From assembly GCF_003054225.1 (NCBI RefSeq), contig NZ_QBKQ01000003.1:682001-746000 (forward strand): a DNA stretch of 64,000 nucleotides, written 5' to 3'. The stretch is from Christiangramia gaetbulicola (GTDB taxonomy: Bacteria > Bacteroidota > Bacteroidia > Flavobacteriales > Flavobacteriaceae). A program made the position numbers and the translations under genes. Shown in pieces: positions 1 through 64,000 of this stretch. How positions within the stretch are numbered: position 1 is the first letter of the stretch; each line of letters starts with the position of its first letter. The notes under the pieces were generated by a model. That model saw nothing but the letters and a program-made list of their open reading frames with translations, was not told the DNA's origin and did not search any database.

Positions 1-44
1 GAACACTCCGCTCGCTATGACTGTTAAATATAATTAGGGTAGAG

Positions 45-76
45 AGACCTCACAGGTTTCGAAACCTGTGAGGTCT
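45..76. repeat. Perfect 32-bp palindromic intergenic repeat
   Basis: Two 16-base arms, AGACCTCACAGGTTTC and its exact reverse complement, abut with no loop upstream of proC. No T-run follows, so it is not a normal intrinsic terminator. Palindromes with an ACCTCACAGGTTT arm are, from memory, common dispersed intergenic repeats in flavobacteria. The first 25 bases of the window (containing CTCCGCTCGCTATGAC) look like the tail of another intergenic element. Confidence 0.75.
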
Positions 77-107
77 ATAAGCTGGACGATTTAAAAAGAA
101 TATTGAT

Positions 108-902
108 ATGAAAATAGGAATTATTGGTGCAGGAAATCTGGGAGTCTCCATTGCGAAAGGACTCATTTTTAGTAATGCCTTTACTACATTGTATCTGAGT
201 AAACGCAAACTTGATGACATTCAGGAGTTTTCTGAATATTCAAAAGTGACCGTAACTTCAGATAATCTGGAAGTTGTAAAGAATTCAGACATCCTGATCT
301 TCGCCGTTCAGCCTACTCAACTGGAAAAGATCCTTTACGAGATCAAAGACGAACTCACAGATAAACATGTGTTGATCTCTACCGTTACCGGGTTTAAAAT
401 TCCGCGGATGGAAAGCATCGTGGGGGAAGATCATTTTATCATTAGGTCGATGCCTAATACCGCGATTGCTGTTGGAAAGTCGATGACCTGTCTATGCAGT
501 AATGAAAAAGGACAGAAGAGGATCACGATTGCCGAAGCTATTTTCAATCGCTTAGGAAGCAGTATTATCATTCCTGAAAATAAGATGCAGGCTGCCACGG
601 TGATCTGCGCTAGTGGAGTCGCCTTCTGGATGCGTTTGATACGCGCAACCACTCAGGGAGCCGTACAACTCGGTTTTGATGCAAAAGACGCTCAGGAGCT
701 CTCTATGCAAACCTGTTTGGGGGCTGCAAGTCTGTTGATCGAATCTGGGAAACATCCTGAAGAGGAGATCGATAAAGTGACTACTCCCAGAGGATGCACC
801 ATTGAAGGTCTTAATGAAATGGAACATAACGGACTTAGTTCCTCGTTGATCAAAGGAATCCAGGCCTCATTCAAAAAAATTAATAATATTTCAGATCAGT
901 AA
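108..902 (+). CDS. proC: Pyrroline-5-carboxylate reductase
   Basis: Catalyses the NAD(P)H-dependent last step of proline synthesis, pyrroline-5-carboxylate to proline, in the cytoplasm. The N-terminus has the dinucleotide-binding motif GIIGAGNLG (residues 3-11), followed by the conserved RSMPNTA segment and a helical C-terminal dimerisation region containing the typical TTPRGCTIEGL stretch. At 264 residues it has the normal family length. It is two bases from argD, so the two are almost certainly co-transcribed. Placing proC inside an arginine operon is usual for this group; argG and argC probably lie just upstream of the window, which is an inference. Nothing about the gene is unusual. Confidence 0.95.
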   Translation: MKIGIIGAGNLGVSIAKGLIFSNAFTTLYLSKRKLDDIQEFSEYSKVTVTSDNLEVVKNSDILIFAVQPTQLEKILYEIKDELTDKHVLISTVTGFKIPRMESIVGEDHFIIRSMPNTAIAVGKSMTCLCSNEKGQKRITIAEAIFNRLGSSIIIPENKMQAATVICASGVAFWMRLIRATTQGAVQLGFDAKDAQELSMQTCLGAASLLIESGKHPEEEIDKVTTPRGCTIEGLNEMEHNGLSSSLIKGIQASFKKINNISDQ

Positions 903-904
903 TA

Positions 905-2050
905 ATGCAATTATTTGATGTTTACCCACTATATGATATTACGCCGGTAAAAGGTGAAGGCTGCTATGTTTTTGACGAATCCGGGAAAAAATACCTGGAT
1001 CTTTATGGTGGGCATGCGGTGATCTCTGTTGGGCATGCACATCCGGAATATGTGAAATCTATTCAGGAACAGGCCGCAAAGCTGGGTTTCTATTCGAATT
1101 CGATCAAAAACCCCCTTCAACAGGAACTTGCAGATAAGCTGGAAAAAGTTTCGGGAGTTAAGGATTATAGTCTCTTTTTGTGCAGTTCAGGAGCAGAAGC
1201 AAATGAAAATGCCTTAAAAGTTGCCTCTTTTGAAACCGGGAAAGACAGGATCATCTATTTTGAAAATGCTTTCCACGGAAGAACCTCAGGGGTAGTTGCC
1301 ATAACCGATAATGAATCTATTAAAGCGCCTTTTAATCTTGGCCATAAAGCTACAAAACTGGCTTTTAATGATACTAAATCTTTGAAAAAGGAGATCGAAA
1401 AAGGTGATGTGGCCGCGGTCATTTTTGAAATCATTCAGGGAGTTGGAGGATTGGATGAAGCTGAATCTGAATTCTATAAATCTGCCGCTGAATTATGTAA
1501 AGAGAATCAGGTAATGCTCATTGCAGATGAGGTACAATCTGGTTACGGAAGAACTGGCGATTTTTTCGCATTTCAGAAACATGGCATCAGGCCTGATATT
1601 ATCACTATGGCTAAAGGAATGGGCAACGGATTTCCGATTGGCGGGATCCTGACCGATAATAATATTCAGCCTAAATACGGAATGCTGGGAACCACTTTTG
1701 GTGGAAACCACCTGGCCTGTGCCGCAGGAATTTCTGTATTGGATATAATTAAGGAGGAAAATCTAATGAAAAACGCTGCTGAGGTTTCCAAATTTGTAAA
1801 GGCAGAAGCTGTTAAAATTCCGGAGATCAAAAAGATCAAGGGAAGAGGCTTGATGATTGGATTGGAATTCGATTTTGAGATCGCAGCCCTCAGGAAAGAA
1901 CTTTTATTTGAACACCAGATTTTTACCGGGGCATCTTCTAATAAAAAGTTGCTGCGTATCCTGCCACCATTGAATATTAAAAAAGAACATTTTGAAAGTT
2001 TTTTTGAGGCATTAAAGAAGGTTTTAAAAGAGCAACATCATAAAGTTTAA
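905..2050 (+). CDS. argD: Acetylornithine (or succinylornithine) aminotransferase
   Basis: PLP-dependent class III aminotransferase that converts N-acyl-glutamate semialdehyde to N-acyl-ornithine in arginine synthesis. It shows the class signature ending in the Schiff-base lysine (TMAKGMGNGFPIGG, Lys237), the cofactor-contact motif SSGAEANENALK and the segment ADEVQSGYGRTG. Its 381 residues match the family. It starts two bases after proC. The acyl group may be succinyl rather than acetyl, because the argF' product downstream has a succinyl-type residue at its specificity position. A 167-bp gap with two repeat elements separates it from argF'. Confidence 0.93.
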   Translation: MQLFDVYPLYDITPVKGEGCYVFDESGKKYLDLYGGHAVISVGHAHPEYVKSIQEQAAKLGFYSNSIKNPLQQELADKLEKVSGVKDYSLFLCSSGAEANENALKVASFETGKDRIIYFENAFHGRTSGVVAITDNESIKAPFNLGHKATKLAFNDTKSLKKEIEKGDVAAVIFEIIQGVGGLDEAESEFYKSAAELCKENQVMLIADEVQSGYGRTGDFFAFQKHGIRPDIITMAKGMGNGFPIGGILTDNNIQPKYGMLGTTFGGNHLACAAGISVLDIIKEENLMKNAAEVSKFVKAEAVKIPEIKKIKGRGLMIGLEFDFEIAALRKELLFEHQIFTGASSNKKLLRILPPLNIKKEHFESFFEALKKVLKEQHHKV

Positions 2051-2051
2051 A

Positions 2052-2120
2052 GTCATCCTGTCCCGATGCTTCTGGAGTTTCAGGATCTAAAGAGAAGCTG
2101 AAACAAGTTCAGCTTGACGA
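2052..2120. repeat. Intergenic repeat, GTCATCCTG type
   Basis: Lies between argD and argF'. It starts with GTCATCCTG and ends with a hairpin GCTGAAACAAGTTCAGC followed by TTGACGA. The last 29 bases are identical to those of the element at 3177-3235, and a shorter relative is at 27151-27176. The GTCA and TGAC ends form terminal inverted repeats. Confidence 0.7.
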
Positions 2121-2138
2121 AAAAATAAAATAGAAGAA

Positions 2139-2200
2139 TGTCATTTCGAACTAAGTGAGAAATCTAAGATTCCTCAGTCGTAAGCTTCTTCGGAATGACA
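2139..2200. repeat. Intergenic repeat, TGTCATTTCGA...GGAATGACA type
   Basis: A 62-base element with inverted ends (TGTCATTTCG / CGGAATGACA). The copy at 5149-5210 has the same length and differs at only a few positions. It lies 17 bases before argF'. Confidence 0.75.
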
Positions 2201-2217
2201 ACTAACTAAATTCTAAA

Positions 2218-3165
2218 ATGAAGAACTACATCACATTATCAGACATCGATCATGTCGAAACTATCATCAGGGAAGCAAGAAGCCTGAAATCTAAAAATGC
2301 ATCGTCTAAGCCGGGAAAAGGAAAAACCCTGGGAATGCTCTTTTTCAATAACAGTCTGCGTACACGCTTAAGCACTGAAAAAGCTGCGAAGTTATTGGGT
2401 ATGGAAGTAATGGTGATGAATGCCGATAAAGATGGCTGGGCGCTGGAATTTGAGGATGGTGCGGTCATGAATTCAGATAAAGCCGAGCATATCAAAGAAG
2501 CCGCGGCCGTACTTTCTCAATATTGTGATATTATCGCAGTGAGAGCTTTTCCCGGACTAAAGGATAAGGAAAAAGATGAATCTGAACATGTGCTGAATAG
2601 TTTTAAAAAATATGCTTCGGTGCCAATTGTGAACCTGGAAAGCGCAACTGGTCACCCATTACAGGCTTTGACGGACGCAATCACCATTCAGGAATTTAAT
2701 AAAGCGGAAAGGCCAAAAGTTGTTTTAAGCTGGGCGCCACATCCAAAAGCCCTGCCTCAGTCTGTTCCAAATTCGTTCGCCGAAATTATGCAACGCCTGG
2801 ATGTTGATTTTGTGATCACCAATCCTGAAGGATATGATCTTGCGCCACATATTAGAAATGGAGTGAAAGTGGAGCATGATCAGGATAAGGCATTCAAGGA
2901 TGCAGATTTTGTCTATGTAAAGAACTGGAGTAGTTATGAGGATTATGGCCAGGTTTTAAATGTAGAAAAGAACTGGACAGTAGATCAGGCTAAATTGAAA
3001 AATACTAATAATGCGAAGGTGATGCACTGCCTCCCGGTGAGAAGAAATGTCGTGATTTCTGATGATGTTCTTGATAGTGAAAACTCGATCGTAATTCACC
3101 AGGCAAATAACAGGACTTTTGCCACACAGGCGGTTTTGAAGAGAATTTTAGAATGTTCAAAATAG
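2218..3165 (+). CDS. argF': N-acetyl/N-succinyl-ornithine carbamoyltransferase
   Basis: Transfers carbamoyl phosphate to N-acylated ornithine, giving N-acyl-citrulline. This is the Bacteroidota/Xanthomonas variant of the pathway, in which deacylation occurs after carbamoylation. The carbamoyl-phosphate loop reads SLRTR (residues 46-50) in place of the STRTR of ordinary ArgF, and the C-terminus has HCLPVRR. At the position that separates acetyl-specific (Glu, Xanthomonas) from succinyl-specific (Pro, Bacteroides) enzymes this protein has Ala89, in SDKAEH. From memory, small or proline substitutions there give succinyl-ornithine use, so I favour the succinyl substrate. Its 315 residues are normal. 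It is flanked on both sides by repeat elements. Confidence 0.9.
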   Translation: MKNYITLSDIDHVETIIREARSLKSKNASSKPGKGKTLGMLFFNNSLRTRLSTEKAAKLLGMEVMVMNADKDGWALEFEDGAVMNSDKAEHIKEAAAVLSQYCDIIAVRAFPGLKDKEKDESEHVLNSFKKYASVPIVNLESATGHPLQALTDAITIQEFNKAERPKVVLSWAPHPKALPQSVPNSFAEIMQRLDVDFVITNPEGYDLAPHIRNGVKVEHDQDKAFKDADFVYVKNWSSYEDYGQVLNVEKNWTVDQAKLKNTNNAKVMHCLPVRRNVVISDDVLDSENSIVIHQANNRTFATQAVLKRILECSK

Positions 3166-3176
3166 GAGTAAATCAC

Positions 3177-3235
3177 TGTCATCCTGAACTTGGTTCAGGA
3201 TCTATTGAGAAGCTGAAACAAGTTCAGCTTGACGA
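3177..3235. repeat. Intergenic repeat, GTCATCCTG type
   Basis: Occupies most of the argF'-argB gap and ends ten bases before the argB start. It contains two small hairpins, CCTGAACttgGTTCAGG and GCTGAAacaaGTTCAGC. It shares its last 29 bases exactly with 2052-2120. Confidence 0.75.
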
Positions 3236-3244
3236 TAATGAAAA

Positions 3245-4024
3245 ATGATGAAACAAACCCTGAAAGTCATAAAAATAGGAGGGAAGCTCATTGAAAACGA
3301 AGCTTCTCTGAATTCCTTTCTGGAAGACTTTGTGCAATTGGAAGGTCCAAAGATCCTTGTTCATGGAGGAGGCAATAAAGCCACCGAAGTCACCGGAAAA
3401 CTTGGTTTTCAGACTAAAATGGTCGATGGCAGAAGGATCACTGATAAAGACTCCATGGAAGTGATCACCATGGTGTATGGCGGACTTCTGAATAAAAGTA
3501 TCGTAGCTCAACTTCAGGCCAGGAAACAAAATGCAATCGGACTATGCGGGGCAGATGGTAAGGTACTGATCTCAAAAAGAAGAGAAGTAAAAGAGATCGA
3601 TTATGGTTTTGTAGGGGATATAGAAAAAGTGAATTCAGATTTTATTAATTCAATTCTTTCTCTGGATATGGTGCCGGTATTTTCAGCAATTTCATGTACT
3701 GAGGAAGGTGTTTTGTTGAATACAAATGGAGATTCAGTTGCATCAGAGATTGCGGTTGAGATGAGTAAGTCTTATGAAGTAAAGCTTTATTACTGTTCGG
3801 AGAAAAAAGGTGTTTTGACCGATATTGAGGATGAAGACTCGGTAATCCCGGAGTTGAATTCTGATAATTATAAAGAACTGGTAGCTTCAAAAGTGATCAC
3901 AGACGGAATGTTACCAAAACTTCATAATTGTTTTGAAGCAATAAATAAAGGAGTTTCTGCAGTAATTCTTGGGGATGCTGGGTTATTGAAGAAGAATTCT
4001 ATCCATACCAAAATTGTAAAATAA
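3245..4024 (+). CDS. argB: Acetylglutamate (acylglutamate) kinase
   Basis: Amino-acid kinase family enzyme that phosphorylates N-acyl-glutamate, the second step of arginine synthesis. The glycine-rich KIGGKLIE (residues 10-17) and VHGGGNKATE (about residues 39-48) motifs bind the phosphates, and VNTNGDSVASEIA-type sequence near residue 160 binds the substrate. At 259 residues it is the short, arginine-insensitive form without the N-terminal helix of hexameric enzymes; insensitivity is inferred from family knowledge. Two ATG codons are adjacent (3245 and 3248) and either could be used. The stop codon overlaps the argE start by one base (TAATG), which implies translational coupling. Confidence 0.93.
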   Translation: MMKQTLKVIKIGGKLIENEASLNSFLEDFVQLEGPKILVHGGGNKATEVTGKLGFQTKMVDGRRITDKDSMEVITMVYGGLLNKSIVAQLQARKQNAIGLCGADGKVLISKRREVKEIDYGFVGDIEKVNSDFINSILSLDMVPVFSAISCTEEGVLLNTNGDSVASEIAVEMSKSYEVKLYYCSEKKGVLTDIEDEDSVIPELNSDNYKELVASKVITDGMLPKLHNCFEAINKGVSAVILGDAGLLKKNSIHTKIVK

Positions 4025-5091
4025 TGCAGTTAGAAAAACTTCAGCAAGAGGCAATAGAATTACTTAAAAACCTGATCCAGACTCAGTCACTTTCAGGTGA
4101 GGAAGAAAAGACAGCCGATCTGCTTGAGAATTGGTTCAAACAGCATGAAATTCCGCATAAGAGGTTTTTAAATAACGTTTGGGCCATTAATCAGCATTTT
4201 GAGAAGGACAAGCCTACACTTTTGCTAAACTCTCATCACGACACGGTAAAACCGAATTCAGCCTACACCAGAGATCCCTTCAAAGCAGATATCGAAAATG
4301 GTAAATTATATGGATTAGGTAGTAACGATGCCGGCGGATGCCTTGTTTCCCTGTTAGCCACCTTCACCTATTTATATTCAGATGAAAATCTAAGTCATAA
4401 CATTCTGTTCGCAGGAACGGCTGAAGAGGAGATAAACGGTAAGAATGGAATTGCCGCGTTACTTCCAGAAATTCCTAAAATCGATGTTGCTATTGTAGGA
4501 GAACCTACGCTGATGAACCTCGCGGTTGCTGAAAAAGGCCTGGTAGTTTTTGATGCGGTGGTGCAAGGAACTCCCTCGCATGCAGCACATCCAAATAATG
4601 ATAATTCTATCTATAAAACAGCGAAAGTTCTGGAGTGGTTTGAAAACTTCAAATTGGAAAAGGTTTCTAAAAACCTTGGAGAAGTAAAGGTGACCGTAAC
4701 CCAGATCAATGCAGGCAGTCAGCATAATGTAGTGCCGGCAAAAACGCATCTGGTCATTGATGTTAGGGTAAATGATAAATACAGCAATAAGGAGATCGAG
4801 CAGATCTTAAAAGATGAAGCTCCGGTTGACGAGATCAATGCCCGAAGTTTACGATTAAATTCGTCTTCAATTCCATTGGATCACGAACTGGTTAAAGCCG
4901 GGATAAATCTGGGAATGGAAACTTATGGTTCTCCAACTTTGAGTGATCAGGCGATGTTGAGTTGTCCGTCCTTAAAATTAGGACCTGGTGATTCCACCAG
5001 ATCTCATTCGGCAGATGAATTTATTTATGTAAAGGAGATCGAGGAAGGAATAGAAAAATATATAAAGCTGCTTGAGAAGGCGTTGAAGTAA
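4024..5091 (+). CDS. argE: N-acetylornithine/N-acylcitrulline deacylase (M20 peptidase family)
   Basis: Zinc-dependent M20 amidohydrolase. In this pathway it should remove the acyl group from N-acyl-citrulline rather than from ornithine. Metal and catalytic motifs are visible: SHHDTVKPN, GSNDAGG and AEEEINGKNG (the Glu-Glu pair), followed by the dimerisation lid domain and a C-terminal histidine in TRSHSADEF. Its 355 residues are typical. It overlaps argB by one base. The gap to argH is 172 bp and is filled by repeat elements. Confidence 0.9.
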   Translation: MQLEKLQQEAIELLKNLIQTQSLSGEEEKTADLLENWFKQHEIPHKRFLNNVWAINQHFEKDKPTLLLNSHHDTVKPNSAYTRDPFKADIENGKLYGLGSNDAGGCLVSLLATFTYLYSDENLSHNILFAGTAEEEINGKNGIAALLPEIPKIDVAIVGEPTLMNLAVAEKGLVVFDAVVQGTPSHAAHPNNDNSIYKTAKVLEWFENFKLEKVSKNLGEVKVTVTQINAGSQHNVVPAKTHLVIDVRVNDKYSNKEIEQILKDEAPVDEINARSLRLNSSSIPLDHELVKAGINLGMETYGSPTLSDQAMLSCPSLKLGPGDSTRSHSADEFIYVKEIEEGIEKYIKLLEKALK

Positions 5092-5148
5092 AACTTGAAT
5101 TAAACCTGATGCACTGAGCCTTTCGAAGTGCGACAAAGAAATAAATAA

Positions 5149-5210
5149 TGTCATTTCGAACGTAGTGAGAAATCTGAGATTCCTCAGTCGTAAACTCCTT
5201 CGGAATGACA
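5149..5210. repeat. Intergenic repeat, TGTCATTTCGA...GGAATGACA type
   Basis: Second full copy of the 62-base element at 2139-2200, in the argE-argH gap. An imperfect stem (GCACT...AAGTGC) just before it, at about 5111-5131, resembles another flavobacterial repeat type. Confidence 0.75.
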
Positions 5211-5220
5211 AAATTAAAAG

Positions 5221-5246
5221 ACCTCTCGACTGCGCTCGAGGTGACA
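5221..5246. repeat. Short hairpin repeat (CCTCTCGAC/GCTCGAGG)
   Basis: The sequence CTCGACTGCGCTCGAG forms a small hairpin and ends in GTGACA, like the ends of the neighbouring elements. It lies directly upstream of argH and is probably a partial or third class of intergenic repeat. Confidence 0.5.
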
Positions 5247-5263
5247 CTTAAAACAAAACAATT

Positions 5264-6541
5264 ATGAAACTCTGGGATAAAGGTATTTCAATAGACAAAC
5301 AGATAGAAAAATTCACCGTTGGTAATGACCGCGAACTGGATATGCATCTGGCCGAATATGATATTCAGGCTTCCAAAGCCCATGCTAAGATGCTGGGGAA
5401 GATTGGTATCCTGACAGAACAGGAAGTAGAGTCACTTGTAGCAGAACTTGATGTTTTAAAAGATCAGCTTGAAAAGGGTGAGTTTCAGATCGAAGAGGAT
5501 TTTGAAGATGTTCATTCTAAGATAGAACTTGAACTCACCAAAAAACTAGGAGATACCGGAAAAAAGATCCACACCGCCAGATCAAGAAACGACCAGGTTC
5601 TGGTAGCCCAGCAGCTATATTTCAAAGAGAACCTGCAACAGATCTCCCAAAAAACAAAAACCTTGATAGATGTTCTCCTAGGCCTGGCCGATGAGCACAA
5701 GGAAAAGGTCCTTCCTGGATACACCCATCTTCAGGTAGCAATGCCATCATCTTTTGGGTTGTGGTTTTCAGCTTATGCCGAATTGCTAATTGATGATCTT
5801 TATTTATTAGAAGCCGGATTAAAAATCGTGGACCAGAATCCTTTAGGTTCCGCAGCCGGTTATGGTTCCTCATTTCCTATTGATAGAGAATTTACAACAA
5901 AGGAATTAGGCTTTTCAACTCAGAAATTTAATGTGGTGGCGGCACAAATGAGCAGAGGAAAATGCGAGAGAACGGTAACTTCCAATATAGCCTCACTGGC
6001 AAATACATTATCCAGGTTCGCGATGGATATCTGTTTGTATATGAGTCAGAATTTTGATTTTATTACTTTCCCGGATGAGCTCACCACAGGTTCCAGTATC
6101 ATGCCCCATAAAAAGAATCCCGATGTGTTTGAACTGGTTCGAGGCAAATGCAATAAGTTGCAGGCTATTGCCAATGAAATGATCCTAATCACCAACAATC
6201 TGCCAAGTGGTTACCACAGGGATTTTCAGCTTATCAAAGAGAATAGCATTTATGCCGTTGAAAATATGAAAGAGATCCTGGATATTTCTACGCACTCCAT
6301 CGCCCAGATCAAGGTCAAGAAAGTAGATCTTAAGGATGAAAAATATAAGTACCTGTTTACTGTAGACAGCATCAACGAACTGGTGATCAATGGTAAATCA
6401 TTCAGGGATGCTTATAAAATAATAGGGGAGCAGGTTCAAAGTGGTGCTTATGAAGCTTCAGAAGGAATGAAGCACACGCATTCGGGAAGTAAGGATAACC
6501 TTTCTTTGAACTTGATCAAGAACAAGTTGCAGCAGCTTTAG
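5264..6541 (+). CDS. argH: Argininosuccinate lyase
   Basis: Final enzyme of arginine synthesis: cleaves argininosuccinate to arginine and fumarate. It belongs to the fumarase/aspartase superfamily, shown by the signature GSSIMPHKKNPD (the flexible catalytic loop with its serine) and by HTARSRNDQV and YTHLQVAMP near the active site. Its 425 residues are slightly shorter than the 450-460 of many bacterial forms, but all three conserved regions are present. It is the last gene of the arginine operon and is followed by a repeat and a terminator shared with the converging leu operon. Confidence 0.94.
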   Translation: MKLWDKGISIDKQIEKFTVGNDRELDMHLAEYDIQASKAHAKMLGKIGILTEQEVESLVAELDVLKDQLEKGEFQIEEDFEDVHSKIELELTKKLGDTGKKIHTARSRNDQVLVAQQLYFKENLQQISQKTKTLIDVLLGLADEHKEKVLPGYTHLQVAMPSSFGLWFSAYAELLIDDLYLLEAGLKIVDQNPLGSAAGYGSSFPIDREFTTKELGFSTQKFNVVAAQMSRGKCERTVTSNIASLANTLSRFAMDICLYMSQNFDFITFPDELTTGSSIMPHKKNPDVFELVRGKCNKLQAIANEMILITNNLPSGYHRDFQLIKENSIYAVENMKEILDISTHSIAQIKVKKVDLKDEKYKYLFTVDSINELVINGKSFRDAYKIIGEQVQSGAYEASEGMKHTHSGSKDNLSLNLIKNKLQQL

Positions 6542-6560
6542 GCTATGAATGACATTCGGT

Positions 6561-6643
6561 TGTCATTCCGAACACGATGTTTCGGGGGAGGAATCTATAG
6601 TATGAAGATTCTTCACTACGCTATCGCTATGTTCTGAATGACA
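6561..6643. repeat. Intergenic repeat, TGTCATTCCGA...TGAATGACA type
   Basis: An 83-base element with inverted ends (TGTCATTC / GAATGACA) and an internal CACTACGCTATCGCTATG segment, just downstream of argH. It is a longer relative of the elements inside the operon. Confidence 0.65.
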
Positions 6644-6656
6644 AAGATCTTTTCGT

Positions 6657-6700
6657 AAAAAAGCCTCCTGAAAATCATAACTTTCAGGAGGCAGCTTTTT
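6657..6700. terminator. Bidirectional intrinsic terminator between argH and leuB
   Basis: The stem GCCTCCTGAAA...CTTTCAGGAGGC spans 6663-6692, with an A-run before it and a T-run after it. It can therefore terminate both the plus-strand arginine operon and the minus-strand leucine operon. Confidence 0.85.
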
Positions 6701-6722
6701 AAAAACAATTATGAACTAATTC

Positions 6723-7838
6723 CTAAATAATGGTCATTTGTCCCAGGTTGAGGTTTTCGTTGTTTACGATGTGACCTTCGGTATCGCTGATCACACTTTC
6801 AAGAAAATCTCCAACCCGTTCGGTTGAATAATGATTGTCTTTATTGATGTCTATCGTACAAACATTCAATTTTATGCTTAATTCCACGGCCATTCTCACC
6901 GTTTCAGCTTCTTTCTTCAGTCCTAAATGATCCAGCATCATCGCTGCTGATAGCACGGAAGCTATAGGATTCGCAATTCCCTGGCCAGCAGCCTGCGGAT
7001 AGGAACCATGAATAGGCTCGAAAAGGGCATTTTCAGTTCCAATAGAAGCCGACTCTAATAATCCAATACTTCCCCCGATCACACTTGCTTCATCAGAAAT
7101 AATATCCCCGAACATATTTTCGGTAAGGATCACATCAAATTGCTTTGGGTTAAGTATCATCTGCATGGCAGCATTGTCTACAAATAAATACTCAACTTTT
7201 ACGCTGGGATAATCCTTAGCGATCTCGGTCACAGTTCTTCTCCACAAACGAGAAGTTTCAAGGACATTGGCTTTATCTATCAGGGTTAATTTTTTTCTTC
7301 TTTCCTCGGCAGCTTTAAAAGCCAGGTGTGCAATTCTTTCAATTTCTTCCACAGAATAGGTGCAAAGGTCTGATGCGCTTCTACCATCTTCGGCAGTGCT
7401 TTTTTCTCCGAAATATATTCCACCCGTAAGTTCCCGGAAAATGACCATATCTGCACCTTCAATATTTTCAGGTTTTAAAGGAGATTTGTGGATTAGGCTT
7501 TCATAAGCTCTAACCGGCCTGATATTAGCGAAAAGTCCAAGTTCCTTTCTAAGTTTAAGCAAACCCTGTTCCGGCCTTACTTTGGCCGATGGATCATTAT
7601 CATATTTTGGATCTCCTATCGCCCCGAATAGCACAGCGTCAGATTTTTTACATAGTTCCAGTGTGGTTTCAGGCAATGGATCCCCCAATAAATCTATTGC
7701 GGCTGCACCCACTACAGCTTCTTCAAAATTGAACTCATGATCAAATCTATCGGCAACAGCTCTCAGCACTTTCACTGACTGCTGCGTTATTTCAGGACCA
7801 ATCCCGTCTCCAGGAAGTACAGCTATATTAAATTTCAT
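6723..7838 (-). CDS. leuB: 3-isopropylmalate dehydrogenase
   Basis: NAD-dependent oxidative decarboxylation of 3-isopropylmalate to 2-oxoisocaproate, the third step of leucine synthesis. The N-terminus has [10 protein letters not shown], and [21 protein letters not shown] carries the metal-binding aspartates. FREL(T)GGIYFG is the substrate-binding loop. Its 371 residues are slightly longer than usual because of a short C-terminal tail. It is the last gene of leuACDB and overlaps leuD by four bases (ATGA). Confidence 0.95.
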
Positions 7839-8464
7839 ATGTTTTCGGTTTGTAGGGTTTGTTGCGGTTCTGCCTGATTTCCGCTTCTCTTCTCAAATTT
7901 CTTTATTGCATCCAGTTTACTGGTTAAAAAATCGATATCGTCATATCCATTAATAAGACAGGTTTTTTTATAAGGATCGATATCAAAACTTTCAGATTCA
8001 CCGGAACTTTGGATACTTATCTTTTGTTCTTCAAGATCGATAACCACCTTTTCCTCGGAATCTTTTTCTACGGCGGCGAATAATTTATGAAGAAAATCGG
8101 GGCTTACCTGTACGGGTAATAACCCATTATTCAAAGCGTTTCCTTTAAAAATATCAGCAAAATAGCTGGATACCACTGCTTTGAATCCGTAAGTTTTTAT
8201 GGCCCAGGCAGCGTGTTCACGGCTAGAACCACAGCCAAAGTTATTTCCGGCCAGAAGAATGGAACCCGAATATTTATCTTGATTCAGCACAAAATCTTCA
8301 TTTGGCTCTCCTGATTTATCAAAACGCCAGTCCCGGAAAAGATTCTCTCCGAAACCTTCCTTATCTGTTGCTTTTAGAAAACGGGCCGGAATGATCTGGT
8401 CTGTGTCTACATTCTCAGCATCCAACGGCACGACCGTATCTGTTAATTTTATAAACTTTTCCAT
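7835..8464 (-). CDS. leuD: 3-isopropylmalate dehydratase small subunit
   Basis: Swivel subunit of the LeuC-LeuD isomerase, which converts 2- to 3-isopropylmalate. The conserved [14 protein letters not shown] and [12 protein letters not shown] motifs (the latter binds the substrate gamma-carboxylate) are present. Its 209 residues are normal, with a short extra tail at the C-terminus. It starts immediately next to the leuC stop and overlaps leuB by four bases, so the three genes are translationally coupled. Confidence 0.95.
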
Positions 8465-9847
8465 TTAGTTCAATGTTTGGGTGTAATCTGAAATTTTACC
8501 TGAAATAGCGGTGGCAGCGGCAGTTAATGGACTTGCCAGGATAGTCCTAGAACCGGGGCCCTGTCTGCCTTCAAAATTTCTATTACTTGTAGAGACACAA
8601 TATTCCCCTTCAGGAATTTTATCGTCATTCATGGCCAGGCAAGCTGAGCATCCTGGCTGTCTCAAGGTGAAACCGGCTTCTTCAAAAACTTTATCGAGGC
8701 CTTCTGTTTTGATCTGTTCTGCAACCTGACGACTACCCGGTACGATCAAAGCGTTCACATTTTCAGCTTTCTTTTTTCCTTTGATATAGGAGGCAGCAAC
8801 TCTAAAATCTTCGATTCTGGAGTTAGTACAACTACCAATGAAAATATAATTAATCGGTTTCTCCAGTAAGGTTTCGCCCGGCTTAAAATTCATATAAGCT
8901 AATGCCTTAGCATCACTTTTATTTCCTTCTACCGGAATAGATCCTGTTAGCTTGATACCCATTCCCGGATTGGTTCCGTAGGTGATCATAGGTTCTATAT
9001 CTTCAGCTTCAAAGGAATATTCCTGATCGAATTCTGCATCAGCATCGGTTTTCAATGTTTCCCAATGAGCTTTCATTTTTTCAAACTCAGCTCCTTTTGG
9101 AGCGAATTCCCGACCTTCCACGTAATCTATAGTTGTCTGGTCTGGAGCGATCAATCCGCCGCGAGCACCCATTTCAATGCTCATGTTGCAAACGGTCATT
9201 CGCCCTTCCATAGACATCTCTTCGAACACATTACCTGCATACTCGCAGAAATATCCTGTACCCGAATTTGTTCCAAGCTTGCTGATGATGTAAAGGATAA
9301 CATCTTTTGGAAGAACTCCATTTTTCAGTTTTCCATTAACGTTCACCCGAAGTTTCTTAGGCTTTTCAACCAGTAAACACTGGCTGGCAAACACCTGGGT
9401 CACCTGGCTGGTTCCAATTCCGAAAGCAATCGTTCCGAATGCACCATGAGTAGAAGTGTGGCTATCTCCACAAACTATGGTCATTCCCGGTTGAGTAATC
9501 CCAAGCTCGGGAGCCATCACGTGTACTATTCCATTATAAGGATGACCTAAACCGTAAAGAGTGATATTGTTTTCCTCACAATTCTGGCTGAGTTCCTTCA
9601 ACTGTTTTCTGGACAAAAGATCCTTCACCGGCAGGTGCTGGTCTTTTGTAGGTGTATTATGATCTGCCGTAGCAACGATCTGGTCCGGACGAAAAACCGG
9701 AATATTTCTTTCCTTTAATTCATTAAAAGCCTGTGGGCTGGTCACTTCATGTATCAGATGCTTATCGATATATAAAATGTCCGGCCCATTAGGTATGCTT
9801 TCCACAACATGGGAGTCCCATATTTTGTCAAATAAAGTTTTCTTCAT
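8465..9847 (-). CDS. leuC: 3-isopropylmalate dehydratase large subunit
   Basis: Aconitase-family [4Fe-4S] subunit of isopropylmalate isomerase. The cluster cysteines are visible in [12 protein letters not shown] and in [10 protein letters not shown], and the N-terminus has the characteristic DHNTPT segment with [14 protein letters not shown]. Its 460 residues agree with the family. It begins six bases after the leuA stop. Confidence 0.95.
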
Positions 9848-9853
9848 AATCTA

Positions 9854-11026
9854 TCAAGCAATTGCTCTGGAGTTCTTTTTGAAAATGTCCATAATAGTGT
9901 GAATATCATGATCTGCCACTTCTTTCTTAGCATCGGCGAAATTCAGGAATTCGTGGTATACATGATCTAATTCAAGTTTGGTAAGATCGTATCCCATCTT
10001 CTTCGCTTTATAAGCTAAGGCAGCTCTACCACTACGGGCAGTTAAAACAATAGCCGACTCGGTGACCCCGACATCGGCTGGATTTATAATTTCGTATGTT
10101 TCTCTGTTTTTGATGACGCCATCCTGGTGGATACCTGAGCTATGCGCGAAAGCATTAGCACCGACGATCGCCTTGTTAGGCTGGACGTACATTCCCATTT
10201 CCCTGGAGACCATTTTACTGGTATCATACAACAATTGTGGATTAATATCTGTATTCAATTGTAAATACGGGTGCTGTCTCAAGATCATGACGACCTCTTC
10301 CAAGGCAGTATTTCCGGCACGTTCACCGATACCGTTGATGGTACACTCGATTTGTCTCGCGCCATTTGTGATCCCGGCAATCGCATTAGCAGTAGCCAAT
10401 CCAAGGTCATTGTGGCAATGGCAGGAAATGATCACATTTTCAATTCCGATCACATTCTCCTTCAAATATTTGATCTTTTTTCCATATTCTTCCGGAAGAC
10501 AATACCCGGTAGTATCAGGAATATTCAATACAGTAGCGCCATTTCTCACCGCTTCTGAACACACTTTTGCAAGGAATTCATTTTCGGTTCTTCCGGCATC
10601 TTCCGCATAAAACTCAACATCATCAACGAAAGTTTTAGCATAGGCAACCGCCTCGCCGGCTCTTTCAATGATCTCGGGTCTGCTGGATTTGAATTTATAT
10701 TTTATATGGGAATCAGAAGTTCCAATTCCAGTATGTATTCTTGGTTTACGGGCATACTTCAGCGCTTCTGCAGCAACCTTGATATCATTCTTAACAGCAC
10801 GGGTAAGTCCACATACAGTTGCATTCTTCACGAGTTTTGAGATCTCAGTTACCGATTGAAAATCACCAGGACTTGAAACAGGAAAACCGGCTTCTATAAC
10901 ATCCACGCCCAGTTCATCCAGTCGCGCAGCAATTTTTAATTTTTGTTCAGTATTCAGTTTGCAGCCTGGGACCTGTTCGCCGTCCCTCAATGTAGTGTCA
11001 AAAATTTCTACCTTTTCAGTACGCAT
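9854..11026 (-). CDS. leuA: 2-isopropylmalate synthase, short form
   Basis: Condenses acetyl-CoA with 2-oxoisovalerate, the first committed step of leucine synthesis. The [12 protein letters not shown] motif (residues 10-21) opens the TIM barrel, and [10 protein letters not shown] and the NGIGERAGN active-site segment follow. At 390 residues it has the barrel and subdomain I but lacks the C-terminal LeuA dimer/allosteric domain found in enzymes of about 520 residues, so feedback inhibition through that domain is not possible. Related short enzymes include homocitrate synthases, but the operon with leuCDB supports leuA. It is the first gene of the operon. Confidence 0.9.
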
Positions 11027-11174
11027 ATGAGATTTATTTTACTTTATCTTTATCTAAAGTATCGGAATAAGAATGCCTTGACCATGCAGGATCGAAATGC
11101 GTTACGATACTAGAGATGGATATTTAGCCTCATAACCACTTGTTTTACAGTGTTTTGCAAAATAATGATTTACA
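11027..11174. promoter_or_regulatory. Divergent intergenic region, leuA / helical-repeat gene
   Basis: This 148-bp gap must hold the leu operon promoter (minus) and that of the gene at 11175 (plus). I see no leucine-rich leader peptide, attenuator stem or T-box, and no confident TTTG-N19-TAnnTTTG promoter. Confidence 0.35.
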
Positions 11175-12719
11175 ATGACCAATGACTTAACCGAAAACCT
11201 GTTTTCTTTAATAAAATCCCTTTCGGCTTCAGAAAAGAGACAGTTTTCCCTATATGTGGGTAGGATAGGAGTGAATTCAGATTCTAAATTTCTGAATTTA
11301 TACAAGGTCATGTCACGTCAGAAAAAATATGATGAAGCTGAAATTCTGAAAAGTACCAGTATAAGCAAGCTTCAACTTTCCAATGTAAAAACGCATCTTT
11401 ATAAGCAGCTATTAATATCTCTTAGACTGAATCCGGCACATCAAAGCATTCCTGTTCAAATAAGAGAACAACTGGATTTCGCCTATATTCTTTATCATAA
11501 AGGTCTTTACCAGCAAAGTTTGAAATTGCTGGACAAGGTGAAGAGTCTAGCTTTGAATTACGAGGAAAAGAATGTCGCTTACGAAATTCTGGAACTGGAA
11601 AAGATCATAGAATCCCAGTATATCACCCGTAGTATGAACAACCGGGCAGAAAGCCTCATCAGGCAAACTGAAGACCTGAACCGGCTTAATCTAATCTCCA
11701 GCAAACTTTCAAATTTATCCCTGGAACTATATTCCATATTTCTTAAAATGGGTTATTGCAGAACAGAGGAGGAGGCTCAGGATATCAAGGATTATTTCAG
11801 AAAAAAATTACCGAAATATAATTTTAAGGACCTTGGTTTTAAGGAAAGATTGTGGCTGTGCAAAGCACATCTCTGGTATAGTTTCCTTATTCAGGATTTC
11901 CTGGGTTGTTACCGTTATTCCATGAAATGGAAGGATCTTTTTGTAGAGTATGAACATCTTATTCCCATTCACCCGGTTTCTTACTTGAAGGGGAACCATT
12001 ATTTGCTGGAATCCCTGTTTTATTTGAATCATACCGATCTTTTTGAGGCAACCTTAAAAGAGCTTGAAGATTCCTTGCGCGATCCTAAGATCCCCCATAA
12101 CGACAATATTTCGGCATTATCGTTTCTGTATGTTTATTCCAATAAGCTTAACCTTCGTTTTATGAAGGGTGAGTTTGGAAATTCAGACGAGCTGGTAGAA
12201 AAGATCAACCAGAAGATCACAAAATTTAAGGGACGAATCGACGAACACCATATCATGGTTTTCTATTATAAGATCGCCTGTTTGTATTTTGGAGATGGGG
12301 ATAACCGAAAGTGTATAGAGTATCTTAAAAAGATCATCAATAATAAATCGCTGGAGATGCGAGAGGACCTCATGTGTTTCGCAAGAATTCTGAATCTTGT
12401 AGCGCATTATGAAGCAGGCCTGGATTATCACCTGGATAGCCTGGTAAAATCTACTTATAAGTTCCTGATTAAAATGAACGATATGCATGAGGTGCAGAAG
12501 GAAATGATCAAATTCCTAAGGCATCTGCCAGATGTTTCTCCACTTGATATTAAAGATGAGTTCAGAAAACTTCATGCAACCTTAAAAAAATTCGAAGATC
12601 ATCCTTACGAACGCAGGGCTTTTCTTTACCTGGACATTATTTCCTGGCTTGAAAGCAATATTGAGAACAGGCCGGTAAAAGAGATCATTACCGAGAAATT
12701 CAAGGAGCTTTCAAGATAA
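11175..12719 (+). CDS. Conserved Bacteroidota all-helical (TPR-like) protein of unknown function
   Basis: A 514-residue protein with no signal peptide or membrane segment and predicted from composition to be almost wholly alpha-helical, with paired helices like YHKGLYQQSLKLLDKVKSLA that resemble tetratricopeptide-type repeats. I recognise no catalytic motif. The N-terminal segment (about residues 1-50, with LSASEKRQFSLY) resembles the starts of other Bacteroidota proteins of this kind. It lies divergent to leuA and ten bases before an EamA transporter, with which it probably forms a two-gene unit. A scaffold or protein-interaction role is a guess from fold type only. Confidence 0.75.
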   Translation: MTNDLTENLFSLIKSLSASEKRQFSLYVGRIGVNSDSKFLNLYKVMSRQKKYDEAEILKSTSISKLQLSNVKTHLYKQLLISLRLNPAHQSIPVQIREQLDFAYILYHKGLYQQSLKLLDKVKSLALNYEEKNVAYEILELEKIIESQYITRSMNNRAESLIRQTEDLNRLNLISSKLSNLSLELYSIFLKMGYCRTEEEAQDIKDYFRKKLPKYNFKDLGFKERLWLCKAHLWYSFLIQDFLGCYRYSMKWKDLFVEYEHLIPIHPVSYLKGNHYLLESLFYLNHTDLFEATLKELEDSLRDPKIPHNDNISALSFLYVYSNKLNLRFMKGEFGNSDELVEKINQKITKFKGRIDEHHIMVFYYKIACLYFGDGDNRKCIEYLKKIINNKSLEMREDLMCFARILNLVAHYEAGLDYHLDSLVKSTYKFLIKMNDMHEVQKEMIKFLRHLPDVSPLDIKDEFRKLHATLKKFEDHPYERRAFLYLDIISWLESNIENRPVKEIITEKFKELSR

Positions 12720-12729
12720 AAAAAGGGAT

Positions 12730-13602
12730 TTGGCAGATAGACAAAATCATTTAACGAATATCCTACAACTGAATCTGGCAGTTTTACTGATAAGCACTTC
12801 CGGGGTTCTTGGACGCTATATTACCTTAGATCCTGTTATAACGATCTTCTACAGGTGTCTTCTCGCGTTGCTGGTCTTTTATCTCTATTGTCGCTGGAAA
12901 AAGATCGATCTCAAGATCGAGAATAAACGTGACCTTTCAAAACTTATCCTTGGCGGAATACTTATGGGTGGCCACTGGATCACCTATTTCTATTCCCTGA
13001 AATTTTCCAGCGTCGCCATTGCTTTACTATCATTGTTCACCTATCCAGTGATCACGGCATTCCTGGAACCCATACTTTTTAAAACAAAATTCAATAAAGT
13101 TCATATTGCTCTTGGACTATTAGTGTTAGCAGGGATCTATTTTTTAAGTCCGAAATTTGATCTTGAAAACAATTATTTTATCGCTATAATTTTCGGGGTT
13201 GCCTCAGCTGTTTTTTACGCTTTCAGGAATCTTTTGATGAAGCGGGAAGTTGAAAGGTATAATGGTTCAGCATTGATGTTTTACCAGATTCTGGTAGTTT
13301 CAATTGTTCTGATACCCTCTGTCTTCTTCAGCGACTTCACAGAGGTTACCAGCCAATGGAAACCCTTGTTGGTGCTGGCAATTCTTACGACCTGTATCGG
13401 GCATACTTTATTCCTGAAAAGCTTTAAGAATTTCACTATAACTACCGCGAGTATTATGAGTAGTATTCAGCCGGTGTACGGAATCATTCTTGGAGCGATT
13501 TTCCTAAGTGAGATCCCATCTCTTAAAACCCTTATCGGTGGAACTTTGATAATTAGTGCGGTGATTATCGAAAGCCTGATCTCTGTTAAGAATAATAAGT
13601 AG
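12730..13602 (+). CDS. EamA/DMT-family inner-membrane transporter
   Basis: A 290-residue protein made of ten hydrophobic segments arranged as two EamA repeats, the normal size and layout of drug/metabolite transporters that export or import small metabolites. The substrate cannot be told from sequence. No ATG is available near the start; the reading frame begins at a TTG after GGGA, ten bases after the preceding stop, and the first membrane segment follows about ten residues later. It converges on the zinc peptidase gene with an 18-bp gap. Confidence 0.85.
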   Translation: MADRQNHLTNILQLNLAVLLISTSGVLGRYITLDPVITIFYRCLLALLVFYLYCRWKKIDLKIENKRDLSKLILGGILMGGHWITYFYSLKFSSVAIALLSLFTYPVITAFLEPILFKTKFNKVHIALGLLVLAGIYFLSPKFDLENNYFIAIIFGVASAVFYAFRNLLMKREVERYNGSALMFYQILVVSIVLIPSVFFSDFTEVTSQWKPLLVLAILTTCIGHTLFLKSFKNFTITTASIMSSIQPVYGIILGAIFLSEIPSLKTLIGGTLIISAVIIESLISVKNNK

Positions 13603-13620
13603 GGGGAAGGAGATTTAAAA

Positions 13621-14466
13621 TTAATTCAGGATCTCGCTGAATGTATCTCCCTGCCTGATGTCTCCGGAATTATAACCTCGCATAAACCATTTCATGCGCT
13701 GTTCAGAAGTTCCATGAGTAAAAGAGTCAGGATTTACCCGGCCGGCAGTTTTTCTTTGAATGGCATCATCTCCAACCGCATTCGCTGCGCTTAAGGCTTC
13801 TTCAATATCGCCTTCCTGTAAGTATTGTTTATTGTAATAAGCCCATACGCCGGCATAAAAATCTGCCTGAAGTTCCAGGGCGACCGATAGTTCGTTAGCC
13901 TCTTCCCGGCTGGTTTGCTGTTGTAGTTGTCTCACTTTTGTGGCCGTGCCTAGTAAATTCTGAACATGATGACCAACTTCATGAGCCATAACATACGCAA
14001 TGGCAAAATCACCACCCTGAGCACCAAACCTATCACGTAGTTCATTAAAAAAACTCAGATCCATATAAACCTTCTGATCTCCGGGACAGTAAAATGGGCC
14101 ACTAGCAGCAGAAGCTCCGCCGCAGGCTGTTTGTACGGCATCGGTGAAAAGGACCATTCCCGGTTCCCTGTATTGCATACCGTTTTCAGAAAATATTGAA
14201 TTCCAGGTGTCTTCGGTATAGGCAAGAACAGTGGCTGTAAATTCTCCCAGTTCTTTTTCTTCCGGGGTAAGTTCTCTAACTTTGGTAGAGCTTCCCGAAG
14301 GCTCTTCTAGTTGCTCCAAAACTGAAATATCTCCATCGCTAAGAACAAATTGAGCTATGACAAATATCAATCCTATAATTCCACCGCCTGCGATAAGTTT
14401 ACCTCTTCCAGAGCTGCCCCTGCGGTCTTCCATATTACCGCTCTGTCTGTTACCACGCCATTTCAT
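13621..14466 (-). CDS. Neutral zinc metallopeptidase, YpfJ family
   Basis: Membrane-anchored putative zinc peptidase of the PF04228 type. Residues 1-25 are hydrophilic, and one membrane segment at about residues 26-44 places the rest outside the cytoplasm. The zinc-binding motif HEVGHH is at residues 162-167, and a second conserved segment, ELQADFYAGVWA, supplies the probable third ligand. The C-terminal FTHGTSEQRMKWFMRGY segment is characteristic of the family. Its 281 residues are typical. The physiological substrate of the family is unknown. Confidence 0.9.
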   Translation of the reverse strand: MKWRGNRQSGNMEDRRGSSGRGKLIAGGGIIGLIFVIAQFVLSDGDISVLEQLEEPSGSSTKVRELTPEEKELGEFTATVLAYTEDTWNSIFSENGMQYREPGMVLFTDAVQTACGGASAASGPFYCPGDQKVYMDLSFFNELRDRFGAQGGDFAIAYVMAHEVGHHVQNLLGTATKVRQLQQQTSREEANELSVALELQADFYAGVWAYYNKQYLQEGDIEEALSAANAVGDDAIQRKTAGRVNPDSFTHGTSEQRMKWFMRGYNSGDIRQGDTFSEILN

Positions 14467-14517
14467 ATTTTAAACTTTTATCTAAAAATAATGAATTAAG
14501 AGGTTGGTAACTTCTAA

Positions 14518-15222
14518 TTATTTCATAATTGCATCCCAAATAGGATCTGATGGGGGAGGAGCAACAATATGTATAAGCTCCTTTTTTACTGGGTGGGTAA
14601 ATTTTAATTCCCGGGAATGTAAGTGAATACTGGCGTCCTTGTTACTGCGGTCAAAACCGTATTTAAGATCACCTTTTATCGGACAGCCAATAGCCGATAG
14701 CTGGCTTCTTATCTGGTGGTGTCTCCCGGTATGAAGATCTACTTCCAGCAAATAGTAATTGTCCAGTTTTTTAAGTAAGCGGTAATCCAGGATCGCTTTT
14801 TTACTATCGGGAACCTCATTCTTATGAGCGTAAGATTTATTCTGTTTAGAATTCCTCTTCATATAATGAACCAGCTCACCTTCTTCATTGGGAGGCGGAT
14901 TTTTTACTACAGCCCAATAGGTCTTTTTTGCCTTTTTATCCTGGAATAATTTATTCAGCCGGGGTAAAGCCTTGGAGGTTTTTGAGAAAACCACAATTCC
15001 GCTGGTGGGTCTGTCCAGTCTGTGAACAACGCCCAGGTATACATTTCCGGGTTTGTTGTATTTCTCTTTTAAATAAGACTTTACCACTTCGCTTAAAGGC
15101 TTGTCACCGGTCTTATCACCCTGGACAATATCTCCCGCGCGCTTATTCACAATGATAATATGATTATCCTCGTGGAGTACCTTTAAATTATCCTTGTTGG
15201 AAAGTGTTTTTTCTGAACCCAA
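14518..15222 (-). CDS. RluA-family 23S rRNA/tRNA pseudouridine synthase
   Basis: Isomerises uridine to pseudouridine in RNA. The catalytic motif VVHRLDRPTSGIVVFSKT contains the invariant aspartate, and LHTGRHHQIRSQLSAIGCPIKGD is the second family motif. At 234 residues it lacks an S4 RNA-binding domain, as in the short RluA/RluC-like members, so the target site cannot be assigned. There is no ATG upstream of the conserved core; the start shown is a TTG (15220-15222). Confidence 0.88.
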   Translation of the reverse strand: MGSEKTLSNKDNLKVLHEDNHIIIVNKRAGDIVQGDKTGDKPLSEVVKSYLKEKYNKPGNVYLGVVHRLDRPTSGIVVFSKTSKALPRLNKLFQDKKAKKTYWAVVKNPPPNEEGELVHYMKRNSKQNKSYAHKNEVPDSKKAILDYRLLKKLDNYYLLEVDLHTGRHHQIRSQLSAIGCPIKGDLKYGFDRSNKDASIHLHSRELKFTHPVKKELIHIVAPPPSDPIWDAIMK

Positions 15223-15279
15223 TTATGACAAGTTTTTAGAAACCTTTCTTCTGAAATTAAATCTTTTCAGCTTTCTAAC

Positions 15280-16098
15280 TTAGTATTGTTCGTCGTCTGA
15301 TGGAAATGCCTTGCTCTTTACATCATCTCTATAATTCTGAAAAGCCTTGGTCATTTCTCCGTGTAGATCGGCATAGCGTCTTAAGAATCTTGGGTTGAAT
15401 TCGTGCGTCATTCCCAGCATATCATGAACAACCAGAACCTGTCCGTCAACACCATTTCCAGCACCAATTCCTATTACAGGAATAGTAAGACTTTCCGCAA
15501 CTTCTTTAGCTAGTTTTGCCGGAACTTTTTCAAGTACTAAAGCAAAACAGCCCATTTTCTCGAGCATTTTAGCGTCAGATTTCAATTTTTCAGCTTCCTG
15601 GTCTTCCTTGGCTCTTACTGTATAGGTTCCGAACTTATAAATAGATTGAGGAGTAAGTCCTAAATGTCCCATCACCGGGATACCGGCGTGAAGGATTCGT
15701 TTAATACTTTCCTTGACTTCTTTTCCACCTTCAAGTTTTACCGCATGCCCGCCGCTCTCTTTCATGATCCTGATGGCCGATCTTAAGGCTTCCTTGGGAT
15801 CACTTTGGTAACTTCCGAAGGGAAGATCCACCACAACCAGCGCACGATTTATCGCTCTCACTACACTCGTAGCATGATAGATCATCTGGTCCAGGGTGAT
15901 AGGCAGCGTAGTTTCATGTCCTGCCATTACATTACTAGCAGAGTCACCAACAAGGATCACATCTATTCCCGCACCATCAACTATTTGAGCCATGGTAAAA
16001 TCGTATGCGGTAAGCATACTGATCTTTTCTCCGTTAGATTTCATGTCTACAAGAGACTTTGTGGTGATACGTTTGTATTCCTTTTTGGCAACTGACAT
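15280..16098 (-). CDS. panB: 3-methyl-2-oxobutanoate hydroxymethyltransferase
   Basis: First step of pantothenate (coenzyme A) synthesis: transfers a hydroxymethyl group from methylene-tetrahydrofolate to 2-oxoisovalerate. TIM-barrel protein with the metal-binding segments [18 protein letters not shown] and DLPFGSYQ and the catalytic-region KLEGG. The frame is open to 16146, but the extra 16 residues are hydrophobic and non-conserved, so I place the start at the ATG at 16098, giving 272 residues. It diverges from the small secreted protein gene at 16164. Confidence 0.94.
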
Positions 16099-16163
16099 TG
16101 GGTTGATTTTAAATTTGAGTAAAAGTAGTAAATTCGTGAGCCACATTCAAAACTACTTTTAGC

Positions 16164-16622
16164 ATGAAAAGAATTATTCTAGCCCTTATACTCCTTGTAA
16201 ATATTAACGGTTTCGCCCAAACACATAATACTGAGTTAACTCCTAAGGAAACAGTTCAAAAATTCTTTGAAGCTTTTCATGCCCAGGACACGGTAAAACT
16301 TAAAAATTTTGCTGTTGAAGGGACTAAATTACAATCGGTTTCCAAGGATGCTGAAGGGAATACTAAATTGAGTACAGATGATTACTCCAAATTTGTAAAA
16401 AGCATCGCCTCAATTCCCGCGGAAGCAAGTTTTGAAGAGAAATTACACGAATTCAGGATCGAGGAGAATGGTTTGCTGGCAACGGTTACCACACCTTATT
16501 CCTTTTATTATAATGGAAATTTAAGCCATTGCGGGGTGAATAGTTTTGAGCTCGTAAAATTCAATAATGAATGGAAGATCACTTATTTGATAGATACGAG
16601 AACAAAAGAAAACTGCAACTAG
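16164..16622 (+). CDS. Secreted NTF2/SnoaL-like protein of unknown function
   Basis: A 152-residue protein with a clear signal peptide (residues 1-18, ending GFAQ), so it is exported to the periplasm. The mature part fits the cone-shaped NTF2-like fold: TPKETVQKFFEAFHAQD at the start, and an end with a tryptophan in NEWKITYLIDTR, as in DUF4440/SnoaL-type domains. The role is unknown; such domains are often ligand-binding or hydrolase-like. It converges with the FGE-like gene, and the two stop codons share the four bases CTAG. Confidence 0.7.
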   Translation: MKRIILALILLVNINGFAQTHNTELTPKETVQKFFEAFHAQDTVKLKNFAVEGTKLQSVSKDAEGNTKLSTDDYSKFVKSIASIPAEASFEEKLHEFRIEENGLLATVTTPYSFYYNGNLSHCGVNSFELVKFNNEWKITYLIDTRTKENCN

Positions 16623-17647
16623 ATGTCCTTTACACACCTGAAACCGGTATGTTCCAGGCCGGTATCGGGTGCTGAACTCATCCTGGCGGAATTCCGGTAA
16701 CCGGTGCAATAAGTTTCGCTGCATAAAAAGGATCCACCACGGATCACTTTTTGCTGTTCCATATTCACGAATTCCTTGAAATATCCATCGGTTCTTTTGT
16801 CCAGCCTGGTATAAGCATCTGGATAATAGGTATCCAGGCACCACTCCCAAACATTTCCGGAGGTTTCATATAATCCGAAATTATTGGGCGGAAAAGTTTT
16901 TACCGGGGCTTCCTTTTCAAATTGATCTTCAACTGTATTTTTTCTTGGGAAATTACCCTGGAAGAAATTTGACATTTCCGGAGCTATTTCAAATTCATTT
17001 CCCCAATGATAAATAAGGGTATCGTTTCCTGCACGGTTAAAGTATTCATATTCAGCTTCTGTAGGAAGTCTTTTCCCGGCCCACTTGGCATAAGCCATAG
17101 CATCATACCATGAGACCTGAACCACCGGGTAATTCTCTTTTCCTTCAATATTACTATCTGGTCCTGTGGGATTTTGCCAGTTGGCTCCTTTTACGAATTT
17201 CCACCACCATTCAGGATTGTAAGGATCGAAGACCAAAGCTCCAGGTTCATATTTTTTCCCTTTAATTTTAAAGGAACGTTCCGCAGTAGTTACATAACCC
17301 GTTTCGTCTACAAATTCCTGAAATTGGGCATTGGTCACTTCGGTCTTATCTACCCAGATAGGTTTAATATTTTCTTTGTGACGGGGGAATTCATCCTGTC
17401 GCGCCTGATTGCTGTTGCCGCCCATCATATAGCTTCCACCGGGAAGCTTAACCATATTTGAGGTGGAGGAAGAGTCTGCCCGGGTTTCTATATATGAGAT
17501 CTCTCTTAAATAATTCTTGTGGTAGTCGCCAAAATCTTTATCGGGCACCTGTTCAATGACCTGGATAGGTTTCGATTTTTCATCCTCTCCGCAGGAGGTA
17601 AATATGATAATGCTTAGAAAAACTAGCGTGATGAGCTTAAGTTTCAA
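16619..17647 (-). CDS. Formylglycine-generating-enzyme (SUMF1)-family lipoprotein
   Basis: Lipoprotein with signal peptide and lipobox FTSC (Cys19) followed by GEDEK, an acidic patch typical of surface-exported Bacteroidota lipoproteins. The FGE-sulfatase domain covers about residues 62-342, with MGGNSNQ, the WVDKTEVTNAQFQEFV segment, and GNVWEW. Many Bacteroidota paralogs (GldK/GldJ-like) have lost the active site, but here both redox/copper cysteines align with the human enzyme: Cys309 and Cys314 in FLCSETYC, five residues apart. It could therefore be an active, cell-envelope formylglycine-generating enzyme for sulfatases, or a structural paralog. No sulfatase is in the window. Confidence 0.82.
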   Translation of the reverse strand: MKLKLITLVFLSIIIFTSCGEDEKSKPIQVIEQVPDKDFGDYHKNYLREISYIETRADSSSTSNMVKLPGGSYMMGGNSNQARQDEFPRHKENIKPIWVDKTEVTNAQFQEFVDETGYVTTAERSFKIKGKKYEPGALVFDPYNPEWWWKFVKGANWQNPTGPDSNIEGKENYPVVQVSWYDAMAYAKWAGKRLPTEAEYEYFNRAGNDTLIYHWGNEFEIAPEMSNFFQGNFPRKNTVEDQFEKEAPVKTFPPNNFGLYETSGNVWEWCLDTYYPDAYTRLDKRTDGYFKEFVNMEQQKVIRGGSFLCSETYCTGYRNSARMSSAPDTGLEHTGFRCVKDI

Positions 17648-17683
17648 GGCTTGTATTTTGAAAATTAAGTCTCAAATATAATG

Positions 17684-17722
17684 ATAAAAAAACCGGAAAA
17701 TCAATAAACTGATCTTCCGGTT
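17684..17722 (-). terminator. Intrinsic terminator after the alcohol dehydrogenase gene
   Basis: Read on the minus strand, AACCGGAA and TTCCGGTT (17715-17722 and 17691-17698) form a stem with a 16-base loop, followed by a run of seven T. Confidence 0.8.
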
Positions 17723-17744
17723 AAATAGGCTAGCATTCGAATTT

Positions 17745-18749
17745 TTATGGTTTTAAAACCACTCTGAACCTTGCCTTATTGTTCATCATTTTTTCAAAGG
17801 CTTCGTTTGCCTTATCGAGTGGAAACTCTTCTATCATTGGCTTAGTGCCTGTCATGGCGCTAAAGTTAAGCGTGTCTTCAGAATCTATCGCGGTTCCACT
17901 TGGCCAGCCAGCGGCAGATTTTCTACCCATTAATAGCTGCATTGGAGAAACCTCGATTGGTTCTCCAGTAGCGGCTACCATCAATAGCTTTCCGTCGATA
18001 CCTAAACCGTCTACAACTGCCGAAATAGCGTCGCTATGCGGAGCCGTGGCTAGGATTAATTTAGCGCCTCCAAGTTTCTGTAATTCTTCAGCGCCATCTT
18101 TTTCACCAGTATTAATAAAGTGGTGGGCTCCAAGATCTTCGGCAAGGCTTTTTTTATCATTGCTATGAGAGATCGCGACCGTTCGCATTCCCATTTTGGA
18201 AGCATATTGTATGGCCAGGTGTCCTAACCCTCCAATTCCCTGGACGGCGACCACATCACCGGCTCTAATTCCTGAATTTCTAAGGGCGTTATATACGGTT
18301 ATACCGGCACAAAGTAATGGTGCAGCGTCTGCAGATGATAATTCATCGGGAATGGCGGCGATGGCTTCTTTAGGAGCGGTCATATATTCAGCATAACCAC
18401 CGTCATAAGATATACCGCTAACTTTTGCATTCTGGCAGTTAATGAAATCGCCACGGCGACAAGGCTCACATTCAAAACAATGTCCTCCATGCCAGCCAAC
18501 ACCAACTCTCTGGCCTTTTTTCCAGTTGGAAACATTTTCACCTACTTCTTCCACGATACCTACAACCTCATGCCCGGGAATCCTTGGATATTCAAGTCCG
18601 GGAAATCCGCCTGCCTTTACAAAGTTGTCACTATGGCAAATTCCACAGGCTTCTACTTTTATTAAAACTTCGTTATCTGAAGGGCTTGGTTTGTCAACAT
18701 CCTTAATGATGAAATCTCCTCCTGCTTTTTCAATTACTGCTGCTTTCAT
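17745..18749 (-). CDS. Zinc-dependent alcohol dehydrogenase, AdhP type
   Basis: Medium-chain dehydrogenase that interconverts primary alcohols and aldehydes with NAD(P). Catalytic-zinc ligands are in CGICHSD and GHEVVG, and the structural zinc loop HCFECEPCRRGDFINC carries the four cysteines. The Rossmann motif is GIGGLGHLAIQYA. Its 334 residues match AdhP/AdhT-like enzymes. It is a single-gene unit with its own terminator. The natural substrate cannot be assigned from sequence. Confidence 0.88.
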   Translation of the reverse strand: MKAAVIEKAGGDFIIKDVDKPSPSDNEVLIKVEACGICHSDNFVKAGGFPGLEYPRIPGHEVVGIVEEVGENVSNWKKGQRVGVGWHGGHCFECEPCRRGDFINCQNAKVSGISYDGGYAEYMTAPKEAIAAIPDELSSADAAPLLCAGITVYNALRNSGIRAGDVVAVQGIGGLGHLAIQYASKMGMRTVAISHSNDKKSLAEDLGAHHFINTGEKDGAEELQKLGGAKLILATAPHSDAISAVVDGLGIDGKLLMVAATGEPIEVSPMQLLMGRKSAAGWPSGTAIDSEDTLNFSAMTGTKPMIEEFPLDKANEAFEKMMNNKARFRVVLKP

Positions 18750-18901
18750 ATGTTTTTAATATTTGATTTTAAAAGTCATATGCGATTCGCCTTAAAAGTT
18801 TCTGGATAGAAATAAATTTTCAAAAGGCTCATTTCATAATGAATTTTTTGGAAGCAGAAGTTACAAAATGAAGACCGTAAAAAACTTTAAGGCTTTGTTA
18901 A

Positions 18902-19591
18902 TTAAGATAATGTAAAGGGTAGGAGGATGATTAGTACCATTGAATTATTCATGCTATGTAATAAAATAGGCCAGATCATGGATTTATTTTCCAGTTTGAT
19001 CTTACCAAAAAAGAAACCTGCAATAATCCGTGGGAAGATCATCATTATAAGGACCAGGTCTAACTGAAAGCTATCTACATAATTATAAATATGTACAAAC
19101 CCGAAAATAATGGAACCAGCGATCCAGATGAGGAGGTAATATTTAAACAACCAAAAACAGGCGATCTGATAATATCTTTTAGGGATAAGCTCTCCCAGGG
19201 CATAATAACAAAAAAACAAACTCCCGAATACCAGAACATACTTTAGTGCCCAGTGAGCATCTTCCGGAATAAAAAGGCTGCCTATGATATAAAGTATAGC
19301 GCAGATGAAAAGTTTTAAGCTGGAAGGAGATGGTTTTAAAACACTCCGGAAAATACTTTCTTCGAGAACAGGGGCGGCAACGGCAGCAAGGAAAATGAAC
19401 TGTATTGGGTTTTCTTCAAGAATTTTCAGGATCTCGAATTGCTCATATTTCTGAAAATCAAGATCAAAAACCAGTACATCGAGCACCTGAACACCAATAA
19501 AAAAAAGGAAATAACACAGGATCATTAAAGTAAAGTTCCTGATAAGGTTCCTTACTTTTAATTCAAGATTATTCTGCCTTAATACATTCAA
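18902..19591 (-). CDS. CPBP-family intramembrane metalloprotease-like protein
   Basis: A 229-residue membrane protein with about six hydrophobic segments. The CPBP (Rce1/Abi) motifs are in order: EESIFR (EExxxR) near residue 78, a histidine in FGFVHIYNY, and HSMNN near the C-terminus, which together form the intramembrane active site. Some members process prenylated or bacteriocin-related peptides; the role here is unknown. It lies 15 bases after sdaA on the same strand and is probably co-transcribed. Confidence 0.8.
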   Translation of the reverse strand: MNVLRQNNLELKVRNLIRNFTLMILCYFLFFIGVQVLDVLVFDLDFQKYEQFEILKILEENPIQFIFLAAVAAPVLEESIFRSVLKPSPSSLKLFICAILYIIGSLFIPEDAHWALKYVLVFGSLFFCYYALGELIPKRYYQIACFWLFKYYLLIWIAGSIIFGFVHIYNYVDSFQLDLVLIMMIFPRIIAGFFFGKIKLENKSMIWPILLHSMNNSMVLIILLPFTLS

Positions 19592-19606
19592 GATTATCTT
19601 TTGTTT

Positions 19607-21040
19607 TTAGCAGTCACTCAGGCTAACCTTCACCGCGAGCCCGCCTTCAGAAGTTTCTTTATATTTACTATTCATATCTTTGGCAGTTTCCCACATGGTT
19701 TCAATAACCTTATCCAGCGGTACTTTCGCTCTGCTGGCATCACTTTCCATAGCGATCTCGGCGGCATTTATGGCCTTGATCGCACCCATGGCGTTTCTTT
19801 CTATACATGGTACCTGTACCAGGCCGCCAATAGGATCGCAGGTAAGTCCGAGATGATGTTCCATGGCGATCTCACTGGCCATAAGAACCTGCTCTGGGGT
19901 TCCTCCCATAAGTTCTGTAAGACCACCTGCTGCCATTGCCGAAGATACACCGATCTCTGCCTGGCAACCACCCATAGCTGCAGAAATAGTAGCTCCTTTT
20001 TTGAATAGACTACCAATTTCGCCGGCTACCAGCATGAATTTTTTGATGTCTTCATAGGTCGCATTATGGTTTTCAATAACCATATAATACATTAAAACAG
20101 CAGGAACGGTTCCTGCGCTTCCGTTAGTAGGGGCAGTAACCACACGTCCAAGAGAAGCATTTACTTCATTTACGCTTAAGGCGAAGCAGCTCACCCATTT
20201 TAATATCTGACGGAATTTCACCTCGGTTTGTCGAATGGCAGGGATCCAGTCATCAACGGAGCTATACTTCGTTTCGCCTATCAAACGCTGATGCATTTCG
20301 AAAGCTCTCCTTTTTACATTGAGGCCTCCCGGTAAAGTACCTTCAGTATGGCAACCTATATACATAGATTCTTGCATCACTTTCCAGATCTCTTTGAAGC
20401 CGGCATCAATCTCTTCATCAGTTCTTAGGGAACGCTCATTTTCAAGAACGATCTCTGAAATTGGTTTGTTCTCGGCTTTACAATATTGTAGAAGTTCTGT
20501 CGCTTTTTCAACTGGGAAAGGGAAGTCCTGAAAATTCTTCATTTTCTTGCTGGCATTTTTCCTTTCCTTTTTCACTACGAATCCGCCGCCAATTGAATAA
20601 AAGGAAGATGATGTTTTCTTCCCATTATAAAGACAGGCTCTAAAGGTCATTCCGTTAGGATGGAATTCTAAGAATTTTCGGTTGAATTTGATATTTTCAG
20701 TTATACTGAATTCAATATCTCTTTCACCATTAAGTAAAAGTTTACCCGTTTCCCTGATCCTTTCAATTTCAGATTCAAGAATGGAAATATCCATGGTCAC
20801 AGGATCGTGACCCAAAAGGCCTAAAAGTGTAGCGATATCTGTAGCGTGTCCTTTACCCGTAAGACTTAGAGATCCATAAAGATCTACATGTATCTTTTCT
20901 ACATCATCGAATCTATCCTTTTTCTTAAGTTCTCCAATCCATCTTTGAGCAGCTCTCCATGGTCCAAGAGTATGGGAGCTGGAAGGGCCTACGCCAACCT
21001 TAAGCATGTCAAAAACGCTAATGCATTCAATTTTTCGCAT
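19607..21040 (-). CDS. sdaA: L-serine ammonia-lyase (iron-sulfur type)
   Basis: Deaminates L-serine to pyruvate and ammonia using a [4Fe-4S] cluster. Single-chain form of 477 residues with the N-terminal beta domain ([15 protein letters not shown]) and the C-terminal alpha domain containing [13 protein letters not shown] and the cluster-binding cysteines in [21 protein letters not shown], plus a final cysteine two or three residues from the end (SLSDC), which caps the cluster in known enzymes. It diverges from dnaK. Confidence 0.94.
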
Positions 21041-21161
21041 TCAGAGTAAAAATTTGAAGACAAAAATAAGGATTTGTTAATGCTGCCCATCAAAAATCGA
21101 GGAAATTATATCGTTGTAGTTTTCCCTGAAATCTTTGTGATGACAAGCTGTTTTAAAAAAG

Positions 21162-21201
21162 TGACAGTCTGTCAGAAGAATTGCGCTGGCATAATGATTG
21201 A
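21162..21201 (+). promoter_or_regulatory. Putative sigma-54-like promoter and palindromic site upstream of dnaK
   Basis: TGGCATAATGATTGA at 21187-21201 matches the -24/-12 layout (GG, ten bases, then TTGA where TTGC is expected), 53 bases before the dnaK start. Immediately upstream, TGACAGTCTGTCA (21162-21174) is a near-perfect inverted repeat. The assignment is by eye, and a mismatch at the -12 cytosine weakens it. Confidence 0.4.
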
Positions 21202-21254
21202 CTTCTAGTGACTGTAAAATTGATAAACTAACGTAAAAAACAAGTTATATAGTT

Positions 21255-23180
21255 ATGAGTAAAGTAATTGGAATTGACTTGGGTACCACCAACTCCTGCG
21301 TTGCCGTAATGGAAGGTAGCGAGCCAACGGTGATACCTAATGCCGAAGGAAAAAGAACTACACCTTCTGTAATCGCATTTGTAGAAGGTGGCGAGATAAA
21401 GGTTGGTGATCCTGCAAAACGTCAGGCAGTAACCAACCCACAGAAAACTATTTCTTCTATAAAGAGATTTATGGGGAATAAGTATTCTGAATCTTCAAAA
21501 GAAGCGGGAAGAGTACCTTACACCGTTAAGAAAGGTGATAATGATACTCCACGTGTAGAAATCGACGGTCGTCTTTATACTCCACAGGAACTTTCAGCAA
21601 TGGTACTTCAAAAAATGAAGAAAACGGCTGAGGATTACCTTGGACAGGATGTGACTGAAGCAGTTATTACCGTTCCTGCATATTTTAATGACTCTCAGCG
21701 TCACGCTACAAAAGAAGCTGGTGAGATCGCAGGTCTTAAAGTTAGAAGAATTATTAACGAGCCAACCGCAGCAGCACTTGCTTACGGATTGGATAAAAAA
21801 TCTCAGGACCAGAAGATCGCTGTGTATGACCTTGGTGGTGGTACTTTCGATATTTCTATTCTTGAGCTAGGTGATGGTGTTTTTGAAGTACTTTCTACTA
21901 ATGGTGATACTCACCTTGGTGGGGATGACTTTGATGAAGTATTGATCGATTACCTTGCAGATAACTTCCAGAAAGCTGAAGACATAGATCTTAGAAAAGA
22001 TCCTATGGCGCTTCAGAGATTGAAAGAAGCTGCAGAGAAAGCGAAGATCGAATTATCTTCTTCTTCTCAAACCGAGATCAACCTTCCTTACGTAACCGCA
22101 ACTGCAAGCGGACCAAAGCACCTTGTAGAGACTATTACTCGTTCTAAGTTCGAGCAATTAGCTTCAGAACTAGTTACAAGATCTATGGAGCCTGTGAAAA
22201 AAGCTCTTAGCGATGCAGGTCTTTCTAAAAGTGATATCGACGAGGTAATTCTTGTTGGTGGATCAACCCGTATCCCTAAGATTCAGGAAGAAGTAGAAGC
22301 ATTCTTTGGTAAGAAGCCTTCTAAAGGTGTAAACCCAGATGAGGTTGTTGCAATTGGTGCAGCTATTCAGGGTGGTGTACTTACAGGAGATGTAAAAGAT
22401 GTATTGCTTCTAGATGTTACTCCACTTTCTCTAGGTATTGAAACTATGGGAGGAGTTAATACTAAACTTATCGAAGCGAACACTACGATACCAACCAAGA
22501 AGTCACAGACCTTCTCTACAGCGGCAGATAATCAGCCATCTGTTGAGATCCACGTACTTCAGGGAGAGCGTCCAATGGCGGCAGATAACAAGACAATTGG
22601 TAGATTCCACTTAGACGGAATTCCACCAGCGCCAAGAGGAACTCCTCAAATTGAAGTTACTTTCGATATTGATGCCAACGGTATCATTAAAGTAAGTGCT
22701 ACAGATAAAGCAACCGGTAAGTCTCAGGATATTCGTATCGAAGCTTCTTCAGGATTAACAGAAGAGGAAATCGAAAAAATGAAGAAAGAGGCTGAAGCGA
22801 ATGCTGATGCAGATAAGAAAGCGAAAGAGAAAGTTGATAAGCTTAATGAGGCTGATGCAATGATTTTCCAGACTGAAAAGCAGTTGAAAGAATTTGGTGA
22901 TAAACTCTCTGATGAGAAGAAGAAGCCAATCGAGGAAGCATTGGAAGAGCTTAAGAAAGCTTATGAAACTAAAGAAGTTGAAACTATTCAGCCTGCTCTA
23001 GACAAGATCAACGAGGCATGGAAAACTGCTTCAGAAGAAATGTACAAAGCACAGGCAGAAGCTCAGGGTGGAGCAAACGGACAGCCAGGTGGACCACAAC
23101 AAGGTGCAACCGGAGCTGAAGGTGGAGACGCCAAGAGTGGAGATGATGTAGAAGATGTAGATTTTGAAGAGGTTAAATAA
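21255..23180 (+). CDS. dnaK: Hsp70 chaperone DnaK
   Basis: ATP-dependent chaperone. Nucleotide-binding domain about residues 1-385, with [17 protein letters not shown], the phosphate-2 motif [15 protein letters not shown] and the adenosine motif LVGGSTRIP; then the linker [16 protein letters not shown], a substrate-binding beta domain and a helical lid. The C-terminus has a Gly/Gln-rich tail and ends in an acidic EDVDFEEVK. Its 641 residues are typical. It is transcribed alone with no grpE or dnaJ next to it and has its own terminator. Confidence 0.98.
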
Positions 23181-23202
23181 TCTTTAAATCACTATTAATT
23201 TG

Positions 23203-23235
23203 AAAGCCCCGCAGCAATGTGGGGCTTTTTCATTT
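23203..23235 (+). terminator. Intrinsic terminator after dnaK
   Basis: The stem AAAGCCCC / GGGGCTTT (23203-23210 and 23221-23228), with a ten-base loop, is followed by a T-run. Confidence 0.88.
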
Positions 23236-23284
23236 TTATACGCAACCTTTTTTCATGTTTCGTATCTACATAAAAACTACCACG

Positions 23285-23626
23285 ATGAAAAAAATCTTAG
23301 TCCCAATTGCCTGTCTCTTATTTTTCTCCTGCTCAGATGACGACTTTCAAGGTTGTACAAATGCTGAAAGTAAAACCTGGTTTAACGAGTTTAAGGCAGA
23401 ACTTGATGCCGATTGCTCTCTACAGGTTTCCATTTTCAAGGGGAATTATAATGGTGAAACGGTTTATTATCAATTAATAACAGACCCAAGGGTTAATTTC
23501 CAGGCTATGCTCGAATTTTACAATTGCGATGGGGTAGTAGTGGCTAATCTAACTGCCGAGGAAAGTAATGAGTACCTTACTGAACAGGCCGAAAATGATG
23601 AAAAAATATATACCTGTTCAGAATAA
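23285..23626 (+). CDS. Small lipoprotein of unknown function
   Basis: A 113-residue predicted lipoprotein: signal peptide with lipobox FFSC (Cys16) followed by SDDD, an acidic patch like that used for surface export in Bacteroidota. The frame is open upstream to 23219, but a start at 23285 (ATG after a purine-rich stretch) gives a proper signal peptide. The mature part has four further cysteines, which could form two disulfides, and no motif I recognise. It lies between the dnaK terminator and eutC, to which it converges. Confidence 0.7.
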   Translation: MKKILVPIACLLFFSCSDDDFQGCTNAESKTWFNEFKAELDADCSLQVSIFKGNYNGETVYYQLITDPRVNFQAMLEFYNCDGVVVANLTAEESNEYLTEQAENDEKIYTCSE

Positions 23627-23633
23627 ACAGGTT

Positions 23634-24386
23634 CTATTTCCTGTCTATCTGGTTTGGTAAACTGGCTTTTAATTTTACTCCGCTTATTTTTCTACGGAAA
23701 GATTCTTTGATGAAGTATTGTAGTAAATCTGCTGCTTTTTCAATACTCATTCCGTTTTCATGTATATTGGAAATACAGTTGCGGCGTTCATCGGTAGTTT
23801 CTGATCTTGGTTCGTATGTGGTATAGATTCCCATGCTTTTTGGCGAAGATAAACCTGGTCTTTCGCCGATAAATACTGCCGTAAATTTTGCATTTAGTTT
23901 TTCAGCGATCTCATCGCCAATTGCCACTCTGCCAAATTTTACCAGGCATAAACCAATTTTATAATCATTTAATTTTGGTAGAATTTCTTTAAGTAGCGGA
24001 ATGGCTCTTTCGTTGATAGCATCTGCGGCGAGTCCGTCAGTTAGAATAAAGAGAATATCAAAATCACCATTTTCAGATTCTGAAGTTTCTGCCAGTTTTT
24101 TACCGAGATCAGGACGTTTTAAATATTCTTTTCTATCAGAAACTTTGGTTTGAAATTGATAAACCGGAAGTTTAAAATCCTGAAGATGTTTTAATAATTC
24201 CTTTTCTTTTAGATCTGAATAAATAGCGTCTTTAGTAAAGGCATGATCTTCCTGGAAACTCAAAACTTCTCTGGTTGGTAAACTACCACCGGAATTTCCC
24301 AAAGCGATACGGGCTTTGGAAAGCGACCTCAGGTTTTCCCAGGGATCTATTTGAAGATAGTTGCTTTTTGAAATTTCCTTTGCCAT
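23634..24386 (-). CDS. eutC: Ethanolamine ammonia-lyase small subunit
   Basis: Small subunit of the adenosylcobalamin-dependent lyase that turns ethanolamine into acetaldehyde and ammonia. It has the family motifs DGLAADAINERA and GLCLVKFGRVAIGDEIAE and the cobalamin-side segment IGERPGLSSPKSMGIYTTYEP. The frame is open to 24464, but the conserved protein begins at the tandem ATGs at 24389/24386, which overlap the eutB stop (ATGATGG), giving about 250 residues. The close overlap implies coupled translation with eutB. No EutA reactivase and no microcompartment shell genes are nearby. Confidence 0.93.
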   Translation of the reverse strand: MAKEISKSNYLQIDPWENLRSLSKARIALGNSGGSLPTREVLSFQEDHAFTKDAIYSDLKEKELLKHLQDFKLPVYQFQTKVSDRKEYLKRPDLGKKLAETSESENGDFDILFILTDGLAADAINERAIPLLKEILPKLNDYKIGLCLVKFGRVAIGDEIAEKLNAKFTAVFIGERPGLSSPKSMGIYTTYEPRSETTDERRNCISNIHENGMSIEKAADLLQYFIKESFRRKISGVKLKASLPNQIDRK

Positions 24387-25750
24387 CATTTTAGTTTTAG
24401 CATTTGCTCCTTCAGTTCTTTTCGATTTCCCTGGTCGTCGAAAATTCCCATTTTCAGCAGCCATTCTTCAAATTCGGGAGCAGGTCGTTTATTCAAAACT
24501 TTTCGCAGGTACATCGCATCATGAAAAGAAGTTGACTGGTAGTTCAGCATGATGTCATCTGCTCCGGGCACGCCCATGATATAATTACAACCAGCAACCC
24601 CTAATAGGGTTAGCAAAGAATCCATGTCATCCTGGTCGGCTTCAGCGTGATTGGTATAGCAAACATCGCAGCCCATAGGTAAGCCAAGTAATTTTCCGCA
24701 GAAATGATCTTCCAGGGCGGCACGTATGATCTGTTTTCCATCATACAAATATTCCGGTCCAATAAATCCAACTACTGTATTCACCAGGAAAGGATCAAAT
24801 TTTCGAGCCACTGCATAAGCCCGGGCTTCAAGGGTTTGTTGATCGACTCCATGATGGGCATCGGCCGACAGGGAAGAACCCTGACCCGTTTCAAAATACA
24901 TCATCTGGTTTCCGATGGTGCCACGACCTAATTCCTTCCCGGCCTCATAAGCTTCCTGAAGTAATTTCAAATCAATTCCAAAAGAGGAGTTCGTTTTTTC
25001 AGTTCCGCCTATAGATTGAAATATAAGATCCACCGGCGCTTTGTCGATAATTTCAAACGTAGTGGTTAGATGACTTAAAATACAATTTTGAGTTGGGATC
25101 TCGTATTGCTGCCTGAAGTCGTCCAGTTGCTTGAGAAGCTTTGAAACTTCCTGCGGATTATCTGTGGCCGGATTAATCCCTATCACCGCATCTCCACAGC
25201 CATACATGAGTCCGTCGATAATGCTGGCAGCAATTCCTTTTGGATCATCTGAAGGATTATTCGGTTGAAGACGCACCGAAAAATGACCTTTTAAGCCGAT
25301 GGTATTTCTAAACTTTGTAACCACTTCAATTTTTGAGGCTATCGAGATCAGATCCTGGTTTCGCATAATTTTAGAAACTGCAGCGACCATTTCTGGGATT
25401 AATCCAGGAGCTAGACCTTTTAAAGTTTTACCATCTACTTCATAAGAAAGCAGATAATCCCTGAATTCAGCAACCGTAAGGCTTGATATTGGTTTAAAGG
25501 CTTCTGTGTCATGATCATCGATAATAAGCCGGGTAACTTCATCCTTTTCATAAGGGATCAGCAGATCGTCCAGGAATGCTTTTAATGGAATTTCACTCAG
25601 GCAATACTGGGCGGCAATTCGTTCCTTATTATCTTCAGCAGCGATTCCAGCTAGCGCATCCCCAGATCTCTCAGGAGTTGCTTTAGCCAGAACCGTTTTA
25701 AGATCTTTGAAAGAGTATGTTTTTCCGCGAAGAGTAAATTTGTACGCCAT
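24386..25750 (-). CDS. eutB: Ethanolamine ammonia-lyase large subunit
   Basis: Catalytic TIM-barrel subunit that binds ethanolamine. Conserved segments include GLMYGCGDAVIGINPATDNP, the substrate-binding FQSIGGTEKTNSSFG, and the C-terminal GCNYIMGVPGADDIMLNYQSTSFHD. Its 454 residues match the family. It follows the Nramp-like transporter gene by 94 bp on the same strand. In many bacteria an ethanolamine permease sits in this position, so the transporter may serve the enzyme. This is probably a minimal catabolic route that uses ethanolamine as a nitrogen or carbon source. Confidence 0.95.
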   Translation of the reverse strand: MAYKFTLRGKTYSFKDLKTVLAKATPERSGDALAGIAAEDNKERIAAQYCLSEIPLKAFLDDLLIPYEKDEVTRLIIDDHDTEAFKPISSLTVAEFRDYLLSYEVDGKTLKGLAPGLIPEMVAAVSKIMRNQDLISIASKIEVVTKFRNTIGLKGHFSVRLQPNNPSDDPKGIAASIIDGLMYGCGDAVIGINPATDNPQEVSKLLKQLDDFRQQYEIPTQNCILSHLTTTFEIIDKAPVDLIFQSIGGTEKTNSSFGIDLKLLQEAYEAGKELGRGTIGNQMMYFETGQGSSLSADAHHGVDQQTLEARAYAVARKFDPFLVNTVVGFIGPEYLYDGKQIIRAALEDHFCGKLLGLPMGCDVCYTNHAEADQDDMDSLLTLLGVAGCNYIMGVPGADDIMLNYQSTSFHDAMYLRKVLNKRPAPEFEEWLLKMGIFDDQGNRKELKEQMLKLK

Positions 25751-25844
25751 AATTGCCGAATCCTGAACTTAATTTACGAAGATTCAGGAACGGTAAGCAA
25801 TCTATTTTGCGTTTTAAGTTTTATTTAATCCTGGGTGAACCAGT

Positions 25845-27113
25845 TTAAGCGATTAGGGTGTAAATATAAATTCCTGCAAAAACCACTAATATGGCAAAAC
25901 AGAAAAGACTGAATATTCTATAGGTTTTTCCGGGTCTGTCGCCTGCAGGCATCTGGTTTCCGGTTACGATCTTATAGTTGAACCAGGCTATTACCGGGGC
26001 CGATAAAAAGGAAATTGCCGTAGCAAAGTCGATTAACGCAGTAAAGGAGGTTCCGAAGAAATAGAGAATAAATAGCGCTAATAGCGGGATTAGGAAGACA
26101 TTGATCCTATAGTTTCTCCATCGTCTCTTTTTGGAATGATCATCTGCAATTTTGTTTTCAGCAAGGATCTCGGAGATCACTCTGGGAAAGGCATCGGTGA
26201 CGGCTAGGGTAGTGGAGAACATTGCAATAAAGGCAGCTATTCCCACAACTGGTCTGCTCCAATCGCCAAGTGTTTTTCCGTACATATCTATCAGCTGACC
26301 AGAAAACTCCACGCCATTGCTTGAAAAACTGAGTCCGCTTCCAAACATGATCAAAGCTCCCATGAGCAGAAAAAGAATTCCGATGAAAGCGGCCGCAAAA
26401 AAACCAATATTGAAGTCGGTAAAGGCTTCCTTAACGCTGGTTCTTCGATTGTTTCCTTCAGCTTTTTCCTTGGTCCAGATAGAATGCCATACCGAAGCAT
26501 CCAATGGGATGGGCATCCAGCCCATAAATGATATGATAAAAGCGATGCCGGCTTTATTCCAGATATCGGGAGCGGTATAGGAAAGAGCATTATCGAGCCT
26601 TCCATCGCCAAAAGCGAAAATTACGGCAGATAAAGTAGCGATAGCTAGAAGGCTAATAATTACTTTCATCGTTGTATCTAAAGCCGAATATTTGCCAACC
26701 AGAAGTAAAGCGATACAAATTCCAAGAACGATAAAACTCCAGGTGAAGATGGACCAGCCCATACTGAAAAGTTCTTCCGCAAGACCTGCGGAAACAATGG
26801 TAACAGCCGCCTGAATGATAAACATGGTGCCCACGGTAACCAGTATAAAAATACGGTAGGGCCATTTGCCCATTTTCCGGTAACCGGTAATTAAATGATC
26901 TCCGGTTGCTGCAGCATAGCGCGGTCCGAATTCCAGAAACGGATATTTGGTGGCACAGGCGAGTACTAGAACCCAGATCAAAAGAAATCCATAATCGGCA
27001 CCTGCACGGGTGGACTGTACCAGGTGAGAAACACCAATGGCTGCACCAGCAAGTAAGAATCCCGGGCCTAAAGTTTTAAGAATGGAGGTTTTTGAGGTTA
27101 GTTTATGACTCAT
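25845..27113 (-). CDS. Nramp-related transporter lacking the canonical metal-binding motifs
   Basis: A 422-residue membrane protein with about eleven hydrophobic segments and the Nramp-like N-terminus KTLGPGFLLAGAAIGVSH. In true Nramp manganese/iron transporters the first membrane helix carries DPGN and the sixth carries MPH. Here the aligned first motif reads GVSH (residues 27-30), and the probable sixth helix reads WMPIPLDASVWHS without MPH. Divalent-metal transport as in MntH is therefore doubtful. It is directly upstream of eutBC on the same strand, so an ethanolamine-related or cofactor-related substrate is possible, but this is only context. Confidence 0.75.
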   Translation of the reverse strand: MSHKLTSKTSILKTLGPGFLLAGAAIGVSHLVQSTRAGADYGFLLIWVLVLACATKYPFLEFGPRYAAATGDHLITGYRKMGKWPYRIFILVTVGTMFIIQAAVTIVSAGLAEELFSMGWSIFTWSFIVLGICIALLLVGKYSALDTTMKVIISLLAIATLSAVIFAFGDGRLDNALSYTAPDIWNKAGIAFIISFMGWMPIPLDASVWHSIWTKEKAEGNNRRTSVKEAFTDFNIGFFAAAFIGILFLLMGALIMFGSGLSFSSNGVEFSGQLIDMYGKTLGDWSRPVVGIAAFIAMFSTTLAVTDAFPRVISEILAENKIADDHSKKRRWRNYRINVFLIPLLALFILYFFGTSFTALIDFATAISFLSAPVIAWFNYKIVTGNQMPAGDRPGKTYRIFSLFCFAILVVFAGIYIYTLIA

Positions 27114-27150
27114 GTTTTAGTGTCAAGTCTGATTCAATTCTAATTCAAAA

Positions 27151-27176
27151 GATTCTGAAACAAGTTCAGAATGACA
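27151..27176. repeat. Partial intergenic repeat copy
   Basis: ATTCTGAAACAAGTTCAGAA followed by TGACA is a hairpin that resembles the right end of the elements at 2052-2120 and 3177-3235. It sits between the transporter and hydrolase genes. Confidence 0.55.
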
Positions 27177-27200
27177 AGTATTTAAAAGAATTGAAACAAA

Positions 27201-27836
27201 TTAAGCAAATTTTGAGATCAATTCGGTATTTACTTCATGGCCACCTTCAAAAGTCAGGATCTCCAGGTTTTTCGGGAATAATTCTTTCAGCCTTGATTCT
27301 TCTACCTTAACTATTCCAGATTTCAGATACTCATCTTTAGTCCCATAAATAAAACTAAAATTTGTCTTATCGAGAAACTTAAAATCATCAGCCGTTAATT
27401 CCTGAGGTACTTTTCCAGAATGCATGATAAGGTTCTTACACTTGATCTTTCTTCTGGCAATAAATCTTGCAGCTACAGAAACTCCCTGGGAATATCCCAA
27501 AATATTAAGATTGTCAATATTAGAAAGGCCTTCAGCTTTATAAACCGCATCGAGATAATTCAGGACATTTTTTATTTCGGTCTCGGTGTTTTCCCTGGTG
27601 AGCCAGGAAGCGCCAATGTGCTTATATTCTCCATTCAAATAATATTTCGAAGAAGCTTGAGGGATGATAATATAATTTTCCTCCTCATTGAGATGTTTGA
27701 AATATTTCAGAAAATATTTGCTGAGGTATCCAATTCCATGAAATACAAGCCAGACAGTTTTAGTGTTATCATTTAATTGATTCAGGGTTTGATACGTATT
27801 ATTTGTGGTATAGGTAACCGTGTTTTCTTTTATCAT
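27201..27836 (-). CDS. Alpha/beta hydrolase (phospholipase/carboxylesterase type)
   Basis: A 211-residue cytoplasmic protein with the nucleophile elbow GYSQGVS (the Ser is the probable nucleophile), an oxyanion-type LVFHGIGY segment near residue 30, and a late histidine in EGGHEVN; an aspartate in YGTKDEYL completes a plausible triad. It resembles the YpfH/esterase group. The substrate is unknown. It is first on the minus strand before the Nramp-like and eut genes, but the 87-bp gap with a repeat makes co-transcription uncertain. Confidence 0.75.
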   Translation of the reverse strand: MIKENTVTYTTNNTYQTLNQLNDNTKTVWLVFHGIGYLSKYFLKYFKHLNEEENYIIIPQASSKYYLNGEYKHIGASWLTRENTETEIKNVLNYLDAVYKAEGLSNIDNLNILGYSQGVSVAARFIARRKIKCKNLIMHSGKVPQELTADDFKFLDKTNFSFIYGTKDEYLKSGIVKVEESRLKELFPKNLEILTFEGGHEVNTELISKFA

Positions 27837-27871
27837 AGATCATTAATTCTTACGCAATAATATTAAAACTA

Positions 27872-27899
27872 GGGAAATCACCTAGTGAAATTAGTTTTG
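27872..27899 (+). promoter_or_regulatory. Putative promoter with shared GGGAAATCACCTA box
   Basis: GGGAAATCACCTA (27872-27884) is identical to 49052-49064 upstream of the LuxR-type gene. It is followed by TAGTTTTG (27892-27899), which fits the Bacteroidota -7 consensus TAnnTTTG. It would serve the lipoprotein gene at 28059. Confidence 0.4.
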
Positions 27900-28058
27900 A
27901 GTTCCTGTAATTTTGTAATTAATTAAGTCCTCGATCAGCATACCTTGTCTTCCTGCTGTGAACTGGCCCCGTATTCCTACAGAGACCTTTAAACAATTAG
28001 CACCTCCAAAAGCTAGTTGATTGTCAGTGATTTTTTTAACCATTCAATATTCATAATT

Positions 28059-30020
28059 ATGAAAAATTTCAGAATTCAACAGATTCTTATTGTATTTCTG
28101 GCAGGGCTTGTTTTCTCCTGTAGTAAGGATGACCAAGTGGAGCCAGATAATTTGATCAGCGAGAATGTCGCTGTAGTTCATTTAGGGCCAATTTTAAATG
28201 AATTTACGAACCAACAAACCAGGCAATCCTCAGATGGGATTCCCCAGTGTAGTGAAGAAGCTCCAGGTTTTGCGCAGATCTCTCTAACCTATGGAGATGC
28301 GGAAACCCCAGTGGATGTAATTGTTGAGATATTAGAAGACGAAAATGGATTGTTTACAGCCTATGACGAGGCCCTTGAAATTCCAATCCCAAGTGGATCC
28401 ACCACAGTTTCAGTGACTTTAAATGAGTTCCTGGTCTGGACCAATGTAGATGATGCACCCGGTGAGATCATATGGGCGGCACCTAAAGACGATAGTGATT
28501 TTGCCGACTTTGTAGATAATCCTTTGCCATTTAGCTGGGAATTACGCGCAGGATCTAAAACCTATATTAACGTTGATGTTCTTTGTTTTGATGATAGAAT
28601 GGTAAACTTATTCGGATATCAATTCTTTGACATTAACCCGGAAGTTATCTATGAACTTTGCTTTTTTGCAAATTATTGTTCAGATGCCGGTAGACATTAT
28701 ACGGCTAATTATAGTCTGGATTTATATTATGGTATTTCTTCGAATGGAACTCCATTATATATGGGTGAAATTCCTGTAACGGGAGAAGATGGTGAATTTT
28801 ATGCAGATCCACTTTGCCTGGCGATCCCGGGACCTCAAAATGATGAGGCAGATGATGAACCATATTTATACTATGAGGTCACTCTTCTGGACTGGGAAGG
28901 TAACTATGGAGATGCCAATGGACAAATGATAAGTGGAACATGGAGCTGGAACGATATATCAGGATTATTGAATGATGATGGTGAAACTTCTGAGTATTTC
29001 CATGCCTTCATTAATTGTGATGATGATGGCACAAGTGGTCCGATCGATTCTGATGGAGATGGGGTCCCAGATCCTGAAGATAACTGTCCAAATATAGCCA
29101 ATCCAGATCAGGCAGATGAAGATGGAAATGGTGTTGGAGATGCCTGTGAACCGGTTGAAGGTGATGACGATGGAGATGGAGTGCCTAATGAAATCGATGA
29201 GTGCCCAGATACAGATCCTGGAGTTCTGGTAGATGAGGTAGGTTGTGAAAGCATACAGGTGCCAGGAAGAGATATTGTTGTATTAAATGACATCAACATA
29301 TTTGATAATAATGCCATGGCAGATCCAGATAACGTGAGGTTTGTGCAGAACCTCGTAAATTATACAACTTCAGGTATTAGAAATGATAGCGACGTTGTAC
29401 AGATTGACCGGGGCCGAAATTCAAAATGTTTTGGTACTGGAGAATGTAATGAATCCCAATGGGCTACATTAGAATCAGTAATGTCTGGTGAAGGTTTTAC
29501 CGTAGAAACTATTCTTTCTACCTCAGGATCATTAACAAGTATTCCGGGTAATGTGAAAGTAATATTTTTGGTAAATCCTCTTGTACAATATACGGTTGCA
29601 GAAATAAATACTTTAAAACAATTCGCATCTGAAGGTGGAAGGATCGTGTTTGTAGGTGAATATGATACATATTATGGGCCTGGAATTGCGCTGGAAAATC
29701 AGTTCCTGTTGAATATGGGAGCCGTTCTATTTAATAGCGGAGGTGCTCTTGACTGTAGTTATACTGTGCTTCCTGAGACCTCGAACAGAAACCATCCAAT
29801 TATGGCTGGAGTGGGAGATCTAACTATTGCCTGCGCTTCTGTTATAGAGCCGGGAGAAGGAGATTTCCCTCTGTTCTATGATACGACCAATACCTCTGTT
29901 CTGGGAGGTGTTGCGAAAATTGATACCGCACCAATAAGTGTATTAAAACGAGTATCGAATTCTAAATATAGAGAAGTAAATTACGATCAGTCGAATTCTG
30001 CATCGGCATCAGGTCGTTAA
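28059..30020 (+). CDS. Six-cysteine-domain surface lipoprotein with TSP3 repeats and a C-terminal Rossmann-like domain
   Basis: A 653-residue lipoprotein: lipid Cys21 in VFSC, then SKDD, an acidic patch that fits the Bacteroidota lipoprotein surface-export signal. An upstream in-frame ATG at 28017 is rejected because the signal peptide starts at 28059. Residues ~45-325 form the family N-terminal domain with six conserved cysteines ([37 protein letters not shown]). Residues ~329-400 carry calcium-type thrombospondin-3 repeats (DSDGDGVPDPEDNCP). Residues ~405-640 look like an alternating alpha/beta domain (VIFLVNPL, GGRIVFVGEYD), similar to DUF4350/amidotransferase-like folds. It is closest to the next gene. 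The function is unknown. Confidence 0.8.
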   Translation: MKNFRIQQILIVFLAGLVFSCSKDDQVEPDNLISENVAVVHLGPILNEFTNQQTRQSSDGIPQCSEEAPGFAQISLTYGDAETPVDVIVEILEDENGLFTAYDEALEIPIPSGSTTVSVTLNEFLVWTNVDDAPGEIIWAAPKDDSDFADFVDNPLPFSWELRAGSKTYINVDVLCFDDRMVNLFGYQFFDINPEVIYELCFFANYCSDAGRHYTANYSLDLYYGISSNGTPLYMGEIPVTGEDGEFYADPLCLAIPGPQNDEADDEPYLYYEVTLLDWEGNYGDANGQMISGTWSWNDISGLLNDDGETSEYFHAFINCDDDGTSGPIDSDGDGVPDPEDNCPNIANPDQADEDGNGVGDACEPVEGDDDGDGVPNEIDECPDTDPGVLVDEVGCESIQVPGRDIVVLNDINIFDNNAMADPDNVRFVQNLVNYTTSGIRNDSDVVQIDRGRNSKCFGTGECNESQWATLESVMSGEGFTVETILSTSGSLTSIPGNVKVIFLVNPLVQYTVAEINTLKQFASEGGRIVFVGEYDTYYGPGIALENQFLLNMGAVLFNSGGALDCSYTVLPETSNRNHPIMAGVGDLTIACASVIEPGEGDFPLFYDTTNTSVLGGVAKIDTAPISVLKRVSNSKYREVNYDQSNSASASGR

Positions 30021-30040
30021 GATCTAAATGATTTTTAAAA

Positions 30041-30067
30041 GCAAAGCCGCTATTTTAGCGGCTTTGC
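30041..30067 (+). terminator. Hairpin after the first family lipoprotein
   Basis: The stem GCAAAGCCGC / GCGGCTTTGC with a seven-base loop is followed by an A/T-rich stretch without a strong T-run. It may be a terminator or an mRNA-end hairpin. Confidence 0.6.
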
Positions 30068-30339
30068 TAATTTATATGCCTAAGTTCCGTTATAAATATT
30101 TTACTCATAAGAGTTATTAAAAATCAGGGTATTCACCTATTATTTTTTTCTATTGATTCTTATACTTTTGGAAATATCTTCGAAGATTTAGCCCTTCCTT
30201 AAATCTGCAAATCAGACCTACTTCCTCCCGCATTGGTTTATATACCCTACACTACCCCCTAATAGATCTTTATACAAATTCCTTTAAATAGGAATGGTGT
30301 AGTATTAGGTAATAACCAAAAATCAAAAATTTTATTATT
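30068..30339 (+). promoter_or_regulatory. Long leader region of the second family lipoprotein
   Basis: Non-coding. It holds GGGTATTCACCTA (30127-30139, 11 of 13 matches to the 27872 box) and TACTTTTG (30163-30170, matching TAnnTTTG). If that is the promoter, the untranslated leader is about 165 bases. TACACTACCCCCTAAT (30248-30263) and GGTGTAGTATTAGGT (30296-30310) could pair loosely. Just before the ATG is TAATAACCAAAAAT, related to the leaders of the other family members. Confidence 0.4.
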
Positions 30340-32838
30340 ATGAAATTCTATTCAAGATACATTGCCCTACTGGCGATGTTCCTGATGTTTTTTAACTCTT
30401 GTAGTACAGATGAAAGTACTCCAGTGAGTGAAGTTGATGACAATGTTGGTATAATTTTTTTAGGGCCTATCCTTAAAGATTTTGCTGACAATGAGAATGT
30501 AAGGCAGGCATTGGATGATATTCCATCCTGTTCTAATGAAGCTGCGGCTTTTGCACAGATATCCCTAACCTACGGAGAAGATGAAACACCCGTAGATATC
30601 GTAGTGGAACTTCTGGAAGACGAAAATGGCCTATTCACAGCTTATGATGAAGCCTTGGAAATCCCAATTCCAACTGGTTTAAATACAGTATCAGTAACTT
30701 TAAATGAGTTTTTAGTCTGGACCAATGTAGATGATGCTCCTGGTGAGATTATCTGGGCAGCACCTAAAGCTGACAGCGATTATGCAGGTTATGTTGAAAA
30801 CCCTTTACCCTTCAGTTGGGATCTTAGGGCAGGTTCTAAAACCTATACCAATGTAGATGTTTTATGTTTTGATGACAGATTGGTTAACCTTTACGGCTAC
30901 CAGTTTTTCGACATCAATCCAGAAATAATCTATGAAGTATGCTTCTTCGCTAATTATTGTAGTGAATCTGGAAGGCATTATACCGCAAATTATAGTCTGG
31001 ATATATATTATGGATCAGATGCTCAGGGTGTACCGATCTATACGGATGAAGTTCCCGTTACTGGAGATGACGGTGGATTCTTTGCAGAGCCGGTTTGTCT
31101 TGCTATTCCTGGCCCACAAAATGATGAAGATGCCGGCGATCCTTATTTATATTATGAAGCCACTCTTCTGGACTGGGATGATAATTATGGAGAAGCTTCA
31201 GGGGAAACCATTAGCGGAACATGGAGCTGGAATGATATCCAGGCTTTAATGAATGAGGATGGTGAAACTTCTGAATATTTTCATGCCTTTATTAATTGTG
31301 AGGGCGATGACGGAGGAGAGCCTGTAGATACAGATGAAGACGGGATTGATGATCCAGAGGATAATTGTCCAAATGAAGCGAATGCAGATCAGGCTGATGC
31401 TGATGAAGATGGTGTAGGCGATAAATGTGACAATTGTCCTGATAACGCTAATTCAGATCAAGCCGATACAGATCAAGATGGAGTTGGTGATGCTTGTGAG
31501 GAGCAGCCGGAAGATACAGATGGGGATGGTGTAAACGATTCAGAAGATAATTGTCCAGATGAAGCCAATGCAGACCAGGCTGATGCTGATGAAGATAGCA
31601 TAGGCGATGTTTGTGATAATTGTGTTAATACTGCCAACCCAGATCAGGCTGATGCTGATGCGGATGGAGTTGGTGATGCCTGTGAGGAAGAGCCTGAAGA
31701 TTCAGATGAAGATGGCGTTAGCGATAGCGAGGACAACTGTCCCGAAACCGCTAATGCAGATCAGGCTGATGCCGATGAAGATGGAGTAGGCGATAAATGT
31801 GATAATTGTCCAAATACAGCAAATCCAGATCAGACCGATGCTGATGAAGATGGAACCGGCGATGCTTGTGAAGAAGTTGCGCCAGACGATGACGGCGACG
31901 GAACTCCAGATGCGGAGGATAATTGTCCTAACACCGCAAATCCTGATCAGGCAGATACCGACGGCGATGGAATAGGGGACGCTTGTGATAACTGTCCTGA
32001 AACTTCTAATGCAGATCAGGCTGATGAAGATTCCGATGGAGTTGGTGATGCTTGTGAAGAAGCTCCAGATGCAGATAGCGATGGAGTTCCTGATGACGAT
32101 GATAACTGTCCCAATCTTTCTAATCCTGATCAGGCAGATAGTGATCAAGATGGAATTGGTGATGCCTGCGATAATGATGGAACTCCAAGCGATGGTGGAC
32201 CGTTAACAAATGGGGAAAACCATTCAGGGTTTATATCTTTAGGAACTACCGATACCTGGACTTTCTACGCTGACGCAGGAGATTTCGTTCATTTGACTAT
32301 GGCTAGAACATCTGAAAATTTAACTCCGCAGATAAGACTTGTATCCCCTAGTGGTACCCTAATTGGGAATGCGCAGACTAATTTTGCTTCAGTTGAATTA
32401 GTATTGGAAGATGCTCCTGAAAGGGGTACATATAAAGTGATAGCAGGTGACTATGCAGCAAATCATCAGGGAGAATACCTGATTCGACTAGCACAGGCAC
32501 CAAAAAATTACGTTGTTCCAGAAAATGATGAAGGCGGAGAATTAACTAACGGTTCAGATTATTCAGGAAGTATTCCATTAGGAGATCTTGATCAATGGAC
32601 CTTTTCGGTAAGTGAAGGTAATTTCATAACAATTTCAATGGGTAGAACTTCTGGGAATCTTACACCTCAAATTCGGTTAATATCACCCAATGGAGATGTT
32701 GTAGAAATGGCACAAACCAATTTTGGATCAGTAGATTTAATGGTTGAGGAAGCTCCATTAACAGGTACTTACAGGGTAATTGTAGGAGACTACGCTGTCA
32801 ATCATCAAGGCTCATACTTACTAACTGTTACATGGTAA
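30340..32838 (+). CDS. Six-cysteine-domain surface lipoprotein with nine TSP3 repeats and two PPC domains
   Basis: An 832-residue lipoprotein: lipid Cys21 in FNSC followed by STDE. The N-terminal family domain (about residues 45-325) has all six cysteines ([37 protein letters not shown]). Residues ~329-612 hold nine DNCP-type thrombospondin-3 repeats arranged in units of 62 residues; they are strongly acidic and predicted to bind calcium. The C-terminus has two PPC-like beta-sandwich domains (about residues 620-720 and 730-832), each with [10 protein letters not shown]- or [10 protein letters not shown]-type starts and a GDYA(A/V)NHQG end. Nearest relative: the gene at 28059. Probably surface-exposed; partner and role unknown. 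Confidence 0.8.
31360..32174 (+). repeat. Tandem 186-bp coding repeat (TSP3 units)
   Basis: The DNCP codons recur at 31360, 31546, 31732, 31918 and 32101, so the spacing is exactly 186, 186, 186 and 183 bases. Each 62-residue unit holds two TSP3 motifs and an EE(x)PED-type linker. Confidence 0.85.
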
Positions 32839-32881
32839 ATTTATTTTTAGATTAACATATATTCAAATATTAAATTATTTA

Positions 32882-32911
32882 GGCTGTCCAATTTTTTGGA
32901 CAGCTTTTTTT
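32882..32911 (+). terminator. Intrinsic terminator after the second family lipoprotein
   Basis: The stem GCTGTCCA / TGGACAGC with a six-base T loop is followed by seven T. The stem core GCTGTCC is shared with the terminator at 57344. Confidence 0.88.
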
Positions 32912-32981
32912 ATGATCGAAAGAAATATGATAAAGTCGCTAACGGTTTTGTAATTTTACATTCTAACCAATCTTATCAAAA

Positions 32982-33404
32982 ATGACGAAAGAAGAACTTT
33001 TGGAGTTATCCAAAAAGGTATGCAAGAACACCCTGATGGAAACTCTCGAAATAGAATTCACTGAAATTGGAGAAGACTACTTGGTAGCAAAAATGCCTGT
33101 GAATTCCCGTGTACACCAGCCCGATGGGGTTTTACATGGTGGGGCTAGCGTGGCTCTAGCCGAAAGCGTTGGAAGTCTAGCCAGTTATATTTTCTTGGAT
33201 ACCGAGAATTTTTTTGTTCGCGGGATCGAGATCGCTGCTAACCACTTAAAAAGTATCAAGGAGGGATGGGTCTATGCAAAAGCTACTTTTATTCATAAAG
33301 GTAGAACTACCCAATTGTTTGAAATACGAATTACCGATGAGGCGGCGAATCTAATTTCGCTTGTGAAACTTACAACAATCTCACTGCCAAAAGAAAAGAA
33401 ATGA
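32982..33404 (+). CDS. Hotdog-fold thioesterase, probably DHNA-CoA hydrolase
   Basis: A 140-residue PaaI/YdiI-type thioesterase with the hotdog motif VHQPDGVLHGGASVALAESVGS, whose glutamate is the catalytic residue in relatives. It overlaps the start of menF by four bases (ATGA) and precedes menD, so the best assignment is hydrolysis of 1,4-dihydroxy-2-naphthoyl-CoA in menaquinone synthesis. From sequence alone another acyl-CoA substrate is possible. Confidence 0.82.
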   Translation: MTKEELLELSKKVCKNTLMETLEIEFTEIGEDYLVAKMPVNSRVHQPDGVLHGGASVALAESVGSLASYIFLDTENFFVRGIEIAANHLKSIKEGWVYAKATFIHKGRTTQLFEIRITDEAANLISLVKLTTISLPKEKK

Positions 33405-34552
33405 TCGATCAAAAGGATTTTTTTAGAAAGCTAGAGGGAAACTTTGGGGAAAATAAGCCCTGTGTGGCTTATAGCAAACCGGGAGAAAATATTGTGAAGG
33501 CATTATTGCAGCTTGATAATGAGAATTACCAGGTTCAGGACCTTTCTGAAAGCGGATTCGTCTTTGCTCCTTTTGATCCTGAAAATGATTCATATTTGAT
33601 CCCTGCGGAGAAATCTGAAAGATTGGAATTTGATATACAACTGGAAGAGGACGGAGCAATACCTTCCGATGAAGAGAATATCGATTCAGTCGATTTTGAG
33701 TACATGGAAGAGGACCAGAAGAGACATGAAAATTTAGTGCAAAAAGGGATTGATGAAGTAAAGGAAGGTAATTTCAAAAAAGTGGTCTTATCCAGGTCTG
33801 AGCAAGTTGAGGTCCTGGATCCTGATCCAATTAGGATCTTTAAAAAGCTTCTGAAAAAATATCCCAATGCTATGGTCTATCTGTGGTTTCATCCACAAAC
33901 CGGATTTTGGTTTGGAGCAACTCCCGAGACACTGTTGCGAGTAGAAAGGACCAAGTTCAATACCATGGCTCTTGCCGGGACTCAATTATACAAAGGAGAA
34001 ACAGATGTGGAATGGGAAAGTAAGGAGGTAGAGGAGCAGCTTTTCGTGACCGATTATATTCTGGAATCTTTGGAAAACCTTGAAGGGGTTGAGAATATTA
34101 AAACTTCCAGGCCTTATTCGGCCAAGGCAGGTAATCTACTTCATATTTGTACAGATATTTTTGGTTATCTTAAAGATCCTGAAAACCTGAAAGACCTCAT
34201 AGAAACGATTCATCCTACACCTGCGGTTTGTGGCTTGCCCAGACAGGAAGCTCTGGATTTTATTCTTGAAAATGAAGATCATTCCAGGGAATTTTACTCG
34301 GGCTACCTAGGAGAATTGAACCTAAAGACAGAACAGAAAAGGAATTCCAATCAAAGGAATCAGGAGAACCAGCAATTCGCATCTATTTCTAAGCAAACAG
34401 AACTTTTCGTTAATCTAAGGTGTATGAAATTAAAAGATGGGAATGCCCGGATTTATGTTGGAGGAGGGATCACAAAAGATTCCAATGCAGCCGATGAATG
34501 GATGGAAACCGTGAACAAATCGCAAACCATGAAAGCGGTACTTGTTAAATAA
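33401..34552 (+). CDS. menF: Isochorismate synthase
   Basis: Chorismate-binding enzyme that makes isochorismate for menaquinone. Catalytic-domain motifs are GATPETLL, ALAGTQLYKGE, TIHPTPAVCGLPRQEA and the late YVGGGITKDSNA. Its 383 residues fit the short MenF/EntC form. It could in principle serve a siderophore pathway, but the gene is coupled to a thioesterase and followed 50 bp later by menD, which supports menaquinone. Confidence 0.9.
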   Translation: MIDQKDFFRKLEGNFGENKPCVAYSKPGENIVKALLQLDNENYQVQDLSESGFVFAPFDPENDSYLIPAEKSERLEFDIQLEEDGAIPSDEENIDSVDFEYMEEDQKRHENLVQKGIDEVKEGNFKKVVLSRSEQVEVLDPDPIRIFKKLLKKYPNAMVYLWFHPQTGFWFGATPETLLRVERTKFNTMALAGTQLYKGETDVEWESKEVEEQLFVTDYILESLENLEGVENIKTSRPYSAKAGNLLHICTDIFGYLKDPENLKDLIETIHPTPAVCGLPRQEALDFILENEDHSREFYSGYLGELNLKTEQKRNSNQRNQENQQFASISKQTELFVNLRCMKLKDGNARIYVGGGITKDSNAADEWMETVNKSQTMKAVLVK

Positions 34553-34602
34553 GCTCAAAAACGAGCCCTGAAATTACCTGTAAATTGTAATTTTGGGAAT
34601 CT

Positions 34603-36336
34603 ATGAAGTACTCTAAAATTCCGGTTGCCCGCTCGGTTGTTGCTCTTTGCGTGGCAAAAGATATAAAGCATGTGGTGATCTCTCCAGGATCGAGAAATGC
34701 ACCTTTAACCATAGGTTTTACGCATCATGATGAAATAAATGCTTACAGCATAGTAGACGAGCGTTGCGCCGCTTTCTTTGCCCTGGGGATGGCCCAGCAG
34801 CTAAAGAAGCCTGTGGCCCTGGTTTGTACTTCAGGATCGGCATTGCTTAACTATTATCCTGCCATAGCTGAAGCTTTTTACAGTGATATCCCTTTGGTGG
34901 TGATCTCGGCAGACCGACCTGTGGAACGTATAGACATTGGTGACGGACAAACGATAAGGCAGAAAAATGTTTTTGAGAATCATATTTTATATTCCGCAAA
35001 TCTGTATTCTGAACTGGTTTTAGAGAATGAGGCTTTAGATCCAAAATTGCAACAGAAGCAATTCGAAGCTCAAAAGCATAACGAGAGAGAGGTTAACCTG
35101 GCGCTGAATAAAGCAATAGAAGAGAAAGGCCCGGTTCATATAAATGTACCTTTTTATGAGCCATTATATGATACGGTTGAGAATATCGAAGTAAAGCCAC
35201 TGCAGATTTTTCCGGAGATAAAAGAAAGGCATTATTCTGAAAATCAATTAAGCAATTACGCAGAGGAATGGAGCAGGGCGAAAAGGAAAATGGTAATTGT
35301 AGGAGTAGCCCAGCCTGATGCCGTAGAGCAGAAATTTCTTGATCGGCTAGCAAAGGATCCAAGTGTTATTGTTTTAACTGAAACAACTTCAAATCTTCAT
35401 CAGTCTGAGTTTTTTACCCGTATAGATACGCTTATCGGCCCGATCGAAAAAGATGAAAACCGGGCAGAACTTTTCAAAAAATTACAACCGGACATTCTTC
35501 TGACCTTTGGAGGAATGATCGTTTCAAAGAAGATCAAATCCTTTTTAAGGAATCATAATCCTCAGCATCACTGGCATATAGATCCTAAAAAGGCCTACAA
35601 CACTTTCTTTTGCTTGAACAAGCATTTTGAAACCGATGTGAATGCCTTCTTTTCAGAATTCTTACCACTTACAGAAACCGTTGAAAGTGATTACGGTAAG
35701 TTCTGGAAAGAGGTGAAAGGAAAAAGGCAAAAAAGACATGAAGAGTATATGGCCGAGATCCCTTATTCAGATCTCAAGGCTATGCAACAGATCGTACCGG
35801 AAGTTCCAAAGAAATCGATCGTGCATTTCGGGAACAGTTCTACGATAAGATATGCGCAGCTCTTCCAGTGGGATCCAAGTCTAAAGACTTTTTGTAATCG
35901 CGGAACCAGCGGTATAGACGGCAGTGTTTCTACGGCAGTAGGCGCCGCAGCAATTAGCAATGATCCGGTATTAATGATCACCGGGGACCTAAGCTTTTTC
36001 TATGATAGCAATGCTTTATGGAATAATCATATTCCTTCAAATTTCAGAATAGTGGTCCTTAATAATCACGGTGGTGGAATTTTCAGGATACTGCCGGGAA
36101 ATAAGAATTCAGAGAACTTCGATAAGTACTTTGAAACGGTTCACGATATGAAGGCAAAACCTTTATGTGAACTTTATAATTTTGAATATTCCGAAGCAGA
36201 TTCAGAGGAAACCCTGAAGGAAAGCCTGAATGGTTTTTTTGAAAGATCTGAGAAACCTAAGCTGCTGGAGATATTTACTCCCAGGAAATTAAATGATGAA
36301 GTATTGTTGGAATATTTCAATTTTATGAAATCTTAA
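34603..36336 (+). CDS. menD: SEPHCHC synthase
   Basis: Thiamine-diphosphate enzyme that adds a succinic semialdehyde unit from 2-oxoglutarate to isochorismate. The pyrimidine-binding domain starts with VISPGSRNAPLTIGF, including the family hallmark SPGSRNAPL, and the pyrophosphate domain has NRGTSGIDGSVSTAVGAA and TGDLSFFYDSNALWN. Its 577 residues are normal. It is third in the men cluster. Confidence 0.95.
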   Translation: MKYSKIPVARSVVALCVAKDIKHVVISPGSRNAPLTIGFTHHDEINAYSIVDERCAAFFALGMAQQLKKPVALVCTSGSALLNYYPAIAEAFYSDIPLVVISADRPVERIDIGDGQTIRQKNVFENHILYSANLYSELVLENEALDPKLQQKQFEAQKHNEREVNLALNKAIEEKGPVHINVPFYEPLYDTVENIEVKPLQIFPEIKERHYSENQLSNYAEEWSRAKRKMVIVGVAQPDAVEQKFLDRLAKDPSVIVLTETTSNLHQSEFFTRIDTLIGPIEKDENRAELFKKLQPDILLTFGGMIVSKKIKSFLRNHNPQHHWHIDPKKAYNTFFCLNKHFETDVNAFFSEFLPLTETVESDYGKFWKEVKGKRQKRHEEYMAEIPYSDLKAMQQIVPEVPKKSIVHFGNSSTIRYAQLFQWDPSLKTFCNRGTSGIDGSVSTAVGAAAISNDPVLMITGDLSFFYDSNALWNNHIPSNFRIVVLNNHGGGIFRILPGNKNSENFDKYFETVHDMKAKPLCELYNFEYSEADSEETLKESLNGFFERSEKPKLLEIFTPRKLNDEVLLEYFNFMKS

Positions 36337-36404
36337 ACATCGTCTAACACTTCTTAAGAATCATAATTATTATCTTACTTCTCGTTTAACTAAAAAATAG
36401 AATT

Positions 36405-36749
36405 ATGAGTAAACTTGATGAAAAAGTAGGACAATATCTGGATGATCTAAGATCTAAGGTCGGAGAATCTAATCCCGATGTAGATCTTTTAAGAAAAATC
36501 GCTGAATCGTTAGGACCAAGTATATACAACGCTGATGCTGAAACTGTTTCTTCTTCCAGTGAATCTGAAGTTGAGACCGTGAAAAAGAATTTTGTGATGA
36601 AAAAGCTGGGTGTGACTGATGAGGGCAAGGTAAACGAAGCAGTAAACCAGGTGCTTGAAAAATACGGCAAATCAAACAGAAATAAATACAGAGTGGTAGT
36701 TTATTACCTGCTTACCAAACATTTTGGCAAGGAAAGCCTGTATAAATAA
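36405..36749 (+). CDS. DUF2853-family protein
   Basis: A 114-residue soluble, charged, probably helical protein. The end KNFVMKKLGVTDEGKVNEAV...YRVVVYYLLTKHFGKE is characteristic of small DUF2853 proteins, whose function is unknown. It lies between menD and a CvfB-like gene on the same strand and is followed by a terminator-like hairpin. Confidence 0.8.
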   Translation: MSKLDEKVGQYLDDLRSKVGESNPDVDLLRKIAESLGPSIYNADAETVSSSSESEVETVKKNFVMKKLGVTDEGKVNEAVNQVLEKYGKSNRNKYRVVVYYLLTKHFGKESLYK

Positions 36750-36767
36750 TATATAAATGCTTAATAA

Positions 36768-36808
36768 GATCCGTTTTTGGGATATTCCCTTAAACGGATT
36801 TTTTTATT
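36768..36808 (+). terminator. Intrinsic terminator after the DUF2853 gene
   Basis: The stem GATCCGTTT / AAACGGATT flanks a 15-base loop and is followed by seven T. Confidence 0.75.
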
Positions 36809-36848
36809 TGTGATTAAGACTATCTTTGTAAGCTAAAGTTTTTATTAT

Positions 36849-37685
36849 ATGATCCAATTAGGAGAGTTCCATAATTTGATAATAATCAGAGAATCTGATC
36901 ACGGTATTTACCTGGAAAATGAAGAAGGGGATGAGGTGTTATTACCTAATAAGTATGTTCCCGAAACCTGGATGGTCTATGATAAGATCGAAGTTTTTGT
37001 TTACCTGGATCATGAAGAGAGACCGGTGGCAACTACTTTAAAGCCAAAGATCAAGCTGGATCAGTTTGGTAAGCTTACCTGTGTGGAGGTGAACAAGTTT
37101 GGTGCTTTTCTGGATTGGGGATTGGAAAAACATCTTTTTGTTCCGTTTAAAGAGCAGGTTATCCCGATGGAGCCGGGGAATGAATACCTGGTTTTTTGCT
37201 ATCTGGACCTGGAAACTGGCAGGCTGGCAGCATCTTCGAAGGTTCATGCCTTTTTAGATAATTCTGAACTTACGGTAAAACCATTTGATGAGGTAGACCT
37301 ACTGGTAAGTAATCAAACAGATCTTGGATACAATGTTATTGTAAATCAATTACACTTGGGATTGATCTACCAGGATGAAGTTTTTAAACCGTTAAGGATA
37401 GGAGATTCTGTTACTGGCTATATCAAGAAGATAAGAGAAGACAATAAAATAGACATCACATTACAAAGACCGGGCTACCGCAGTATTGAACCAAACGCTC
37501 AAAAGATCCTAGACAGGCTTAAAGCTGCCGGTGGATTTATGGATATTTCAGATAAGTCTGCTCCAGATGAGATCAAGAACAGGTTACAAATGAGTAAAAA
37601 GAGCTTTAAAAAAGCTGCTGGAAATCTTTATAAACAACGTCTTATCGAGATCAAGGAAGACGGGATACATCTTAAAGATCAATAA
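36849..37685 (+). CDS. CvfB-like S1-domain RNA-binding protein
   Basis: A 278-residue protein with tandem S1-like OB domains (about residues 5-65, 70-140 and 145-215) and a C-terminal winged-helix segment (AAGGFMDISDKSAPDEIKNR...SKKSFKKAAGNLYKQRLIEI), which is the layout of Staphylococcus CvfB/YitL proteins that bind RNA. The role in this organism is unknown. Its last seven bases overlap the converging gene at 37679. Confidence 0.82.
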   Translation: MIQLGEFHNLIIIRESDHGIYLENEEGDEVLLPNKYVPETWMVYDKIEVFVYLDHEERPVATTLKPKIKLDQFGKLTCVEVNKFGAFLDWGLEKHLFVPFKEQVIPMEPGNEYLVFCYLDLETGRLAASSKVHAFLDNSELTVKPFDEVDLLVSNQTDLGYNVIVNQLHLGLIYQDEVFKPLRIGDSVTGYIKKIREDNKIDITLQRPGYRSIEPNAQKILDRLKAAGGFMDISDKSAPDEIKNRLQMSKKSFKKAAGNLYKQRLIEIKEDGIHLKDQ

Positions 37686-38131
37686 CCGTAACGATAAGGA
37701 GAATATATTCTGGTATTAAAGCCTCGTTGGTTGTAATTGTTCATGAAAGGATTGGAATAATAGGGATTCATAAAATTATCATTTGGATCCCTTACTTGAA
37801 AATCTCCAGAAATCTCGAATAATTTTTTCTCCCTTTCTTTTCTTTGAGGTAGCGGAGAGCCCAGGTCTATCTTTCTCTGAACCTTATTCCTATTGGTTTT
37901 GTCTATTACCGCAAGCATATCGATCTCTTCGCTTTGGAATTGATCCTTTAAATGAAGAAAAGAACCATCGGGTAGATTAAAGCTCGATTGCTGTTGCCAG
38001 GTAAAACTGAATTCCCTCCAGGTATTATCTATACTCCGATTACTTATTTCAAAATCCTTTTTATTCCAGAATTCCTGGGCTTGCAAGCCGAAACCTAAAA
38101 GGAGAAATAATATGGTTAATCGTAGTTTCAT
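37679..38131 (-). CDS. Small secreted protein of unknown function
   Basis: A 150-residue protein with a signal peptide (residues 1-18, LGFGLQAQ) and a mature part rich in aromatic residues, Asn and Tyr; it ends in a NYNQRGFNTRIYSPYRYGY-type tail. I recognise no domain. It overlaps the end of the CvfB-like gene by seven bases and diverges from the DUF2059 gene. Confidence 0.6.
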   Translation of the reverse strand: MKLRLTILFLLLGFGLQAQEFWNKKDFEISNRSIDNTWREFSFTWQQQSSFNLPDGSFLHLKDQFQSEEIDMLAVIDKTNRNKVQRKIDLGSPLPQRKEREKKLFEISGDFQVRDPNDNFMNPYYSNPFMNNYNQRGFNTRIYSPYRYGY

Positions 38132-38280
38132 TTATTAACTTTTTCTATAGCTATCAAAAACAATGCAAATCTAAAATGATAAATATGGAAATATAAATTT
38201 AACCAAAAAAAATGGTGGGGAAGGATTTTTTAATTGAAACAGTTACTTTAGCATCATAAGTAATCACCTAAAACAGAATA

Positions 38281-38685
38281 ATGAAAAAATTATTTTTTAC
38301 GATAGCGGTTTTGAGCATTGGTTTCACCACATTCGCACAAGAATTCAGCCCTGTAGAGGCAAAAGCTATTAAATTGATCGAATTAACTACGGGACAGCAA
38401 TTCGAAATTATGACCGAGCCACTGGTTAAAATGGTCCCTCAACATAACCAGGAAGCATTCAAAAAAGAATTAGCTCAAAGCACTACCAAGCTTTATAAAA
38501 AAATGGCCTCAATTTATACTGAAAGTTTTACCGAGGAAGAACTGGATAAGATACTTGCGTTTTACGATACACCGGTTGGGAAGAAAATGGTAGCTGTCAC
38601 TCCTGAAATTACCAAGAAAGGAATGGAAATCGGCCAGGCCTGGGGAATGGAGCTTCAGCCATTATTAGCTAAATACTCAGAATAA
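38281..38685 (+). CDS. Secreted DUF2059-family protein
   Basis: A 134-residue protein with a signal peptide ending FAQE (about residue 20). The central segment YTESFTEEELDKILAFYDTPVGKKM is the DUF2059 hallmark. Helical periplasmic protein of unknown function. It has its own downstream terminator. Confidence 0.85.
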   Translation: MKKLFFTIAVLSIGFTTFAQEFSPVEAKAIKLIELTTGQQFEIMTEPLVKMVPQHNQEAFKKELAQSTTKLYKKMASIYTESFTEEELDKILAFYDTPVGKKMVAVTPEITKKGMEIGQAWGMELQPLLAKYSE

Positions 38686-38707
38686 ATACAACCTTATTAT
38701 AATTATG

Positions 38708-38738
38708 GCCTGCCTGTTAATTAACGGCAGGCTTTTTT
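38708..38738 (+). terminator. Intrinsic terminator after the DUF2059 gene
   Basis: The stem GCCTGCC / GGCAGGC around an 11-base A/T loop, followed by six T. Confidence 0.88.
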
Positions 38739-38794
38739 ATTGTTGCTTTTCTGAAATGGAATGAAAACTCTATTTTTACTACAAAATTATAATC

Positions 38795-39634
38795 ATGTCT
38801 AAAATTGACTGGAAAGTAGCAAAGGAATACGAGGATATCACCTATAAAAAATTTAATGGCGTAGCCAGGATCGCATTTAACCGTCCTGATGTGCGCAATG
38901 CCTTCAGGCCTAAAACAACTTCAGAACTACTGGATGCGTTTCATGATGCCCATGAAGATACTTCTATTGGAGCAGTGCTTTTATCTGCCGAAGGACCCTC
39001 AACAAAAGATGGGAAATGGGCCTTCTGCAGTGGCGGAGATCAAAAAGCTCGTGGACACCAGGGGTATGTTGGGGAAGATGGTTATCACCGTTTGAATATA
39101 TTGGAAGTTCAGCGATTAATTCGATTCATGCCCAAAGCTGTAATTTGCGTGGTTCCCGGTTGGGCTGTAGGCGGAGGACATAGTCTTCATGTAGTTTGCG
39201 ATCTTACCCTGGCCAGTAAGGAACACGCCATTTTTAAACAAACAGATGCAGATGTAACCAGTTTTGATGCCGGTTATGGTTCAGCATACCTGGCGAAAAT
39301 GGTAGGGCAGAAGAAGGCTCGTGAAATATTCTTTCTTGGAAGAAATTACTCGGCTCAGGAAGCTTACGAGATGGGAATGGTAAATGCCGTGATCCCTCAC
39401 GATGAGCTCGAGGATACCGCTTATGAATGGGCGCAGGAGATCCTTGCCAAATCACCAACTTCTATTAAAATGCTGAAATTTGCGATGAACCTTACAGATG
39501 ATGGTATGGTAGGGCAGCAGGTATTTGCAGGAGAGGTTACCAGGCTGGCATATATGACAGATGAGGCAAAAGAGGGAAGAGATGCATTCCTGGAAAAACG
39601 TAAACCGAATTTTGAGAAGAAGTGGATTCCATAA
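38795..39634 (+). CDS. menB: 1,4-dihydroxy-2-naphthoyl-CoA synthase
   Basis: Crotonase-family ring-closing enzyme of menaquinone synthesis. Conserved features are FCSGGDQKARG, the oxyanion region GWAVGGGHSLHVVCDLTLAS, and SFDAGYGSAYLAKMVGQKKAREI with the catalytic aspartate and tyrosine region, plus a C-terminal DAFLEKRKPNF. Its 279 residues are typical. It is separated from menD by about 2.5 kb of other genes and is not in one tight operon with it. menA, menC and menE are not in the window. Confidence 0.95.
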   Translation: MSKIDWKVAKEYEDITYKKFNGVARIAFNRPDVRNAFRPKTTSELLDAFHDAHEDTSIGAVLLSAEGPSTKDGKWAFCSGGDQKARGHQGYVGEDGYHRLNILEVQRLIRFMPKAVICVVPGWAVGGGHSLHVVCDLTLASKEHAIFKQTDADVTSFDAGYGSAYLAKMVGQKKAREIFFLGRNYSAQEAYEMGMVNAVIPHDELEDTAYEWAQEILAKSPTSIKMLKFAMNLTDDGMVGQQVFAGEVTRLAYMTDEAKEGRDAFLEKRKPNFEKKWIP

Positions 39635-39737
39635 AATAGCGGTTCCGAGTGAAACTCATATGATCAAGAGTGGATATATTTAATTATGTGGATCATTATA
39701 TTCCCTCGTAATTAAACAGTTTAAAATATAGGATAAT

Positions 39738-39772
39738 AAAAAAGCCATGATCTCGATATCATGGCTTTTTTT
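39738..39772. terminator. Bidirectional terminator between menB and the E1 dehydrogenase gene
   Basis: AAAAAGCCATGAT / ATCATGGCTTTTT forms a strong stem with A-run and T-run on the two sides, suited to both converging genes. Confidence 0.9.
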
Positions 39773-39794
39773 ATTTCAATCGGTTTAATAAACT

Positions 39795-42200
39795 CTATCT
39801 AAGCTTTGGATATTTATTAGGATCAGATTCGTGCATTATGGAGTATATCTTTTCGAATATATCTTCTGCAGATGGTTTAGAGAAATAATCTCCATCTGTA
39901 CCGTATGCCGGTCTGTGTTCTTTAGCTGTAAGTGTTTGTGGTTTGCTATCTAAAAACCTGTAAGCATTCTGCTCATCCAGGATCTTTTGTAAAATAAATG
40001 CAGAAGCTCCTCCAGGTACATCTTCATCGATAACCAGTAACCTATTGGTTTTCTCTACACTCTTTACGATATCATGGTTAATATCAAAAGGCAATAGAGA
40101 TTGTACATCTATAACTTCAGAATTAATGTCTACTTCCTGTAATTCTTTAGCAACTTCCTCTACAATCCTTAAAGTTGAACCATATGAAACCAGGGTAATA
40201 TCAGTTCCTTCTTTAACAGTTTCGGTTACTCCAATCGGTGTTTTAAATTGCCCCAGGTTCGTTGGTAATTTCTCCTTTAAACGATATCCATTAAGGCATT
40301 CTATAACAAGGGCAGGAGTATCCAGATCTAAAAGCGTATTGTAGAATCCTGCTGCCTTGGTCATATTTCTAGGGACAAGTACATACATTCCTCTTAAAAG
40401 GTTTAGAAGTCCGCCCATTTGCGAACCACTATGCCAGATCCCTTCCAGCCTGTGACCACGGGTTCTAACGATAAGAGGTGCCTTTTGCTTTCCTTTAGTT
40501 CTGTAATGAACGGTAGCCAGATCGTCACTCATTCCCTGAAGACAGTACATTACATAATCAAGGTATTGGATCTCGGCGATTGGTCTAAGACCTCGCATAG
40601 ACATTCCAATTCCCTGTCCTAAAATGGTAGCTTCTCTAATTCCGGTATCAGAAACTCTGAATTCACCATACTTTTTCTGAAGTCCTTCAAGTCCCTGGTT
40701 AACATCTCCGATCTCTCCGGAATCTTCCCCGAAGATCAGGGTCTCAGGCCTGCTGCTGAAAATAGCATCGAAGTTATCTCTTAGAACGATTCTCGCGTCA
40801 ACTTCTTCAGCTTCCTCATCATAATCAGGTAATACTTCTACTTGTGTGTCCTCTTCTTTATATAAATAAGCGGCATAGTCTTCATGCGCCTGATCGGCAA
40901 AATCATTTAGCCAGTTAATAAGAGCAGCTTTTTCAGCAGATTCCTCACCAATCAAATATCTAAGGCATCTTCTACCGGCAGAAACAAGATCCTTTTTAAG
41001 AGGTTCTTTATTTCCGGCAACTTCTTTATTTATCGTTTTGATAAAATTCCCATTCGCACTAGCTTTAGCAGCATCGTCCAGTAATTTTACCAGTTCTTTT
41101 TGTTTAGCTAGGGTAGGATTTAGATAAGCTGTCCAGGCATTATGCTTGGCTGTTCTTATCTCTTTTTTTATCTCTTTTTCAAGTTCATCAAGTTTCTCTG
41201 CGGTAGCGAAATCATTTTCTATGATCCACTCCCTGAACTTAAGATTACAATCGTGCTCTTTCTCCCAGTTAAGTCTTTCTTCAGATTTATATCTCTCGTG
41301 AGATCCTGAAGTAGAGTGCCCTTGCGGCTGGGTTAGTTCGATCACATGGATTAACACCGGGCAATGCTCATTTCTGGCAATAGCTGACGCTTTTTCATAG
41401 GTATCTACAAGCTTGGGATAATCCCAGCCTTCTACGACCATGATCTCGTAACCTTTATTTTCTTCATCTCTCTGGAATCCTTTAAGAATTTCAGAAATAT
41501 TTTCTTTTGTGGTTTGATGTCTTGCATGAACAGAGATCCCATATTCATCGTCCCATACGTTCATTACCATAGGTACTTGTAGTACTCCCGCGGCATTGAT
41601 GGTTTCCCAGAAATGACCTTCACTGGTACTAGCATTTCCTATGGTTCCCCAGGCGATCTCATTTCCTTTATCAGAAAATTTAGTAGCGTCTATTCCGTCT
41701 ACATTTCGGTAGATCTTCGAAGCCTGAGCAAGCCCAAGTAATCGAGGCATTTGTCCCGCAGTTGGAGAAATATCTGAACTGGAGTTTTTCTGCTCCATTA
41801 AATTTTTCCATTCTCCATTTTCATCCAGGCTGTGGGTCATAAAGTGACCTCCCATCTGGCGTCCTGCAGACATTGGTTCGTTTTCTATATTGGTATCGGC
41901 ATAAAGGCCGGCAAAAAATTGTTCTGGTGTAAGTTCGTTGATCGCCATCATGAAGGTTTGATCACGGTAATATCCAGATCTAAAATCCCCATTCTTAAAA
42001 GCTTTGGCCATGGCTAACTGTGGTACTTCCTTTCCGTCACCAAATATTCCGAACTTCGCCTTCCCGGTAAGCACCTCTCTTCGTCCTAAAAGGCTACACT
42101 CACGGCTGGTAACAGCAGTTCTGTAATCTTTAAGCACTTGAGACTTAAATTCATCAAATGAAATTGAATTTTCAGTTTGTGTTTCGCTTTGCATGAACAT
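39795..42200 (-). CDS. Fused alpha-beta 2-oxoisovalerate (branched-chain 2-oxoacid) dehydrogenase E1
   Basis: Thiamine-diphosphate E1 component of a 2-oxoacid dehydrogenase complex, with alpha (about residues 20-380) and beta (about residues 460-800) subunits fused in one chain of about 800 residues, as is common in Bacteroidota. The alpha half has GRQMGGHFM and the TPP-binding GNASTSEGHFWETINAA. The beta half has IFGEDSGEIGDVNQGLEG and ends with the transketolase-C domain. The frame opens at a TTG (42218); the ATGs at 42200 or 42194 are more likely starts. No E2 or E3 gene lies next to it. Substrate class is inferred from similarity. Confidence 0.87.
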   Translation of the reverse strand: MFMQSETQTENSISFDEFKSQVLKDYRTAVTSRECSLLGRREVLTGKAKFGIFGDGKEVPQLAMAKAFKNGDFRSGYYRDQTFMMAINELTPEQFFAGLYADTNIENEPMSAGRQMGGHFMTHSLDENGEWKNLMEQKNSSSDISPTAGQMPRLLGLAQASKIYRNVDGIDATKFSDKGNEIAWGTIGNASTSEGHFWETINAAGVLQVPMVMNVWDDEYGISVHARHQTTKENISEILKGFQRDEENKGYEIMVVEGWDYPKLVDTYEKASAIARNEHCPVLIHVIELTQPQGHSTSGSHERYKSEERLNWEKEHDCNLKFREWIIENDFATAEKLDELEKEIKKEIRTAKHNAWTAYLNPTLAKQKELVKLLDDAAKASANGNFIKTINKEVAGNKEPLKKDLVSAGRRCLRYLIGEESAEKAALINWLNDFADQAHEDYAAYLYKEEDTQVEVLPDYDEEAEEVDARIVLRDNFDAIFSSRPETLIFGEDSGEIGDVNQGLEGLQKKYGEFRVSDTGIREATILGQGIGMSMRGLRPIAEIQYLDYVMYCLQGMSDDLATVHYRTKGKQKAPLIVRTRGHRLEGIWHSGSQMGGLLNLLRGMYVLVPRNMTKAAGFYNTLLDLDTPALVIECLNGYRLKEKLPTNLGQFKTPIGVTETVKEGTDITLVSYGSTLRIVEEVAKELQEVDINSEVIDVQSLLPFDINHDIVKSVEKTNRLLVIDEDVPGGASAFILQKILDEQNAYRFLDSKPQTLTAKEHRPAYGTDGDYFSKPSAEDIFEKIYSIMHESDPNKYPKLR

Positions 42201-42388
42201 ATTTTTGGATGGTAACAAATGTAACGAAAAGTATGATTAAATACAATTCAAATTTTTGAGCTAAAATTGATAATAATGCAATTTTAACCTTTATTTGATA
42301 TTTATATTAGAATTAAATACTTCATTATTCCGAATTCGTTGATAATACCGAAATTCAGATAGGGATAATTTAATATTTAATTTTTTGC

Positions 42389-45199
42389 TTAATACCAACG
42401 TCTGGTAAACAGCCTTATTAACGTATTCAGATCCAGAGCTACAATAAATCTTACCCTTTGATCATAATCTGGTTGTCCTACTTCCCAACCTAAACTTGAA
42501 TAAACGGGGAAGAAGAGTTCAAAATAATCCTGAACCAGGCTTACCCTCACTCCAGAATCAAATAATAATTCACCACTTTCTCCCTTGTTCTTTACAACCC
42601 CAACGTCACCGTAGGCATAGATCCAGTTCCAGATATTGGTGCTTGCATTTACCGTGGCGATCCACTCGTTAGCATATTCTGGCTGTAACTGGGACTTAAA
42701 GCCACCTTCAGCCACAATGATCTGCTGGCTGAACAGTCCGCTGCCCTGGCTACGACCATAATAATTATAATCGAACATATAATCTGTTGGTCGGTCCAGG
42801 GCAAAGCTGAAGTAGTCGTTAGACCTGGCATCATTATATAAAAAGGCTCCGGAGAAAAACCTAAGGTTTATCTGGCGGTTGTTGGTAAATAGTTTCCTGT
42901 ACTCTGCAGTAATAGCTACTTTACTGAACTTATCTGAAAGCTGATAATCGAAAGAAGCGGTTAAATGCTTTAGAAAATTAGGATTGCTGTAGCTATAATT
43001 TACATTAAAAACATTGTAGTCTGGCTGAAGAAGCGGCGCTTCTGGATTCTGATCCCTGCGAACGTTCACGTTTCTAAGCAATAATCTTTGACGTTCGTTG
43101 CTTCTTAAATAAGAGTTACGAAAAGAAAAGGTTAGAAAAGGCGTGAATTTTTCATAGAACAGGTCATACCCATAGGAAAATCTTGTCCCACCAATCCCGT
43201 AATAGATACCATATAGTTCTTTATTTTCGAACTGATGTGCATTATAAATGGAAGCTGAACCAACCAGAGTTTCACTGGTAAAACCATATTTAGGTGAAAT
43301 AGCGAAATTAAAGGTTCTGCTCAGGATGGTCTTATTATATAATTTAGGTCCAATAGACACCCCATCATAAAGGTTATAATCAAATTCAGGCATAAAGAAG
43401 ACCTGGTGATATCTTGGATCTTCAACATCCTGCAATAATCTAAACTGAATTGGTTTATCCAAAAGCTTGGTAACCCCGGCATAGTTATTTCGCTGGTTAA
43501 ATTCAGGGATTTCCTGGTTGTAATTGAGGGCCAGTCTTTCTATGTCATCTTTTGGTATAGTAACGCTCAGGGTATCACGCACGTTTTCAACCCAGGTCTT
43601 GTATACTTCCTTCCCGTCCTTAAGGCCGTAAAGGCTTACGGGCATGTTATTGTCACGCCTGTTTTGAATGGTCACCTTCAATGAATCTCCAAGCTTTTCA
43701 ACATCCTTTATCTTAAAATCGATCTTTTTGTTAGTGTTTACATAGTCATCAAAAAACCATGAAATATCTTTGGTAGCATTTTTCTGAAGAATTTCCGCAA
43801 AATCTTCATCGGTAACCCTTTTCAGTTTATATTTTTTATAAAATTCTGAAATAGACTCACTAACCGATTCGTCTCCCAGGAACTCTTCCAGGTACTTTAA
43901 ACCAACCCCGGCTTTATAAGCATTCGCAATATTCTTATTGAATTTCACCAGCGAGTCCTGGCTTGTTGTAAGAGGCTGGTCCAGGTTTAGCCTGGCCATG
44001 TTCATGTAGAGGAACTGGTACTGATCGTTAAATTCCAGGTCTGCCAGATGAAACCACCGAATACCTATGATCTTACTCAGGCTTCCAATAAGTTTCATAT
44101 TAGGATAATAAGTATCCACATAATCCATCATGAGTGAGACCATAATGGCATCTGTCACCCATTTTTCCTGCCTTGGATTAATGAAAATAGTATTCTTAAG
44201 ATAATGGGCGGTGATGGTCTTGAATAGTTTTATGTCATATTGAAATCCATCGGGAAATGGTCTTATAAAACTGGGTAATTGATTAAGACCATAAATTGGA
44301 CTGTTTAGATAATCCTCCTGGGTAATGAAAATATTCTTATGTGGATATTCGCCGAGCCTGTCTTCCAGGAAGCCTACGGTTCTTTCCAGAAGCGTATTCT
44401 TTATGTCGAACTGAATATCTTCATCCTTAATGTTGGTAATTACCTGGTTCCCGTTCGTACTAATAGATTCGAAAATAAAGGATCTGGTAATATAGAGTTC
44501 GCTATCTACTCTTTGCTCTCCTTCAAAATTAATGGTTTTAAATCCCTGTCTGGTTTGGGTTCTTCGAAGATTCAATGCAGAAGCCGCATAATATTCGGTA
44601 GGGATATCTATTTTTAGTTTAATGCTATATGGTTTTACATATTGCATACCCAGGTCTTTGTGGCTGTAAAGTTTCCAGCCATTGTCTAATGGCGCAGGCA
44701 CCATATACCAGTATCTTAACTTATAGTTGCCTTCATTGTCGCGACCGTATCTGGTAAATTTATCATCAGGAATTTTAAGATCATAGCTTAAATTCAGGTT
44801 GATGGAATCCCCTGGTTTTAATGGCTTCTGAAGCTTAATTCTTAGCAGGTCTACTACATTACCGGGCCTGTCCCAGTCAAGATCTGAATTTCCATTCTCC
44901 TTAATTGAGTGGATGGTGGTATGTCCTCTTTCATGATCTTTAGCAAAATGAAAACGTCTCGCATAATCTTCTGCGAAACGTTTTGCTAATGCTGATGTTT
45001 TAGTGCTGAAAGCGTTGTTCCAGTCATTCAGGTAAATCGTTACTAATTCCCTGTTTTCGGTATTTACGAACTTGATCTTCTGGTCTATACTAATCGTGTG
45101 AGTGCTATCAATAAGACGTGCGCTAACATCGATGGCATTCTGAGAAGAAAGACATCCTGAAAAAAATAAAAATATCAGGAAAAACTGAAGGTGTTTCAA
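42389..45199 (-). CDS. M1-aminopeptidase-like outer-membrane protein with degenerate zinc site
   Basis: A 936-residue exported protein (signal peptide with a possible lipobox FSGC at Cys16). The N-terminal half follows the M1 gluzincin layout, with a beta domain, a GAMEN-like YGLNQLP segment and a catalytic-type helical domain. The zinc motif HExxH is replaced by HYLKN (residues 332-336), and the usual WxxE is WVTD, so it should not be an active aminopeptidase. The C-terminal ~350 residues are rich in alternating aromatic beta strands and end in RRWY, like an outer-membrane beta-barrel. The function is unknown. Confidence 0.72.
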   Translation of the reverse strand: MKHLQFFLIFLFFSGCLSSQNAIDVSARLIDSTHTISIDQKIKFVNTENRELVTIYLNDWNNAFSTKTSALAKRFAEDYARRFHFAKDHERGHTTIHSIKENGNSDLDWDRPGNVVDLLRIKLQKPLKPGDSINLNLSYDLKIPDDKFTRYGRDNEGNYKLRYWYMVPAPLDNGWKLYSHKDLGMQYVKPYSIKLKIDIPTEYYAASALNLRRTQTRQGFKTINFEGEQRVDSELYITRSFIFESISTNGNQVITNIKDEDIQFDIKNTLLERTVGFLEDRLGEYPHKNIFITQEDYLNSPIYGLNQLPSFIRPFPDGFQYDIKLFKTITAHYLKNTIFINPRQEKWVTDAIMVSLMMDYVDTYYPNMKLIGSLSKIIGIRWFHLADLEFNDQYQFLYMNMARLNLDQPLTTSQDSLVKFNKNIANAYKAGVGLKYLEEFLGDESVSESISEFYKKYKLKRVTDEDFAEILQKNATKDISWFFDDYVNTNKKIDFKIKDVEKLGDSLKVTIQNRRDNNMPVSLYGLKDGKEVYKTWVENVRDTLSVTIPKDDIERLALNYNQEIPEFNQRNNYAGVTKLLDKPIQFRLLQDVEDPRYHQVFFMPEFDYNLYDGVSIGPKLYNKTILSRTFNFAISPKYGFTSETLVGSASIYNAHQFENKELYGIYYGIGGTRFSYGYDLFYEKFTPFLTFSFRNSYLRSNERQRLLLRNVNVRRDQNPEAPLLQPDYNVFNVNYSYSNPNFLKHLTASFDYQLSDKFSKVAITAEYRKLFTNNRQINLRFFSGAFLYNDARSNDYFSFALDRPTDYMFDYNYYGRSQGSGLFSQQIIVAEGGFKSQLQPEYANEWIATVNASTNIWNWIYAYGDVGVVKNKGESGELLFDSGVRVSLVQDYFELFFPVYSSLGWEVGQPDYDQRVRFIVALDLNTLIRLFTRRWY

Positions 45200-45276
45200 T
45201 TAGCAATAGATTTAGAACTGATAAGCAATCAGGGCTAAATATAATCAATCTTTAATTCCTTCAACCGTCCGTTTAA

Positions 45277-45966
45277 CTAGAAATTAGGACTAAGATTATA
45301 TTCGCCGTAGAATTGGTCAAGTATTTCAATAACTTCATCTTCGGTATCCACTACCTGAACAAGATCTATGTCTGCAGCACTAATATTTTGAAAGCTATCC
45401 AACAGGGTGCTTTTGATCCAATCTACCAGGCCACCCCAGAATTCGCTGCCAACAAGGATGATCGGGAATTTATCGATCTTATGGGTTTGTATAAGGGTGA
45501 TCGCTTCGAAAAGCTCATCTAAAGTTCCAAATCCTCCAGGCATAACCACAAAGCCCTGAGAGTATTTCACGAACATTACCTTTCTAACAAAGAAGTAATC
45601 GAAATCCAGGCTTTTGTCATTATCTATATATGGATTATCGTGTTGTTCAAAAGGAAGCTCAATATTAAGACCTACCGAAGTACCTCCGGCAAGATGTGCA
45701 CCTTTGTTTCCTGCTTCCATGATCCCGGGACCACCGCCGGTGATCACACCATAACCATGATCTACGATTTTCTTAGCCACCTTTTCTGCCAGCTTATAAT
45801 ATTTCATGTCTGGCTTGGTTCTGGCCGAACCAAATATTGAAACACAGGGACCAATCTGACTTAATTTTTCGTAACCGTTTACGAATTCCCCCATGATCTT
45901 AAAGATCGCCCAGGAATCATTTGTTTTTATCTCATTCCAGGCCTTGTTCTTATTATGTGTCTTCAT
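45277..45966 (-). CDS. LOG-family protein (lysine-decarboxylase-like fold)
   Basis: A 229-residue protein with the two LOG motifs GGGPGIMEAGNKGA and PGGFGTLDE, which form the nucleotide-phosphoribohydrolase active site. In plants and bacteria relatives release free bases from nucleotide 5'-monophosphates; many bacterial genes are wrongly named lysine decarboxylase. The gap to uvrA, which precedes it on the minus strand, is only nine bases, so the two are probably co-transcribed. Confidence 0.88.
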   Translation of the reverse strand: MKTHNKNKAWNEIKTNDSWAIFKIMGEFVNGYEKLSQIGPCVSIFGSARTKPDMKYYKLAEKVAKKIVDHGYGVITGGGPGIMEAGNKGAHLAGGTSVGLNIELPFEQHDNPYIDNDKSLDFDYFFVRKVMFVKYSQGFVVMPGGFGTLDELFEAITLIQTHKIDKFPIILVGSEFWGGLVDWIKSTLLDSFQNISAADIDLVQVVDTEDEVIEILDQFYGEYNLSPNF

Positions 45967-45975
45967 TCTTTTTGA

Positions 45976-48807
45976 TTAGTGTAATTCCTTCTTAAGGAAT
46001 TTCGCAGTATAACTTTTTGTATTCTTAATAATCTCCTCGGGAGTTCCCGTTGCCACAACTTCACCACCACCTTTTCCACCTTCGTAACCAATGTCTATAA
46101 TATAGTCTGCCATTTTAATAACATCCATATTATGTTCAATTATTAAAACAGTGTTTCCTTTATTGGTAAGTGTATTTAAAACTTCCATTAAAACCCTGAT
46201 ATCTTCGAAGTGAAGTCCCGTTGTTGGCTCGTCTAATATATAGAAAGTATTTCCGGTATCACGCTTGGAAAGTTCTGTAGCCAGTTTAATTCTTTGAGCC
46301 TCTCCACCAGATAAGGTTGTAGATTGCTGACCCAGACTGATATATCCTAGACCAACATCCTGAATTGTTTTTAATTTTCTATAAATTTTAGGAATGTTTT
46401 CGAAGAAAGGAGTGGCTTCATCAATGGTCATTTCCAGGATATCTGCAATAGACTTTCCTTTATATCGTATTTCCAGGGTTTCACGATTAAACCTTTTTCC
46501 CTGGCAGGTCTCACATTCTACATAAACATCTGGCAGGAAGTTCATTTCTATGACCCTCAATCCACCACCTTTGCAGGTTTCGCATCTACCTCCTTTTACG
46601 TTGAAACTGAATCTTCCCGGTTTGTAACCTCTTATAAGGGCCTCCGGAGTTTTTGCAAAAAGATTTCTTATTTCTGAAAATACACCGGTGTAAGTTGCGG
46701 GATTAGATCTGGGTGTTCTCCCAATCGGGCTTTGGTTAATGTCTATTACCTTATCTATATGGTCCAATCCCTTTATACTCTTATAGGGTTTTGGTTTTTT
46801 TACACCATTAAAATAATGCGCATTCATGATAGGGTAGAGGGTCTCATTGATCAGGGTAGATTTTCCACTTCCTGAAACTCCGGTCACCGCGATCATCTTT
46901 CCTAACGGAATACTGATATTTACCTTTTTAAGGTTATTACCGGTAGCTCCCTTCAGTTCTATTTTCTTGCCATTTCCTTTTCGACGTTCCTTAGGGATCT
47001 CGATCTCTCTTTTTCCGCTTAGATAATCGGCGGTTAAAGTGTCATGTTCCATAAGTTCAGCAGGAGTGCCTTCACTAATGATCTCTCCTCCATGTTTTCC
47101 CGCGCGAGGGCCAATATCTATTACGTGATCTGCCCGCTCGATCATATCTTTATCGTGCTCTACAACGATCACCGTATTCCCTATATCACGCAGAGATTCC
47201 AGTGAATTGATAAGTTTCTCGTTGTCTCTTTGATGTAGACCAATACTTGGTTCGTCAAGAATGTAAAGTACACCCACCAATTGTGAACCAATCTGGGTAG
47301 CAAGCCTGATTCTTTGTGCTTCACCACCAGAAAGAGATTTTGAACTACGGTTTAGGTTAAGATAAGTTAAACCAACATCCAGTAGAAACTGAAGCCTGGT
47401 CCTGATCTCCTTAATAACTTCTTCTGCGATCTGCAGTTGTTTTTCTGAAAGGTTTTTCTCAATATCCTTAAACCATTCGAAAAGATCTGTAATATCGAGA
47501 TGAGAGAGTTCTGAAATATTCTTGTTGTAGATCTTAAAATATAAAGCCTCCTTTTTAAGTCTGGAACCTTCACATTCGGGACAAATTACCTTGTCCATAT
47601 ATTCTTTAGACCAGCGCCTTAATGATGAGGAATCATTATTTCTATAGGTGGTTTCTATGAAATTAGCTACACCTTCAAAGTCTATCTTGTAATCCCGGGT
47701 TATTCCTAAAGCTTTGGATTCACGGGAAAACTTTTCCTTTCCTCCATGCAGGATCATATCGAGAGCTTCCTGTGGAATTTTCTTAATAGGATCTGTTAGT
47801 TTGAAATCGAACCTTTCGGCGATCAATTCCAATTGAGAAAATACCCAGTTCTTTTTTTGTGGTCCATGCGGAGCCAGTCCACCGTTTTTAATAGACAAAG
47901 AAGTGTCTGGAATTATTTTATCGATATTAACCTGGTAAAGGCTACCAATACCATTACAGTTAGGGCAGGCACCTTTTGGTGAGTTAAAGGAGAAACTGTT
48001 CGGCTCTGGATTAGGATAACTTATCCCGGTGGTTGGACACATCAGGTTTCTGCTGAAATACCTGATATTACCAGTATCCTGTTCCAGGATCATTAGCGTA
48101 TCATCTCCATGATACATTGCCGTTTTGATGCTCTCGGTTAGACGTTTATCTGAATCTGGTTTTTCTTCAATTTTAAGCCGATCAATTACAATCTCAATAT
48201 CATGGGTTTTATATCGATCCAGCTTCATTCCCTTTTCGATATCTACCACCTCTTCGTCTGTACGAACTTTTATAAAGCCTTGCTTGGCAATTTGCTCAAA
48301 TAATTCCCTGTAGTGACCTTTCCTGCTTCTTACCACTGGGGCCAGGATGCTTACTTTTTTTCCGTTAAAATTCTCGAGGATCAATTCCTTGATCTGGGAA
48401 TCTGTATAGCTAACCATCTTTTCACCAGTGTTGTAGCTATAAGCTTCCCCGGCTCTGGCGAAAAGTAAACGCAAAAAGTCATAGATCTCGGTGATGGTCC
48501 CAACCGTACTTCTTGGGTTTTTACTGGTAGTTTTTTGTTCTATAGCAATTACAGGGGATAATCCATCGATCTTATCTACGTCTGGTCTTTCCAGGCTTCC
48601 CAGGAATTGCCGGGCATAGGCAGAGAATGTTTCAATATAACGCCTTTGTCCTTCGGCATAAATAGTGTCGAATGCCAGAGAGGATTTTCCGGAACCCGAA
48701 AGGCCGGTAATCACCACTAGTTTCTCCCGGGGGATGTTGACATCTATATTTTTCAGATTATGGACTCGGGCACCCAGTACTTCAATTCTATCTTCAGTTT
48801 TTGCCAT
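45976..48807 (-). CDS. uvrA: Excinuclease ABC subunit A
   Basis: DNA-damage recognition ATPase of nucleotide excision repair. It has two ABC ATPase modules with Walker A loops [13 protein letters not shown] (about residue 30) and [13 protein letters not shown] (about residue 630), ABC signatures [12 protein letters not shown] and [12 protein letters not shown], and zinc-finger cysteine pairs ([14 protein letters not shown] and CETCQG). I prefer the ATG at 48807 over an upstream TTG, giving 943 residues, the normal length. It diverges from the LuxR-type gene. Confidence 0.97.
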
Positions 48808-49194
48808 AAATTTTTTCAAGGTGGCAAAGTTACTTATTGTAATTATATATAAAAAGCTATTGGCAATCTACTGATGTTAAGGTTGATGTAATTTTTTGCA
48901 AGAAGCTTTAATTCTATTATAAGAAAGGATGAAATAAGTTGCAAAGAGCAAAAGTTCCTGAAGGTTTTAAAGTCTTAAAATGAACCATTTGGCTCTCTTT
49001 TAACTTATTGAATGTCAGGATAATATTACTTGTTTTTTTTCTCACTAATGGGGGAAATCACCTATATTTGAAACTCCGAGAAACACTTACCCATATCTAT
49101 TTCCTACGAATGCCAGAGACATAACTTTATGTCCATTACGCATGCCCTGTATTTTTAAAAAAGAATATTAATTAGGTTTTAATGTCGTTGGAAG
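48808..49194. promoter_or_regulatory. Divergent intergenic region, uvrA / LuxR-type regulator
   Basis: 387 bp with no gene. The plus-strand side has GGGAAATCACCTA (49052-49064), identical to 27872-27884, overlapping TATATTTG (49063-49070), which fits the -7 consensus TAnnTTTG. A start there gives a leader of about 115 bases. I see nothing distinct on the uvrA side. Confidence 0.4.
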
Positions 49195-50202
49195 ATGGAA
49201 AAAAAACAACTTTTAATTGTTAGCAGGAATCAGGAATTTGTAGAAAAATTGATCGAAGAGTTAAGTGTAAGCTATGAGGTCACTTCAGAGAAATCTATAC
49301 ATGTAGCTTATAATATCGCACTCAATCTTTTACCGGATATTATATTCTTTGATAAGATATCTTATACTAAAGCTTCAGATTTCAGGAATTTAAAGAATTT
49401 TAAATCCACCCATTTCCTTACTAAGAGTTTTTTAATGGTGCAGCTTAAAGACAAAGAAAAAGCTAGCCTAAGTAAAAGATATAAGTCTATTATAGACGAA
49501 TACGTGCCAGAAAAGATGACGGTAGACCAAATAGCGTCAAAAATTCTTAAGAACAACAAATCAAAGAGTTTTAATTACTGGCATGATTGCTTTATGGGGC
49601 TCTTTAATCTCATGTCCCAACCAATCGTTCTATTGCAGCAGAATAATATTATCGCCATGAACGATTCTTTCAAGAAGACCTTCAGGCTGGAGAACACCGA
49701 TGGACTTAAATTGACAGATTTCGTCAATATCGAGAATAAGGCTAAAGTGAAAACCAGTCTTAGAAATTTTGCCAGAGGTAAACATATGAAAGCGGTAACT
49801 ACTACTTCTCTACTTATTAATGACGATAAGCTTAGGAATGCCAAGATCAGCTTTTCCAAATTGAGCAGGAATATTACAGATCAATTTATCATGATGATAG
49901 ATTTTTCTGGTGAAGAGCACGTTATGGACGAAAGCATTGGAAGTCATGCAGATCAGGTGGAGAAATGTTTTAAGGAGAATAGTGAGCTAGCCGAATTCAG
50001 TTTCACTAAACGGGAGAAGGAGATCATCTCTCTTTTATGTAAAGGTTATAAAACCAAGGAGATATCAGATGCTTTATTCATTTCACCTAAAACCATCGAA
50101 AAACATAGATCTAATATTATAAAAAGAACCAATTCTGAAACTATACTGGAGAGTATTATCTATGCCATTAACCATAACCTGGTGGATCTCCCTAAATCCT
50201 AG
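49195..50202 (+). CDS. LuxR-type transcriptional regulator with degenerate receiver and PAS-like domains
   Basis: A 335-residue regulator. Residues 1-120 follow a receiver layout: LLIVSRN in place of the usual acidic IVDDD, then PDIIFFDK with Asp53 at the phosphorylation position. The missing acidic pair argues against normal phosphorylation. Residues ~135-225 look PAS-like (QPIVLLQQNNIIAMNDSFKKTF). The C-terminal ~270-330 is a clear LuxR helix-turn-helix: FTKREKEIISLLCKG, TKEISDALFISPKTIEKHRSN. It lies 406 bp upstream of four family lipoproteins, on the same strand, and shares an upstream box with another family member, so it is the best candidate to control them. Confidence 0.82.
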   Translation: MEKKQLLIVSRNQEFVEKLIEELSVSYEVTSEKSIHVAYNIALNLLPDIIFFDKISYTKASDFRNLKNFKSTHFLTKSFLMVQLKDKEKASLSKRYKSIIDEYVPEKMTVDQIASKILKNNKSKSFNYWHDCFMGLFNLMSQPIVLLQQNNIIAMNDSFKKTFRLENTDGLKLTDFVNIENKAKVKTSLRNFARGKHMKAVTTTSLLINDDKLRNAKISFSKLSRNITDQFIMMIDFSGEEHVMDESIGSHADQVEKCFKENSELAEFSFTKREKEIISLLCKGYKTKEISDALFISPKTIEKHRSNIIKRTNSETILESIIYAINHNLVDLPKS

Positions 50203-50607
50203 GTAAAACCCAATTATTTGTTAATTAGGGATTTATTGGAATATTATACGGGTTTTCCCCCATGATGATACTAAGACTTGTTTCATACATTTACTTTGAT
50301 TCTGATAAAAGGTGATAACCTTAAATCTTTTATCTGAAGTTATCCTTACAAACCCCCCAAATCACAAAAGTTTATTGACCTGTTATACTATTTCCTTATA
50401 GGGAATAACTGTATGTATATTTATTAACCATTCTAAATATTATTAACCAATACGAACTTAAATGAAAAAATAAATTACTCCCACCAAATCTAGCCTTCCC
50501 CGAATCTTTGTTGTTGATCCTAAGATCCTTTTTGACTTCCAGTCGAATAGGGTAGTGACATAGTTTATTAACCATTCTAAATATTTATTAACCAAAACTT
50601 TATCATT
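50203..50607 (+). promoter_or_regulatory. Regulatory region before the lipoprotein array, with a solitary duplicate leader
   Basis: 405 bp without a gene. GGGTTTTCCCCCA (50250-50262) loosely resembles the boxes at 30127 and 49052. TTATTAACCATTCTAAATAT occurs at 50421-50440 and again at 50565-50584 just before the next gene; both are followed by TATTAACC. The first copy is followed by ATG AAA AAA TAA (50462-50473), a start cut off after three codons, as if the leader of a lost family member remained. Confidence 0.5.
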
Positions 50608-52005
50608 ATGAAAAACATTAAAAGTTTTCTGGCGGTATGCGCGATTTTTACATTGGTGCTCGCTGGATGTAGTAAAGATGAGCCCGGCACTAATGACGGT
50701 CCGGCATCATCTGAAACCGCTATATTGCAACTAGGACCAATTTTAAATTCTCCTGAGACCAGAGCGGCGATTAGACAACAAGAGGGACAGGATATTCCAG
50801 ACTGTTCAGATGAAGCTCCTGGTTTTGCTCAGTTATCCATTATTTATGGACCAGATGACACCGTAAAGGAGAATATTATTATTCCTATTCTTGAAGATGA
50901 TCAGGGATTATTCACTGCATATTCTGAAGAATTGGAACTTCCAATTCCTGCCGGAGAGACTACTGTTTCAGTAACCTTAACACAATTTGTTGTTTGGACC
51001 AATGATGGAGGAAGCCCGGGAGAAGTTATCTGGGTTGCACCTATTGAAGGCAGCGAATATGCAGATTTTGTAGACCAGCCAGTTGGAGAGAATTTCACCT
51101 TCGACCTGCGCGCTGGATCTAAGAATTACATAAATGTAGATGTTATCTGTTATGATGACCGTGATGTAAATCTTTATGGTTATCAATTCTTTACCATTAC
51201 TCCAATCCCGTTAATCAAGTTTTGTATTTTCGGAAACTACTGTACTCCAGAAGGAAGACACTTTGTAGCTTCTTATAGTGTGAATGTATGGGAAAGTAAT
51301 GATGGACAAAAAGGAGATCCTATATATACAGGTTTACAAAATGTAGTTGAAGGAGAAGGTGGAGATGCCTATTCAGATCCATTATGTTTCTTCTTGCCAG
51401 ACAGGCTTGATGTAGATGATAATGAAGAAGAATATTATGTAGAGATCACCTTATTATCTGATACCCCTGGTTACAACGGTCCAGACATCGTATTTGCTGA
51501 AGGACCAATAACCGTAACAGAGATCAAGTTATTCTTTGGGGAAGATGGTACTTTAGATTATTACCATTTCCAATACGGTTGTGATGATGGTGTGCCACCT
51601 CCATTTGGACAGCCAGAAACCAAAAGATATAAAGCCTGTATCAAGTATCTTGATGATTCAGATGAAGTGGCAGGTTTTGCTTACCTATCATTAGAAGGAT
51701 CTGTGCTTCAGGCTGTGACTTCTGTCTTTGGTCTTAAAGTAGGAGAAATGCATCCACAGCATATTCATGAGAATGCTTCTTGTGGAGACTACGGGCCAGT
51801 AGCAGTTTCGCTAGATTATAATGAAGGAGGATTCCCGGTAGCTCAGCTTTTCAATAATGTGTCATTCCTTAATTATGCCGAAACCATTCCAGGATTCTTT
51901 TTACAGGATCTAGAAGATAGAACTGTGGTTATTCACGGTAAGGATGTAAACGGAGAATACGTAGCGACTGAACCAGTTGCCTGCGGTGAATTCGAGGAAT
52001 ATTAA
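50608..52005 (+). CDS. Six-cysteine-domain lipoprotein with a SodC-like C-terminal domain
   Basis: A 465-residue lipoprotein: lipid Cys21 in LAGC followed by SKDE. The family N-terminal domain (about residues 45-330) has all six cysteines, the last in QYGCDDG, and is the most divergent of the six. It has no TSP3 repeats. The C-terminal ~125 residues resemble the Cu,Zn-superoxide dismutase fold: HPQHIHE (His382, 385, 387), a disulfide-type cysteine in ENASCGD (Cys392), VVIHGKD (His443) and a final VACGEF (Cys459), like the ACG near the SodC end. The zinc-loop histidines appear absent, so dismutase activity is doubtful; a CHRD-like domain is an alternative. Confidence 0.75.
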   Translation: MKNIKSFLAVCAIFTLVLAGCSKDEPGTNDGPASSETAILQLGPILNSPETRAAIRQQEGQDIPDCSDEAPGFAQLSIIYGPDDTVKENIIIPILEDDQGLFTAYSEELELPIPAGETTVSVTLTQFVVWTNDGGSPGEVIWVAPIEGSEYADFVDQPVGENFTFDLRAGSKNYINVDVICYDDRDVNLYGYQFFTITPIPLIKFCIFGNYCTPEGRHFVASYSVNVWESNDGQKGDPIYTGLQNVVEGEGGDAYSDPLCFFLPDRLDVDDNEEEYYVEITLLSDTPGYNGPDIVFAEGPITVTEIKLFFGEDGTLDYYHFQYGCDDGVPPPFGQPETKRYKACIKYLDDSDEVAGFAYLSLEGSVLQAVTSVFGLKVGEMHPQHIHENASCGDYGPVAVSLDYNEGGFPVAQLFNNVSFLNYAETIPGFFLQDLEDRTVVIHGKDVNGEYVATEPVACGEFEEY

Positions 52006-52016
52006 AAAAGATCAAG

Positions 52017-52048
52017 ATCCCGAACCCTTCCAAGGGTTTGGGATTTTT
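52017..52048 (+). terminator. Hairpin/terminator after the first array gene
   Basis: ATCCCgAACCCTT / AAGGGTTtGGGAT with a two-base loop, followed by five T. In a 74-bp gap, it may attenuate rather than end transcription. Confidence 0.75.
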
Positions 52049-52079
52049 AATAATAATTAACCATTCTTAAATATTTAAT

Positions 52080-54053
52080 ATGAAAACAATTAAAAGTTAT
52101 TTGGCCTTTTTTGCCATGTTTCTGTTACTATTTTCTTCCTGTACCAAGGATGAAACTGTTCAGGGAAATGGTGAAATATCCAATGATGTAGCAAGCCTAT
52201 ATCTTGGGCCAGTTTTACAGGATTTATCAAATCAAAACAGACAACAGGAACAGGATATTCCTGAATGCTCAACCGATGATCCGGCTTATGCTCAGATCAC
52301 ATTGACTTATGGAGAGTCTAATACAGAGGTTTCCGTAGTCGTTGAGATCTTACAGGATGATCAGGGACTTTTTACTGCATACGATGATGAGCTAGAAATT
52401 CCAATCCCTTCAGGAGAAACAAGCGTTTCTGTAACACTTACAGATTTTGTTGTTTGGAATGAGGTAGATGGTGCGCCTGGAATGCCTATTTGGGTAGCTC
52501 CTAAAGAAGGAAGTGAATACGCGAAATTCGTATCAGATCCACTCTCTAATACTTTTAGTTTAAGAGCAGGATCAAAGAATTATGTGAATGTAGACGTAAT
52601 ATGTTTTGATGACAGAGATGTAAACCTTTACGGATACCTATTCTTTGATATTAATCCGGTTCCACTTTCTGAATTATGCATTTTCGCAAACTATTGTATA
52701 ACTCCGGGTGGTCGTGACTATGTTGCGAATTACAGCCTGGACCTATATGCATACTCTGGTGATGAAGAAGAAGGTGATCCTATTACAGATGCAGGTCTTT
52801 ATACTGCGTTATATAGCGATAAAATGCCAATGACCGGTCTGGATGGTGAAACATTCTATGCAGATCCACTTTGTGTAGCAATTCCAAAAGGAGATGATGA
52901 TAATGGTGATGTTCCTTATTTATACTGGGAAGTTACTCTGGAAGACTGGGATGATTATTATGGAGAAGCACCAAACCTTACCCTTTCAGGATATCTTACC
53001 TGGAATGAGGTTAAGGCTTACCTGGACAAAGATGGAAATGATTCTACGGTAGATTATATCCACCTGTTCTTCAATTGTGGAGGAGATCCTTGTGAAGAAG
53101 GACCAGATACAGATGGAGACGGTGTAAATGATGTTTGTGATAACTGTCCTCTAGCAGAAAATGCAGATCAGGCAGATTCAGATGGTGATGGAGTAGGAGA
53201 TGCGTGTGATGAATGTGTTGATGAATTCGGATCACCAGACTTCTTTGGTTGCCCAGATGATCCATGTATTCAGGGACCAGACACTGACGGAGATGGTATC
53301 AATGATGTTTGTGATGTTTGTGAAGATGGAGATGATACTATAGATACAGACGGAGATGGTGTGCCAGATGCTTGTGACAATTGTCCTCAAGTTGCTAACC
53401 CAGACCAGGAAGATACAGATGGAGATGGAGTAGGTGATGCCTGTGACGAATGTGTTGATGAATTTGGTAACCCAGATAATTTCGGTTGTCCAGATGATCC
53501 TTGCGTTGGAGAAGACTCAGATGGAGATGGCGTTGCTGATATTTGTGATGTTTGTGAAGATGGAGATGACAATGTAGATGAGGATGGTAATGGAATTCCA
53601 GATGATTGTGAAGATCCTGATGGTGAGGGAGCATGTGAAACTGCTTTTATGTTCGGAGATACTCCAATCAACTCTTTTAGTAATGTAAACAGATGGGGTT
53701 GGGCTGAATTTTTCGATGACGATGATGGTAACCCTCAAACCTTTAAAATTTGGGCAGGTGCTGGACAAAATGATACTTCTAAAGGTACTCATGTTGGTGA
53801 TGCAACCATAACCTTAAATGGTGATGGTGATGTAGAACTGGACATAGATATCTTCAGTGGCTATTCATTTGACGAGCTTCATGTAAACCTTTCTGAAGCT
53901 CAACCTTCAGGTAACGTTGCTAAGGCTCCAGGACAATACAACAGAAATGGAGAAGTAAGTGCAGATGTAACAGAATACACTTTTGATTTCAACAATTCAG
54001 ATGGTGATTTCTGGATCATAGTACACGCCGTTACTTGTGGTATAGATGATTAA
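52080..54053 (+). CDS. Six-cysteine-domain lipoprotein with TSP3 repeats and a GAGQND-type C-terminal domain
   Basis: A 657-residue lipoprotein: lipid Cys21 in FSSC followed by TKDE. The family domain has the six cysteines (PECSTDD, VDVICFDDR, SELCIFANYC, DPLCVAI, FFNCGG). Residues ~342-512 carry TSP3 repeats with unusual CVDEFGxPDxFGCPDDPC inserts, duplicated as a 79-residue unit. The C-terminal ~140 residues (from CETAFMFGD) include WGWAEFF, WAGAGQND and a beta-rich end; similar segments occur in other bacterial surface proteins, with unknown function. Its N-terminal half is nearly identical to that of the gene at 55265. The gene follows the previous one by 74 bp. Confidence 0.78.
   Translation: MKTIKSYLAFFAMFLLLFSSCTKDETVQGNGEISNDVASLYLGPVLQDLSNQNRQQEQDIPECSTDDPAYAQITLTYGESNTEVSVVVEILQDDQGLFTAYDDELEIPIPSGETSVSVTLTDFVVWNEVDGAPGMPIWVAPKEGSEYAKFVSDPLSNTFSLRAGSKNYVNVDVICFDDRDVNLYGYLFFDINPVPLSELCIFANYCITPGGRDYVANYSLDLYAYSGDEEEGDPITDAGLYTALYSDKMPMTGLDGETFYADPLCVAIPKGDDDNGDVPYLYWEVTLEDWDDYYGEAPNLTLSGYLTWNEVKAYLDKDGNDSTVDYIHLFFNCGGDPCEEGPDTDGDGVNDVCDNCPLAENADQADSDGDGVGDACDECVDEFGSPDFFGCPDDPCIQGPDTDGDGINDVCDVCEDGDDTIDTDGDGVPDACDNCPQVANPDQEDTDGDGVGDACDECVDEFGNPDNFGCPDDPCVGEDSDGDGVADICDVCEDGDDNVDEDGNGIPDDCEDPDGEGACETAFMFGDTPINSFSNVNRWGWAEFFDDDDGNPQTFKIWAGAGQNDTSKGTHVGDATITLNGDGDVELDIDIFSGYSFDELHVNLSEAQPSGNVAKAPGQYNRNGEVSADVTEYTFDFNNSDGDFWIIVHAVTCGIDD
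53107..53580 (+). repeat. Tandem 237-bp coding duplication
   Basis: Matching landmarks recur 237 bases apart: TGTGAtAAcTGTCCT at 53136 and 53373, and TGTGTTGATGAATT at 53214 and 53451. The unit is 79 residues and in frame. Confidence 0.85.
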
Positions 54054-54064
54054 TTAAATATAAT

Positions 54065-54088
54065 AACCGGCTGCTAAGCCAGCCGGTT
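54065..54088 (+). terminator. Hairpin after the second array gene
   Basis: The stem AACCGGCT / AGCCGGTT with an eight-base loop is followed by TAAACTTTT; the T-run is weak. Confidence 0.55.
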
Positions 54089-54155
54089 TAAACTTTTATA
54101 TCCTCTTGAAAAGAGATATATGAACCATTCTAAATATTAACTAAAACTTTTTACA

Positions 54156-55181
54156 ATGAAAAAATTTAAATTTTATTTGGCGCTAGTCGCCGTGTGCTCT
54201 TTACTTCTAACTTCTTGTAGTAAAGACGAGGTCGCACCTCAGGATTCAATTGGAGATAATGTTGCAAGCCTAAGCCTTGGGCCAGTATTGCAATCTATGG
54301 ATTTAAACAGACAACAGATTACTCCAGATGATACTCCGGAGTGTTCAGACCTGCCACCTGCCTTTGCTCAAATAAGGATAGTATATGGAGATGATGATAC
54401 AGAGGTAGTTACAATCGTGAGAATTCTTTCTGATGATCAGGGACTGTTTACAGAATATAGTGATGATCTTGAAATCCCAATCCCAAGTGGAGAAACTTCA
54501 GTATCTGTAACCTTAACAGACTTCGTAGTATGGAGTGACGATGGTGGAGCTCCTGGAGAAGTAATCTGGGTTGCACCTAAAGATGGTAGCGAATACGATA
54601 TGTTCGTGGATGATCCTTTAGAAAATACTTTCTCTCTTAGAGCAGGATCTAAAAATTACGTGAACGTAGATGTTATTTGTTTTGATGATCGTGAAGTAAA
54701 TCTTTATGGATATCAATTCTTCGACATTACACCAGTTCCACTTTATGAGTTCTGTATTTTCGCTAACTACTGTAGCGATGCCGGAAGACACTATACTGCT
54801 AACTATACATTCTCTTTATATGAGTATGATGGTAACAGAGAAGATGGAAAAGGAGATATGATTTATTCAAATCTTACTCCTACTACTGGAAATGATGATG
54901 GAACTTACTGGGCAGATCCACTTTGTGTAGCTGTACCTGGACCAGGTGACTTAGATTCAGATGTACCTTATTTGGTATTTGAAGCTACTGTAACCGACTG
55001 GCCTGGATACTACATTGCAGAAGGAGATGAGATGGTAATTACTACTCTTCTTACCTGGGATGTTATAGAATCTCTATTGGATAGAGATGGTGATGACGAA
55101 ACCACCAATTACTGGCATATCTTCTTCAATTGTGATGAAGAAGATGGTCCAAGTGGTTTTGTTCCCGCTGTTCCTCTATAG
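54156..55181 (+). CDS. Six-cysteine-domain lipoprotein, domain-only member
   Basis: A 341-residue lipoprotein: lipid Cys21 in LTSC followed by SKDE. It consists of the family domain alone, with the six cysteines (PECSDLP, VDVICFDDR, YEFCIFANYC, DPLCVAV, FFNCDEE), and ends 13 residues later. It lacks TSP3 repeats and any C-terminal module and therefore defines the boundaries of the domain (about residues 45-330). The second half is very similar to that of the next gene. A leader GAACCATTCTAAATATTAA precedes it. Confidence 0.78.
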   Translation: MKKFKFYLALVAVCSLLLTSCSKDEVAPQDSIGDNVASLSLGPVLQSMDLNRQQITPDDTPECSDLPPAFAQIRIVYGDDDTEVVTIVRILSDDQGLFTEYSDDLEIPIPSGETSVSVTLTDFVVWSDDGGAPGEVIWVAPKDGSEYDMFVDDPLENTFSLRAGSKNYVNVDVICFDDREVNLYGYQFFDITPVPLYEFCIFANYCSDAGRHYTANYTFSLYEYDGNREDGKGDMIYSNLTPTTGNDDGTYWADPLCVAVPGPGDLDSDVPYLVFEATVTDWPGYYIAEGDEMVITTLLTWDVIESLLDRDGDDETTNYWHIFFNCDEEDGPSGFVPAVPL

Positions 55182-55195
55182 TAATAGTCATAAGA

Positions 55196-55220
55196 TCTAA
55201 CCCGGAAATCCCGGGTTAGA
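55196..55220 (+). terminator. Hairpin/terminator after the third array gene
   Basis: A perfect ten-base stem, TCTAACCCGG / CCGGGTTAGA, with a five-base loop, is followed by TTCTTTT. Confidence 0.65.
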
Positions 55221-55264
55221 TTCTTTTCTAAGACTATTTACCAATTAATCCAAAACCAAAAATT

Positions 55265-57256
55265 ATGAGATTATTACAAAAATATATGGCATTTTTTGCC
55301 CTCATTGCTTTGTTAGTTACCTCTTGTTCTAAAGATGAAACAGCAACAGTTAATAGAGATGTGGCAGATAATGCAGCGAGTATTTATTTTGGGCCTGTTC
55401 TGGCAGATCTTGGAAGTCAGTTTAATCGACAACAAGAACAGGACATTCCGGAATGTTCTACAGACGATCCGGCATACGCCCAGATCACACTAACCTATGG
55501 GGAAGCTAATACCGAAGTTTCGGTAGTAGTAGAAATTTTACAAGATGACCAGGGGCTTTTCACTGCATATGATGATGAACTGGAAATCCCAATCCCTTCA
55601 GGAGAAACTACGGTATCTGTTACTTTAACCGATTTTGTGGTTTGGAATGATGTAGATGGAGCACCAGGTATGCCTATTTGGGTAGCACCAAAAGAAGGTA
55701 GTGAATACGCTCAGTTCGTTTCAGATCCACTTTCAAATACATTTTCTTTAAGAGCAGGATCAAAGAATTATGTCAATGTAGATGTGATTTGTTTTGATGA
55801 CCGCGATGTTAATCTTTACGGATATCAATTCTTCGATATTAATCCTGTTCCTTTATATGAATTCTGTGTATTTGCAAACTATTGTACAGATGCGGGAAGA
55901 CATTATACTGCAGATTATACGTTTGCATTATATGAATATGATGGAAACAGAGAAGATGGAAAAGGAGATATGATCTATAGCAGTTTAAGTCCTGAAACAG
56001 GAATGGATGATGGCACTTATTGGGCAGACCCACTTTGTGTTACTATTCCAGGACCTGGTGACTTAGCTTCAGATGTACCTTACCTTGTATTCGAAGCAAC
56101 ATTATCAGACTGGCCAGGTTACTATACTGCAGAAGATGATGATGAATCTGTAATTACAAAAACCATTTCCTGGGATATGATCCAAATGCTGTTTGACGAG
56201 GATGGAAATGATGAAACTACAGAATACTATCATATTTTCTTTAACTGCGCAGATGATGATGGCCCTGTGGAATGTGATCTTAACGATCCTGACGCAGACT
56301 GCGATAATGACGGAATCCCTAATGGTGAAGATAATTGTCCACAAGTTTCAAATCAAGATCAGGCAGATTTAGATGGTGATGATATTGGAGACGTGTGTGA
56401 TGAAGATCGGGATGGAGATGGAATCGATAATGATTCTGATCCTTGCCCAGATGATCCAAACGATGACTGTGTAGATGACTGTGCAGATCGTGGTGGAGAT
56501 TCAGACAGCGATGGTGTTTGTGACGATGATGATAATTGTCCTAATACTGCAAATCCAGATCAGGCAGATCTAGATGGTGACAATATTGGAGATGCATGTG
56601 ATGAAGACCGGGATGGAGATGGAGTCGATAATGGCTCAGATCCATGTCCAGATGATCCTAATGACAATTGTGTTGACGAATGTGCAAACAGTGGAGGTGA
56701 TACCGATGGGGATGGTATTTGTGATGACGATGACAACTGTCCTAGTGTTGCTAACGCAGATCAGGCCGATTTTGATCAAGACGGAATTGGAGATGTTTGT
56801 GATCCAGATATAGATAATGATGGAGTTCCTAATGATCAGGACGATTGTGATTTCGAAGTTCCCGTTGTTGATGAGGATGGTGATGGTTGCGAAGATGAAG
56901 CGGGAAGTGATTGCGAGTGGACCATATCTGAACCTGGAGCCAATTGCTTTAGAGCTACATTAAATGGCGAAGGAGACTCATTTTTGGAAATTACTCTTGA
57001 TACAGGTGTTCCTTTATTAGAGGAGGGTGAGATTGTGGCTGCAGGTACCTTTGGAATTACTTTGACCGGTAATGGTCTTGAGTATAACTTCGATACAGGT
57101 ACTGCTACTGTTCCTCAATATAATATTCAGGTAACAGATTCATCTGGTGGAGTTATCTCTTGTTCAGACCAAGATGATGATAATAATGTAGTAGAAGGAT
57201 CCTTCACATATCCTATCTATGTGAGAGTTGCGGCCAATATTTGTGAGCCCAACTAA
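55265..57256 (+). CDS. Six-cysteine-domain lipoprotein with TSP3 repeats and unknown C-terminal domain
   Basis: A 663-residue lipoprotein: lipid Cys21 in VTSC followed by SKDE, then the family domain with six cysteines (PECSTDD, VDVICFDDR, YEFCVFANYC, DPLCVTI, FFNCADD). Residues up to about 187 nearly equal those of the gene at 52080, while residues ~195-330 match the gene at 54156, so it is a mosaic. Residues ~340-545 are TSP3 repeats in 67-residue units with PCPDDPND inserts. The C-terminal ~110 residues (from DCEWTISEPG) are beta-rich, have cysteines at both ends, and match nothing I know. It is last in the array and is followed by a strong terminator. Confidence 0.78.
   Translation: MRLLQKYMAFFALIALLVTSCSKDETATVNRDVADNAASIYFGPVLADLGSQFNRQQEQDIPECSTDDPAYAQITLTYGEANTEVSVVVEILQDDQGLFTAYDDELEIPIPSGETTVSVTLTDFVVWNDVDGAPGMPIWVAPKEGSEYAQFVSDPLSNTFSLRAGSKNYVNVDVICFDDRDVNLYGYQFFDINPVPLYEFCVFANYCTDAGRHYTADYTFALYEYDGNREDGKGDMIYSSLSPETGMDDGTYWADPLCVTIPGPGDLASDVPYLVFEATLSDWPGYYTAEDDDESVITKTISWDMIQMLFDEDGNDETTEYYHIFFNCADDDGPVECDLNDPDADCDNDGIPNGEDNCPQVSNQDQADLDGDDIGDVCDEDRDGDGIDNDSDPCPDDPNDDCVDDCADRGGDSDSDGVCDDDDNCPNTANPDQADLDGDNIGDACDEDRDGDGVDNGSDPCPDDPNDNCVDECANSGGDTDGDGICDDDDNCPSVANADQADFDQDGIGDVCDPDIDNDGVPNDQDDCDFEVPVVDEDGDGCEDEAGSDCEWTISEPGANCFRATLNGEGDSFLEITLDTGVPLLEEGEIVAAGTFGITLTGNGLEYNFDTGTATVPQYNIQVTDSSGGVISCSDQDDDNNVVEGSFTYPIYVRVAANICEPN
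56330..56810 (+). repeat. Tandem 201-bp coding repeat (TSP3 units)
   Basis: GA(T/C)AA(T/C)TGTCC recurs at 56330, 56531 and 56732, an exact spacing of 201 bases (67 residues). The last unit is partial. Confidence 0.85.
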
Positions 57257-57343
57257 ATTTAAAAAATTAACCCGACTGAATTATTTGACCGGGGGGTGAC
57301 TAATTTTGCGGGTTAAATACTCATTCCATTGTGGAATGTGTGG

Positions 57344-57379
57344 AGCTGTCCGGATCTTTCCGGACAGCTTTTTTTATTT
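57344..57379 (+). terminator. Strong intrinsic terminator ending the lipoprotein array
   Basis: AGCTGTCCGG / CCGGACAGCT with a six-base loop, followed by a T-rich run. The stem core resembles that of the terminator at 32882, which ends the other family locus. Confidence 0.92.
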
Positions 57380-57588
57380 GATTAAAAAATAGCTGGGAAA
57401 TATCGAAAAAGTTTTATGTTTAAATCTGTCAGTTAGTGATTTGCGTTCTTTTAAATCTGATAAAACTGCTTCAAGTATTATAAAATATACGGGTTCCAGC
57501 AGTTCTTTTAATTTCAAAATCAGGCAATGCTCAATAACCCAAATCTTGAGTTAAGTCATAAGATTATGAAATATGTAAGAAATTGATT

Positions 57589-57602
57589 GTTAAAATTTTA
57601 AC
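57589..57602. promoter_or_regulatory. 14-bp palindrome upstream of the first astacin gene
   Basis: GTTAAAATTTTAAC, a perfect palindrome 98 bases before the start codon; the same 14 bases occur upstream of the second astacin gene. Candidate operator. Confidence 0.4.
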
Positions 57603-57700
57603 TCAATGTTTAGTTAAAATTTTTGGAACAGACTTTGTAAATCACTGACCGAATCAGAAAAACTAAAACAATTTTAATACAAAAAACAAAAGACCTACTT

Positions 57701-58750
57701 ATGAGAAAATTGAAATTATTCTTCTGGCTACCTGTTCTATCAATAATGGCATGTAGCGATGACCCTATATCGGAAGAAGTTCAAGTTGAAAGCGAAAACC
57801 AAATCGAAAGCTCAAATGCAAAAGATCCCCTTGTAGAAATAGCATATCCAGATTCTAAAGGTGCAGTTACAGATATCTATTATACCGGTATGAAAATGCC
57901 TGTCGAAAATATTGATGGCAAGTATATTTATCAAGGTGATATTATTATTCCCAGAGGGAAGGCCTCAAAAAGTCCAGTAAAACTGGTATATGAAAAAGGT
58001 GAAAAGGCTCCTGAAAATAAAAGTGTTGGGCGAACCTCTGCTTACTGGACAGATAACACGGTATATTATGAAATTGATGGTAGTTTACCGGACAAAGATC
58101 GAGTTTATGACGCGATAAGTCATTGGGAAGCGAATACAAACCTGGAATTCGTAAAACGTTCCGGACAGTCAAATTATATTTATTTCACTCCAGGTTCAGG
58201 TTGTTCTTCTTACGTTGGAATGGTTGGTGGAAAGCAGAATATAACCTTGGCCTCAGCTTGTTCTACAGGTAACACGATCCATGAAATTGGTCACGCCGTT
58301 GGTCTATGGCACGAACAAAGTCGTGCAGATAGAGACAATCATGTAACAATTCACTGGAATAACATTCAGAGTGGTAGAGAGTACAATTTTGAAACTTATG
58401 TGGAAGCTGGTTATGACGGAAAAGATTTCACTACAAGTCTTGATTTTGGTTCTATTATGATGTATAGTCCTTACTCTTTCTCTAGCAACGGAGAGCCTAC
58501 AATTACTAGAAAAGATGGTTCACTTTATAGCGCTCAAAGAAGTTCATTATCTAATGGAGATATCCAAGGAGCAAACTCAATGTATTCAGCTAATGGTGGT
58601 GGAACTGGTGGTGAGTACATTAACGGTGAATATTACACTATAGAAGGGCTTAGAGTTCTTAGAAACTGGGATAGATGGTACTATTACTCTTCCAGAGGTT
58701 GGAGAGAAGTTGAACTGAGAAGTGGAACTTGGTACTACGTATTTGAATAA
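57701..58750 (+). CDS. Astacin-family (M12A) metalloprotease lipoprotein
   Basis: A 349-residue zinc endopeptidase: lipoprotein signal with Cys18 in IMAC followed by SDDP. A propeptide-like region (about residues 40-105, with YIYQGDIIIPRG) precedes the catalytic domain (about 115-300). The zinc motif HEIGHAVGLWHEQSR (His194, 198, 204; Glu195) and the Met-turn SIMMYSPYSFS are intact, so it should be active. The last ~45 residues (YINGEYYTIEGLRVLRN...) form a small module shared with the next gene. It is probably surface- or envelope-anchored. Targets are unknown; the neighbouring lipoproteins are possible substrates. Confidence 0.9.
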   Translation: MRKLKLFFWLPVLSIMACSDDPISEEVQVESENQIESSNAKDPLVEIAYPDSKGAVTDIYYTGMKMPVENIDGKYIYQGDIIIPRGKASKSPVKLVYEKGEKAPENKSVGRTSAYWTDNTVYYEIDGSLPDKDRVYDAISHWEANTNLEFVKRSGQSNYIYFTPGSGCSSYVGMVGGKQNITLASACSTGNTIHEIGHAVGLWHEQSRADRDNHVTIHWNNIQSGREYNFETYVEAGYDGKDFTTSLDFGSIMMYSPYSFSSNGEPTITRKDGSLYSAQRSSLSNGDIQGANSMYSANGGGTGGEYINGEYYTIEGLRVLRNWDRWYYYSSRGWREVELRSGTWYYVFE

Positions 58751-58758
58751 CATTTATG

Positions 58759-58793
58759 AAAAGGCTCGATATTTATTTATCGAGCCTTTTTTA
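58759..58793 (+). terminator. Intrinsic terminator after the first astacin gene
   Basis: AAAAGGCTCGAT / ATCGAGCCTTTT with an eight-base loop and a T-run; each astacin gene is thus a separate unit. Confidence 0.92.
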
Positions 58794-58841
58794 TGTGTAA
58801 ATAAAATGTTAATACCACAGTAGTTGTGGAATATATACACA

Positions 58842-58855
58842 GTTAAAATTTTAAC
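58842..58855. promoter_or_regulatory. 14-bp palindrome upstream of the second astacin gene
   Basis: GTTAAAATTTTAAC, identical to 57589-57602, here 130 bases before the start codon. Both copies are followed within a few bases by CAATG. Confidence 0.4.
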
Positions 58856-58985
58856 AATGCTGATTTAGGTTTTTTCGCTTAACCGATGAAATACCTTTAT
58901 TATCGATAAATGAATAGCTTTAATTTGCAGTGATAATTAGCCCCGATCTATTTACATCTGCCATGTTCAACTTTAAAACTTACTT

Positions 58986-60083
58986 ATGAAAAATGTAAAG
59001 TACCTTTTAGCAATTCCATTATTAGGTCTGCTGGCCTGTAGTGAAGATGAAGTTTCAGGATCTATTGATTCTGAAAATGAATCTCAATCCTTTTTTAAAG
59101 ATGATTTCACTGAAGTTGCATTTCCAGGTGAGGAAGGTGTAGTTTCAGATATTTACTTTGCCGGTAAAAAACTTGCCGTAGAAGAACTTAATGGAAAATA
59201 CGTATACCAGGGAGATATTTTTCTGTCTGAAAATAACATTTCCAAAAGTCCGGTAGATTTAGTTCTGGAAGCAGATGCTGATATTAATTCTGTAAATAAA
59301 AGTGTTGGCCGCACAAAATTCTTCTGGCCAGACAATACTGTTATTTATGACATCGATCCAGCATTGCCGAATCAACAAAGGGTAACAGATGCCATTAACC
59401 ACTGGGAATCTAATACCGCGGTAAAATTCGTTAAGAGAACTTCAGAATCCAACTATGTGTATTTCACTCCAGGTGGTGGATGTTCATCCTACGTAGGTAT
59501 GGTTGGAGGAAGACAACCAATCACTCTGGCAGACGGATGTTCCACAGGGAATACTATTCACGAAATTGGTCACGCTGTTGGTTTATGGCATGAGCAAAGC
59601 CGTGCAGATCGTGATGTAACCATTACCGTTCTATTTGAAAATATTATGTCTGGAAGAGAACATAATTTCTATACCTATGAACAAGCTGGCTGGGATGGAG
59701 CGGAATATACTGCTGGCCTTGATCTTGGATCTATAATGCTTTATAGTTCATATTCTTTTTCAGCAAATGGTTTGCCTACCATCACTAAAAAGGACGGTTC
59801 AACTTATTCCGCACAAAGATCCGGGCTATCTTCTGGAGATATTGAAGGTATTGGAGTAATTTATCCTGGAGCAGTAACAGAACCCACTCCAACAGAGCCA
59901 GAGCCGGAGCCAGAACCAACCGAGCCGGAACCAACTAATCCTGAACCAGAATATGTTAATGGTGAATGGTATGTAATTGAAGGTGTGATGGTTCTAAGGA
60001 AGGATGATACCTGGTGGGTAGAAAAAGGAAAAAACCTTAAAGAAGTAGAATTAATTGATGGTAGATGGAGATTTGTAAAATAA
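58986..60083 (+). CDS. Astacin-family (M12A) metalloprotease lipoprotein with Pro/Glu linker
   Basis: A 365-residue paralog of the preceding gene: lipid Cys18 in LLAC followed by SEDE, the same propeptide-like segment (YVYQGDIFL), zinc motif HEIGHAVGLWHEQSR (His192, 196, 202; Glu193) and Met-turn SIMLYSSYSFS. It differs in a Pro/Glu/Thr-rich spacer (about residues 299-323) between the protease domain and the C-terminal 45-residue module (YVNGEWYVIEGVMVLRK). The spacer suggests the module is a separate folded tether or binding unit. It is the second of a tandem pair, with its own promoter region and terminator. Confidence 0.9.
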   Translation: MKNVKYLLAIPLLGLLACSEDEVSGSIDSENESQSFFKDDFTEVAFPGEEGVVSDIYFAGKKLAVEELNGKYVYQGDIFLSENNISKSPVDLVLEADADINSVNKSVGRTKFFWPDNTVIYDIDPALPNQQRVTDAINHWESNTAVKFVKRTSESNYVYFTPGGGCSSYVGMVGGRQPITLADGCSTGNTIHEIGHAVGLWHEQSRADRDVTITVLFENIMSGREHNFYTYEQAGWDGAEYTAGLDLGSIMLYSSYSFSANGLPTITKKDGSTYSAQRSGLSSGDIEGIGVIYPGAVTEPTPTEPEPEPEPTEPEPTNPEPEYVNGEWYVIEGVMVLRKDDTWWVEKGKNLKEVELIDGRWRFVK

Positions 60084-60109
60084 CAGATTTCATCTAATCC
60101 AATAAACTT

Positions 60110-60136
60110 AAAGACCGGCAAGTGCCGGTCTTTTTA
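60110..60136. terminator. Intrinsic terminator between the second astacin and acpH-like genes
   Basis: AAAGACCGGC / GCCGGTCTTT with a four-base loop and flanking A- and T-runs, serving converging genes. Confidence 0.88.
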
Positions 60137-60727
60137 TTTCGTATTTAATTCATTCAGTTTTTCTTCTGAAAACAGAATGATGTCCTCAAAAAAGTTTTCG
60201 AATTCAGCTTTAAATTCAGGATAATATTTTTTCAATTCTCTGGTGCCTTCGTTCATGTTAGATTTTCTTCCCGTTCTTCTATTCATTCCTGAAAGAACTT
60301 TTTCTATTCCATCTATACTCGCATAACTCAATAGCCAGTTGTCATTGATCATATAAGGCAGAAAATTTTTAACCCTTCCCGGTAACACTTCAAAATTCTC
60401 GTTTAGTAATTTGTAAAAATCTAGAGTGTATTTTTCTAAGGGCACTTCAGAATAATTTTCCCAATTAGCAGCCAGAAAATGATCGTAAAAAATGTCTACT
60501 ATAATACCGCTATAATGGCTGTAATTTGAAAACAGTCTCTGTGTACTTTGTCTGAAAACAGGATGTGTATCTGTGTAGTAATCGATAGCCCTGTGCAGAA
60601 CAATCCCTTTCTGCAGATCTTCAGGATATTTTAGGTATTTTTTTCCTTTTATAGAGTCTGCCATAAAATTTCCGATCCTAATTTGATCATTATCACCAGA
60701 GAGATAAATATGTGCCAGAAAATTCAT
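60134..60727 (-). CDS. Acyl-carrier-protein phosphodiesterase-like protein (DUF479)
   Basis: A 197-residue protein with MNFLAHIYLSGD at the start, the family segment IGNFMADSIKG, GIVLHRAIDYYTDTHP and VDIFYDHFLA, which carry the conserved His/Asp metal ligands. Relatives in E. coli (AcpH) remove the phosphopantetheine arm from acyl carrier protein. The frame is open to a TTG at 60742, but the conserved protein starts at the ATG at 60727. Confidence 0.88.
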   Translation of the reverse strand: MNFLAHIYLSGDNDQIRIGNFMADSIKGKKYLKYPEDLQKGIVLHRAIDYYTDTHPVFRQSTQRLFSNYSHYSGIIVDIFYDHFLAANWENYSEVPLEKYTLDFYKLLNENFEVLPGRVKNFLPYMINDNWLLSYASIDGIEKVLSGMNRRTGRKSNMNEGTRELKKYYPEFKAEFENFFEDIILFSEEKLNELNTK

Positions 60728-60869
60728 TTTGGGAAGATACAAATTAAACTTTTGGAGGGTTAATTTTTGTTAAGTTTTGGAGAGTAGGAGGCTAGCCATG
60801 TATATTTGTGAAATCTTGAAATCCCTACATTTTACAGATCAAAACATTGTATAAATATTAAATAGACGA

Positions 60870-62255
60870 ATGACGTTAATAAAATCTATTTCCGGAATAA
60901 GAGGAACAATTGGAGGAAAAACAGGAGAGAATTTAACTCCCGTAGATACTGTAAAGTTTGCTGCGGCATATGGTACCTGGCTTAAAGAACATTCAGATAA
61001 GAAAAAACTGAAGGTGGTAGTTGGTAGGGATGCCAGAATTTCTGGAAAAATGATACAGGAAATTACTATGAATACGCTTTCAGGTCTTGGGATCGATGTT
61101 ATAGATCTTGGATTGTCTACCACTCCAACGGTAGAGGTGGCGGTTCCTTTGGAAAAGGCAGATGGGGGAATAATCTTAACGGCAAGTCATAATCCTAAAC
61201 AATGGAATGCCCTTAAACTATTGAACAGTAAAGGTGAATTTTTAGATGGTGCAGCAGGAGCAAGTATTCTGGAGATCGCAGAAAAAGAAGGATTTAATTT
61301 TTCTGAAGTAGATGAACTAGGTAAAATTTCAGTAATTGAAGGTTATATTGAAAAACATATTGATGAGGTCTTAAAACTGAAGCTGGTTGATGCAGATAAA
61401 GTGGCCAAAGCCAATTTAAAAGTAGCGGTAGATGCAGTGAATTCTACAGGTGGTATTGCGATCCCGGCTTTACTTAAGCGTATGGGAGTTGAAGTGATTG
61501 AACTTTATTGTGAGCCAAATGGTCATTTTCCACACAACCCGGAACCTTTAAAAGAGCATTTAACAGATATCTGCGAATTAGTAAAGAAAGAAAAAGCAGA
61601 TTTTGGGATTGTTGTAGATCCAGATGTAGACAGGCTGGCCTTTATCGATGAAAATGGCGAAATGTTTGGGGAGGAATATACCCTTGTAGCCTGTGCAGAT
61701 TATGTGCTTTCTAAAACTCCTGGAAATACGGTAAGTAATTTATCGTCTTCGAGAGCGCTACGCGATATTACCGAAAAGCACAATGGGACTTATTCAGCTA
61801 GTGCGGTAGGAGAAGTAAACGTAGTACAGCTTATGAAGGATAATGATGCCATCATAGGAGGTGAAGGGAATGGAGGAATTATCTATCCTGAAGCCCATTA
61901 TGGAAGGGATAGTCTTGTTGGTTCGGCTCTTTTTCTTACCTATTTAGCTGAAAACGGTAAAAAAGTCTCTGAAATTAGAAAGGAATATCCTTCTTATTTC
62001 ATGAGTAAAAATAAGATCGAATTAACACCGGATCTTGATGTAGATGGAATTTTAAAGTCGGTTGAAAAAAGACATGCTCAGGAGGAAATTTCAACGGTTG
62101 ATGGAGTGAAGATCGATTTTCCTGAAAATTGGGTTCATCTAAGAAAATCAAATACAGAACCGATCATTAGAATTTATACCGAAGCGAAATCGCAGCAGGA
62201 GGCAGATGATCTTGCTCAAAAAATGATTAAGGAGATACAGGATATAATTTCCTAA
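60870..62255 (+). CDS. glmM: Phosphoglucosamine mutase / phosphohexomutase
   Basis: Alpha-D-phosphohexomutase of 461 residues. The N-terminal SISGIRGTIGG, the phosphoserine loop TASHNPKQWNALK (Ser106), the metal loop DPDVDRLAFID and the sugar-binding GEGNGGIIYPEAHYGRD are all present, and the C-terminal phosphate-binding segment is RKSNTEPIIRIYTEA. The family includes GlmM (glucosamine-6-phosphate to glucosamine-1-phosphate, for peptidoglycan and LPS) and phosphomannomutases. GlmM is my choice from overall similarity, but substrate is not proven by sequence. Confidence 0.85.
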   Translation: MTLIKSISGIRGTIGGKTGENLTPVDTVKFAAAYGTWLKEHSDKKKLKVVVGRDARISGKMIQEITMNTLSGLGIDVIDLGLSTTPTVEVAVPLEKADGGIILTASHNPKQWNALKLLNSKGEFLDGAAGASILEIAEKEGFNFSEVDELGKISVIEGYIEKHIDEVLKLKLVDADKVAKANLKVAVDAVNSTGGIAIPALLKRMGVEVIELYCEPNGHFPHNPEPLKEHLTDICELVKKEKADFGIVVDPDVDRLAFIDENGEMFGEEYTLVACADYVLSKTPGNTVSNLSSSRALRDITEKHNGTYSASAVGEVNVVQLMKDNDAIIGGEGNGGIIYPEAHYGRDSLVGSALFLTYLAENGKKVSEIRKEYPSYFMSKNKIELTPDLDVDGILKSVEKRHAQEEISTVDGVKIDFPENWVHLRKSNTEPIIRIYTEAKSQQEADDLAQKMIKEIQDIIS

Positions 62256-63157
62256 TCTATAATTTCAGCATTTTTAGGAATGGGCTCATTGCGATGTTTC
62301 CATCGTTTATGGGTCCATAAATAATATTCCGGTTTCTTATAGATCTGTTCTTCCAGATATTCAATAAACTTTTTAGTAATCGCATGCTCAGGTTCAGCCG
62401 GAGCATTTTCTGTAATCGGCTTAAGGGTTGCTTCGTAATATCCACGGCCAACTTTCTCAACATGTAGATAAACTACCGCCATATCCAGTTTTCGGGCAAG
62501 TCTGTCTGAACCTTCAAATACGGGAACTCTTATCCCCATAAAGTGCAGCCAATGTTTGGCCCGACTAAGTTTAGGTGACTGGTCGGCGATCATGGCATAA
62601 TTTCCAAGAATTCCATTTTCCTGGTTATATCTTATAACTTCCGTCGTTTCACGGGTTGAAATTAAGGTACCCCCAAATCTTCCCCTTATTTTCTTTACCA
62701 GAGCATCAAAGCGCTTATTCTTTATTGGCTTGTATACGCCATAGGTCCTATACTTCAGGCCATATAGTTGCAAAGCATTTATCCATTCATAACTGGCATA
62801 ATGCCCCAGCATTATCACAAGACTCTTATCCAGGCTTTCTAATTTTCGAAGGTATTCCACATTAGTAAAGGTGAAGCGCTTTTCAATTTCCTTTTCAGAG
62901 ATCGAGATACTTTTGATCATCTCCAGGAACATATCACACATATGACTGTAGAATTCCTTCTGAATTCTCTTTATTTCCTTCTCAGATTTTTCAGGAAAAA
63001 CCAGCTCCAGGTTTTGGCGTACTGTTTTTCTCCGATATCCAATAATATGATATACAAGAAAAAAGACCGCATCAGAGAACATATAAAATAACCGGAAAGG
63101 CAGAATGGAAACAAGCCATAGGATAGGGTAGACCAACCAGAAAACTAATCCTTGCAT
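62252..63157 (-). CDS. LpxL/HtrB-family acyltransferase
   Basis: A 301-residue membrane-anchored acyltransferase of the lipid A late-acylation type, with an N-terminal hydrophobic segment (about residues 5-35) and the catalytic HX4E motif in LGHYASYEW. YKPIKNKRFDALVKKIRGRFGG and the IADQSPK segment are conserved in the family. In Bacteroidota relatives the acylated substrate can be lipid A or an amino-lipid. It overlaps the end of the converging glmM gene by four bases. Confidence 0.87.
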   Translation of the reverse strand: MQGLVFWLVYPILWLVSILPFRLFYMFSDAVFFLVYHIIGYRRKTVRQNLELVFPEKSEKEIKRIQKEFYSHMCDMFLEMIKSISISEKEIEKRFTFTNVEYLRKLESLDKSLVIMLGHYASYEWINALQLYGLKYRTYGVYKPIKNKRFDALVKKIRGRFGGTLISTRETTEVIRYNQENGILGNYAMIADQSPKLSRAKHWLHFMGIRVPVFEGSDRLARKLDMAVVYLHVEKVGRGYYEATLKPITENAPAEPEHAITKKFIEYLEEQIYKKPEYYLWTHKRWKHRNEPIPKNAEIID

Positions 63158-63209
63158 AAAAAAACTTTCGGCAAATATATGGTATATTTGAAACTAAACT
63201 TAAGCAAAT

Positions 63210-63857
63210 ATGGGAGAATTAAGCCTTGCAACGCTCGTTGTGATTGCCGTGAACGTTCTGGTTTCATTTAAAGGTTTTAGTGATCAATCTTTTTTCAATA
63301 AATACAAATTCAATATTTCAGATATAAAGCAGGGATCTAAATTTCAGATCTTCACTTCTGGATTTTTACACGTAGATACTGGCCATCTATTTGTGAATAT
63401 GCTGACCCTTTACTTTTTCGCCAATGTACTTATCTACAATTTAGGTGCAATCGCCTTTATTATAATTTACCTGGGAAGCTTGTTACTGGGGAACCTGCTT
63501 TCTTATTTTTTTCACAAAGACGACTATAATTATACGGCCGTAGGAGCTAGTGGAGCTGTAATGGGAGTGTTATACTCCGCGATCTTATTACAGCCAGATA
63601 TGACTCTTGGGTTGTTTTTTGTAATTCCCGTACCGGCCTACGTTTTTGGGATTGGTTACCTGCTATATACCATTTACGGTATGAAGCGTAGAACAGACAA
63701 TATTGGTCACGACGCACATTTTGGGGGTGCTACCGGCGGTTACCTAATCACGATGCTTTTCGCACCCTGGGTTTTTGAAACACATCTTCTCATGGTCGTG
63801 CTTCTGGCGATCCCGATCGTGGTATTATTTTTACTTCAAAGGACCGGCCGAATCTAG
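63210..63857 (+). CDS. Rhomboid-family intramembrane serine protease
   Basis: A 215-residue protein with six hydrophobic segments. The rhomboid motifs are in order: FLHVDTGHLFVNM in the second helix region, GASGAVMG with the nucleophile Ser114, and AHFGG with catalytic His170. It cleaves membrane proteins within or near the bilayer; its substrates are unknown. It diverges from the LpxL-like gene by 52 bp. Confidence 0.92.
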   Translation: MGELSLATLVVIAVNVLVSFKGFSDQSFFNKYKFNISDIKQGSKFQIFTSGFLHVDTGHLFVNMLTLYFFANVLIYNLGAIAFIIIYLGSLLLGNLLSYFFHKDDYNYTAVGASGAVMGVLYSAILLQPDMTLGLFFVIPVPAYVFGIGYLLYTIYGMKRRTDNIGHDAHFGGATGGYLITMLFAPWVFETHLLMVVLLAIPIVVLFLLQRTGRI

Positions 63858-63904
63858 TTTGGTATTCTTCTTGGTTAGGTTCAGTGAAACTAAAAACTAT
63901 TTAT

Positions 63905-64000
63905 ATGAAAAAAATGATATTCTTTATCGCTCTCTTTGCTGCTTTGCCATTAGTAGCGCAGCAAAACATGGAAAAACCTGTAGTTAATGTAACGGGGGAG
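63905..64000 (+). CDS. Start of a secreted SIMPL/DUF541-like protein (partial)
   Basis: The first 32 codons run off the window edge. A signal peptide (MKKMIFFIALFAALPLVAQ) is followed by a mature start ending VVNVTGE, like the beginning of SIMPL-domain (DUF541) periplasmic proteins, in which a VxGxG segment opens the domain. With so little sequence the family name is tentative. Confidence 0.5.
   Translation, partial: MKKMIFFIALFAALPLVAQQNMEKPVVNVTGE

Follow-up and report, generated by a model that had tools for sequence, protein, structure and literature searches.

Surface export of Bacteroidetes lipoproteins has been described as having the optimum C-X-K-(D/E)2-X (PMC5080379), and the excerpted parts of that paper treat sialidase, mucinase and SusD-like proteins. 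The Bacteroidales fimbrillins FimA and Mfa1 are surface-exported lipoproteins of sandwich domains, with several subunit types, for which the excerpted text of PMC5954841 describes Arg-specific processing and strand exchange. DUF4458 with a solved LRR protein of Bacteroides thetaiotaomicron, BT_0210 (4ecn), and the Cu/Zn SOD and CHRD domains complete the set of closest systems. The locus described here lies in a window of 64,000 nucleotides of Christiangramia gaetbulicola, and its features, in window coordinates, are the following.

28059-30020, forward strand: M1, lipoprotein with stem, two TSP3 stretches and a DUF4350-like tail (about 29253-30017)
30340-32838, forward strand: M2, lipoprotein with stem, ten TSP3 stretches and two PPC-type stretches (about 32248-32835)
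49048-49061, reverse strand: dyad site with two mismatches to GGGTTTTCCCCCAT, about 147 bases upstream of the regulator gene
49195-50202, forward strand: regulator with a GerE/LuxR C-terminal HTH and weak PAS matches
50250-50263, forward strand: dyad GGGTTTTCCCCCAT, probably the operator for the lipoprotein array
50608-52005, forward strand: M3, lipoprotein with stem and a weakly matching SOD/CHRD-like tail (51589-52002)
52080-54053, forward strand: M4, lipoprotein with stem, TSP3 and a WGW module (53640-54050)
54156-55181, forward strand: M5, stem only, two predicted beta-sandwiches
55265-57256, forward strand: M6, lipoprotein with a mosaic stem (M4-like to about residue 207, then M5-like), TSP3 and its own tail
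57701-58750, forward strand: astacin (M12A) metalloprotease with the lipoprotein-like start C-S-D-D
58986-60083, forward strand: second astacin, with the lipoprotein-like start C-S-E-D-E

We think it fairly probable that the stem lipoproteins constitute a regulated modular surface-display system. Each would be lipid-anchored, with its acidic export signal directing it to the cell surface, and a constant stem of two sandwiches, probably locked by three disulfides, would hold the tail away from the membrane, through TSP3 repeats in four of the six members. The tails (SOD/CHRD-like, PPC, DUF4350-like, WGW and others) would do the specific work, probably extracellular binding or chemistry. The array from 50608 to 57256 would probably be transcribed under the PAS/LuxR regulator at 49195 via a GGGG-TTTT-CCCC dyad, and the neighbouring astacins would be candidate processing or shedding proteases. 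Recombination mixes stems and replaces tails.

Translations and an alignment of the six genes bear out the anatomy given in the earlier note. The lipobox cysteine is residue 21 in all six, an S/T-K/T-D-D/E patch follows it directly, and six further cysteines are invariant (C63, C175, C200, C206, C257 and C326 in the numbering of M5). A region of about 300 residues is common to the six; M5 ends with it, and each of the other five continues into a different tail. The family proposed there as six-membered has its six in the window and two more elsewhere in the genome (C5:47366 and C1:660723). For the first gene the ORF caller starts at a TTG at 28017; we prefer the ATG at 28059, because it places the lipobox at residue 21, like the other members. 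Across the shared region, the window members are 50-70% identical to the M5 product. A coverage filter left 112 distinct stems from the window and its relatives, and 109 of them keep all seven cysteines; of the other three, two are truncated where the locus ends. Three disulfides are probable, with a predicted pairing of C63-C175, C200-C257 and C206-C326 that we infer from one natural double loss. The distribution is narrow: the stem family was found in 11 of 397 genomes of the bacterial family, in a survey scoring five candidates per genome, and in 23 of 24 genomes of the genus. Two rows (L028) belong to a record labelled as a Methanohalobium MAG, which we take as a binning error. Our search of the open-access literature found no publication on this stem family.

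The shared region had been read as a single domain without a named family. It stands as a region common to all six members, but we rejected and dropped the single-domain reading because the structure model has two beta-sandwiches, D1 (about residues 36-190) and D2 (about 195-326). In sequence searches of the kind proposed in the earlier note, the stem of the window members matched nothing in Pfam, NCBIfam or the PDB. D1 is probably a remote relative of DUF4458 (PF14660) and of the N-terminus of 4ecn. No window member matches DUF4458 at the Pfam cut-off of 22.4 bits; one relative (L058) reaches 22.7 bits, and loose E-values bring in 2 of 58 and 7 of 27 rows of the alignments. A D1 profile ranks residues 8-107 of 4ecn first, weakly (E 0.076), 4ecn is third in Foldseek for the whole stem model, and one relative (L049) combines a D1-like part with LRR. 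This protein and L048, the most distant D1 relatives, both outside the coverage filter, do not have the conserved cysteines. In contrast to DUF4458 and 4ecn, the window members add a cysteine-rich D2 and carry non-LRR tails. For D2 there was no sequence match and no confident structural match (best E 0.11 among 530 Foldseek matches; best E 0.081 in BFVD), and we rejected its assignment to a named PDB fold, with TM at most 0.44 in the best 50 of the 530. The matches listed include 5-hydroxyisourate hydrolase, transthyretin and CnaB-type pilin domains, and the D2 model may be loosely described as transthyretin/CnaB-like.

The tails are diverse. TSP3 (PF02412) scores above 25 bits in M1, M2, M4 and M6, and DUF4350 scores 30.0 bits with the whole M1 protein and 32.6 with its tail alone (cut-off 30.4). 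The M3-type tail resembles Cu/Zn SOD and CHRD in its weak profile matches, but the window tail itself falls below the curated Sod_Cu cut-off (13.5 bits, E 0.097, against 28.9). Among 16 searched of 20 SOD-type tails, Sod_Cu matches 11 (best 3.1e-4) and CHRD four (best 7.9e-4). PDB SODs match them at E 0.04 or worse, and PQHIH, with an HxH that may correspond to the copper site, one C, one H and the C-terminal CG are invariant in the 16. By comparison with the SOD ligands, the usual zinc-site histidines are apparently missing. The WGW module occurs in 36 of 149 genomes of the bacterial family and in a 1922-residue protein of the same genome, whose C-terminus, read by eye, we take to resemble a T9SS sorting domain. 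In six Christiangramia-type and two Salinimicrobium loci, every array has a single SOD-like, WGW, tail-less and M6-type protein. Arrays of eight Salegentibacter loci likewise have one each of the SOD-like, WGW and M6-type forms; L030 differs. The M6-type class was assigned as the remainder, and BLAST connects 16 of its 17 tails (all but L032) at E 1e-3, in part perhaps through remaining TSP3 sequence.

The tails are not freely mixed. The C-terminal modules are exchangeable, in agreement with the earlier note, as tail replacement and the differing histories of stem and tail indicate. Two Salegentibacter tibetensis loci (L025 and L038) share 90% DNA identity over a stretch that begins 355 bases upstream and runs to codon ~328, past which the tail is FAA-hydrolase-type in L025 and SOD-like in L038; a whole tail has been replaced at the end of the stem, with promoter and stem retained. 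Same-tail stems from different genera do not form one clade, as seen for the 20 SOD-tailed (AU p 1.5e-130) and the 17 WGW-tailed members (AU p 3.2e-5), in AU comparisons whose groups were named after the quick tree itself. The M6 stem is a mosaic of M4 and M5: M4-like to M5-like informative sites number 114:49 before residue 207 and 28:101 after it, a signal reached in none of 5000 permutations. Within a genus, same-tail stems from different species (means 63-92%) mostly resemble each other more closely than do the paralogs of one genome. Paralogs in Salegentibacter (means 45-52%) exceed the same-tail stems of Christiangramia (means 42-48%) only slightly in similarity, which suggests that homogenisation of the stems is at best old.

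These patterns bear on an alternative that we consider unlikely, in which the stem is a mere stalk, the proteins are independent, and likeness of stems within a genus reflects neutral recombination or repeated tandem duplication. Tandem copies do recombine, as in M6, stems follow their tails within a genus, and D1 is related to a part of 4ecn that is possibly a mere stalk there. However, across 58 diverse rows 17 positions do not vary and 18 hardly vary, G210-R211-H212 and H321 among them, and a stem-only protein is retained in the six Christiangramia-type and two Salinimicrobium arrays. We disfavour the passive spacer because this conservation exceeds what a spacer should need.

Distinctly less probable is a fibre or pilus-like assembly, in which stems polymerise or co-assemble after proteolysis of the N-terminal region, tails decorate the fibre and the astacin serves as maturation protease. 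A strand is predicted at residues 36-45 and, after it, a loop of low confidence (49-54) where most of the rows shown have a basic residue; a protease gene adjoins the array, and the weak Foldseek matches listed include Gram-positive pilins and the Bacteroides cell-adhesion proteins 3pay, 3liu and 4k4k, presumably FimA-like. Query-normalised TM is nevertheless at most 0.23 in the best 50 of 1004 matches (target-normalised up to 0.39), no FimA/Mfa profile matches over the stem, Mfa_like_1 was found in none of the 12 genus genomes searched, and large C-terminal tails fit badly with a C-terminal donor strand. Matches to NF038041 lie far under its cut-off (E 0.015 over residues 4-61; 0.0026 over 2-40) and cover the signal peptide and strand-A region. 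Fimbrillin membership was rejected on the profile and TM results. Fimbrillins share surface export (probable in the stem proteins), sandwich domains (predicted there), the multiplicity of subunits and weak Foldseek matches with the stem proteins, but these differ in a stem without family match, six conserved cysteines and large, varied tails.

The surface-display reading draws on the acidic patch, which fits the published export optimum. The window members have K at +3 in five of six and D(D/E) at +4/+5 in all six; among 92 members, C-x-K-[DE][DE] is present in 78, at least two acids at +2 to +6 in 87, and a lipobox is missing in two. A location at the cell surface is probable from these signals. 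SusC/D-type uptake was rejected, as none of 14 neighbours scanned matches the SusC or SusD families, a difference from the SusD-like proteins of the export study. That these are periplasm-facing lipoproteins of envelope maintenance is very improbable: outer-membrane lipoproteins can face the periplasm, where disulfides form, but the export signal and the sharing of WGW with the large protein of T9SS-like C-terminus argue against it.

A PAS/LuxR regulator, the lipoprotein array and an astacin lipoprotein form a conserved locus. All 15 loci showing uvrA, and L030 as well, have the array flanked by a homologue of the regulator and an astacin, and neither is found in the other 13 of 29 loci. The GGGG-TTTT-CCCC dyad, a pattern chosen after seeing sites and scanned in loci chosen for stem-family genes, occurs 25 times in the window and 29 loci, against a dinucleotide-shuffle mean of 5.2 (range 2-10, 10 runs) and a mononucleotide mean of 1.65 (20 runs). 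Twenty-three sites lie less than 600 bases upstream of a stem-family gene (10.4% of bases), and the remaining two precede the regulator gene. Ten of the 29 loci have no dyad even with two mismatches allowed, including L022 and L029, both of this locus type, as well as L038 and the M1-type loci, and none lies upstream of M1 or M2. In 24 genomes of the genus, 14 of the 16 GGGG-type sites fall 329-404 bases before a stem-family gene, the exact pattern is near such a gene in 14 of the 23 genomes carrying one, and 19 AGGG-type sites are near none. We regard the dyad as the probable operator of the lipoprotein array, and it makes the targets of the regulator directly testable.

More tentatively, and on balance improbably, the locus could be a lineage-specific surface toolkit with one PAS/LuxR regulator and its own dyad operator, in which the stems share a docking partner on the outer surface or dock with one another, a fixed tail set is displayed together, and new tails, even FAA-hydrolase, enter by recombination at the end of the stem, leaving promoter and anchor untouched. 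If so, Gram-negative bacteria would have in it a natural plug-in platform for display. The unnamed two-part stem in any case gains an outline of its structure, a predicted disulfide map open to testing, a probable address at the cell surface, a locus that is conserved and a candidate operator. The natural replacement of a tail at one set position shows where evolution attached cargo to such a stem. Both astacin genes score above the PF01400 cut-off and are the only two matches in the genome, and astacins of several relatives carry one acid only after K.

The earlier note described a six-member lipoprotein family, and translation and alignment of the N-terminal regions bear this out: all six genes (28059, 30340, 50608, 52080, 54156 and 55265) are present, encoding proteins of 653, 832, 465, 657, 341 and 663 residues, respectively, each with the lipobox cysteine at residue 21, the acidic patch behind it (SKDD, STDE, SKDE or TKDE) and six further cysteines invariant across 6/6. 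The window is C3:682001-746000 of a 3.64-Mb genome, which holds two additional members (C5:47366 and C1:660723) and a ninth, weak and interrupted match; among named relatives, Christiangramia lutea came closest (81% identity to the 54156 product). Related loci (n = 29) come from Christiangramia, Salegentibacter and Salinimicrobium, with one in a record titled Methanohalobium MAG. Matches at E <= 1e-6 occur in 11 of 397 Flavobacteriaceae genomes (7 of 237 genera), 23 of the 24 genomes of the genus match, and the first part of the shared stem alone (D1, residues ~36-190 of the stem-only 54156 product) matches in 2/295 genomes across the class, the source genome among them. The family is real, narrowly distributed and modular.

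The stem had been called an unrecognized domain, which holds for the window members, whose stems matched nothing in sequence searches of Pfam, NCBIfam or PDB (one PDB row, at E 0.38), but probably not entirely for D1. An AlphaFold2 model of the 54156 product (58-row alignment; pLDDT 83.8, pTM 0.53) shows a strand (36-45) and two beta-rich parts, one reaching to ~190 (D1) and the other spanning ~195-326 (D2); D2 modeled alone (53 rows) reached pLDDT 89.3 and pTM 0.81. Foldseek with the whole model returned six matches at E <= 0.001, including 6fwv, 4ecn, SpaA pilin and 3pay, and the stem is without a global structural match, since query-normalized TM was <= 0.23 among the best 50 of 1004 matches. 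With a D1 profile including distant relatives, 4ecn residues 8-107 ranked first (E 0.076), and DUF4458 matched 7 of 27 rows of the profile alignment (best 2.6e-5), with scores of 22.7 (full-length L058), 21.4 (L047) and 14.6 bits (L048) for individual relatives against a cut-off of 22.4. Together with an InterPro entry, listed in PMC7140858, in which DUF4458 and LRR are combined, these matches argue that D1 is probably a remote DUF4458 relative, while D2 has weak transthyretin- and CnaB-like matches only. The family shows partial homology to a known but uncharacterized domain. In L048 and L049, from other genera of Flavobacteriaceae, a D1-like part lacking the conserved cysteines is joined to other C-terminal parts or LRR repeats, hinting that D1 may be a wider stem module.

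All seven cysteines are kept in 109 of 112 filtered stems. Two of the exceptions are sequences ending at a locus edge; the third, L035, has Ser in place of both C200 and C257, and this one paired loss suggests a C200-C257 disulfide, with C206-C326 (D2) and C63-C175 (D1) as the remaining predicted pairs.

What follows the stem was classed by similarity and motif, the M6-type (as in 55265) being the remainder class.

Tail classes of 92 members
SOD-like: 20
WGW: 17
M6-type: 17
None: 9
MAM-like: 7
'C3': 7
DUF4350-like: 4
'FQDEA': 3
PPC: 2
FAH: 2
Singletons: 4 (one incomplete)

Pfam cut-offs were passed by TSP3, PPC and FAA_hydrolase, and by DUF4350 when the tail was searched alone; the MAM-like tail scored below cut-off and the SOD/CHRD similarity is weak. 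The WGW module has no named family in Pfam or NCBIfam and was found in 36 of 149 Flavobacteriaceae genomes, including several very large proteins, one of them in the source genome. There, a 1922-residue protein (C3:6300-13500) combines numerous near-identical repeats with a single WGW module and a C-terminus that is T9SS-like by eye. In Salegentibacter tibetensis, an FAA-hydrolase/hydratase-type module is fused to the stem (L025:8001-9794 and L026:3383-5167), a module one would hardly expect on the cell surface; its nearest NCBIfam entries, 2-oxo-3-hexenedioate decarboxylase and hydratases, are far under cut-off.

Two direct cases of exchange or recombination stand out, the first of which bears on the claim of interchangeable C-terminal parts. 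L025 and L038 have 90% identical DNA across the stem and the 355 bases preceding it, with unrelated tails past codon ~328, a tail replacement; and the 55265 stem resembles that of 52080, then that of 54156 from near residue 207 (site analysis and block view). Tail labels cluster on the stem tree (21 changes vs 62.4 in shuffles; minimum 13). Even so, a tree test rejected placing every SOD-tailed stem, or every WGW-tailed stem, in one clade. Across 16 arrays, paralog stems compare with same-tail stems of other genera at 55-79% vs 33-46% in Salinimicrobium and 47-80% vs 33-54% in Christiangramia, with almost no contrast in Salegentibacter (43-55% vs 34-54%). Same-tail stems from different species within a genus resemble each other even more (means 63-73, 72-83 and 86-92%), which counts against homogenization inside single genomes. 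Stem mixing is therefore of genus age; repeated duplication with tail capture would leave a similar pattern.

The array (50608-57256) has a recurrent setting: in 15/15 loci showing uvrA, a homolog of the PAS/LuxR-type regulator 49195 (49-83% identity) comes before it and one or two astacin metalloproteases after it. L030 has the same flanks with no uvrA seen, and in the remaining 13 of 29 loci neither regulator homolog nor astacin was seen. The source genome has no astacin besides the two in the window (57701 and 58986). In L015, L016 and L024, the gene of the 28059/30340 type has a hydrolase gene on one side and chorismate-binding/TPP-enzyme genes on the other; L017 shows these neighbors in a different order. 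They might be labeled menaquinone genes.

The best Capnocytophaga export signal is C-X-K-(D/E)2-X and the Flavobacterium johnsoniae consensus SDDFE, as given in PMC5080379. C-x-K-[DE][DE] fits 78 of 92 members, and in 87 at least two acidic residues fall within +2 to +6; surface exposure of the lipoproteins is likely. The window astacins start C-S-D-D and C-S-E-D-E, and those of relatives (n = 9) C-S-E-D, C-S-D-D or C-S-K-D.

A dyad, GGGG-TTTT-CCCC, lies at two places in the window:

49048-49061, dyad upstream of regulator 49195
50250-50263, dyad conserved in the upstream region of 50608

Within 520,672 bases (window plus 29 loci), 25 sites occur at up to two mismatches, vs shuffle means of 1.65 (mononucleotide) and 5.2 (dinucleotide). 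Twenty-three precede a family gene by < 600 b, in zones making up 10.4% of bases, and the other two lie upstream of the regulator; 10/29 loci have no dyad at two mismatches. Across the genus (24 genomes), RGGGWTTTCCCCYAT is found 35 times vs once for the reversed control. Fourteen of 16 GGGG-type sites fall 329-404 b before a family gene vs 0/19 of the AGGG type, and a near site is present in 14 of the 23 genus genomes carrying family genes. The source genome has seven sites at up to one mismatch (control 1): two in the window, three within reading frames, one that precedes a lipoprotein gene by 48 b (C3:439379) and one in the interval separating a gene for a secreted-type protein from its neighbor (C2:64820). 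The dyad is probably the operator of the PAS/LuxR-type regulator, to which we infer that 49195 would bind.

Modular surface lipoproteins are a kind already known, among which this family is set apart by its stem, its tail replacement and its dyad. A second repeated element, TTAACCATTC(TAAAT), precedes the start codon in several members and relatives:

28036, TTAACCATTC(TAAAT)
50424, TTAACCATTC(TAAAT)
50568, TTAACCATTC(TAAAT)
52057, TTAACCATTC(TAAAT)
54123, TTAACCATTC(TAAAT)
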